DNA of 64,000 nt from NCBI RefSeq assembly GCF_963678975.1, contig NC_089274.1, positions 50,104,900-50,168,899 of the forward strand, given 5' to 3'. Below are positions 1 through 64,000 of the stretch, piece after piece. Source of the DNA: Dysidea avara (Eukaryota; Porifera; Demospongiae; Dictyoceratida; Dysideidae). The notes below the pieces were generated by a model. The model was given only the letters and a program-made list of their open reading frames with translations. It had not been told where the DNA came from and did not search any database. The position numbers were made by a program, and so were the translations under genes. Positions within the stretch are counted from its first letter, which is position 1. Each line of letters opens with the position of its first letter.

Positions 1-444
1 GGTAGCCGTGATGTCACACGGTGATATCGTTGGGCACGTTCGTTCCGTGAACAATTTCACACTTGGTACTTCATCTAGCATCGAGATAGCATATTTTGTG
101 AGGTCACTGGGAATCCTCAGTACTAAATAAACCTTCGTCAACTAGTACTCCAAGTGCTGAAAAATTAATGCGCTTATAATAGAAACTTTCTTTCCGCTTG
201 CCGAAATTTAGAGCACATTGTGTTCAAAGCACGGGGAGTGCCGAATATTTAGAGATGCCGAAATTTTAGGGAATCTACGGTAACTACCATTGTTCATCTC
301 TTGTTTCACTACTTTTTATCGCTTGGATTCCTACTTCATTTTTAAATTTAATATACTAGTTTTTTATATTAACTAGAGTATTTTTGATTTCATCAGTAAT
401 TTTGAATTTATTACATGCCATTTCTTTTTACAGGATAACTTGTA

Positions 445-1020
445 TGTAGCTGATCTCCACTGAGTGACTTGAAATGAACTCTCTACGTGATGACATAAAA
501 TGTAGCTGAACTCTCTACATGATGACTCTACGGGATGATTTGTTTGTAGTTGAACTCTCTAAAGGGTGACTTGTGTCTAGCTGATCTATCTACAGGGTGA
601 TTTGTTTGTAGCTGAACTCTCTATGGGATGATTTGTTTGTAGCTGAACTCTCTACAGGGTGAATTGTGTTTAACTGATCTATCTACAGGGTGACTTGTTT
701 GTAGTTGAATTTTCTACAGGGTAATTTGTTTGTAGCTGAACTCTCTACGGGTGATTTGTTTGTAGCTGATATCTCTACAGGGTGCTTTTTTCCAGCTGAA
801 CTCTCTACATAGTGATCTGTTTTTAGCTGAGCTCTCTATGGGTGACTTGCTTGTAGCTGAACTCTGTACAAGGCGATTTGTTGGTAGCTGAACTCTCTAC
901 AGGGTGATTTGTTTGTGGTTGAACTCTCTACATGGTGATTGGTTCCAAGCTTATCTCCCTACAGGGTCATTTGTAATGGTCTGAATCTCTAGAGCAAATT
1001 ACTAGTAGTTGTACCCTCTA
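445..1020. repeat. Degenerate ~31-bp minisatellite
   Basis: About 17 imperfect copies of a unit read as 'GTAGCTGAACTCTCTAC' followed by 'AGGGTGATTTGTTT'. Copies differ by point changes and small indels, so the array is old. A short piece of the same unit recurs near 46140-46200. No coding frame persists. Confidence 0.8.
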
Positions 1021-1865
1021 CAGGGTGACTGTTCTATTAGAGCAGCAGAATGCTCTATTAGGGTGACTGTTCTATTAGAGTATCTCAATCTCACTTTTGC
1101 TACACGTAGCTGGCTTTCAAATCAAAACTAAGTGTTTTGTACTCCAATTCTTCTGTACTACTGCAAGGACTTTCTATGATAATTATTCCAGCTACATAAC
1201 AATTTTCAGCTCATTGCTCTTAGCGGTTTGCTTGGTAGGCATGAAAACTAATAGTTTATTTATTCACAAAACTCGCTCGCGTAATTGTGACACAGGTTGG
1301 GTTTTGCGTCATATCTCAATGGCCTTTAACTGGATTCCTTTCAAACCACAAAAAGGCACTCCTACGATGGTTACTCCATCTACATAGCAATTTTCAGCTC
1401 ATTCCTTCAAGGGGTTTACCCTGAAAGAAGTTTGATCTTATTTTACACGAATAATTGGTCATATCTCGTGATTCTTTATCGGATTCCCACCAGACTTGGT
1501 ACTGAGATTCGCTTTAATAAGCTCTTTAAGTCATTAGTGTACCAAATTTCAGCTTGATCGGAGTACACGTTTGTATTTTATGACAAATTTTGCAAAGTGT
1601 GCGAAAAGTAGAAGAAAAAATGAAGAAAAAAAACCCGAGACTTTGGCTGCTCGTATCTCAGAAATGGTAGGGACGATTTTCTTCAAATTTTGTATGTAGA
1701 TTCCCCTACCGTGTGGGCACTTCTGTACCAAATTTGCTTCAAATTGGATAAGAGATCACAGAGTTACATATGTGTGAAATCGCGTATTCTTTCTTCCTGT
1801 CAATATACTCACGGTGTGGTGCGACGGATTCTTGGGCTGCATGACACACTGCTGTGTGTCTTGAT

Positions 1866-2097
1866 ATTAATTTAAAAATGAAGTAGGGATTCAAATGATG
1901 AAAAGTAGTGAATCAAGAGATGAATGATGGTATTACAACACAGCTCGGTGGGAAATCCCTACTTTGGCATTGAAAAAAAAAGATTGTTATAACATGCCAA
2001 TGTAGGGATTTTCCCACCGAACTATGCTGTAATACCATCATTCATCTCTTGTTTTACTGTTTTATTACTTGGATCCCTAATTCATTTTTAAATTAAT
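1866..2097. mobile_element. Foldback MITE, family A
   Basis: Two arms of about 95 bp are inverted copies of each other: left near 1866-1967, right near 2000-2097. Both carry 'AGTAGGGATT', 'GATGAATGATGGTATTA' and an AT-rich end. There is no coding capacity. A half copy lies near 280-352 and another full copy at 28600-28785. No transposase family can be assigned from the ends. Confidence 0.75.
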
Positions 2098-2547
2098 AAT
2101 TTTTATACACTAGGTTTGAAATTTCAATAAGGACCGCTGAAAAAGCCATGAAACAAGGATGGGGTGGTAATGTAAACCACAAATCCTTTGACTCTGTCAA
2201 GAAGTCACTAAAATAATGCTTCTTGACTTGAGTCCATAAAATATTATCTTTCTCAAAACACAACAGCTACCCACTTGTCAATGCTACTGTCCACATACAT
2301 AACATCACCTATATGGTACTATGAAACAGTTTATTCTATTACATGTACAGAACCATTCTATTCATCTAATCGTAGAGTCATAAACATACGGATTTGTGGT
2401 TTACATTTCCACCCACGAGATCCCTTCTTGTTTTGCAGCTTTATTAGCAATCTCTTAAATTTCAAATTTTTATTTATCTACTTTGTGTACCCTTTGATAA
2501 ATCCACTATGGATTTGTCTTTGTTTTATATGCAGACTGTTTAGGATA

Positions 2548-2722
2548 CAGTAAAACCCGGCTACGTGTCTCAGGCAATGGTGAAAGTGTTCAGATAAGTG
2601 AACTGCTCAGATAACTAAGCCCATACATTTACATACAGAGCTACTCTAATAGGACAAGCACATGTACTCAAAATACTCAGTCATTTCAGGGTATGGATAA
2701 ACGAGGGTCGGAGGATCTACTG
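2548..2722. mobile_element. Short pogo/Tigger-like MITE
   Basis: A 175-bp segment starts with CAGTAAAACCCGG and ends with ...GGATCTACTG, flanked on both sides by TA. CAGT ends with a TA target-site duplication fit the Tc1/mariner-pogo group. The superfamily is inferred from ends only. Confidence 0.4.
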
Positions 2723-3180
2723 TATTCAAGTATGTACACTTTTACATGTGATATAACAAATTTCAGTTTTGTCTGAAATATGCTTACTGCTTCCATATTA
2801 AGCTGGGGTGGGGGGTGAAGAGATGATCAGAAACACAACAAACATTATGACAGATCAAGAAGACTCTACTTCTTGGTTACCATATCTAGTGGGACGTCTG
2901 TAAACAGGAATTCAAGCACCCAACCCAAAGGATGAATACACATGCCAAAGGTACTCCGGCTACTAACAAAGTTGCTTTGTGAGTAGTACTGGAGTTCATG
3001 GTAGTAGTACTGGAGCTCATGGAATTCGACCCTTATTTTGGACCTCAAGATACTGCGAATGGTGAAGGATTCTTTCTTACAGCAACACTTCAACTATTGT
3101 CTTGCAAAGCAAGAAAAAAAGCTAACACTATCCACTCTCCACAACCCAGTTGCTTAGTTCTCAACAGTTGGATAATTTAC

Positions 3181-3527
3181 TAGTGATGTGCGATATCTGA
3201 TATATATCGATATATCATGACAGTATTTTATATCATGATATGATATAGAATCTTTATATCGTGATATAAGCCTAGGTATAGATTTTAGCTGTAATTAGGG
3301 AAAAATGTACCCAAGATGTCATTGTACACTGTACTTTTTTTGATATAAGAACTTGCAATGTTGTATGCTAGTCATGTACCATGTTGTATTGTACTTCTAG
3401 TACATCACTGCTACAAGTGTCATCAGTGTAAATACACAAGCTGAGTGATGAGTTGTATATAATGATATATATCGTATGTTGTGTGCAATAATCGTGATAG
3501 GAAAATATCCTATATCACACACCACTA
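3181..3527. mobile_element. AT-rich MITE with ATATCGTGATA repeats
   Basis: The ends are inverted: TAGTGATGTGCGATA at the left, TATCACACACCACTA at the right. The interior is rich in ATATCGTGATA-like words. Comparable elements with related interiors lie at 15031-15277 and 39901-40249. Confidence 0.55.
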
Positions 3528-3814
3528 CAATAAACATGGCCGAAATGGATTTTAAGTGTCTCCTGGTAGCCTTACAATCTGGTTTAGAAATTGTTTTCAG
3601 CGATTAAAGGAATGTAAGTTATGCAATGTTTTTGATAGCACTTACTTCGTGCTTACTTCATGTCGACCCTCCTCTGGTACAGAGGTATGGGGAGAGAAGG
3701 AGGTTCTCTATGATAACATTTATAAATTCAAACAAAGACACAGGTGAGAAATATATAATTACTTCCAGTGCAAATGAGTGTATTTGTGTATCATTTATTC
3801 TGCTATCACCACAG

Positions 3815-4447
3815 GTGACCGGATCTGCGAAAACCCGACACAATCGCGCAAGTCTAACTTTACAGTATAAAGCATTGAATACATTGGGTGAAATACTTGC
3901 GTATTATTGAAAAATTCCGCAAATTTTTTGAACGCCTCTTGCTTAGTAAAGGAAGGGACTAAAAAATAAAACCCTGGATATCAGCTTATTTGCCTGTTCA
4001 AGAGGAGTTGGAAAATCTTTGTTTCGTTGCAGTAGACCCAAGGATACGGAAGTTATGAGCATTTGTTTACATCATGTCAAAGCAATTAATTTTTCATGAA
4101 TTTTGCCTTTGTATGCAGTGAAGAAGGGTGAGTAAAGAAAAAACTTACCCAGTAATTGATTCCCCTGTTCAAGGCGAACACGATGGTGAAAATTATAGCT
4201 CCTTACCTCAATCCATTGGTAAGTTACAACTGTTTTTGTAGGCGCCTGTAATTTACTTTCCCTATACTTGATGTACAAATCGATTTTTCTGTTGTTGCTA
4301 CTTTGTAGGATTGTAACTCCTAAAGTTATTGGCATATGAGGCTGAAACTTTGCCAGAGAGTACACTTGACTAAATAGATTATAAATATTTAATAAACAAG
4401 AGTTTGAAAAATGCACGATTGTGTCGGGTTTTTGCAGATCCGGTCAC
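3815..4447. mobile_element. TIR element, ~633 bp
   Basis: Inverted termini of about 33 bp begin GTGACCGGATCTGC and contain AAAACCCGACACAATCG. The left copy starts at 3815 and the right ends at 4447. A 114-codon frame on the minus strand inside it matches nothing I know and is probably chance. The superfamily is not determined. Confidence 0.65.
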
Positions 4448-5164
4448 ATATACTACTACCATTTCCCAATGTCCCAATACATTTACCACTATTATTCAAA
4501 CTTGTTCAGTTCATTGGCTGCATAACAAAGTACCCCCACAATTGCCAATTATGACATCATTTTTGTAATTGCGGATAAGGCTCCTCATAGGAAGAAGGTA
4601 CATTAGTACCTTAAGTATTTAAGAAAGGAGTAGAGGGGTGATAAGCACAAGCTGATTTCCAGCCTTCCTGTATTCATAGTAATGTCATCCTCCCTCCTCC
4701 CAAATAGCAAAATGTCTAATGATTAAGAGCCTGAAGTTACTATTAGAGAGATGAGGTAACAGCCAACAAGACTTTATGAAATTTTATAAACACTTAACAG
4801 TAAGTGTCAACAAGTTGATAGCTGCTGGCATAGAAGACAACTGATATGTGCCATGTACGTAATAGATACTTTTTATATAGCTGTGAAGTCGTGTATTGTG
4901 TCAAAAGACTCTTATCAATTACCTTCAGGCCTTTAGTCAGATCGACAGCCATTAGGATGGCCACTGGAGGGGGTGTAAGGATTACAAAGTTAATGATCCA
5001 GATGATTACATTATTATCTGCTAATACAATAACTATGTGTAGCCAGGAGGTGTACCCCCCCTTACAGGAAATAATTATGAGATTGGACCTGCTAATAGAG
5101 GGTACATCAAACACAACCACTTTTAGGACTGCAAAACCTTGAGTTTCTCAAGTGGGGAAGCAGC

Positions 5165-5370
5165 TAACTACACACACACACACTCTCCACTTCAGAACAC
5201 ACTATAATAGTCAACATGATACAACACAATGAACACGTGCATACGTACATGTACACACACTACACTACACGCCACACACACACACACAACACGTACATAC
5301 CACACACACACAACACGCATGTATGCACACACTACACACACGTGTGTATATACACACACACACATGATGA
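5165..5370. repeat. CA-rich microsatellite
   Basis: Runs of CA with short interruptions. They lie directly after the last recognised CLEC16A donor site (5375), that is, inside the next intron of that gene on the minus strand. Confidence 0.8.
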
Positions 5371-5375
5371 CGTAC

Positions 5376-6154
5376 CTTTATACACATTCAGTGTCAAAGT
5401 ACGGACTGCAATACGGACCATGCTCTCATGATGATTAAAAAACTTTATGGCTTCAGTATAAAGGGGGAAATCCCTTAAATGCTATTATAGTAGAGCAGTG
5501 AAGGCATGCCCCTTCTCTTCCCCTCACTCACCTCATTATAGAAGAAGTGTATGGTATGGCTGTTCAACTTGAAGGAGAGTGTCTTGAGGAATGAGATATA
5601 ATAAGCCAATATCTCTTCATCGGAGAAGTCAAACTTGTGGACAATTATGGAGTTAATGTGGTTATTTGACAAGAGGTAATCTATGAGGGGTGTGGTTACT
5701 ATAGCTGTCATTGCACACTATATACTTACATAGCGACGTCTCGTTTCTAATGTTTTCATACAGGATATTGAGTGTTTGCAGCAACTGGACGCAGACAAAT
5801 TTGCCACATCTTTGTGATAATATACGCAGGAAGAAACTTTGCATGTTCTTCTCCAGGAAGTAGCTGGCAAAACACTCACATTGTTTACTGGACACATAGA
5901 CAACACTTACTCAAATACAGACGTATCATTCTGGTCTCCCCATATCAATATTTCTGCTATTGAACGAAACGTCTCCACTATCATAGGTCTATTTACTTCA
6001 GTGACCTGATTGGTTCGCGACAATACCGTATAATGGTACCTACATCACGTGTGCAATGACAGTTCATCTCGTTTAGTTTATCTCACTTTAACTGCTCGAG
6101 TGACGGAGCCTTCTTCTTGGGCCGCCATTGTTCCTGTAGCCAACTCTTCCACAT
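5376..6154 (-). CDS. CLEC16A: CLEC16A (Ema/GOP-1) N-terminal exons, partial
   Basis: CLEC16A is a conserved membrane-associated protein of late endosomes that acts in endolysosomal traffic and mitophagy. Exons on the minus strand are 6154-6087, 6039-5911, 5863-5730, 5680-5532 and 5481-5376, with introns of about 47-51 bp and all phases matching. The protein starts [10 protein letters not shown] and continues through the FPL domain. Recognisable blocks are [52 protein letters not shown] and [10 protein letters not shown], all close to the human protein. The start is the only ATG placed where the family begins. The last exon ends in a GTACGT donor in phase 1, but no following CLEC16A exon was found in the remaining 5.3 kb. 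Either a very long intron runs off the window or the gene is truncated. Confidence 0.93.
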
Positions 6155-6251
6155 CTCGTTGAAGACCTAGTGGGCAGTGGGCACTATTTAAGGATAAGAA
6201 TTAATTAATGTCATAATTACACAGCGACGGATAAAATAATACGGTGCGCCA
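6155..6251. promoter_or_regulatory. Shared CLEC16A/SMURF promoter
   Basis: The 97 bp between the two divergent start codons must hold both 5' leaders and core promoters unless there are distal untranslated exons. It contains a TATTTAAGG word and AT-rich sequence. No TATA box was assigned to either side with confidence. Confidence 0.7.
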
Positions 6252-19253
<13,002 letters not shown>

Positions 19254-19287
19254 TATTTTGTATTGTAATGATAAAATAATAATTATA

Positions 19288-22081
19288 TTATAGACCTGGC
19301 AGTGGAACACGATTGTCTCTAGCCCACTTTTTAATTGCCATAATGATGAACTCAGCTTGTGAGTTAGCTGTGTTCCTTAATATCTGCATTACCTCCTTAA
19401 GGCTCTCCCTGTAATGGATCACATGATCTACAAGCAAAAGATCATGTGATGCTACTCACTTGGGTTCATGTCCGGCAATGACTAGTTGAAACACACCCAC
19501 ACATGCCCCTCGTTTACCCTCCCAATATTCAGGGTTAGGATCTAGTCTTTCCAATATGTCAAATGCTCTAGCTGCGTAATAGAATTGACCCATCTTATAG
19601 CAATCATTGGCTATCAAATTGAGAAGTGAAAATGAGTCAGCTGAAGTGTCCATCTTGAGGTAGAGCTCCCAGGCATGTTGAGGTTTACGATTCATGATAT
19701 CTAGTATAACCAGTAATATCTGAATAGTGGCCACATGTGGCTTACTTACAGCATCTGGCTAGCCAGCTGATATACACATAATCAGTCTTGACTTTATCAG
19801 AACTGATAAGCAGAAACATCTAAAGGGGGAGGGGCTGGTGGTGGTGTACTGCAGAATAACTGGACCAACCTCTTCAGCTTCCTGGAAATTGCCTGTGACA
19901 GCTTTGGCTTGGGCATAGTTGAAATTGAAGTTGTCATCATTGAAGAAATAGCTCTATAATATGAAGTTGCAATAAGCCTTGATGGCAGTGATACCAACAC
20001 ATGCTATAGTCTAATGAACTATTTGGTGAAATCTCTCCAAATTATGGATCCACAATAAAAAACTTCAAATAAGGACATGGTTAGGTCTCTACGCTTTCAC
20101 CTCTAAAGAGGACAACCTCTGTTGGTCCCAAAGTGTCCATTAGGCCAAACCAAAGATTTTCTAAAATGAAGTAGGTGGGAGGCTATTTTTCATAATTCGT
20201 TATAACACTATGCTTATACAATACACATCTGCTTAATTGTGACACTTCCATTAACTATTGTGGTGATACCTTCACAGAGTTCAGATAGATGAGGACATCT
20301 TCAAATTGTTTTAGTAGGAAGAAACAAGAAGCCATACATTGTCGTCCAGGAATAGTGTCTATATACATGACATAGACTTAATGCAGTTGTCATGGTTACT
20401 AACCGCACTCAGCTCCTGAGCTACCAACTAACTGATAATACTGTTGAGCTAGTTTGAGATTATCTCTCTAATAGGGTTAGGGTAGTAACACAATAATATA
20501 ATAACAGCTTACTGAGTTCCTCTCTTGTCCAATGACTGCATTAGCTATAGCTTTAAGGATATACTCTTGAGCTGATGTTGGCTCTACATCTTTAATCAGT
20601 TCATAAGCCACTTCATTATCCCCTGTAGCATGTATGTCATACCAGCTGACTAGTAGGGATTACCCCTCACCTTGCCTCAGGTAATAAATCACCTGTTATG
20701 AAAACATTACCCCAGTGTTTAGTATATTATTACTGTACTTACTAAGTTTAGCCGAGCTTCAGGAATTATGTCTAGTAGTCGAGGGAGCACTTGTAAGGCT
20801 CCTTCACCATTTGAGAAGATCACCTGATTCAAGTAACATGCTACTTTGCATTGTGATTGGTTATAATACCTTGTTGTGCTGTAGGAGGTCATGTGCAAAA
20901 TGGAACGAGCTAGAACAGGTATCCTGCAGCACTTTGAGCTCCGCCTACCAGTGATCATGTGATCATCATGACATCATGAATGATTGGTTACCTCAGCAGC
21001 CTTGCCGTTATACAGCTTGTAATAGTTACAAGCTTTTAAGTTGATAGCTATCACACTGTCTGGGTTGTGTTGTACATAACCTGATAACACCTCCTGCATA
21101 ATAAAGGGGTGTGGCTAGCTGCAGAGGAGCTGCAGGCTCACCTGAGACACATCATAATAGTCTAGCTTGTGATAGCACATGGCCAGGTAGACATTTAGTG
21201 CTAACAAGTCCCTATAATAATTCAAACACTCACCACTAGCCACACCTCATTAATATATCACCTGTTCTCCAGTAATAGTTTACGGTAAATATCAATGGCT
21301 TCTTGATAGTGAGTACGTAGATAATGAATAGCAGCTAAGCTCAGCTAGATGTTGGTGGTATACATGATGGGTTGAGTAGAACTTAATAATCACCTGATCC
21401 TCTAATATATTCTGTAGCTGATGGTGATATCCCATGAGACGTTTCTCATCATTAAACTATATTGATAACTGTACTATTAACTGAATTACATTGGTCAATA
21501 CCTTATGTGCTAAGTGGAACTGTAACCTGTTCTGAAGGTGACTGGGTGGAGCTGTGACCATCATGTGAACACTATCACCATAGCAACACATTTTACCTTT
21601 TTGTGCTGTCTGGTCAGCTTCTTGATACATACCCAACATGAAGTAGCAACAAGCTAGGTTGATCCATACTTCTGCACTGCAAGACTCACTCTTTGTCAAC
21701 CGTTCATACTCCTATAACAGAATAGATTATGTCGCCTTTGTGTTATATATATTTGCCTCTCTAGCTCGCTGGTATTCTCCCAAATGGAAGGCACAATAAG
21801 CTATCCACTGACCAGCTACTTCTGGCGCCTTGCCGCTGTTACACTGAAACTGCAGTAGTAGCTGATTTTAATGAGCTTAGCGCATCACCCTACTTACCTC
21901 TAACAGGGTAATGGCGCCTGTGTAGTCACGACCTTGCAGAAATTCGTCTAGTTTCGGAACTTTCTTTTTCTTCTTTTCTTTGTTTGGCAATGCCTCGTTG
22001 CCACTAGCAGGTTTGGCCCTGGACAGAATCTAAACAGAACGCCATAACACTAGCAAATAACATACTTCTAGTTCTCACCAT
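19288..22081 (-). CDS. IFT56: Intraflagellar transport protein 56 (TTC26)
   Basis: IFT56 is a TPR subunit of the IFT-B train that carries cargo into cilia. There are 19 coding exons: 22081-22079 (ATG only), 22029-21898, 21849-21757, 21711-21597, 21551-21502, 21456-21394, 21344-21262, 21211-21142, 21093-20992, 20944-20870, 20823-20743, 20692-20671, 20622-20513, 20467-20404, 20358-20270, 19953-19870, 19819-19750, 19700-19460 and 19408-19288. They give 555 aa, against 554 in human. Diagnostic blocks are MILSRAKP, the lysine-rich [93 protein letters not shown] and [17 protein letters not shown]. Intron 3 (21756-21712) begins GC rather than GT. The gene converges on SMURF and diverges from the NHR gene. 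Confidence 0.97.
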
Positions 22082-22202
22082 TTGTTTTTGTTGTTTAATA
22101 ACGTTGCCAAGAGGCGGTGATTCTATTTAATGTCCACTATGGATCAGCATGATATATATTATCCTTAGATGGTGAAATGTTCCTAACTGGCTACACAGGA
22201 AA
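22082..22202. promoter_or_regulatory. Shared IFT56/NHR promoter with X-box-like site
   Basis: The divergent start codons are 121 bp apart. At 22103-22115 the minus strand reads GCCTCTTGGCAAC, which fits the RFX X-box consensus (RYYNYY, 1-3 nt, RRNRAC) with a 1-nt spacer, about 22 bp upstream of the IFT56 ATG. RFX control of IFT genes is known in animals. Function here is inferred. Confidence 0.5.
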
Positions 22203-22796
22203 ATGTTTAACCATTGTGAAGGATCAGATTTTCAGTTAGGGGAAGTAGTTACGTTTGGCTATTCTAAAGTGTGCGCATCACAGATGGAAGTTACTGATGA
22301 CGGATTATCTGCCAACAAAAAGGACCCCGCTCAATTTTACGCGCATGGCGTAGTGTATGGTGACAAGCCACTTAAAGGTGTTGCGGAATTTGAAGTGGAG
22401 ATAATTCGTTATGGTAGCGGATGGTCGGGAACTGTTAAACTAGGAGTAGTGAAAATTGCTGAGGATAAGGAGATGACAGTTAATGACGTACCCAGGTATT
22501 CTCCAGACGCACCAGGGTACTGTGTATGGTGTGCAGATAAGTTGCACAATAACTTGAATAATGGACCAGTAGAAACACCGTATGGTGGCCACAATCTTGA
22601 CAGCTTAAGAGAAGGCAGTCGGGTTGGCTTAAGACTAGAAAGAAATGGAGATTTGTCATTCCTAGTAGATGGATTATCACAAGGGATAGCCTGTAGAAAT
22701 ATTGCAAGTAAAGGTCACAAATTATTTGTGGTTGTAGATCATTACGCTAATTGTATTGAGACCAGGATCACAAGATCTGGTAAGTGTATCAGCTAG
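22203..22796 (+). CDS. Neuralized-homology-repeat (NHR) protein
   Basis: NHR domains of Neuralized and NEURL proteins bind protein partners, often in ubiquitin ligase complexes. The single open exon encodes 197 aa starting MFNHCEGSDF. Residues about 20-190 form one NHR domain: AHGVVYGDKPL, WSGTVKLGVV, then SRVGLRLERNGDLSFLVDG, GIACRNI and LFVVVDHYANC. No RING or SOCS box is present. A good donor (G|GTAAGTG) lies at 22779/22780, so the last residues (KCIS) may come from intron read-through and real 3' exons may exist. I could not identify any in the following 8 kb. The preceding ATG at 22171 hits a stop at once, so 22203 is the preferred start. Confidence 0.8.
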   Translation: MFNHCEGSDFQLGEVVTFGYSKVCASQMEVTDDGLSANKKDPAQFYAHGVVYGDKPLKGVAEFEVEIIRYGSGWSGTVKLGVVKIAEDKEMTVNDVPRYSPDAPGYCVWCADKLHNNLNNGPVETPYGGHNLDSLREGSRVGLRLERNGDLSFLVDGLSQGIACRNIASKGHKLFVVVDHYANCIETRITRSGKCIS

Positions 22797-23406
22797 CTAG
22801 ATATAGTAGACACCCCTTGCTGGATTGTAACAAGTGCTCATCATTATCATTATGTTTCTTGGCCATTTTGAAATTTGAATCCTCAGATTTCCATTCCAAT
22901 ATCATAAATGTGGCATATTCCAGTCAGGAATTATGACACAACTTTGTTCCATTAAGGAAATCTAATGTTTTGACATATGTATACTTATTTGACTCTTACA
23001 GTATTCTTTCTGGCCTAATATGCCAATACTTCTTCTCTCACACATAATGCGTTATAGACACAAAACACATTGCAATTCAATAGCTTCATATTAATTTAGC
23101 TATTTAGAAAATATATAGCTATTTAGAAAATTTACATAATATTTCCTTTGGCGTCTGAGGTTACTAAATCCAGTAGAAACCAAAATGTCCTTACCGTTAG
23201 CTTACTTTCTGGACAAGACAGACATTAGCATTCAGCTGGACAAGACAAGCATCTTTCTAGCACTACTTGATACTGGCACTAGAGCCTGCATGCAACGTTT
23301 ATGAATGTCAAGCCAGTGCAGTGGCATTGACATGATCAACTTGACTTAAGGATAAAACCTGCACAGCTGGCCACTCTTTCTTATCCTAGGATATTTTCTA
23401 AATAAC

Positions 23407-23566
23407 TTAGAATGGTTGGTTTCTATGCTATTAGAGCCCCTCAGACGATGTGGGCTTGGCTGCCCACAATTAATTACCTAGGCCTGCAGCCTCAGTATTA
23501 AGGTTGTGGGTAGCCTCACCCACATCGTCCTCTAAATAGTGTAGAAACCTTGACGACCCATTCTAA
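23407..23566. mobile_element. Foldback MITE, 160 bp
   Basis: Imperfect inverted arms share TTAGAATGG, GGTTTCTA, ATTAGAG, GACGATGTGGG and GCCCACAA. The arms nearly meet at 23470-23500. No coding capacity. Confidence 0.65.
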
Positions 23567-24418
23567 CTAATACATAGAATTGAAGGGGAACTTTTCTTAC
23601 TTTGAAAAGGCATCACTAAGCAAAATACATATCAGGACACCTTGATAATCAGGACACTTGTCTATTGTATTAGATTAGTGTACACACATTAAACCTCAGG
23701 ACACCTCACTATTAAGAACACCTTGATAATCATAACAAATGTTATAAAGCTGAAATGCTGTCTGACTGTCCGTCACACTACATACTCACTAGTGTGAGCA
23801 TTTTGATTTAATTTTATGCTTGAAGTGAAGCACTCATTGTCCGGCTACTTTGGGATTCTTTATGTAACCTTCATATTTTCGTTCCTGCATTGAAGGCCAT
23901 GATGTAGGGAAGAGCTACAGCCAGTGCGACAGACAAGGGTGTATTTTACAGGAACCCTGCTTTTGTGCATCTATTTCTTAATAGTGCCTGAACGTAAATC
24001 AACCATATTCACTTGCTCGGGGTAGGGCACCTCCTGTTTCAAATTCGAGATCACTGAGATATGCACCTTCTTTTTGAAAAATTGCAGTAACTTTTGCTTC
24101 AATGTACTTAAAATTTGGGGACAGATAATGCAGCACATTTACAGATCAGGTTAATAACAAGCGAGGGAGCTGGTGTGCTATTTTGAAAGCAATTTGTTGT
24201 CACACATCCAGTGGATGGAATAACATGGAAATTGGTCTGCACATGAAGTAATTATCGTAGTCGTGTGTAAGTACTGAGAGTATCATTTATGGAGAAATAA
24301 ATCAAAAACCAAACATGTGAATCGAGATACTCTAATAGAACAGTCACCGAGAAGTACATGTATAAAAATGTGACAAAAATTTAAGGACCTCTACGCTCCA
24401 CCACTGCAGTCAGTTGAT

Positions 24419-24543
24419 AAAAGTTCTAGTTTACTACACCAGAATAGTTCTAGTTTACTACACCAGAATAGTTCTAGTTTACTACACCAGAATAGTTCTA
24501 GTTTACTACACCAGAATAGTTCTAGTTTACTGCACCAGAATAG
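24419..24543. repeat. 24-bp tandem repeat, 5 copies
   Basis: The unit is AGTTCTAGTTTACTACACCA plus GAAT, five copies, with one T-to-G change in the last. Because 24 is a multiple of three, repeated frames appear on both strands; none looks like a gene. Confidence 0.95.
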
Positions 24544-25515
24544 TAAATTTTGTAGTGGAATTCTACAACATTCATTGTGTTGCATTAGAAGTGCTCAGAA
24601 AAAAAGTGTGCTCTATTAGAGTACCACAAAAACATTAACACAATAATTAGTAAGCATATAATGTGACAGACAGTCATACTCTAATTGTTATCACACCTTC
24701 CAGCTAAACCCCTAGTTGCACATGTTGGTATACTATCAAGGTACAAACCATGCAATGAGTTAAGGGAAAACCCAACATATCAAGACTCACAGTCATGTGG
24801 CTAAAAAGCACACACCCCCAATAAACAAGTGTGACCACAATGGTTGTCACATGTTTAATTAAACACCTCAGCTCACAGACCTACAACAAGCTTTCATCTT
24901 TGTATCCATACTACCTCTCTTATTATTAACTCTTGATACTACTTATTCACTGATGCATATAGTAAAAGACAAATCAGTGCCAAGGAATTTGGTTGAATGA
25001 ATGCTGTCATGCACACCTGATTTGTTTGTATGATTTTGCACTTCATTCCTTTTATTTATGCTGCAAAGTGCTAGTATAAGCAGTAACTAGGGGTGGATTA
25101 TGCCAACTACATAAACAGTTACTTTAAATTTGTACTACTAGCTGAGCAATGTGGCATGTAAGGAGTTATATAATCTTGACGATGATATTGGGAACTGTGT
25201 TGTACAGAATTATTGTGATGTTTCAGCATTTAACATCCCATAACACTGGTATCATATGTATACATATCAAGCAGCATGTCCCTGTACTTTGTCTAATGTA
25301 TTTTCAGTTGTGGACTCCAGATTGTAGTGGTTTACCTTATACCAACTAAGGTAAGTTATTTATCTCAACAAAGCTTGGCTTTACAAGTAATTATCTTATT
25401 TCATCTATATAGATCTGAAGTTATCCTATTTCTATATAAGGTGTGAAACACTCATAGCAAAATAATTAGCCACCCACCATAATGTTATTCGCATGATGTC
25501 ACCGACAGACTGTAG

Positions 25516-25999
25516 CCCTAGTGGTAACAGTCATCCTAGTGGTAGCAGTCACCCTAGTGGTAGCAGTCATCCTAGTGGTAGCAGTCACCCTAGTGGTAAC
25601 AGTCACCCTAGTGGTAGCAGTCACCCTAGTGGTAGCAGTCATCCTAGTGGTAGTAGTCACCCTAGTGGTAACAGTCACCCTAGTGGTAGTAGTCACCCTA
25701 GTGGTAACAGTCACCCTAGTGGTAGCAGTCATCCTAGTGGTAGCAGTCATCCTAGTGGTAGTAGTCACCCTAGTGGTAACAGTCACCCTAGTGGTAGCAG
25801 TCACCCTAGTGGTAGCAGTCACCCTAGTGGTAGCAGTCACCCTAGTGGTAGCAGTCACCCTAGTGGTAGCAGTCACCCTAGTGGTAGCAGTCATCCTAGT
25901 GGTAGTAGTCACCCTAGTGGTAGCAGTCACCCTAGTGGTAGCAGTCACCCTAGTGGTAACAGTCATCCTAGTGGTAGCAGTCACCCTAGTGGTAGCAGT
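25516..25999. repeat. 18-bp VNTR, ~27 copies (open frames)
   Basis: The unit CCTAGTGGTAGCAGTCAC repeats about 27 times with silent-looking variants (AGC/AGT/AAC, CAC/CAT). On the plus strand it reads PSGSSH, within a 201-codon ATG-to-stop frame from 25493. Other frames on both strands are also open because the unit length is a multiple of three. No flanking exon, domain or signal supports a real protein. Confidence 0.85.
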
Positions 26000-26457
26000 G
26001 GTATAAAGTGGACTACCCTAGCAATGATATCTCCTGCCAGTGTGCAGAGTAGTGTATTATTTAAAATATCTATGAACTTCATTTATGGCTACTGGTAGTA
26101 TATGTTTCTTATCTCATGAAATTCACAGGAAGTCGTGTTGTTAAAGAATTTATGGGTCGCTGACTGTTCTATTAGAGTATATTGATTGACACTATGTACC
26201 ATGTCGCTAGTAAAATGCTAACCATGACACTAAATCTAGAATTAACATCTTTACTGTAGCCAAGAGCCATACAAGTATTATGAACTATTGCTGTAGTGCA
26301 ATATGTATTTCTAAAATCTGGCTGCCAATTTTACATTCTGAGAATTGATGCTAGCAGAAATATTACAATCGGAGTGGCCTATCCAAATGAATAATAATTG
26401 ATTGAATTATTATCACACAAGTAATGAAGTCTGAACAGTTCACAAAATACATCATAA

Positions 26458-26809
26458 GTAGCTGATTTAGGTACTATCTGATACAGAAATAGGTAGCTGC
26501 TTTAGGTACTATCTGATACAGAAATAAGTAGCTGCTTTAGGTACTATCTGATACAGAAATAAGTAGCTGCTTTAGGTACTATCTGATACAGAAATAAGTA
26601 GCTGCTTTAGGTACTATCTGATACAGAAATAAGTAGCTGCTTTAGGTACTATCTGATACAGAAATAAGTAGCTGCTTTAGGTACTATCTGATACAGAAAT
26701 AAGTAGCTGCTTTAGGTACTATCTGATATAGAAATAAGTAGCTGCTTTAGGTACTATCTGATACAGAAATAAGTAGCTGCTTTAGGTACTATCTGATACA
26801 GAAATAAGT
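26458..26809. repeat. 35-bp tandem repeat, ~10 copies
   Basis: The unit reads GTAGCTGCTTTAGGTACTAT then CTGATACAGAAATAA. Ten copies are almost identical; the first has GATT for GCTT and one copy has ATA for ACA. Units abut with no spacers. Confidence 0.95.
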
Positions 26810-28599
26810 AATCCCCATGAAAGACTATACTAAAAAGGCATGTGTCCAAAGTAACTGGTAACTAAAAGAGCTAATATCTGTTGTGGCTAAGAATGAATGT
26901 AATCCAACTATGTTTTATGATCTTACATGATTCTTATCATTGACTTGTGCAAGTCTTGCTGCATTCCTAATTAATTCATTAAACTCTAATTGGCTAGTAA
27001 TTTGGCTGCCTCCTCTGCACTGACCATTGGAAAAGGTGACAAATTAGCCAAACAATTATAAAACACAGTTCATTCATAGATAATAGACACACCATACTGG
27101 ATTGGAACTTCTAAGTGCCACCTAATCTATCCGCACTTCGCGTCCCTTATACCATATAGTCTAAATATTTCAAGGGGCAAATTTTTCGAAGTTGAGCAGT
27201 GTTGCTAAAACTAAATTTGCAAACACTCCCAAAATGTATTAGACTATATGGAGGACTAAATATTTCAAGGATAAAATTTTCGCTGATAACCCCCAAAATC
27301 GCAAAATCAGCAAAAAAAATACCCCCCTTAATATATTTAGCGTATATGGTACTGTACACAGTGGCAGGAGTAGAACATGTTTTCCTTTGTGGTGAGTAGT
27401 AGGTGTACCGCTATGGAATATAAGGTTTGACCTATTCATAGTGGGTGTACTGATGTGTGTTAGCTAGAAGTTGACAAGCATGAAAGGTTGATATGAGAGG
27501 CAGGAATCGTAAACTTGACTAAACTGGAACGAATATAACATGAAACACATACCAGTACACGTAGCGTTTGTTAGTAGTATCAGCCTTAAACTAAACTTGT
27601 TCACTCAGTTATTTTTAAAAACATGTGCAAATACTTTTTATACGGAAAGCGTCTATACCAGTACTAGGCCAGTCGCTACCAAAGAAACAATCTACTAACC
27701 TTAGTAACTAAAGTAATTGAGCTGTATCCAGGCAGTAAACAGATTCTTCGAATGAAAAAGAGTGTTTCAAAACTTCAGGCGTGAAACATGGATAGTCTCA
27801 TAGTTTTGTATGGGCACTATACATGTGCTTCCAATCCAGGTAGGGGGTGTCTATTATCTATGATTTATTTTTGGCCGCTTCAGATATCAGCTCTTTTGTC
27901 ACCAGTTACTTTTACTTTCGTGGATGTGCCCTTTTTGTACAGCCAAGCTGTTGCAAGATATGATATACTTGTATGTGTGTAGGTTGTGTAACAATAGCTT
28001 CAAGATAGCTATGTATATAATAAGAGCACGCAGCAATGCAAATTAATTCTTGACGTTACACAAAAATAATTTTAAATAGTAAAATGTCACTTAAGCTCTA
28101 GTTCTTCTATTTACCTGCAGAACAAGACAAAAGCCAGCTGCTACAGACCAACTTTGGTGCTTGCATATATACAGAAAGAAAATTATATCCAAAATAGCCA
28201 AGCTGTGAAAAGGGGTGCAGCCTTTCAAAACTAGGGTAGTGTGATTGAAAAAAATGTGATATCAAAGGTGACAGCCAAGAAATTACATATTATCATGATT
28301 ACAATGATAGTATGTCAATTTCATTGCTAAAACAGTTTTTAATTATAGTTGATCAGCATCCACAGTGAATATTATTGTAAATTAATTTCGTTAATTTTTT
28401 ATGGTGTACTGAATGCACTAGTGTTGAGATGACTCACTCCCGTCACTCTGTTTATGTTTACCAAACACATTTTGTAAAAATTAATTGTCATTTCATAACT
28501 TTGTTTTGTCTTATTTTTATGAGACAATAGCATGAGGTCATAATTACCGATATTGCTGAAGTTTGGTGATTTCTGATTATTCACCGATTTAAAATTATT

Positions 28600-28785
28600 G
28601 ATTTAAAAAATGAATCCTTGTGATAAAAAGATATGAGTGATAGTATTACAAAATCAATTTGTGGGAAAATCCCTACAGTGGGTCACAATTGTTCATTGCC
28701 AAAGTAGGGATTTTCCCACAGAATTGTGTTACATCATCATCATATTATTATCTTGATTCACTTTGTTTGGATCCCTACTTGTTTA
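28600..28785. mobile_element. Foldback MITE, family A copy
   Basis: Inverted arms carry TGGGAAAATCCCTAC and GTAGGGATTTTCCCAC, related to 1866-2097. It is directly followed by the dispersed GTTCTATTAGA word. Confidence 0.7.
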
Positions 28786-28854
28786 CTGTGACTGTTCTAT
28801 TAGAATATAGTTCATGGCTGGGTGACTGCATCTAGAGTGAACAGTGCCATAGCA

Positions 28855-29262
28855 TTATTTAGTGGAATTGACTTTACTTACTATCCTTCAGACAAGAATA
28901 ATTCTCCAGCAGTGATTTTTTTCACTACTAGATGTTGCTATGTGCCTTTTGGCATACCACAGTACATACATTATGGTTTGTCCTCCTTTGTGTCCCACTA
29001 ACAATGCAAGGTGTTGATTCGGCGTAGTGCGATATGGTTTCCCAGTGGCTGACTACAGTGTCATGCTATCATCGGTAATAGACACTTCTTGTACTGCTCT
29101 TTGTTTGTAATGCTGCGGAACAAAGCTAAAAATGAAAAGTAATGGCCATCTTTTGAATAATTAATTGGTGGGGCACATGTTCAGATGCTAAATTAATTAT
29201 AGCTCCAAAAAAATGTTCTTTCTTTGGGGATGCAGTATGTACATGTTCATTAGTCATAATAA
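28855..29262. mobile_element. Copy of the ~350-bp dispersed element
   Basis: It shares the CCTTCAGACAAG block near the start and the GTTCATTAGTCATAATAAG end with the copies at 9910, 13770 and 50690. Its frames are decayed. Confidence 0.4.
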
Positions 29263-29269
29263 GAGTTTA

Positions 29270-30310
29270 TAATATTTGTATGTGAACTCTCCCTTGGTCA
29301 TAGTTCAATGATGTACCTACAGATATACATTTAATCTGTCATGACTACAGATTGAATATCGCAGGTACAGGCAACCTCTTGTTTCTTTTTTATCCTCAAT
29401 CCAACTTAAGACTCCTAATACTTGTTAGGTCACATGTGTTTAGACCCCTGAAATCAGGACACCTCAGTAAGGCCATTCCAAGTGGCAATCTGGTTTCTGG
29501 TCCACCGCCCGCATCCAACTAACACCATGCATTATTGGTAATATCCATGTGTAATGACAATTGTGCTAGTTTATTACATGTGTGAGCAAGTAGGCTGTCT
29601 ATGGAGAGGCAAACTTGTACCCTAAAACACTTGGCTAGGACCAGAAACCTGAAAACAATTAGGGATGGCCTAACAATATAAATGGTAACTCAGTTGTACA
29701 CATTGTTTGTACATTCTGCTATTGTAAGAGGTGTTACTACCAAGGGGTGTCCACTAGTGGTTATGTTGTTGTCAAGGGGTCTGAAACTCATTGTTAATGT
29801 GATGACACATTTTATGGATCACAAACACAAACAATCCCCCCCCCCCCCCCCCCCAAGGCAAGAAATTTTCGTGAGATGCAAATTTAATGTTCATGCATTT
29901 TGCAGGACAAAACTTAAATTTTTTACAGCCCATGTATGGGGATTGATCTCAACCACAAAAATAATTTCACAAAAATTACTAATTTTGGCAATCCACAAAA
30001 ATTTACATTCCTTGCCATACAGATAGAGATTTCTAGCAGGCTGTACAAGGTTTCAGTGAGTTTCAGACCACTTGGTTGAAACATAATATAAATGATGTGC
30101 TGTCATTTGTGTAGTAGTGTTGATAGCAGTGAGGAACTTACAAGAGTTATGCTTAGAGGTGCTAAGAAAGATGATTCCAAGCTCCAATCTACAGAGTGTA
30201 CCACTTCCACAAGGATTATTGCACAGACTTCAGCGACTTTATCAATAATCACAATTGTTTATTTGTATGCTTATAACTTACTAGAATAAGGCGCGCTTGT
30301 AGGCTTGCTA
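29270..30310. other. Non-coding stretch, no gene recognised
   Basis: This holds degenerate repeat fragments (for example AATCAGGACACC near 29453) and a 20-bp C tract near 29837. Frames of 114 and 65 codons on the plus strand show no domain and cross the repeats. I see no supported gene. Confidence 0.5.
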
Positions 30311-30312
30311 CG

Positions 30313-30639
30313 TTATGACATAATGACCACTGATTCAAGATTACAACCGGGGGAGAGGTAATATAACGGGCTTGTCACGCTGCTCGTACATAACTCATTT
30401 TCAAGGGTGTTGGCGGAGGTAAAGAAGGTGTCGTTTCTGTTGAAGTCGTCTTGCCCTACAGCACCACTACAAAGTAGCACAGAAGGCTCAATTATTCTTA
30501 CCAATACAAAAGTTAGCCTGTAAAAAGTGCATGACCCGAGTTCTGTTACCAATTCGTAGTTTGAACTATTGTGGCCACCAAGCGGACACTTATGGCTACC
30601 ACTCAACTGCATTCGTGGAGTACAAGTACAACAACCCAT
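30313..30639 (-). CDS. Unidentified 108-codon frame
   Basis: I do not recognise this protein. It starts MGCCTCTPRM, which could carry an N-terminal myristoyl or palmitoyl signal (Gly2, Cys3, Cys4, Cys6), and lies in a locally more GC-rich stretch ahead of RPL11. A good internal donor word (TTG|GTAAGAAT) could mean it is one exon of something longer. No membrane segment or known domain is seen. It may be a chance frame. Confidence 0.2.
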   Translation of the reverse strand: MGCCTCTPRMQLSGSHKCPLGGHNSSNYELVTELGSCTFYRLTFVLVRIIEPSVLLCSGAVGQDDFNRNDTFFTSANTLENELCTSSVTSPLYYLSPGCNLESVVIMS

Positions 30640-31439
30640 ATTTGGAGCGAATTACATTGACGTGGCGGTACAAGCCCCTGCAGGAGGTTAGCATGTTTAG
30701 TGTCATGTGATTTCATGTGAGCCTCATTAGCTGGGTGGGAGGGACCGGGCAACGTCACGATATCTTTCCAGTCCGGAGGTTGTATAGAATTCTCAAGAGC
30801 TCTTGTAAGGCTCTCACAAGGTCAGTCTAGGTTACTGCCTAGTATGTCACATAAAAGCATTTTTAGGGCACGTGCCTGCTCCAGACAATGAAACAGCTGA
30901 TCAGGGTGAGCTACCAGCAAGCAGGCCAGCTGTTTATAACGTGATTTGTTCCACGTGTAGATGACAGCAGGACTACTCCAGACGACAAGAAGAACAAATA
31001 ACTTGTGAATTTGTTGGTCTTCAGTTTGTGTGTCTACTGCAATGTTTATGAGGTTTCCACAGACAATACTGCTCGTTGAGGTATTATAGGAGGGGCGAAT
31101 GGTAGTCCCATGCGAGGGGGTAGCTACCTAAGATCCCACGACCTTGAGGGATGACGCATAAACCATGCTGATCGCAATGCCATGAGCTGCAGCTACTTGC
31201 ACACGCCGCTTTATCGCTCATGGCATCACCCAGCATAGTTTACACGCCACCTACTCGTTTGATTGTATTCCTGCTCATCTCGCAGTAGCTAAGACTTCAC
31301 GCGAGACTAGATCTCGATCATCCGTCAACAACACTGCTGCCAAGTAACTCCAGAGCAAACTAAGATAAATGAGAGCACTCAGCAGTTCTTATAAAGCGTC
31401 ATAAACGACCTCTTGTGTGAACAATCGGAGGAGTAGAGA

Positions 31440-31502
31440 AACCTTATCTCGCATAGCACGTCACGTGATTCCATCGTTACACGTGATTACGTAGGGGACA
31501 AG
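31440..31502 (+). promoter_or_regulatory. RPL11 promoter with paired E-boxes
   Basis: Two CACGTG hexamers lie at 31462-31467 and 31480-31485, the first in a TCACGTGA context, 18 bp apart and just upstream of the RPL11 ATG. These fit MYC/MITF/TFE-type bHLH-LZ sites. A pyrimidine-start (TOP) leader could not be placed. Confidence 0.45.
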
Positions 31503-32240
31503 ATGGCGGTGAGTACCCATGTGTTTTTGTATCCTTGTAATCTTAAGCTGTGAAATGTCCTTGTTAGTTGTTGTTAGTATTATTGAAGATGTTGAGTTAA
31601 TTTGTTGTGTTCTGTAGAGTGCAGACGAAAAGGCTAATCCTATGAGAGAATTGTGCATTAGAAAATTATGTCTCAACATTTGTGTCGGTGAAAGTGGCGA
31701 TAGGTTGACTAGAGCTGCGAAGGTATTAGAAGAGTTAACGGAGCAGTCACCAGTGTTTTCTAAAGGTATAACCTTGCTTCTAGTGTACTCAATACCCTTA
31801 TTGTGTATAGCACGGTTCACTGTACGATCGTTTGGTATTCGGCGAAATGAAAAAATTGCCGTACACTGCACTGTAAGGGGCCCCAAGGCTGAGGAGATTC
31901 TGGAGAGAGGTTTGAAAGTGAAAGAATACGAGCTAAGAAGGGGAAACTTCTCAGACACGGGTAACTTTGGGTTTGGAATACAAGAGCACATTGATTTAGG
32001 CATTAAGTACAACCCAAGTATTGGAATATATGGGATGGACTTCTATATTGTACTGGGTCGACCAGGGTACAACGTTGCTTATCGAAGGAGAAAGAAGGGT
32101 CGGATTGGTCACCAACACAAGGTCACTAAGGAAGAAGCAATGAAATGGTTCCAGCAAAAGGTATGATTGCTACCCTGCTGGTTATTAATTGATAATGTCA
32201 TTCCTTCTAGTACGAGGGAATCATCCTGCCTGGAAAGTGA
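31503..32240 (+). CDS. RPL11: 60S ribosomal protein L11 (uL5)
   Basis: RPL11 is a large-subunit protein that binds 5S rRNA with RPL5 and, in vertebrates, MDM2. Exons are 31503-31508 (ATG GCG), 31618-31765, 31811-32160 and 32211-32240. They give 177 aa against 178 in human, and conservation is very high: [71 protein letters not shown] and [14 protein letters not shown]. Intron 2 (31766-31810) is only 45 bp, lacks stops and keeps frame, so the unspliced sequence also reads through with 15 extra hydrophobic residues. The protein match shows it is an intron. The stop is 61 bp from the DRC3 stop on the other strand. Confidence 0.98.
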
Positions 32241-32301
32241 CATGTTTAACATATACTGCAATGTCAAATGATTGAAGTATGTATGTATTATAACAATAAT
32301 A

Positions 32302-34846
32302 CTACTGGTCATCAAGATTTTCTAGTTCTTCTCGTTGGTGATCAATGTAATGGTTAATCTCCATTATACGGCTTCTGTTGCGTTGTAGTTCATCTTGTGC
32401 CATTTGGTCCACCAGTTGTTTGAGATGTGTCCTCATTTGTGATAACATTTTATCCTCCTGTAGACACATGAGATTTCTGGTATTTGAGGACACACAATTC
32501 TGACCATTACAATTTTCTAAATCTCCTTTATTGGGACCAACCCTGCTAAGATTACAGTGTAGGAACCATTCTAGCAGTTAGTTGAGCTTTGTTGCAGGCT
32601 AAACAAGATTCATGGATATTTACTCCCCCATTACAATGACCTAATAGCATCCCCCATTTTACAGGGTTTGGGGTCACTGACCTTTTCATCAATTTTCAGT
32701 AGGTGCAGGTCATGAGATGTGTTGATAGCATTCATTAATGTGTCCTTGTCAACAAATAGCTAAAGGGAGAACAGTTACCATGGTGATGACACTTGGGGAT
32801 CTCCCTTACTATTCTCAGTTCATCATGGAGGTCTTCAAGTAGTTGGTTTTTTACAAACTTCTCTAACATTTGGAGGGCAATGTCAGACAGGTGCTCGTGA
32901 TGGCTGTTCTCTATATCTCGACACTGTGTCATAGTAATTGGATCAGTTAAGGTCTTTTTTTCAGAAGTGGTAACTACTGTCATATAGGGGTCATACAACT
33001 GATGGTTGTTATGGTGATACCTGTTTAATCTGGTCACTGTCACCTAGGTGATGTCATAAAACATGACACTAGAGACAATTTTTGTTTCAGATGTTTTTAA
33101 CCAGTCCTAGGTGATCTGCTGTTATGAATGTCATTATTGGAATTGGTAATAATCTAATTTGTAGAGAAGTTATCAGATATCAATATTATCAAGCATATAT
33201 TGAGGAAAGTATCCTACTTCCATGTACAGGTGTACCAATAATTGAATTGGTTACCTGTCTTGTTTTTATTGGATTGGCAATAAGCAGCAGATACACTTCA
33301 GTATTTATGTGTGCACCCATGTGCTATAATATCCTAGCAATGCCTGTTTATGTAATCGCAACTGTTCATTGAAATCAAGACTGTCAGTTTGTAAATAAAT
33401 TTAGAGAAAATTGTCAATTGCACATATAGGACTTGCTTGATAATTATGTTGGTTATAGCAATATTGGCACCTCTATCATAATGTACTCTTAGAAGCAGGG
33501 TTTGGGAGGGGTGCACAGTACTTGATATGTTTCAGGACTGATTATGTAGAGCAGTTTTATGCACTAAGGGTGGTCTGCAAAAAGAGTTGCATGGATCAGT
33601 GACGGTCATAGGTAGTTCAATTATGAGCCAAACTGTCATACCATAGAATGGCATACAGAGGACCATGTGCAATTTTTCTGCAAAATTCCTAGCTGGCTAA
33701 TTGTGCCCATGGGAATGGTGATAGTGTTCATGTGGTGGCTGTTCTATTAAAGAATTTGACTGACCGTTCTATTAGAGAATTTGACTGACTGTTCTATTAG
33801 AGTATATGTTTATTATATTAAGCACAAGTGCTGAAGGCCTAGTCCAACAGCCTGTTTAAAGTTGTTATATAAATATTTTTGAAAGGGGGTGCATTCCCCC
33901 CTCCCCCTTGGATCTGCCACTGACTGAAGGGCATATTGTAAAGTGCTAACACAAGGTGTTGAGGTTTGTGACATATTGTGTCACACATGTGATGCTTAGG
34001 ACAGCTGTATTCACAAATGAGTAAGAAATGCCTAGTTACCCACGAAGGAATGCTCGTAGCTTAGTGAGACAGCACTGAGAGCTTGGTTGCCAGTGACATT
34101 GAAAGGCACAGGTACAATCATTATTATGTTCAATCACTGAAATAATATAAAGAGAAATGGATCATGTGTAAAGCTTCAATTCTTCGGTTTAAGGATGAAA
34201 ATTCGTTCCTCCTGGAGGAGGCTCACCATATTAGTAAGAGTTTATAATATAGTAGTAAGGGAGAGTATCTAACTGAGATGCATTTATCAAATGCACTGCC
34301 ACTAGTACAGTATCAACACCTTACTGTGTTCTGTAGAATAGAGGCTTCACCATACTCAACACCTATCAACGGTTCTCTCTTACCAGTGGAGTTGTATTAA
34401 ACACCAATCAATGCCTTTCCATACTAGGAAAGGCATTGATTTCATCAAAAGGTGAACTTGTGGCAGTGTGTTTGTACAGGGTATGTTGAGCGTTTGATAC
34501 TCTCCCTCTTCTAATATTATGAACTCTTGATATTAGCTACTGTATTAAGTAATGTTTAAGTCTTTAGATCCTGTTTGTTAGGTTAGGTAGGCTGCACATG
34601 TTGCTGTCCAGGGACAGTGGAGCAGCAAAGAGTGAGCTGAAGACCAAAAAAAAAATAATAATAAGGAGGTAACTACCTGCTGACAATAGCTGCCCTAATC
34701 TCCTTATTTATAACTACACGTAGCTAAGTAGCTTGCTACACTGCTTCTCTGAATACTGCGACTGCTCTATTAAAGTAACTAGATCTTGACTGCTCTATTA
34801 GAGTATCTTGATCTTTTCTTGCAAACGTTGTACCATAAAAGCGTGT

Positions 34847-34877
<31 letters not shown>

Positions 34878-36540
34878 GGACAGGCTCATTTAAATTGGTT
34901 GGTTTAGAGATCTAGGTGATTTTTAAAAAATTTTAAACACAGTAATCACTGGCTTAGTAAATGGTTGAAAGAAATGGAAAGTTTTTTGAATCCACCATAT
35001 AGTTCATATAAAATCTTGATTACCTAAGATCATGAGGTGATTGATGATACTAGGTCATCACATAAAGGATATTGATTTTGAACATTCTCAATGAATACAG
35101 TCACCATCTCAGTGTAGTTCCTCTCAAACTCTTTGTTAATCTCCTAAATTCAACATATTGAAAATCACCTATTACAACACACAAGCAACTCACATCAAGC
35201 TGCTCTACTAATGTCATTTCAAGTTTCATGAGATTGTGTTTCAGCCCATCCACAACAGGGTTAAGTTGAGCAATAGCCTTCTCCATATCACCTGCTAATA
35301 TCAACTGTTGTTTGGTGTCCTCATATTGTTGAATCAGTGCAACAGCTTCCTGTTGATTGTATGTCTTGGCTTGTGAGTGAGATGTGAAAATGGCATCTCG
35401 CTCTTTATCCCACAACTCTTTCTCTTTCAGTCCGCTGACCCTCAAGTCTTCACAGATAGCAGCAAACTTCTCCTGGTACCTACAAGCTATGACATGATAA
35501 CAAAATCAAGTAGTACATCTATTACTGTTGTAGCATTTCCTCAACGCCTGACAAGTGTTGGAGACGTGGGGCTTCAGTGTCCTCTTTAAACAACACCTCA
35601 AACAAGGAGTTCCCTTCTAGCCCATCAACATAAGCTGCCTACTTCATAATGATGCAAGTCACACTCTCAATTTATCCTTTACCTTGCGTAGTTCTTCCTT
35701 CTGTCTCAGAGCCTCTTGTTCTGCAGCCTTCCTCTCAGCACTTCTCTCTTGTAATTCCAGTCCTTCAATCAAATCCTGAAACTGCTCTTGAGCTGCTTTA
35801 CGCTGCAGAGTAAGAAGTAACAAGCGAGTGAGTGATTACTAACTACTCACCGCTTCATCTGATACAAGTCGATAGTCAAAATACACCAGTGCTGGCAAGT
35901 GAGCTAATAAAAATGGTTGATAATTGGCGTGGCTGGCTACAGGATTGCCTGAAAGTGTAACTGCTTTGAGCATTGAGAATGTACGCAGGTAACTAAGTTG
36001 GTCCAAATCTTCAATCAGGTTATTTCCAATTGACAACACCTCCAGTGGTAAGTCATCCATTTTGTCCAGCACTTTAATGTGGTTATGAGCGAGGCTGAGA
36101 TCCTTCAGTCGTACAAGACTGGACAATCCCTCAATCATTTCAATGTTATTAAATGATAAATCTGTGCATATGTGATAAGGGGAAAGTCCCTTGTATGCTC
36201 ATTAATACTTACCCAACCACACAAGATTAGTAAGCGCCTCTAATCCTTCAATTCTCTCTATTATGTTATTGTCTAATTGTAGTTTAGTTAAGTTCTCTAC
36301 GCACCACAAATTTTCCATACGAAGAATATCTGTAGTACACTATAATTGGACAGTTGCCATGGTGATACAATAATCCATACTTTTGTAACTCAGCCTTAGC
36401 TCAAGGACTTCTTTGAAGTCAATTCCCTCGCTTTTAGCTATCCTTCCCGCCTCTCCATCTGGGCCTTGTTCTTCAATACACTGATGTAACAGAGCTTCGT
36501 CAATAACCGATGGCTCGATTGTGTCGTATAGCCTGCTCAT
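32302..36540 (-). CDS. DRC3: Dynein regulatory complex subunit 3 (LRRC48)
   Basis: DRC3 is part of the nexin-dynein regulatory complex that links outer doublets in motile axonemes. Exons are 36540-36381, 36329-36213, 36161-35851, 35802-35683, 35638-35526, 35479-35194, 35143-35051, 32923-32810, 32759-32682 and 32457-32302. They give 515 aa against 523 in human. N-terminal leucine-rich repeats run from about 50 to 190 ([49 protein letters not shown]) and end in an LRR cap ([17 protein letters not shown]). Coiled coil follows, with [34 protein letters not shown] and [18 protein letters not shown]. The start chosen ([11 protein letters not shown]) fits the family; an in-frame ATG nine codons upstream (36567) is possible. 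The exon 7/8 junction across the 2.1 kb intron is the least certain. Confidence 0.94.
34225..34545. mobile_element. TIR element in DRC3 intron 7
   Basis: Ends share TAAGAGTTTATAATAT and GGGAGAGTATC as imperfect inverted repeats. Inside is a small perfect hairpin at 34406-34441 (15-bp stem AATCAATGCCTTTCC). Related end fragments occur near 29262-29290. Confidence 0.5.
34840..34880. repeat. (GT)n then (G)n microsatellite
   Basis: About ten GT units run directly into about 20 G. It lies in DRC3 intron 7. Confidence 0.95.
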
Positions 36541-36595
36541 GACGTCACCAAGTGCTCGTGTGACCACACTGGGATTGGCTTCACCACGCTCCGCG
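36541..36595. promoter_or_regulatory. Shared DRC3/sialidase promoter
   Basis: Only 55 bp separate the divergent start codons. A CRE-like TGACGTCA spans the DRC3 start (near 36539-36546) and an inverted CCAAT box (ATTGGCT) is near 36574-36580. No perfect X-box was found here, but an X-box palindrome (GTTGCCATGGTGAT) lies in DRC3 intron 1 at 36353-36366. Confidence 0.5.
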
Positions 36596-38538
36596 ATGTT
36601 GTCCTTGTCAGTGAGCTGCGTGTTGGTGGGATTAATAGCTCAGGGATCATCCTACGACGGTACTGCACACTTCTTTAGCAACACACGATATTAAATTTTG
36701 TAGGAGTGATCCGGCCCACTGATGATGGAAGACTTGAAGCGTACATGATTCCCCCTAAAAAGTCCAACCACGCATCATTTTTGGAGCGATTAGAGTCGGG
36801 CAATTTTGTAATGGCGTGGTTTAGTGGTACGAATGAAGGAGCCAGCAATTGTTCCATAGCAGTGGCCCACCTCAACGCGAGCAGTAACCAGTGGTCTGCT
36901 GGTAAGGTGGTCTCATGGAGGATAGGCTACTCCAACCAGAACCCTGTACTATTTCAAGACAATAGTAATGGAGTACTTCACTTGTTCCACTCCCAACAAC
37001 CAGCCAGTGGTCTACAGAAGGTATGGTGTACAGAGCTGGAGTTCAAGTTTGCGGAATGTTTGCAACAAAACTGTAAACTAGCATAAACCTACTAAAACTT
37101 TGATGGGTCACATTTCTGGTGTCTTCCTGTATTGCATAGATTCCGCAATTCTTTAAATAAGGCAGCTGGGTTATGTGTGTGATGTCACTATAGGTGTGCA
37201 GTGAGGAGCATGCCCAGGTATGGGAGCTAACTGATACCAGTGGAACTGGGTATAACTGGTCCAAGCCTCAACTGCTCTTCTCAAAATATGGCTCATTTGA
37301 TCGGAACAGAATCATCCTATCCTTATCAGGAGCATGGCTATTTCCAATGTACTATGCAGGTATACCGGCCACGTGAAGTTTTATAGTTATTTTCTCATTC
37401 TGGTTCTCACCATATATTTGGTACCATTGGTGACTAGATGGTGTAACTAGTTAGTGCAGCCTAAGAAAGTTCAGACTGCATTTTTGAGACAATTAATGTC
37501 TGCTTGCCCACTTTGCTATATTAATGGATGAGAATTTAACAGAGGTTATCCATTTATGTCATTTTAAGTTAGTAACGGTTACTAGACACATGTCATTGAA
37601 GCAAAAAGCTATGGAGCTCGTGCAAGAAAATAAACTTTTTGTGATTATGCACAACTGAAGAAAGACTTGATGGGGGGGGAGGGGGGGTTGCTACACTGAA
37701 TGAGTTACTAGCCAATGAGTGGGAATAAAGAGGACTGGGTTAATTCTGTGGTATAAGCCAATGGGCAGCTGGAGCTTAATGGCCCTGTTTCTTCCAGCTG
37801 CAAAATGATACTAAGCAACAAATCGCATAACAAAATTAATGCACTGTAGCTTTCTTGTTTTCACTAGTGTTCTTCGGCTTGTAACTCACTCTTGCATGCC
37901 TCATGCATTCATGAAGATAACCTGTAATTACGGATAGTATTTACTGTGACATCAAATGGATAACTTCTATAAGTAAGTATGTGTGTTAGAGCTATATGTG
38001 GTTAGGTGGGTCTTCATCGGACCAACATTCCATCTTACATGTAAGCCACGATCATGGCAAGAGTTGGGATGAACAAGAATACAAAGACTCTGGTCATCTT
38101 GTTCAGCCAAGTGTAATCCGACCAAAACCTGATGTGAAGTATTTGATGACGTATTTCAGAGATCGTAAAGCAGAATGGATATATCAAACTACATCAACTG
38201 ATGAAGGAGAAAAGTGGACATCTCCTAGCAAGACTAAACTACCTAACAACAATTCTGGTATTCAGGCTACAGTACTGGACAGTGGCAATATTGCAGTAGT
38301 TTATAACCCAACCAATCATGACCGTTACCCACTTCGTATTTCTTTATCAGAGGATGAAGGCAAAACTTGGAAGTATTCACGTGATTTGGAGACTGGTAAT
38401 TCTGGAAATGAGTTTAGCTACCCAACTCTACTACAATCACCAGACGGGTTTATACATGTGTCGTATACTTACAACCGAGACACGATCAAATATGCCAAGT
38501 TCAAGGAGGATTGGGTTAAGGCAGGATCAAATATTTAG
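36596..38538 (+). CDS. Secreted sialidase-like (BNR/Asp-box) protein
   Basis: It belongs to the six-bladed propeller sialidase-like group with Asp boxes (BNR_2 type). Exons are 36596-36659, 36704-37020, 37194-37359 and 38006-38538, giving 359 aa. The first exon encodes a signal-peptide-like start (MLSLSVSCVLVGLIAQG). Three Asp boxes (S-x-D-x-G-x-x-W) are clear: SHDHGKSW, STDEGEKW and SEDEGKTW. Other family blocks are MAWFSGTNEG, NPVLFQD, GAWLFPMYYAGG, LVQPSVIRP and GFIHVSYTYNRDTIKYA. Exon 4 is joined at GTTAG|GTGGG because only that junction keeps phase and matches the family. Substrate and catalysis are unproven. The nearest relatives I recall are bacterial, fungal and plant, so lateral origin is possible. 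Confidence 0.85.
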
Positions 38539-38722
38539 GAACGTTATAGACAATGTGTATACATATTATCAAGAGTTGATAATAAGAGAGGATATTATCA
38601 TCTATTGAAACTGTTGTGGCATTACTAAAGTACAAATCAGTAACAGGTGCATCTGATACTAGCATACTAGCACCTCTTTAAGTGCACGCCTAATTGGCTG
38701 ATATATTCACAATTGTGCACAC

Positions 38723-38825
38723 CGCTACTGGGTGTATCCACTCACTGGACTGCATGGACTACTGGGTGTATCCACTCACTGAACTGCATGGACTACTGGG
38801 TGTATCCACTCACTGGACTGCATAG
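38723..38825. repeat. 34-bp tandem repeat, 3 copies
   Basis: The unit contains ACTGGGTGTATCCACTCACT then G/AACTGCATGGACT. It lies shortly downstream of the sialidase gene. Confidence 0.9.
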
Positions 38826-38829
38826 ACTC

Positions 38830-40800
38830 ACATAAAATATGCCCACACCAGGAAGGACCCTTTTCAACCACTAAAAGTTTACTCTGGGCCGTTCTTTCCT
38901 ACCAGAGCACACACACACAACAATAAACACAGTACAAAACACAACCACTAGACAACCATGTTACATGACACAGTAACTACACAAGCTCATCATAGTTCAA
39001 GTAAAACATGTGGCCGGCATCGGTGAGAGAATTCCACCAAGCAGTGGCACATGAACAGGAAAAGTTTTTGGTGGAGGAGAGATCAGATGAGCTAAACTGT
39101 CCTAGCAATGTGTATGATAGCTATGTTGTGGATCAGTCAAGACTTACTGTGAAACATGGCACAAGATTTGATCAACCAGTTTAATTGTTGCCAATGCCCT
39201 CAAACATGATCGCATTTCCTTAACACAAATGTACCCATTATAATAGTGAATATACAGAGACTGCTGAAAGGATATAGACAATGCTGTATCGTTCTATGCT
39301 ACATAGTCTGTGCTATTAAAGGAAAAGACAAGGCCAGAGAAGACAGACAGATACATTAGTGCACAGTGCTTGTATCATTGCTAACATAGGCAAATCATTT
39401 TTGATAAAAACTGCTACACTGAAGTGGATAATGTTAATGTCTAATGGTGTGTGGTGTTGATTTCTAAAAACACTTTTGTGCGGTCTAAGTGAGTCCAGTA
39501 ATCCAGTACAGTGAATGGATATACCCCATGCACTGTTACCTAATAACTGTATTGGACTGACTTGTTTTACATTGGGGTTAGATGAGCATTTCTTTACTAA
39601 AAAACATATATTAAAACAATCAATCTATAATGATTCAATCTCTAAATTACGATAATAATCAACATTAAATCTCTTTTGTATGATTCAATCTCATAATAAT
39701 TATTACATAGATTAAAGCCATAGCTGTCTTTTGGCCCTAATTGTGTTTGCAATTTACATGGGTTCAATCCCATTTACAGTATATTCCTCTGTGTTAGGTA
39801 CATGTGACTAATGTGGCCGCACACATAGTCACATAATATACATGTACAAGATCCAGTCACACATTATAGCAGGCCTATAGGAACATGTGTTAATAACTGA
39901 TAGGGCTGATGTGATAGTAACAATAATATGATTATCGTGATACCTCTATCATTATCATGATAAAGATAACGAATTTCCTATTATCAATATTTCAAGATTA
40001 TAGTAAATCTCTAGAATATTGTATACTAAAAGCAGGCAGATGACTCTTGTGAGTATAAGGTCACAATCAGCTGTGGCAATGCTAAAAAAGGTGATTTCAG
40101 TTTTCCAACCTTAAAAATATTATTACACAAAACTTGTGTAAGTACTCTACGACATTATCGAGATTAAAAAAAAAAATTGTTTATCTTGATAAAATGCTTG
40201 TTATCGAAGCTTATTGAAATATAGGTTTTTTCATCATCGTACAGCCCTAGTTATTAGTGTGCAGAAAACACAAATGATTAAAATGCACAGGGAGTTAGCT
40301 ATGTAGAGGGAGAGATTCCAAAGCTTAATCACAGAGGGCTGGGGGAAAAAGAAAATTTATTGCCAGTGACATATTACTTGTAGTATCCTTTTTAAAGTCG
40401 TGAATCACTATATAGGGTAAAGTAATCTTTGCATGGGGATATCTTACCAATTTTAATGATACATGATTATCAAACAGTATAGTACTGTTAGGATCACCCC
40501 TAAAATGACAAAGTAATGCCCAAAATGCTGCCTATTAAAAATTGTCGTAGGGACACCACTTCACACAAGCAGAAAATCTCTGGGACATCTTCAGTCACAT
40601 AAGGTTCTACATATCCAGCTGCCTGTGTTTTCTTGATTATTCCTGCTGTAAAAGTAATCTTTGTCGCATAAGACAGTTACTCTCAGCCAGCCAAGTTATA
40701 CGCTTTGACAACAGATGACTGTTTACTGTACAACGGCTGGGCAAAAATTACACCTTTGCTTGTTATTATTACAATTCATTGATGCAGTTCATCTTTACGA
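38830..40800. other. AT-rich spacer with MITE remains
   Basis: An element with TAGGGCTG ends spans 39901-40249 (right end ...ATCGTACAGCCCTA) and has an interior of ATTATCGTGAT words. Otherwise I see no gene or ordered repeat. Confidence 0.5.
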
Positions 40801-40818
40801 TCTCATACAGCTGAATCT

Positions 40819-42750
40819 TTGGTACCTTCAGTTGATGATGGAACATTAGTTAGTAAACAGTCTTCAGTTGATGATGGAACATCAGTTAGTAAACAGTCTT
40901 CAGTCGATGATGGAACATCAGTTAGTAAACAGTCTTCAGTCGATGATGGAACATCAGTTAGTAAACAGTCTTCAGTCGATGATGGAACATCAGTTAGTAA
41001 ACAGTCTTCAGTCGATGATGGAACATCAGTTAGTAAACAGTCTTCAGTCGATGATGGAACATCAGTTAGTAAACAGTCTTCAGTCGATGATGGAACATCA
41101 GTTAGTAAACAGTCTTCAGTCGATGATGGAACATCAGTTAGTAAACAGTCTTCAGTCGATGATGGAACATCAGTTAGTAAACAGTCTTCAGTCGATGATG
41201 GAACATCAGTTAGTAAACAGTCTTCAGTCGATGATGTAACATCAGTTAGTAAACAGTCTTCAGTCGATGATGGAACATCAGTTAGTAAACAGTCTTCAGT
41301 CGATGATGGAACATCAGTTAGTAAACAGTCTTCAGTCGATGATGGAACATCAGTTAGTAAACAGTCTTCAGTCGATGATGGAACATCAGTTAGTAAACAG
41401 TCTTCAGTCGATGATGGAACATCAGTTAGTAAACAGTCTTCAGTCGATGATGGAACATCAGTTAGTAAACAGTCTTCAGTCGATGATGGAACATCAGTTA
41501 GTAAACAGTCTTCAGTCGATGATGGAACATCAGTTAGTAAACAGTCTTCAGTCGATGATGTAACATCAGTTAGTAAACAGTCTTCAGTCGATGATGGAAC
41601 ATCAGTTAGTAAACAGTCTTCAGTCGATGATGGAACATCAGTTAGTAAACAGTCTTCAGTCGATGATGTAACATCAGTTAGTAAACAGTCTTCAGTCGAT
41701 GATGTAACATCAGTTAGTAAACAGTCTTCAGTCGATGATGTAACATCAGTTAGTAAACAGTCTTCAGTCGATGATGTAACATCAGTTAGTAAACAGTCTT
41801 CAGTCGATGATGTAACATCAGTTAGTAAACAGTCTTCAGTCGATGATGTAACATCAGTTAGTAAACAGTCTTCAGTCGATGATGTAACATCAGTTAGTAA
41901 ACAGTCTTCAGTCGATGATGTAACATCAGTTAGTAAACAGTCTTCAGTCGATGATGGAACATCAGTTAGTAAACAGTCTTCAGTCGATGATGGAACATCA
42001 GTTAGTAAACAGTCTTCAGTCGATGATGGAACATCAGTTAGTAAACAGTCTTCAGTCGATGATGGAACATCAGCTAGTAAACAGTCTTCAGTCGATGATG
42101 GAACATCAGCTAGTAAACAGTCTTCAGTCGATGATGGAACATCAGCTAGTAAACAGTCTTCAGTCGATGATGGAACATCAGCTAGTAAACAGTCTTCAGT
42201 CGATGATGGAACATCAGTTAGTAAACAGTCTTCAGTCGATGATGGAACATCAGTTAGTAAACAGTCTTCAGTCGATGATGGAACATCAGTTAGTAAACAG
42301 TCTTCAGTCGATGATGGAACATCAGTTAGTAAACAGTCTTCAGTCGATGATGGAACATCAGTTAGTAAACAGTCTTCAGTCGATGATGGAACATCAGTTA
42401 GTAAACAGTCTTCAGTCGATGATGGAACATCAGTTAGTAAACAGTCTTCAGTCGATGATGGAACATCAGTTAGTAAACAGTCTTCAGTCGATGATGTAAC
42501 ATCAGTTAGTAAACAGTCTTCAGTCGATGATGGAACATCAGTTAGTAAACAATCTTCAGTTGATGATGTAACATCAGTTAGTAAACAGTCTTCAGTGGAT
42601 GATGGAACATCAGTTAGTAAACAGTCTTCAGTCGATGATGGAACATCAGTTAGTAAACAGTCTTCAGTCGATGATGGAACATTAGTTAGTAAACAGTCTT
42701 CAGTTGATGATGTAACATTAGTTAGTAAACAGTCTAGCTTTGTTATATAA
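40819..42750 (+). repeat. 36-bp VNTR, ~53 copies, continuously open
   Basis: The unit TCTTCAGTCGATGATGGAAC then ATCAGTTAGTAAACAG repeats about 53 times, encoding the 12-residue SSVDDGTSVSKQ. The frame stays open from a stop near 40780 to TAA at 42750 and contains no ATG of its own. Variants cluster: copies with G-to-T (VTS for GTS) form a run near 41640-41960, and copies with ASK for VSK near 42060-42190. The edge copies are the most diverged. Acceptor-like CAG words precede it (for example 40808-40810), so it could be an exon of a low-complexity Ser/Asp-rich protein. It could equally be a satellite whose unit length is a multiple of three. Confidence 0.85.
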
Positions 42751-45130
42751 CTCTTTTGTCTCTGCCACTTGAGGACCTGAGTTTGGACTTCATTTGAACT
42801 TGTCCAACTGTGGCCTGCTGGGGACTACTTTCCTGAATTTCCCCTGAAATCAAGCAAGTCTCTGGCTTAGAATTATTGAATTCTCCGCTTTAAGGTAACT
42901 TTAGCCCAGGACAAACTTGTTGTATTGGACGACCCTTAAGAAGAGCTCCATCTCTTACGTAGCTGTCTCAACCATTGTAAAATTATTCACTTATATACTT
43001 TGTACTGGGCCCTTTTCCATCCTAAAGTGCTAATTTGACCATAACCTTTGCTCCTGTCTTGGTTGTATTATGCAGCGCAGTCTTTCTATGTGTACTATGT
43101 GGTGCATCTTGAGGTTGGGATTACGTGAATTTGTCCTGGCTACTTTTAAAAGCTCATACAACAGTGTCTGTGATTAATTTTAGCTTTCACCTTTCTTTCC
43201 ATTGATACAAACCAGCTCAGTTTTCTTGATGATGCTGCCACTGTTTTTTTCTGGTGTCTCCAGCATAATTTCATTTACTCAGCCTCTCAGCAAGATCTGC
43301 AAGCCACATTAGACCAACGTGTATTCGATGACCTGTTTCGTTTGACAGCTAGCACATTCTTCTGGTACGAGCAGTGGCAGCTGGCTGCAAAGTTATTCCT
43401 CAAGCCTGTCTTGGTTTAACCATACCAGGATCAGAATTTATATATATTATTGGACTATAGGAGTTTCTTTGTTCCCTCTTTCTCCTTTGTGTTTCAACTC
43501 ATATTGATAGCTTTGGTGGCCATCTGTTATTATAGGCTGCTCTCATGGTTAACATCATGTACGATGCTCTTTCACAAGATCATCCAGGTGAAGCGAGCTT
43601 CATAATTATGATGATCTGGTGATGTCATCATGACTTCCTACATGATTGTCCAGTACTACTCAGCCTGTCTTTAATTTCTCCATGCTGGGCAACTGGAACA
43701 AGGATAAAAGCATTCAGTATTTTGGTGGCGGCTGCGGAGAAAGTGCATGGAATCTGATTTCATTCCTTTACTGGGAATGTTGATCTCCACTCCCCATAGA
43801 GGTGTTCTTCCCAAACTTGCAAGGAATTAAGAACATGCTGCTATTTCTGTTACATGATGGATGAGCATTGCCAATGATCCAGAGGTATTTAATTGGTCAG
43901 GTGACAATCCCAATTAACTCTCTTCTCCTATATAGTATTTCCCTGTATGTAGTAGCAAGAGTAAAATTAATAAATGGAGAAGTTATATAATTTATTCTAT
44001 TGTTTACTCTCCATTATTTTACTCTTGGTAGTAATAGTTGTATAATTGTATCAACACTTTCCTTGAGCAGCATATTTAGATGCCACAAAATTATTTAAAG
44101 TGCTTCCCTTGGTAGATGCATGCCTGCATATAGATAATACTGTATATAATAGTCTGGGATCGTTTGCAAATCTGCAAAAAAAATTTACATTGCTCAACCT
44201 CAAAAATAGTGCCCCTCGAATATACAGGCTATACAGTATGATTCCTGTAATCTTTGAGACCACGCCCCATTAATAAGATCTAGACTGATGATATACCACT
44301 GATGCTGCCTGTCCTTTTGCAAAATGTAAAAAGAGTCGCTAATACTATTAAAGCTACCCATCTACTCCTGAATACACAAGTGTATGGTCACACTATTACT
44401 ATAATCAAGAGTAAATAATGGGAAGAGGATTTACTCTTGCTATATATAATACGGTGTGCATACTACTCTTGTAACAGTCTGGACAACAATATCACACCTC
44501 TGTTAGTGTGTTATGACCACTATTGTGTTTATAGTGTACCATTAGTCTGATGCTGCCTAATATCCTGGACATTTTGAAGAGAAACTTTTGACATTTTTAA
44601 GACAGGGATAGTCAAAACCCCATTTAAGTGGATTTGGATTGTGTATATGTGTGCTGGGTGCAATAGGTAGGCTGCTACTGTCAGAGAAGCCTAAATGCAA
44701 TGTAGCTATTCGGGCAAAAATCAAGGTGCGGTCATTGTGCATGTATCTATTTACTATTGAACGGTAGCTGATGCTGTCCTAGTGTCCTTGTAAGGGTCGG
44801 CTGGTCTGATACTAAATCATTTCAACTATTACTGTTATATTATTTACCATTGCTGTGAAACTTCGTTCAGCGAATCGAAGGTGTGAACACACCTATGCCA
44901 TTTCGTATTGTATACTGGACCTTATACTAAAGTTTGTAAGGCTCTACGATTTCACTTTTTCACCTGTTTTGTATCAGTTGTAACTGTTTTGTTGTCATTG
45001 CTTTTGTTTTCTTTGTATTAACTTTATTATGTAAGTATGTTACACAGGGGCGTAGCAGGAGCATATAAGCACCAAAGGCTCTCTTGATGTTAGGGAAGCA
45101 CCCTTGTACAGGCTTTGCCTTTTGGTGCCA
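42751..45130. other. Spacer with decayed sequence
   Basis: A short frame near 43290-43420 reads QQDLQATLDQ...WQLAAK, faintly like a LINE reverse transcriptase segment, but it is broken all around. No gene is supported. Confidence 0.4.
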
Positions 45131-45139
45131 CTCTGTCTT

Positions 45140-45591
45140 TTTGACGAATTAGATAATAAATTTGCTCAGCAAAGGTTGTACATGGATACTGCTCAAATGC
45201 GGCAGTAGCCATATAGTGAGAGCTTATGAGTTGCGAATCCGTGAAGTGGAACACAGTTCTTTTACCCCTCTAGTGTTCTCTGCTTCCGGGGGAATGGGCC
45301 ATGAAGCCAGTGTTTTTTACAAGCGATTGGCGAGTTTATTGTCTGACAAATGGAATGACCCTTATGCTGCAATACTAGGATGGATTAGATGTAGATTGTC
45401 CTTTTGTTTACTGCGTTCAGCAATCCAATGCATTAGAGGAGCACGATCTTCACAAGGTCGTTACATCAAAAGTGCTCCTGTGGCCTTGGTGCAATCAGAG
45501 ACTCAGTTTTTGATTTAATTGTTTAACTGTTATTTGTATGTTCTAATCTTATTTTCTTTATATCTTCTGTCAAAAAAAAAAAAAAAAATAT
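45140..45591 (+). mobile_element. 5'-truncated LINE with poly(A) tail
   Basis: A frame at 45162-45518 encodes the C-terminal end of a reverse-transcriptase polyprotein of the animal non-LTR type (REVEHSSFTPLVFSASGGMG, FYKRLASLLSDKWN, WIRCRLSFCLLRSAIQCIRG). It ends at a stop and is followed about 55 bp later by 16 A (45573-45588). The catalytic part is missing. The frame is intact in what remains, so the insertion may be fairly recent. Confidence 0.75.
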
Positions 45592-46460
45592 ATATAGTAG
45601 CTGTATTCACCAGACCAAATTTGGTGGTAGAAATGATTTAGTACGCATATCTGTATTTCACCAGACTCCTTATTTGGCAAAACTTATTTACAAACAGAAT
45701 TGTCAATCTTTGGAACTCTCTACCTGACACTATCATTTCAGCACCAATACAGTAGCAACATTCAAGCAGCAATTTGATGATTAATGTGAGCAATCTCCAA
45801 GCCCATCAATTAGTAGTGTGGGGGTCCCATATGGGTGATGTGCATACATATTCAAGCACTGGCCTAACCATATTTTTGTAGCAATTACATTTCATAGTAT
45901 TTGGACAGTGGTGCAGGTTTATAATGAAGAAATTGATTTGATTAGCTTATTTGCTGGTAATTGATTGGAATCATTGCGAAGGTAAGCTTATTGTCTATGG
46001 TGACCCTTAAATATTTAATAGCTGTGACTTCAAGAACTTTATAGTTGGTCTGAAACTCTTAAAAACTCGTGTGCACATTTTGGGGTATTGAATGTTATCT
46101 TCCATCTGTTGCTGGGTAACTTGTAATGTGCATATTGCATGGTTGAATTTTCTACAGGAAAATCTGAGGTAACATAGCTGAACTCTCTACAAGGAGACTA
46201 GCAAAACTTGGACAGAACTTGAATGGCTTGTATACAGAAAACCATGTATTAGGATTAAATTCAGTCCAGTAGTCCAGTCCAGACACTACCATAGCTGATC
46301 TCACTATAGTATATACTGTCCCTATAATTAGAAGAATCAGATCAAAGGGTCAACCTTGCCGCATGCAGTCAACATTGTCTGTATAGTACAACAGTGTGCA
46401 GTTATTAGGTGTAATTGATTTGCATATAATTTATGTGTGATACAGATTTGGATGAATTAG

Positions 46461-49273
46461 TTATTTCTGAACTTGTTTGGCTTGTTCCAGTTTTTTCCTT
46501 AGTCCATCACAAGTTAAGATTAGTGATGAGTGCCTATTTTGTAGTTCCTTCAACTGCACTTGTAACATATCATTCTATTGGATATGGCCATCATAAATAT
46601 AAGGTTAATTACAGTATAGTATAGGGCTACTTTTGAGGGGAGAAATTGTCATGTTTCAGTTTCACAACAGACATTCTGCAACTTCTGATAATGAATTTTT
46701 TATTGCTAGCTAGCCACTACCAGTGTTGGGGGGTAACAGTAACACGTTACATAATAATTATTACTTTTGTGGTAACGAAGTAATATAATGAAATATGCTG
46801 TAAAAACAGGTATTATAACTCAGTTACTTGCAAATGTAACACGTTACCTAAGTAATGAAGTTACTATAATGAGTCTAATATTACGTAATATTATTACTTT
46901 AAGTAACGAAGTTACTAATCTCGTTAGTAATCCACTGAGTAACACCTAGCCACTACGAAGTAACGAAGCCTACTGAATGAAACTTATTCACCAGCTTCTT
47001 GCTTATAGCCAAGATATGCACATTGTCCAACAACGCAATCACGTCACGTGATAAAGTGGTAGTTTCACACGTGACAGCTTAAAGATGTGGACACAAACTA
47101 ATATTATATGTAATATTATTATAGTTACTATATGGGTAATATGTAACTGTAATTAGTTGTAAATACTATGTAACGAGTTACATTAAAAAGTAACTATCCC
47201 AACACTGGCCACTACACAGTGACGCTGTCATTGGTAGTTAGCATTTTCATGAATGTGTTACCCTTGTGTGATATTGGTCATTCATGAAAGCTGTTTTACC
47301 CCTCAATAATAACCCCCTAATTACCTGGTCTCTTCTCTCCTCAAAATCTCTTAATAAAGTACTATGGCTGACCAAGCCTCCTTTGTGTCGTAATGAGTTA
47401 TTGTCTATACGAAGGGCATCTCTTGCTTGCTTAGTCCGAGTAAGGAGGTCCCTTTTCTGTGCTACAACTACTTCAATTTGCTTCAATCTATCCTTTTTAC
47501 CACAATTGTCAACTTGAACAAATTGTAGTTTCTGCTTAAGATGTGTGAGTACTTGGACAGCAGTAGTAATCTTCTTCTTCAGTTTAATGATATCCTATTA
47601 TCACCTGATATAATTATAATGATGATATATATTGACTTACTTCGTTACGTTCTTCTATCTTCTCATTAAGATTGACATTGTCTATTTTGAGTTGTTCAAA
47701 GTCAATCATATGAAGACCTTCAGCTAGTTCTTCCTACACTGACTATGTTATCAACTGAACTAACACGATAATGTTACCTTCTGTTTAAGTTGAGTCTCAC
47801 ACTTCTGCACTCTATACTGTAACTTAATATTGTCCAGTCTCACCTAATAATACACTGATGTACAGCAACTACTGGTTGGCACTTACAGCTATTAGCTCCA
47901 GTTCTTTCTTCTTCTGTATAGCCTCGAGTTGCTCCATGTCCTGTCACTATAACATAATAACTGTTCAGTTGAGTAGTAACTTACCTGTTTGTTTAATCTC
48001 TTACCAGTCCTACTATTAATGGCTGTACAAGACTTGTCAATCTTGCACAGTTTACATTCCTCACTATGATATAAAATAACAGATTAAATATTGTTATAAT
48101 AATGGGGTCACACTTACTAAGCTTGTTCTACTAAAGCTTGTTTAGTTGAACACTGCTCACTAAGCTCATTTTCTTGCTCTTGATAATCAGCCAATACTGA
48201 TGAGTACTTCTTCTGTAGACTTTCCAGCTCATCTACAAGTCAAGTACATAATAAGCAATGAAGATAATTTATTGCCATACTGAGGCACTTCAAGTAGCGC
48301 TGCTCTTGATCACCAAATGATTTGCTATTGGCATCCAGTTTATCATCTACCTGTATTACCAGTAGTGCAGATGACAGCAGTAACACTTAGTACCTTTTTG
48401 CAGGCCAAGTATTCTGCTAGCTTGTGTTGAAGATGTTGGTTCTGAGTCCTGAGCTTTTCCTGCTCAGCTAGGGCGTCGCGACAACGAGAAACTATTTCAT
48501 CTCGATCCAACACTTCTTCCTCAATTATCTCCTCTAACTGAGTACTGCTGGCCTCCTCAACTAATAGAACAGTTCATTACAGTTTATCAAACACTACCTA
48601 CCTGCAGTGATAGAAGGTTGTAGTGTTGGATCATTTGTTAGTATTTCATCTTGAACAGTTGGTAAATCTGAAATGAAGTCCACTGGCTCTGTAATAGCTT
48701 CTTCAACAATAGTTGGTCCATTTGTATTGCCCTGCTCGACTGCTTCTTGCACAACTATTGTTGGTGACTGTACATTGGCTGCTTCTTGATTGCCACCAGA
48801 TGAATCAGTTGATTGTTGTTTATCCACTGTCATCTCTTGATCAGTAATAACAGTTACATCATTGGTCAACCCTTGATCGTCACCTGTTGCAATGTCTCGT
48901 GCATTATCAGCTGAGTCTTGTACTTCTGTTGGTGTGTCTATAGTGTCCTGTATGGCTCCATTATCTACTGTTGTATCTTGTGAGTCTTGTATGGCCACAT
49001 CTGTATTGGTTGTTTCACTAGTCTGTTGTACATTAACTGGTGTGTCACTTTCTACAGATATAGTAGCTACGTCAATATGAGGAGCTATTTCAATAGGAGG
49101 AACTTCCGTAGTCTCTTGAGATGCGGCCTCAGTTAGATCACGTGCTGTCACATCTTCTGAATCTTGTGTCGCTACTGGTACTTGCTAAGTGAAGCACACG
49201 TGTACTAGTAAACTACAAGAATCTACTTCTTTATTATTCACAAATACCTATGATGACTTACCTCTTCCGCCAT
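46461..49273 (-). CDS. CFAP184: Cilia/flagella protein 184 (CCDC96)
   Basis: CCDC96/CFAP184 is an axonemal coiled-coil protein that works with CCDC113 near the radial spokes and the dynein regulatory complex. Exons are 49273-49262 (MAEE), 49184-48602, 48560-48394, 48350-48281, 48232-48118, 48063-47985, 47940-47887, 47843-47778, 47733-47641, 47594-47325 and 46553-46461. They give 533 aa. Residues 5-198 are acidic, Thr/Gln-rich and low in order; the rest is coiled coil. Family signatures are GLHMIDFEQLKIDNVNLNEK, IEERNE, VAQKRDLLTRTKQARDALRI, LLRDFEERRDQ and the tail RHSSLILTCDGLRKKLEQAK. The last intron (47324-46554) holds a complete hAT element. Confidence 0.93.
46713..47216. mobile_element. 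Non-autonomous hAT element with 8-bp TSD
   Basis: The element at 46721-47208 (488 bp) starts CAGTGTTGGGGGGTAAC and ends GTAACTATCCCAACACTG. It is flanked by an exact 8-bp duplication GCCACTAC (46713-46720 and 47209-47216). CAGTGTTGGG ends with an 8-bp TSD fit hAT transposons of animals. The interior is made of GTAAC/GTTAC words with no transposase. It sits in the last intron of CFAP184. Confidence 0.85.
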
Positions 49274-49349
49274 ATCGTATAAAGTTTCGGTGGTTTCTAT
49301 GACAACTAGGTAAGTGCATGTGATTTGTTCATCGAGGCGGGAAGTACGA
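49274..49349. promoter_or_regulatory. Shared CFAP184/TK1 promoter: X-box plus E2F
   Basis: The divergent start codons are 76 bp apart. GTTTCTATGACAAC at 49293-49306 fits the RFX X-box consensus and is about 20 bp from the CFAP184 ATG. GGCGGGAA at 49336-49343 fits an E2F site and is 6 bp from the TK1 ATG. A second E2F-type word, TTTTCCCGCC, is at 49513-49522 in TK1 intron 2. Function is inferred from the known regulation of ciliary and S-phase genes. Confidence 0.55.
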
Positions 49350-52300
49350 ATGGCGGCAATAATTCAGAGACTTGGTGGTGGTCATATCCAGGTAACGCTA
49401 ATGGTAGTTGTCTAGTAACAAAGTCTGTTTTTTTTTTCTAGGTTATCTTGGGACCAATGTTCTCTGGGAAAACGTAAGTGGCGCGTGTTTCGCATTATCA
49501 GTGATTTGAAAATTTTCCCGCCAGGACGGAGTTGGTGCGGAGAATAAAAAGATTTCAAGTAGCCAATCATGCCTGCCTTATGATCAAATACAGTAAAGAT
49601 GACCGTTACGATAAGACCGGAATATCTACACACGACCATCAAGTAACTTCAGCCTTCGCGTGTTCTCAGTTACAAGAAGCAAAGGATAAGGCTAAACAAT
49701 ATGGCGTAATTGGAATTGACGAGGGACAATTTGTGAGTGCTAATGGCTCTGTATTAGTGGCCCATGTGCTTGCCAGTTCCCTGATATAGTGGACTTTTGT
49801 GAAGAAATGGCCAACGATGGCAAGACTGTTATTGTAGCTGCACTTGATGGAACATTCCAAAGAAAGGTTTGTATCATACACTCAGACAGTAACCGATATA
49901 TTGGTTATAGGCATTCAACTCAATATTACACTTGGTCCCACTGGCGGAAACTGTTCTCAAGCTTCAAGCAGTTTGTATGATATGTTATGGAGAAGCAGCT
50001 TTTACCAAGAGGATTAGTGCTGAGACTGAAGTGAGTGTGGACCAATGGTTTATTTGTGTAGAGGTTATTATTGCCTGATGTTGTGAAGTAGAGAAGCAAC
50101 ACTGCAGGAAATTAGCCCAAACTGTTTTGGTGTCCTACACTAGTATCCCTATTGATATTATTGGCATCATCAAGGCTATGTTGTTCTGATATCACTCAGT
50201 TATTGTGACAGGTGCCAAGTAGGGACATTAGACCAGAGGAGCGTGATCATTTTTACAAGTATAGGATTAGCCCATTCATGTTAACAATAGTAATGGCTAC
50301 TGATCCAAATTTTACCAAGTAGTAGTTGCCCTCGTATTAGCATGGGTGATTGGTCATCCACTGTGTGCTATTAGCCTGCGTTTGCCATGGTATATTCGGC
50401 AGAAACCCGACTTGCTCTGATTTAATTTTTATTCTCAGCATTATCTGTGGTGTCCAAGGAATGGATCACCCAAAGTTTCATTCTTTAGCGCTAGACAGTA
50501 GGAAGAGAAAGAAAATCGATTTGTACAGCGACTATACTGAAAAATAAATTACAGGCGCTGACATTTGCAGCCATAACTTCCATTTGCATTAGTCTGCAAT
50601 GTTGGAATTTTGCTTAAAATGTTAGCAAATCAGCCAAGGTATAGTGTTAGCCCTGTAGTCACTTATCATACAGTACGATAGCATTGTATAGTAGGGACCA
50701 CAAAGGAACAGTTCTTGATTCATACTGCTGCGTAACAAGTTGAACATAGTTGATAACAAAGGGTAATGAATACTTTACTTTTCAGATGATAATTGATATA
50801 ACTGGGTTGCATGGTGCCATTTCGTTCTTTTGATGCGGTATGCGTGGGTTCACCAGTCAAAATGATTATTATTTACAAAAAGTTAAACAAGTATACAAAA
50901 AAAAATTTGGAATTTTCAACTAGAATAGGGACCATAGCACATCGATAAAAGTCCAGTAGGAATATAACACTTCTTATTGTTTTACTGTCATGCACTACTC
51001 CAGCTTGTTTCAGTACTTTTTATCGATGTGCTATGGTCCCTAATCTAGTCGAAATTTTTTTGTGTATGGGTATGAAGGTGGTGTAGTTGAAGAAAAGACA
51101 ATGATCTTGTTTATGTTTATTGCAAACACATGTGACATCTATACTGTTGGGGTTACAGAAACGAAACAAGAACTCTCCATGAGCAGGCGAATAAGATGGT
51201 GTATAGTTTTTAATCGATTTGAGTCTTCCTTCTGTGAGCCCAATAAAAACTTGTGTATTTTTTTTTCTTTGTAGCATGTGTAATTTAGATTTTAAATTTT
51301 TTTTAAATTTTGGTTTTCTCGATATGCATGCTTGTGTGAACAAGTCAGGTTTTTGCTGTGACGGTCACAGGATATATCAGTTGTATCACATGCTTTGCCT
51401 GATATGTGCATCGGGGCTTAGCTGAGCTTGGCTGTACATATCAGACAAATCACTTGGGCTCATAATACAATTACAACATGTGTGTGGTAAGCTTTGCTGT
51501 AGAGTGGTTACCTTGTGTTATTTGAAAAGTGGGTGTGGTCCATATTTTTAAAATGCTGTGAAGTGTTGGGAGTATGGAAAACCCGGAATGCCGGAACAAC
51601 CCGGATCAGTGTTATTTTTGCAATTGGATCACGTGCAAGTACTACCGTGTTTTTCAGGTTTCTTGCGAAAATCATAGCATAAACGTGATCAAACACGTGA
51701 TCTGTAATTCAAATATCTCGAACTTGCAAGGCATTTAAAGTAAATATTCGCACCTTTTGCCGATCATTGTACACGTTCAAGTATTGCTAGTATGCTGCAA
51801 GTTATGTAAGCCTTGTTAGTTTGAAGCACGGATCACGTGTGTGATCACGTTAATGCTTTGATTTTTGCCAGAAACCTGAAAAACACGGTATAGCATACCA
51901 CAGATTATAAAGATTCCATTGTGGAATAAACAAAATTTGTCTGCTAATATGTTCTATTATCCTTACTTGTAACAACTCTAAAGGATTCACCACGAAGAAA
52001 CGTGAGAGTGAGCATTAATTGGGATACGCATAAAATCATTAATCTTAGAACAATCATTGGCTTTCTCAGCCAAAACTTTATCTTAGCATTCCTAGTATAC
52101 AATTGCTACAATTCCAAGACATAGTTTTGCTACGCTTACACAAACTAGCTAGCCTACTCGTGGTCAGTGACCGAATTTATTAGAATCACGCTTACAGGTA
52201 CATCATGTATTGTGAGACAGTGCCATGTGGCGAGTTAGCATAGTACTAGCTAGAAGTTGGTTTTTAAATCCTTTAGTTAAAGGTATGGAGTGTAGCTGAG

Positions 52301-55146
52301 ATAGTGATGATGCAGTTCCATCCATCCCAATTAACGCTCGCTCTCCTGTTGATTTATCGTGTAGCTACCCTGTAGAGTTGTTACATGAAGTAAGGATTAT
52401 ACAGAGCATATTAGCATACAAATTTTGTTTATTCCATGATGGAGTATTTATAATCTGTGGTATGCGCAAAAATAACACTGATCTGGGTTGTTCCGGGTCT
52501 TCCATACTCCCGTGAAGTGTTTGTCAATAGGCTATAACACTAGTTCTTAGCTTAAACTAACGTTTCTCAACTCAGGATAGCAAGGGTGACAAATTGCCTC
52601 CATCTAAATGCTGCAGGATGCATGCATGGTTTTCATGTAAGCAATAATAAAATCCCACAATCAATTTTGGTCTGACTTTGGTATTGATACTTTTGGTATT
52701 ATATTGTCCATCCCTAAACATCACACTGTATTCACAGGATACCATCTACAATTAAACAGTCTCCATCTCCATTTGTAGTGTTCTCCATCCTTGTTATCAG
52801 TGAGTTTATTGTGTGACAATGTTTCTATATTACTGAGGTTCCATGGTGATATGTAACTGAACGGACTTTTAATGAACAGACTTTTAATCAATGTGTAGTT
52901 GTAGGCTATAAGAATTAAAACATGCATTTCCCAAAAGTTATTTATGGGTTTAAGGGTTAACTGTTATAGAGAACTATCAACTTGAGGTATACACAAGACA
53001 CAAAACAATTAGAGTAGTCTGAAAGATTATCCTCGTTAGAATAGGCCATTTGTGCCTGTGTTGCACCAATGGATAAAAATTTTTGATTACTCAATAAGCA
53101 TATTTCTGTGACTTGTCTGCTTATGTCAGCAGAATGTAGCAAGAATGTTCACTGTTGCCAATCACTTCATGTCTATAAACAAATCCAGTGGTTCTAGTCA
53201 TACTGGTTGGCTATTAGCCTAGAATGGCTAGGTTGACTGGTTTTACTGGCCAGATTGACCATGTAAATTGACCCAAAGGGTCAACCCTGCAAATAGAATG
53301 ATTGGTTGGCCTGGCACACACTAATGTGCCACATGCAGTTCTATAACTACTTTATAACTGTGGCCTGTTGGAAGCATTCTGTATGGCTATTACAGAACCC
53401 TTTTTTGCTTTGATCCTCCCACAAGATTTTTATTTATATACTGAGAAGAGTGTATACCCCTATAGAAGGGCTTATTGTGTAGTCATTATGCGTTTCTCAT
53501 TGAACTATAAGCATGGATTCATGGATTTAGCAAAGGTATTTCTTGCGCCATTCAGAGTTTTGCATGTGTGAAACAGTGCTAACAATTTTAACACTTATAT
53601 AGTTTATCACAAACCGCAACACCTTGTTACATCATCACTACGTAGTCTCACATGGCCAGACCACTTTTTTGTCTTTGTCATTAGGTAGGGAGAAAAAAAG
53701 GGTCTGGTCCAGTTTGTATCCCACACTAGTCTTGACACTACCCAGATAATTGGGCAGTGTTAACCAAAGAAATATGATGCATTTCCAAAAAGTATTTGTT
53801 CTCATCTATATATGCATCACAGCATCTGTGAATCACGAGCGTGCATTTACAGACTAATCAGTGTATAAAGCTGTTTTGGCATTTACCAATGATTGAATCA
53901 GTACATGTCTTATATTGATTCATAGCTAAGTGGAATCTTTTGGTGTACTATGGTAGTTTTATTATAGTGGAGTTTAAGGTTACGGGATACTGTAAACCCC
54001 ACATGTACACTATCGATCATTTTTCATGATTAGGGGTTTGATTTTTCTTAATGCATTGTTATCAAATATTTATGCATTCTTAACTTCTCATAAATCGACA
54101 TGGAATTCAAATGTTGTTATGGAAACATGAGTTGTCCCCATGTCAAACAGTGAAAACTGTGAACCAAAAATCAGACCAATGAAGAACCATGAGAACTTAC
54201 TAACAATTCTAAGGTTTGAAGAACATCACTTGTGAGGGACTGACAAGAGGATTTGTGAATAATGTGCATAGTTGCTGAAATATGACTACAATATGGCCTA
54301 AAGCAAGACACTGTGGTCACAAAATTAATTTTTAAATTGATATCACAAGCACTAGAAACATTATTTCTAACAAATGGCTCCTTCAGGACCTAGACAAGAA
54401 GCCAGACTAGTAGTCTGTTTATACAAAATGTTAACAACTAGTTTGACAGTCCTGATTTTTGGTTCAGGAAAATATCGCCATTAGTCAGCAAAACTAGGCA
54501 TGCGCTTACAGGTGCACCAGTTGCTAAGTGTGTTGTTTCTATGTTATCTTGTACTGTTACGTGTGTTTTCTTGTACCTTGTAACTGTCCAGTCAGCACGC
54601 TATTATTCTCCCAACAATTTAAGCCTGTTACCAGCTGATACAAAACACAACACCAAGCCGCCTTAATTACATAATAAAATTTTTGTTTGACTCACTATCC
54701 CGTAACCTTAAGTGCATGGAGCCATAAATACTGCATACTTGTTATGTAACCAAATGACGTGTCAAGATGATTGTGGGAATCGAACTGGACCAGACCCTTT
54801 TTTCTCCCTACCCAATGACAAAAAGCGGTCTGGCCACATGAGACTAACTACAGACCTTCAGCACTTGTGCTGTAAAGCCTTAATAAATAATCACTACAAT
54901 GGTATATGAGATTAGCCTCAGTACATAACCTGCAAAGTGGCTTCTCCAAACCCCATGGCTTATGTGCATACATCTTGTCTTGTGTAGGTTGAAGTGATTG
55001 GAGGAAGTGACAAATATATGGCAGTGTGTCGATCATGCTACAACCTGCCAGCAGGAGCCAGCACTACTGACCTTACCCCAACAAGAAATGTCACATCAAG
55101 AAGTGGTGGGGGCAGACAATTGATATTTCCTGAAAATGAACAATAA
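49350..55146 (+). CDS. TK1: Thymidine kinase, cytosolic (TK1)
   Basis: TK1 phosphorylates thymidine with ATP in the dTMP salvage pathway. Exons are 49350-49391, 49442-49473, 49525-49732, 49777-49866, 49911-50030 and 54988-55146, giving 216 aa. The P-loop GPMFSGKT is at residues 18-25, and IGIDEGQF carries the catalytic Glu (about residue 91). Further blocks are [13 protein letters not shown] and [19 protein letters not shown]. The two CxxC zinc pairs are CMIC and CRSC, and [10 protein letters not shown] belongs to the substrate-binding loop. The C-terminal tail (after [10 protein letters not shown]) has no KEN degradation motif, unlike human TK1. The last intron is 4957 bp and packed with transposons. 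The stop is 1 bp from the MPG stop. Confidence 0.96.
50885..51067. mobile_element. Foldback MITE, family B copy
   Basis: Inverted arms with AACAAGTATAC, AATAGGGACCATAGCACATC and CCAGCTTGTTTCAGTAC, related to 14143-14363. It lies in TK1 intron 5. Confidence 0.75.
51558..52521. mobile_element. MULE-like foldback element with nested MITE
   Basis: The outer element at 51568-52511 begins GGGAGTATGGAAAACCCGG and ends CTTCCATACTCCC. It is flanked by an exact 10-bp duplication GTGAAGTGTT (51558-51567 and 52512-52521). Long inner arms (about 51892-52025 and 52315-52466) are also inverted copies. The left arm is interrupted by a second inverted-repeat unit (51643-51890) with ends TACCGTGTTTTTCAGGTTTC. 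GGG-type ends with 9-11 bp TSDs fit Mutator-like elements. No transposase frame was found. Confidence 0.75.
53643..54846. mobile_element. TIR element, ~1.2 kb, in TK1 intron 5
   Basis: Inverted ends of about 85 bp begin TAGTCTCACATGGCCAGACC and contain GTAGGGAGAAAAAAAGGGTC and TGGTCCAGTT; the right copy ends at 54846. A 65-codon frame in the right arm is not a gene. The superfamily was not assigned. Confidence 0.65.
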
Positions 55147-55147
55147 T

Positions 55148-55831
55148 TTATTTGTTATGTGTTTGTATACGTGTTTTATGTTTACTAACAGCCCAAGAGT
55201 CTTTCACAAAGAATCGCAGAAGTTTGGATGACCACTCTGGTCCAGCATAATCCACCCCAATTCTACTACTACTCAAGATTTCAACTGTACAGGTTGGTTG
55301 GTCTTGTTCTAACCAAATTTCATCACTTGAAGTCAAGTCAACTTTATTAAACTCTTTTGTAATGTTCAGTGCTTTACACAAGTTCCCAGGACCTTTACAC
55401 AGTTCGTGATCTTTTCCAGCAACTTTTCCTCTCAATGTTCTCATCAATTCTACCCCGTTCACTGGTTCTAGTGCTCGAATTAACACTGCAGCGCCTTCCC
55501 CTCTGCTAGAAATGTTCACACAATTATGCACGCCATATATAGAGTAAACGTAACAAGTTCCTGGACACATGAACATTGCCTCGTTACGGGAGGTTTTCTT
55601 CCCTTCATAAGAATGAGCCGCTTTGTCCACTCCTCCCAAGTATGCTTCTGTTTCCACAATCTTTCCCTTTATAAGGCTTCCGCTGTGCTCCCTTACCAAA
55701 ACAGTGCCCAGTAACGCGATGGCCAGGTCTTTGCACGGCTGGTCGAAGAATTTTCTGTCTAACTTTTTAGGTGTAAGTTTTGACCTCTTCGAATCTACTG
55801 CTATTTCCGATTCTGATTTCCTTTTTGACAT
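55148..55831 (-). CDS. MPG: DNA-3-methyladenine glycosylase (AAG/MPG)
   Basis: MPG starts base excision repair by releasing alkylated and deaminated purines. One intronless frame of 227 aa starts MSKRKSESEI with a basic, NLS-like head (KRK, KRSK). Core motifs match the family: FFDQP, GKIVETEAYLG with catalytic Glu62 and intercalating Tyr64, AAHS (His73), RNEAMFMCPGTCYVYSIYG, CVNISSRGEGAAVLIRALEP (Asn106, Arg119) and ELCKGPGNLCKAL. Length is shorter than human (298) because the N-terminus is shorter. All neighbours have introns, so an intronless gene is unusual here. It converges on TK1 (1 bp between stops) and diverges from ATG12. Confidence 0.96.
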   Translation of the reverse strand: MSKRKSESEIAVDSKRSKLTPKKLDRKFFDQPCKDLAIALLGTVLVREHSGSLIKGKIVETEAYLGGVDKAAHSYEGKKTSRNEAMFMCPGTCYVYSIYGVHNCVNISSRGEGAAVLIRALEPVNGVELMRTLRGKVAGKDHELCKGPGNLCKALNITKEFNKVDLTSSDEIWLEQDQPTCTVEILSSSRIGVDYAGPEWSSKLLRFFVKDSWAVSKHKTRIQTHNK

Positions 55832-55897
55832 GATCTGTAGGATTCTATTAATAGGCGCGCTTTACGATAACGCACCCTGCGCTTATCAATATTCAGG
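55832..55897. promoter_or_regulatory. Shared MPG/ATG12 promoter
   Basis: 66 bp separate the divergent start codons. A GGCGCGCTTT word (near 55853-55862) resembles an E2F-type half site. No TATA box was assigned. Confidence 0.5.
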
Positions 55898-56341
55898 ATG
55901 GCTGAAACTTCTAAAGACCCATCAGCCGCAGATAAAGGTTAGGATTGACAAACTTACTAAAAATGTTACTGGCTTGACAGTGAAGGTGACGCTGCGCCAG
56001 ACCGGCAACACTCCCGCGCTCAAAAACAAGACATTTTGGGTCCAGCGTAGCCAAACAGTTCGTTGGGTAGTAGAATTTATAAAGCAGCAATTAATGTGTG
56101 AGCCGCACGAATCCTTGGTGAGTGACTGAAATAGCATTTTAAATGGTATTCCATAATGTCATGTAGTTCGTGTATGTGCAACAAGCATTCGCGCCCGCAC
56201 TAGATCAGGACATCAACACACTGTACGAGGTGAGCAGCGTATAGTGAGTGTTAATGGACATATATGTAATTGTTATTGTAGTGTTATGGAGCCAATGATA
56301 AACTGATATTGAACTATTGTAAAACTCCTGCATGGGGATGA
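55898..56341 (+). CDS. ATG12: Ubiquitin-like autophagy protein ATG12
   Basis: ATG12 is joined through its C-terminal Gly to ATG5 by ATG7 and ATG10, forming the E3-like unit for LC3 lipidation. Exons are 55898-55937, 55981-56117, 56167-56229 and 56282-56341, giving 99 aa. The protein starts MAETSKDPSAADK and continues with the ubiquitin-like fold: VKVTLRQTGNTPALK, FWVQRSQTVRWVVEFIKQ, FVYVQQAFAPALDQDINTLY and CYGANDK, ending LILNYCKTPAWG. The final Gly needed for conjugation is present. The N-terminal tail is much shorter than in human (140 aa). The stop is 5 bp from the CFAP52 stop. Confidence 0.96.
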
Positions 56342-56346
56342 TGTTA

Positions 56347-58976
56347 TTATTGTATGTTGGGCAGTTTCCATCTCAATATTCCACCATCAGCACTGACAGT
56401 GACCACATGTTTACCATCAGGAGCAATGTGTAGTTTAGTAATGTTGCCACTGTGGCCCACTCCAACATGGGTCACTTTTCCTTCATTGTATAACCATAAC
56501 TGCAGCAGAAGGAGATGTATAGTTAGTCCATACTAGGGGTTACTAACCTTTACAATTCTGTCGTCTCCTCCAGTGACCATGTGCATGCCATCTGGGGTGA
56601 TATCCATACCATTAATACTGCCAGTTTTTGAGCCATCAAGTTCCCTGATCTGGCTACCATCATGTGTCTCCCAATATCCAATCTGGAGCAGACGGTGTTG
56701 TAACAAGGTTTAATGGCACACATACCTTTCTGTCTGTGCCCCCAGTGATAATCTGACATTCATCTGGCCGGTAGCATACTGCTCGGAACAGTGTATTAGC
56801 AAATATCACCTGGTTACGTACAAATCTCCTGTTAGTGTGACCTAGTTTAGTACAATTTCACTATAGCATACACTAACACTAGGTCCCAGATGATACAGGT
56901 ACCATCACTACTTGCACTGACACATTCTTGATCATTATGTCGTACCTTGATACAAGTTACTGCACCTGTAACATAAACACTATGTACCACAATAAAGGGT
57001 AAATGTAGCCAATACCTTTGTGCTCCTTCATGGCTTCCTTCATTGTCTGTAGTTGAGAGGATACCTCCCATACTCTTACCTGTCCTTCCCCTCCTCCACT
57101 AATAATCCTCTTGGAGTCTGATGTGATAGCAATAGCAGTCACTCCCTATTGTGGTATGCTATTATTGGTCCCCACTAACACATACTGTATACCTTATTGT
57201 GAGCATTCTGTATCGTGTACATTAACCTGCCACTTTCTGGGTAGAATGATCTGATCTTGCCATCTTCCCAACCTAATGGTAATTACTAGTTATACAGTTC
57301 AGAGTAGATTACTGACCAGATACGATGGCCTTCCCATTAGGCAGGAAGTGTAGAGTATGACAGAGCATGTTAGGTACTGTTATGCGTAGTAATTCTTTAC
57401 TAGTACTGGCATGCCACACTCTGATATCTCCACAACTACTAGTGGCAAATAATTCTGAAGAGCCTCTGTATGAACAGTATCATCATCAACCTGGTCACTA
57501 TGCTGGTCACTATAACTCACTTAGGGAATACAACATCTGTAATGATGCCACTGTGACAGGCAGTCACTAGAGTGGACTTGAAACTGGTGAAGTCAAACTG
57601 ATAAATGTGTGACAGATCAGTACCAACAAAGAACTGTTAATGGAACTTACAACATCAACCCTTCATCTTATCAGCTTACCTGGTGGCCACTTCCTCTAAG
57701 TGCCAGTGATGTGACCTTACCAGACACTTTACTTGATCTAATAATGTTATTATGTACAATATACTGAAGGGGAGAGGCTCACTTTATTGTCTTGAATCCC
57801 TTGCAGGTCACCACTGCTACACTACCATTCCCAGTAGCCAGTAACATATCACCTATATGACACCTGTTAACAACCAACCAACTACACAGTACATGGTTAC
57901 CTGTTGACAATAGTTTGAGAGTAGTCACACCCTGACTGAATTTCTGTTTCTGTGGTCCAAAATCTCTGAACAACTTAGTGCTAATATTGATCTAACAAGA
58001 ACTGATGTCATTTCCATGGACTGACTATAGCTCACTTGTAATACGTCACCACTGGTTGTACCACAATACATGTACTGGTCATCTTCGGTCATCTAATGAG
58101 GTACCCTCATAAAGTGACGCACGTTGAGTGACTTCCTTACTTGTACACATTTAAATATTCTTCTTAGTTGACCAAGATTACAATCAGTTGGTCTAATCTT
58201 TCTGTTCACCTCATCAATTTCCCACACCCTCAGTGTGTGACTACAACAAAGGATCACCTGATAACAATGATTAGGGGTAGTTGATAACTTACTCTCCACC
58301 AGTTACAAACAAGTAATCTGTTTGGTTGGCAAATGCAATAGCATAAGCTGGTCCAGCACTCTGCATAGTAGCTGGACTACCACACAAAGCATCTCCAGTT
58401 GACAAGTTCCATATCACAACACTTCCATCATCATGACCACCAAGTGTCACTAGAAACTTGTCATTTGGAGAGAAGGCAAGTGCCTGCACCTTCACTTTGT
58501 GTAACGTTAAGCGATACAGCAGTTGTTTAACTTCATAGTCCCACACTATCACATCAGCCTAGTTACCATGGACACACGTTATAGATGTGCTTACCCAAAG
58601 TACCCCTTGGGGTTAATAAACAAGAATCAAGGAGCTACTTACTAACAATATGAAACTGAAGACAAATACCTTAAAACCCATGTGAGTGATTTGACCAGAC
58701 GCTAAATAACGACCCGAAGAGGAACGCGCTACACAAGATATCACTCCGGTGTGGCCTCTTAAGAACGTTTGCTGTTTATTAACGATGTTCTCTACAACTA
58801 GCGTGCAGCCCAACGGATAGACCAAACTGGTACCGTCTTGATGAATCAACACGCCGTTCGGAACGTCTCCTGTAAATTCATAGTAAATCAGTAATACATA
58901 CAAAGCTAGTAACTATATTACCTGCAAATCCTATAGTGGATTGTAGCTCGAGTTTGTCTGCTGCGTCATCCGCCAT
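56347..58976 (-). CDS. CFAP52: Cilia/flagella protein 52 (WDR16)
   Basis: CFAP52 is a WD-repeat microtubule inner protein of axonemal doublets. There are 16 exons: 58976-58922, 58869-58670, 58558-58293, 58240-58141, 58092-58036, 57991-57901, 57852-57783, 57737-57680, 57633-57521, 57465-57317, 57272-57193, 57145-57016, 56965-56878, 56828-56726, 56682-56548 and 56499-56347. They give 615 aa against 620 in human. Blocks include GGHDDGSVVIWNLSTGDALC, HTLRVWEIDEVNRKIRPTDC, GWEDGKIRSFYPESGRLMY, RIISGGGEGQVRVWEV, SSDGTCIIWDLV and HVGVGHSGNITKL. Two propeller-type WD arrays span most of the length. All junction phases match. Confidence 0.97.
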
Positions 58977-58987
58977 TTTAATATGCT

Positions 58988-59001
58988 GTTGCCACAGCAA
59001 C
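58988..59001. promoter_or_regulatory. X-box (RFX site) at CFAP52 start
   Basis: GTTGCCACAGCAAC is a near-ideal RFX X-box palindrome, 11 bp upstream of the CFAP52 ATG. RFX factors drive ciliary genes through this motif in animals. Binding here is inferred. Confidence 0.65.
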
Positions 59002-59824
59002 TAACTTCTGCAGAGGAGGTTGGTCACGTGTGATTGCGCAACCAAATATGGCCGTTTGAATTTGTTCGTGGTTGTTTATTATGAACTCCTTTGCCACATT
59101 CACGAAAAGTGTAGTTTGAAGATTTATTACTGAGAAATACAACCATGATACATACAACCCTACGTAATTACAAACATAGCTTAATTGTTTGGTCCAGCTG
59201 TCAGTCAAACTCTTATTACATGGCTACTTTGGGTGGTTAAAGGTAGGGCTCTACGGGGAGAGCTGTTATTAATTTGCACATTAGAATATGACAGAAGTTG
59301 AACTTTTCTTTGAGATGTTGATGATGAATGCAGTGGCGATCCAGGGGAGGGGAACGTGCCCTTCTCTCTCGTCCCTTTAAAAAATTCATACAAGATCTAG
59401 ATACTCTAACAGAGCAGTCAATCACCAATCACTCTAGTAAAGCAGTCACGGTGTTCATGAGGAAGTGTAGCTTAACTATATGAAGCCATGGATGAGGATT
59501 TGAATAAGGATCTTTATATACTTGGTAATTAAAGAACAGCCATTATTGCTGTCGACCTTTTTTTTGGTCTTCAACTTTTCAGCAAAGTGCACCCCCCTTT
59601 CCAAACTCTGGGTCCGCCCCTGGCATGACCAACCTCCTTCAATACACTGCTACTTGGATATTGGCATGCATACCATCACAGATATTATATTATCCATACT
59701 CAGTATGGAGAATGTAATACTAGACTTATGATACTATTGAATGCAAATAAGTTTCTCATTCACAATAGTCCAATCACATGTGCATTTTTGTACTGTTGTA
59801 AATCATGTCAGTGAACTAGTACTA
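59002..59824. other. CFAP52 upstream region, no gene
   Basis: Repeat fragments occur, including ATCCAGGGGAGGGG near 59340 and GGGTCCGCCCCTGGCATGA near 59609, relatives of 15535-15990. The ACTCTAACAGAGCAGTC word lies near 59402. Short frames show no homology. Confidence 0.5.
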
Positions 59825-60339
59825 TTATTGTGTTACTGGCAAGGTACAAGTGACTAGAAAGGAACTATATTTGTCCAACAATGTCAATAATTCTGATCTT
59901 GTCATGTCCTCTAGATACATAATCTCTTCCAAGTGGTGACTGCCATTAAAGTATTTCTTCAACCTAACACAGTGCTAACAAGTCACATTGAACACAGTCT
60001 ACTGGTCTCACTTGCTGAACAGTTGGCTGTCTTCATCGCTTGTGTGAGATGGGTTGTCATCTTCACAAGATTGTGAAATGATGAATATATAAATGTGTAA
60101 CTATAGGATACCATTACCATAGTAACAATATTATAAGGTACATGCCCACCTGTACGATCAAGTGACGTTGCAACAACCAGCTGACCATATGTACAAATTG
60201 TCCCTCAATGTGATCATCATCACTCTGATGGTATAGCTGGTGATCTCGCAGTGGTAACGGTTGAGAGAAGTAGGACAAGAACTCAATCAGGTTACAACCA
60301 TTATATTCAGCCTCAAACTGAGCCTTCAACTGATCTGTA
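59825..60339 (-). CDS. NPRL3: GATOR1 subunit NPRL3, 3' exons (partial)
   Basis: NPRL3 is part of GATOR1, the GAP complex that switches off Rag GTPases and mTORC1 on amino-acid loss. Three exons are recognised: 60339-60150, 60100-60012 and 59963-59825, with phases agreeing. They encode LIEFLSYFSQPLPL, FVHMVSWLLQRHLIVQLHIY and an acidic linker (CEDDNPSHTSDEDS). They end with KYFNGSHHLEEIMYLEDMTR, SELLTLLDKYSSFLV and a stop at 59825. These match the conserved C-terminal third of NPRL3. Upstream exons were not found up to 64000, so the rest probably lies beyond a long intron outside the window. Confidence 0.85.
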
Positions 60340-60594
60340 CTGGAATCACACCATATTATAACTAGATTTACTTATATAAATGGTATCACATTACACAATA
60401 GTATTCGAAGCCTGTACATTTATAGAATTCTATTGAAATACTCTAATAGAACAGTCATGTATTCAAACAATATTCATCAATGCAGTTCATGGTAAGTAAT
60501 GTATCATTAATATATGTATCAAACCACAAGATTTGTCAATCACTTTGAACTGTTTGGCTAGTTAGACACCACATACCAACATATCGGAAGCTGA

Positions 60595-60675
60595 GTAGGA
60601 GGTGTTAGAACGACGCAACATAGAAACTGATAGGTGTAGCCAAGGTTTCTAATCCGTCATTCTAACACCTCCTAC
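60595..60675. other. 81-nt hairpin, possible pre-miRNA or mini-MITE
   Basis: The arms GTAGGAGGTGTTAGAACGAC (60595-60614, continuing to 60627) and its near-perfect complement ending at 60675 pair over about 30 bp around a 17-nt loop. It lies upstream of the recognised NPRL3 exons, on DNA with no other structure. Both strands can fold. Confidence 0.4.
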
Positions 60676-63600
60676 AAAGCATTTATGCACTGGTATTGGT
60701 GCCTAACTGTTTTAGAAAATGGTCTGCCAACAGTGAAAAGGACATTGTAGCTATGTCACGTGCCATTGCTAGTTAAGAGTATACGTGTAGAGAACTGATG
60801 TCACTATGATTGTATTTAGACGTATAGGTGGTCACCTATGTTAACTGTGAGTAGTGTTCAAGAGAGCTGATGTCTCAATTACTTATCACACAATACAAAA
60901 GGTTGCATGGGAAAGTCTGCTCAAAAATTATCTGTCTCATGTGGGTTCCCAAGGATCAGCTGCTGAGATGACACTTTTACTGGTAATACAACCTGCTTAT
61001 CAACAAGTGTTGCATCAGTTTGAGTAAGAGAAATGTGTCAAAAATTAGTGACAGTACCGTGGGCAGTATACTGTAAAGTATACCAGACACTTGACTAGTG
61101 TACCAGACATAGATCCTCAATACTAGTCAAAAGTGACTACCATGAGCAAGACTCAATGGATTGGCTTCACCATGCCTCGTGTAAAAGAAGTGAAAGCCAA
61201 CATTAATGTAATGGTGCTTGTTTTGTGACAACCCAGCCCATTTTCTAGACCAGTGCACTCCCTGGTGTAGACAGGTGGTAACACTAGCATCAGTTGTGCT
61301 ATTGTTTTGTTGACGATATATCGGCATAAATTCTTGTGCACATAATGATAATCAATTAACTAGTACAAGAGTCTTAGTACTAAGAGACTTGGTAGTCAAC
61401 CAGACCTTTGTGTTGGAGTCTCTTCGTGAATAAGAAAGTTCTGTTTCAAAGCATTGCTAATACTGTATACCATTTTCTAAGTAATATAGTTCAAAATAAT
61501 TGAAACATCCAAGCATTCTAAAGCTACGACTTTAAACAAGTTCCATTAGAATCCTCATGCACTACTGAATCTAGTGGTATACAAATCATGTGATCTTTAA
61601 ATGGATGCTCACATCATAAAACACACTATCAAGTTCTGGTGCAGGCGATGTCTGCAGTTCATCACTTCATATCAAAAGTAACGCACAAAAGGTTTTATTG
61701 TAAAAACTCATAACAGAGGATGGTGCTCTTCCTATAATACACACATGCCTATTATGCTTTTGAGCAATGCCCCAACTTTCTCCAATTGTGCTCCAAATAT
61801 GCTCATATAAAATGTATCTTGACTGCTCTATTAGAGTACCTAATGCATCTGTGAACATTCTATTAGGATATTTCAACATGCGGTGACTAGTATTTTGATC
61901 TTTAACTAGTCTTTCCTCCACAAGTTATAATTTAAAAAAAAAACTGTGTTTGCACACTATCCCATTTTGTACGATACAAAATATAAGCTTCTCTGATGAT
62001 TAATGCACAAATATCGTACCTGTTATGCTGCTAAATACTTTGGGCCCCAAATTATGCTGGCATAATTGGTGTAGGACTAGTTGATAAGCAAATGTGGATG
62101 GGCAAGTATGAGAAAAGAAATCTACAAATTTAATGGTACAAGGCACAATGACCAATAATAACACAGTTTTATAAACTTACAAAGTCTTCTGTAACATGGA
62201 GGTCAAGCTCCACATGAAGGATTTGCACAGACAAATAATATCACACTTGTTGTTATAGATGTACTGTGATGATATGCTGTACGGAGTCTCCTTAGTGTGG
62301 AGCAGGAGTTCCATTGATTACCATATAGGGGAAAGTTCAATGGATGAAACTTTTGTGGAATTCGGTTTTTGTAAAAAAAAAGAGAAGCAAATATTGTAAC
62401 TGTCAGGCTTGACCCACTTTATAAGTTTTAAGAACTAGAATCTGCCTGATTGGTTCATGTGAGAAAATAATTAAAGATATATCATTGGGGGTAGGGAATA
62501 TTGTAGAGGTTTCCAGAAGAATCCGAAAACACGTATATTGATGGGCTGCCATTACACCTGACCTTACATCATGTAATAGCTGTGACAATCTATGAGAAAT
62601 ATCAGAAATTGTGTGAAAATAATAGATGCGCTTCAAACTTTCGGTCTTATGAATTTTTGTAACTTGACTTCAGCAATGGTTGTTAGAAACAAGTTGATGT
62701 TGTGCTACTTCTAAAAACCAGGTGCCATGCAGCTAGCTGATTCTTAACCTACATAATTTATTGTAATTCTTGGATTTCATAATTCATGAACTTTTTGGAA
62801 TTCTTGAATTACATTACTATGCACTGCTAAGGATTGCTAAACAAACCGCTTTTACAACATATTACGCACAGAAGTATCTTCTAAAGTTTGACTATCGTGT
62901 TTCCCTCCACAAATTCTCTTGACAAAGCCTCAAAGCTGCTCTTCATTTTTGTTCACATGTGTAGGGGATACACCTCCTTTCAAATTGAAGGGATAGGCTA
63001 TTCCTGGTAGTCTAGGAGGCCGTTGTTTGTTAAACGCCAAAGGGAAGGTAATTCACAAAGTCTGAGGAGAGTTGCCACACCCATATTTCAGACCACCGAA
63101 AAGAAACCACGGAAGTTTAATACAGAGTTCATTTCGATTTTACTTCTTATGTAAAAGCTGCATTTACCATTTGACAATTTTGTTCACGTGGGTGCGTACG
63201 GACAAACATAGGTAGATAAGTACATGCACACACACGCGTGCACAAACCAGGCTGGGTGCCCACAGCTGGCTGAAGTGCCCACCGTGGGGGCATGCTTGGT
63301 CTAAAAAGAAATAGTGAAGGATGGACGTTTGTCAGTATGGTAAACCAGCACTATATTTTGAAGAAAAATGACTGACTCTTTAGTCCCCAAGAAGTTAGTG
63401 GCCAAACGTGAAATTTGCCCCACCAGCCACAGTTAAGCAGCTTTAGCCAAAATCCAGAGACAATATGGGTATGTATTATTGTAGAATCGTCATTGTCTGA
63501 TGGAGCAATTACACCATGTTTTAACGATCTACTAAAACATTGTGGCTATTACATGACGTAAGTTTAGACGTAATGGCTTTCCATAAATATATGTTTTCGG

Positions 63601-63860
63601 ATTCTTCTGAAAACCCTTAAAATCTATGATGTCATACTGTAGTTGTGCAGCAGCACAGCTTCTTTAGTGAGCCACACCCACATATTAATATGGTGTGTCA
63701 CTGCCAGTAGTCACACCCAAATAGAATGAAATATTTCCTCTACATGGTACTTTAGTGGATATGCCCAACAATCAGACTAGACTGTCAATGACATAGCATT
63801 GTTTGTGATAAGAAGAAAATGTCTATATATTAGTACCCAACAAAGAGGCTGAGTATCCTG
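60676..63860. other. No gene recognised
   Basis: AT-rich sequence without supported exons. The dispersed GACTGCTCTATTAGAGTA word is at 61829-61848. This may be intron of NPRL3 (minus strand). Frames of 60-84 codons show no domains. Confidence 0.4.
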
Positions 63861-63930
63861 TTTAACCAGTGTGTCCTGTATTCCTTAACCAGTGTGTCCT
63901 GTATTCCTTAACTGGTGTGTCCTGTTTCCA
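63861..63930. repeat. 23-bp tandem repeat, 3 copies
   Basis: The unit reads TAACCAGTGTGTCCTGTATT plus CCT, three times with one A-to-T/G change, near the window end. Confidence 0.85.
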
Positions 63931-64000
63931 CATGTTTAGACTAACATGTCATACAAGTGTTTACCAACTTTGTGCACTGTTTGTATATGCTAGTAGGACA

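Follow-up and report, generated by a model that had tools for sequence, protein, structure and literature searches.

The window, which is the whole 64-kb stretch of DNA that was analysed, contained the following genes, given here from left to right.

6087..6154, minus strand: first coding exon of CLEC16A as in the original prediction; the gene runs on leftward, with an upstream exon possible and the FPL domain in later exons
6252..19253, plus strand: SMURF-type E3 ligase (C2, WW, HECT), start to stop; exon structure at about 8.8-16.9 kb uncertain
19288..22081, minus strand: IFT56, stop to start, with only the ATG in exon 1
22203..22779, plus strand: first coding exon of a Neuralized-domain (NHR) gene; 3' end provisional
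about 30.3-31.0 kb, plus strand: putative candidate gene between NHR and RPL11
31503..32240, plus strand: RPL11 (Pfam Ribosomal_L5 and L5_C), absent from the original prediction
32302..36540, minus strand: DRC3, stop to start
36596..38538, plus strand: sialidase-like gene (BNR_2) from start to stop, with uncertain exons in the middle
46461..49273, minus strand: CFAP184 (CCDC96); 3' end taken from a rough gene model
49350..55146, plus strand: TK1 from start to stop, with a last intron of about 5 kb
55148..55831, minus strand: MPG, one coding exon
55898..56341, plus strand: ATG12, start to stop
56347..58976, minus strand: CFAP52, from stop to start, for which no divergent partner was found
about 59880-60371, minus strand: NPRL3 (HTH domain, E 1.8e-11; GATOR1 chains, E 8.8e-09)

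The expected Pfam families were matched by all ten genes that lie in head-to-head pairs: FPL in CLEC16A, C2, WW and HECT in the SMURF-type ligase, TPR in IFT56, Neuralized in the NHR gene, LRR in DRC3, BNR_2 in the sialidase, the CCDC113/CCDC96 coiled coil in CFAP184, thymidine kinase in TK1, and the MPG and APG12 families in MPG and ATG12. The FPL protein is presumed to be CLEC16A and the C2-WW-HECT protein to be SMURF, and CCDC96 is taken to be the same protein as CFAP184. Three of the ten were compared with PDB sequences, and their best matches bear the names IFT56, DRC3 and CCDC96; the best matches of CFAP52 and NPRL3 likewise carry those names. A possible WBP2-like gene had no match in Pfam or PDB. 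The members of each pair fall into unrelated Pfam families, in agreement with the original prediction that partners are unrelated in function.

The models of a self-trained gene finder served as a guide only, and exons were accepted by homology or by eye. Splicing of IFT56 yields MILSRAKPA from its ATG-only first exon, and the sialidase leader was joined across a 44-bp intron; the start of this gene looks like a signal peptide by eye. Introns are very short: 23 of the 33 gaps below 400 bp between consecutive listed exons measure 41-53 bp. Among 126 stop-free stretches of at least 54 aa, a scan that would miss short exons, three Pfam families, NPR3 among them, gave a single match apiece at E up to 0.01; matches to CEBP_ZZ and IFT52_central occurred among these stretches, and neither was found in the seven stretches rechecked. 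Rfam gave no matches at gathering scores, relatives of CFAP52 were absent from the genome and viral contigs searched, and relatives of IFT56 from the viral contigs. Further genes could hide at 1-4, 8.8-16.9, 22.8-30.3, 38.5-46.5, 50-55 and 60-64 kb. Two tandem repeats are open on both strands, one of 36 bp in 53 copies with 98% matches at 40826-42735 (more than 650 codons open on each strand) and one of 18 bp in 27 copies at 25516-25999.

All five pairs consist of opposite-strand neighbours with starts facing away from each other, and the five predicted distances between start codons (97, 121, 55, 76 and 66 bp) proved exact when read in the sequence and recomputed. These figures separate start codons, not transcription starts. 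The spacers are as follows.

6155..6251, 97 bp: CLEC16A/SMURF, starts 6154 (minus) and 6252 (plus); 5 CpG, observed/expected (o/e) 1.32
22082..22202, 121 bp: IFT56/NHR, starts 22081 (minus) and 22203 (plus); 2 CpG, o/e 0.54; RFX half-site within
36541..36595, 55 bp: DRC3/sialidase, starts 36540 (minus) and 36596 (plus); 5 CpG, o/e 0.96
49274..49349, 76 bp: CFAP184/TK1, starts 49273 (minus) and 49350 (plus); 5 CpG, o/e 1.73; RFX half-site and E2F-like site within
55832..55897, 66 bp: MPG/ATG12, starts 55831 (minus) and 55898 (plus); 5 CpG, o/e 1.57

The pairs had been described as a chain ending at 58976. The gaps stand, but the chain is interrupted by RPL11 and possibly a second plus-strand gene between NHR and DRC3, and position 58976 is the start of CFAP52, for which no divergent partner was found and which is followed by NPRL3 on the same strand. 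An unbroken alternation of genes is thereby ruled out. The order is CLEC16A (minus), SMURF (plus), IFT56 (minus), NHR (plus), the candidate gene (plus), RPL11 (plus), DRC3 (minus), sialidase (plus), CFAP184 (minus), TK1 (plus), MPG (minus), ATG12 (plus), CFAP52 (minus) and NPRL3 (minus), giving 13 junctions of which five are divergent, five convergent and three same-strand.

Small gaps occur at both ends of the genes. Four of the five convergent stop-to-stop gaps are tight (SMURF/IFT56 34 bp, RPL11/DRC3 61 bp, TK1/MPG 1 bp, ATG12/CFAP52 5 bp), so that six genes (SMURF, IFT56, DRC3, TK1, MPG and ATG12) are packed against their neighbours at both start and end; the fifth, sialidase/CFAP184, spans about 8 kb according to the gene models. 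Polyadenylation hexamers were uninformative. No AATAAA begins within 600 nt past the stop codon in eight of nine genes examined; by eye, an AATAAA overlaps the stop codon of MPG itself. In Amphimedon queenslandica, 22.3% of junctions are head to head, 21.0% tail to tail and 56.8% head to tail (PMC4773876, Table 2). At that rate, finding five divergent junctions among 13 is unremarkable (P = 0.14), and the same table counts 3,427 non-overlapping head-to-head regions shorter than 1 kb. These figures, together with four of five convergent gaps being as small as or smaller than the divergent ones, favour the reading that compaction put the genes head to head by chance and that the layout has no regulatory meaning, to which we give an even chance and which is compatible with two core promoters lying in each gap. 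Strand switches speak against it, as they occur at 10 of 13 junctions (P = 0.015 at the Amphimedon rate, 0.046 against one half), or at 10 of 12 when the candidate gene is left out (P = 0.006 and 0.019), but the window was chosen by the earlier reader for its pattern, which flatters all of these junction P values, and Amphimedon may be the wrong comparison.

The gaps resemble promoter DNA in their CpG content. Pooled, they hold 22 CpG in 415 bp against 6.4 expected, a 3.4-fold enrichment that was reached 8 times in 100,000 random placements and 9 times in 100,000 draws matched for GC, and the o/e of the whole window is 0.42. Taken singly in GC-matched draws, three of the five gaps fall below 0.05 (CLEC16A/SMURF 0.041, CFAP184/TK1 0.027, MPG/ATG12 0.024); the value for DRC3/sialidase, 0.072, comes from 125 matched windows only, and IFT56/NHR shows no enrichment (0.42). 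The same is true of the four tight tail-to-tail junctions, which contain 1, 2, 1 and 0 CpG (o/e 0-0.44) when 50 bp of flank is counted on each side. Across 12 starts, CpG density peaks at 5.3 per 100 bp in the 100 bp directly upstream, stays at about 3-4.5 per 100 bp from -400 to +300 and drops to about 1 beyond 500 bp. This profile fits unmethylated promoter DNA, and shared promoter DNA is likely. A CpG rise at starts has also been reported for Amphimedon (PMC4773876).

Whether both leaders must fit in each gap, as originally predicted, is less certain. The motif ATGGCGG occurs six times in the window on either strand, and four of these are the start codons of RPL11, CFAP184, TK1 and CFAP52, that is, four of 12 confirmed start codons, the other eight being without it. 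The fifth copy lies in CLEC16A exon 1. The sixth (15538), judged by eye, falls within an inverted-end repeat that probably derives from a transposon. The full TISU consensus is unmatched at the four starts. ATGGCGG at these start codons is like the TISU element described in PMC2518114, where the genes studied have a median leader of 12 nt, and a YY1/Kozak-like motif about 10 bp past the start site is reported for Amphimedon (PMC4773876). Short leaders would allow two core promoters within 55-121 bp; we infer this step, because ATGGCGG marks the starts of only two of the ten paired genes (CFAP184 and TK1) and the CLEC16A start codon has a strong splice acceptor 12 nt upstream of it. That acceptor scores 8.8, above the upper quartile (7.5) of 38 true acceptors, so the CLEC16A leader may begin outside the gap, in an upstream leader exon.

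Some transcription starts might lie elsewhere, with untranslated 5' exons joined just 5' of the ATG, promoters outside the gaps and leaders that may overlap the partner gene. Weaker acceptor candidates were found upstream of CFAP52 (7.4), ATG12 (6.2), CFAP184 (5.9) and others, but an acceptor at or above the lower quartile of true ones turns up in about 50% of 90-bp stretches taken at random, so CLEC16A alone stands out, and the CpG peak directly upstream of the start codons also runs against this arrangement, which we consider doubtful.

Candidate activator sites were observed beside several starts.

22103..22109, plus strand: RFX half-site GTTGCCA, 22 bp before the IFT56 start codon
36540..36547, no strand assigned: TGACGTCA, overlapping the DRC3 start; sole copy in the window
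49300..49306, minus strand: RFX half-site GTTGTCA, 27 bp before the CFAP184 start codon and 44 bp away from that of TK1
49337..49343, plus strand: E2F-like GCGGGAA, which begins 13 bp before the TK1 start codon
58988..59001, plus strand: X-box GTTGCCACAGCAAC, 12 bp before the CFAP52 start codon; highest-scoring of 361 X-box-like sites

Four ciliary genes (IFT56, DRC3, CFAP184 and CFAP52) lie within 40 kb (19288-58976), all on the minus strand. With the half-site consensus GTTGYCA, as given in PMC10530576, a site was found at most 50 bp upstream of the start in three of them (IFT56, CFAP184 and CFAP52), 12-27 bp away. The background is 2.0% of 50-bp windows and the nominal P for three of four ciliary starts is 3e-5, in a test chosen partly after the sites had been seen by eye; the whole window holds 29 copies against 24 expected from a first-order model. 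Relative to other starts the enrichment is weak: three of four ciliary against one of nine non-ciliary starts gives a Fisher P of 0.052, or 0.018 with TK1 left out, the nine including the candidate plus-strand gene, whose start was placed a few bases off. TK1 counts at 50 bp only through the CFAP184 site, as does NHR at 100 bp through the IFT56 site. The DRC3 gap contains no RFX half-site; the nearest is 187 bp downstream in DRC3 intron 1, and the X-box-like site in that intron was rejected as a clear promoter site since it sits 187 bp into the gene and introns of this window contain similar palindromes.

Scores for the full X-box averaged over the four ciliary starts exceeded those of random windows (P = 0.0028), driven by CFAP52 and CFAP184, the IFT56 and DRC3 starts being unremarkable. 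An exact full X-box is present at one of the four genes, CFAP52, and the other two of the three copies in the window lie away from known starts. Palindromes of this type are commoner than expected across the window (26 against 12.3), as is a looser form (103 against 46, many inside a tandem repeat). Such palindromes, for example GTTACCATGGCAAT, cluster at 7127-7942 in the early part of the SMURF gene and may be a repeat there. RFX/X-box control of ciliary genes is described for animals and choanoflagellates (PMC10530576; PMC2873420), and the half-sites near ciliary starts here are like that system, but two of the three candidate sites here lie in a gap common to a non-ciliary gene. Literature searches on RFX sites, whether in sponges or in shared promoters, did not show this combination among the matches listed.

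GCGGGAA, which we take to be an E2F-type site, occurs with its complement four times in the 64 kb, two of them at TK1 (the copy just upstream and a TTCCCGC in intron 2), and TK1 is an E2F target elsewhere. The TGACGTCA at the DRC3 start is presumably a CRE. In their exact forms, the GC-box GGGCGG (two copies in the window) and the G-box CACGTG (21 copies) are both absent from the five gaps extended by 40 bp on either side. Among the motifs scanned, the CFAP184/TK1 gap is the only one with a candidate activator site toward each partner, an RFX half-site and an E2F-like site; these two different sites, in the best-marked gap, argue for separate inputs.

This bears on the proposal that each gap is one bidirectional promoter whose partners are coupled by layout rather than by pathway. 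The gaps of 55-121 bp speak for it, and their promoter-like CpG content agrees with promoter DNA lying there; the different sites toward CFAP184 and TK1 speak against coupling. Published work falls on both sides. Genes of head-to-head pairs tend to be co-expressed and to have common factors (PMC4089025), and neighbouring genes in human cells, bidirectional pairs included, are often co-expressed and rarely functionally related (PMC5572396), but the latter coupling is buffered at the protein level, and in a plant the two genes on either side of a 351-bp gap are expressed from it in a mutually exclusive manner (PMC2772851). The exact GGGCGG missing from the five gaps is, moreover, the commonest promoter motif of Amphimedon (PMC4773876). 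Coupling through a single promoter is unlikely in our judgement.

The five gaps are probably minimal divergent promoter regions of an ordinary kind in a compact animal genome, with partner-specific sites and regulation that is not necessarily common. Each gap would contain two back-to-back core promoters that share a short stretch, in most cases rich in CpG, and fire away from each other. Gap size, CpG and start codons are observed, and the short leaders, the transcription starts and open chromatin would be located in the same stretch. Activator sites beside each start would set a gene-specific programme, presumably through binding at the RFX sites of ciliary genes and at the E2F-like site of TK1. 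The partners would have open chromatin in common, and basal or noise-level expression may then be common too, while regulation need not be.

The layout itself is already known from a compact sponge genome, since head-to-head packing and bidirectional promoters have been published for Amphimedon queenslandica (PMC4773876). The likeness extends to the compact genome, the short divergent distances, the CpG rise at starts and the YY1/Kozak-like start motif. The locus differs from Amphimedon in that the exact GC-box and CACGTG are missing from its five gaps, and the RFX and E2F-like sites present here are not named as enriched in the sections of PMC4773876 consulted. One short gap between head-to-head genes is also the setting of the Arabidopsis region with exclusive tissue expression (PMC2772851), which differs in being 351 bp long, from a plant and reporter-tested.

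Elsewhere in the window, MPG (55148-55831) and NPRL3 (about 59880-60371) are separated by about 4 kb, which ATG12 and CFAP52 occupy, and no globin was matched among the 126 stop-free stretches scanned. We take NPRL3 to be the gene also called c16orf35. In jawed vertebrates, MPG and c16orf35 are conserved globin-flanking genes (PMC2975663). A literature search on the TK1/AFMID pairing found no paper. The human partners are AFMID for TK1 and AP3S1 for ATG12.

Ciliary and S-phase programmes are usually active in opposite cell states, and, if the animal is a sponge, its flagellated choanocytes are said to divide. It is conceivable, but very unlikely, that the 76-bp gap joins these opposed programmes, with the RFX site driving the motile-cilium gene CFAP184 and the E2F-type site about 30 bp away driving the S-phase gene TK1; if so, this promoter DNA would be a two-way switch or a link of division with ciliation. 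With candidate sites of two programmes in 76 bp, the CFAP184/TK1 gap is a small, concrete case in which to ask whether head-to-head neighbours in compact animal genomes are coupled to or insulated from each other.
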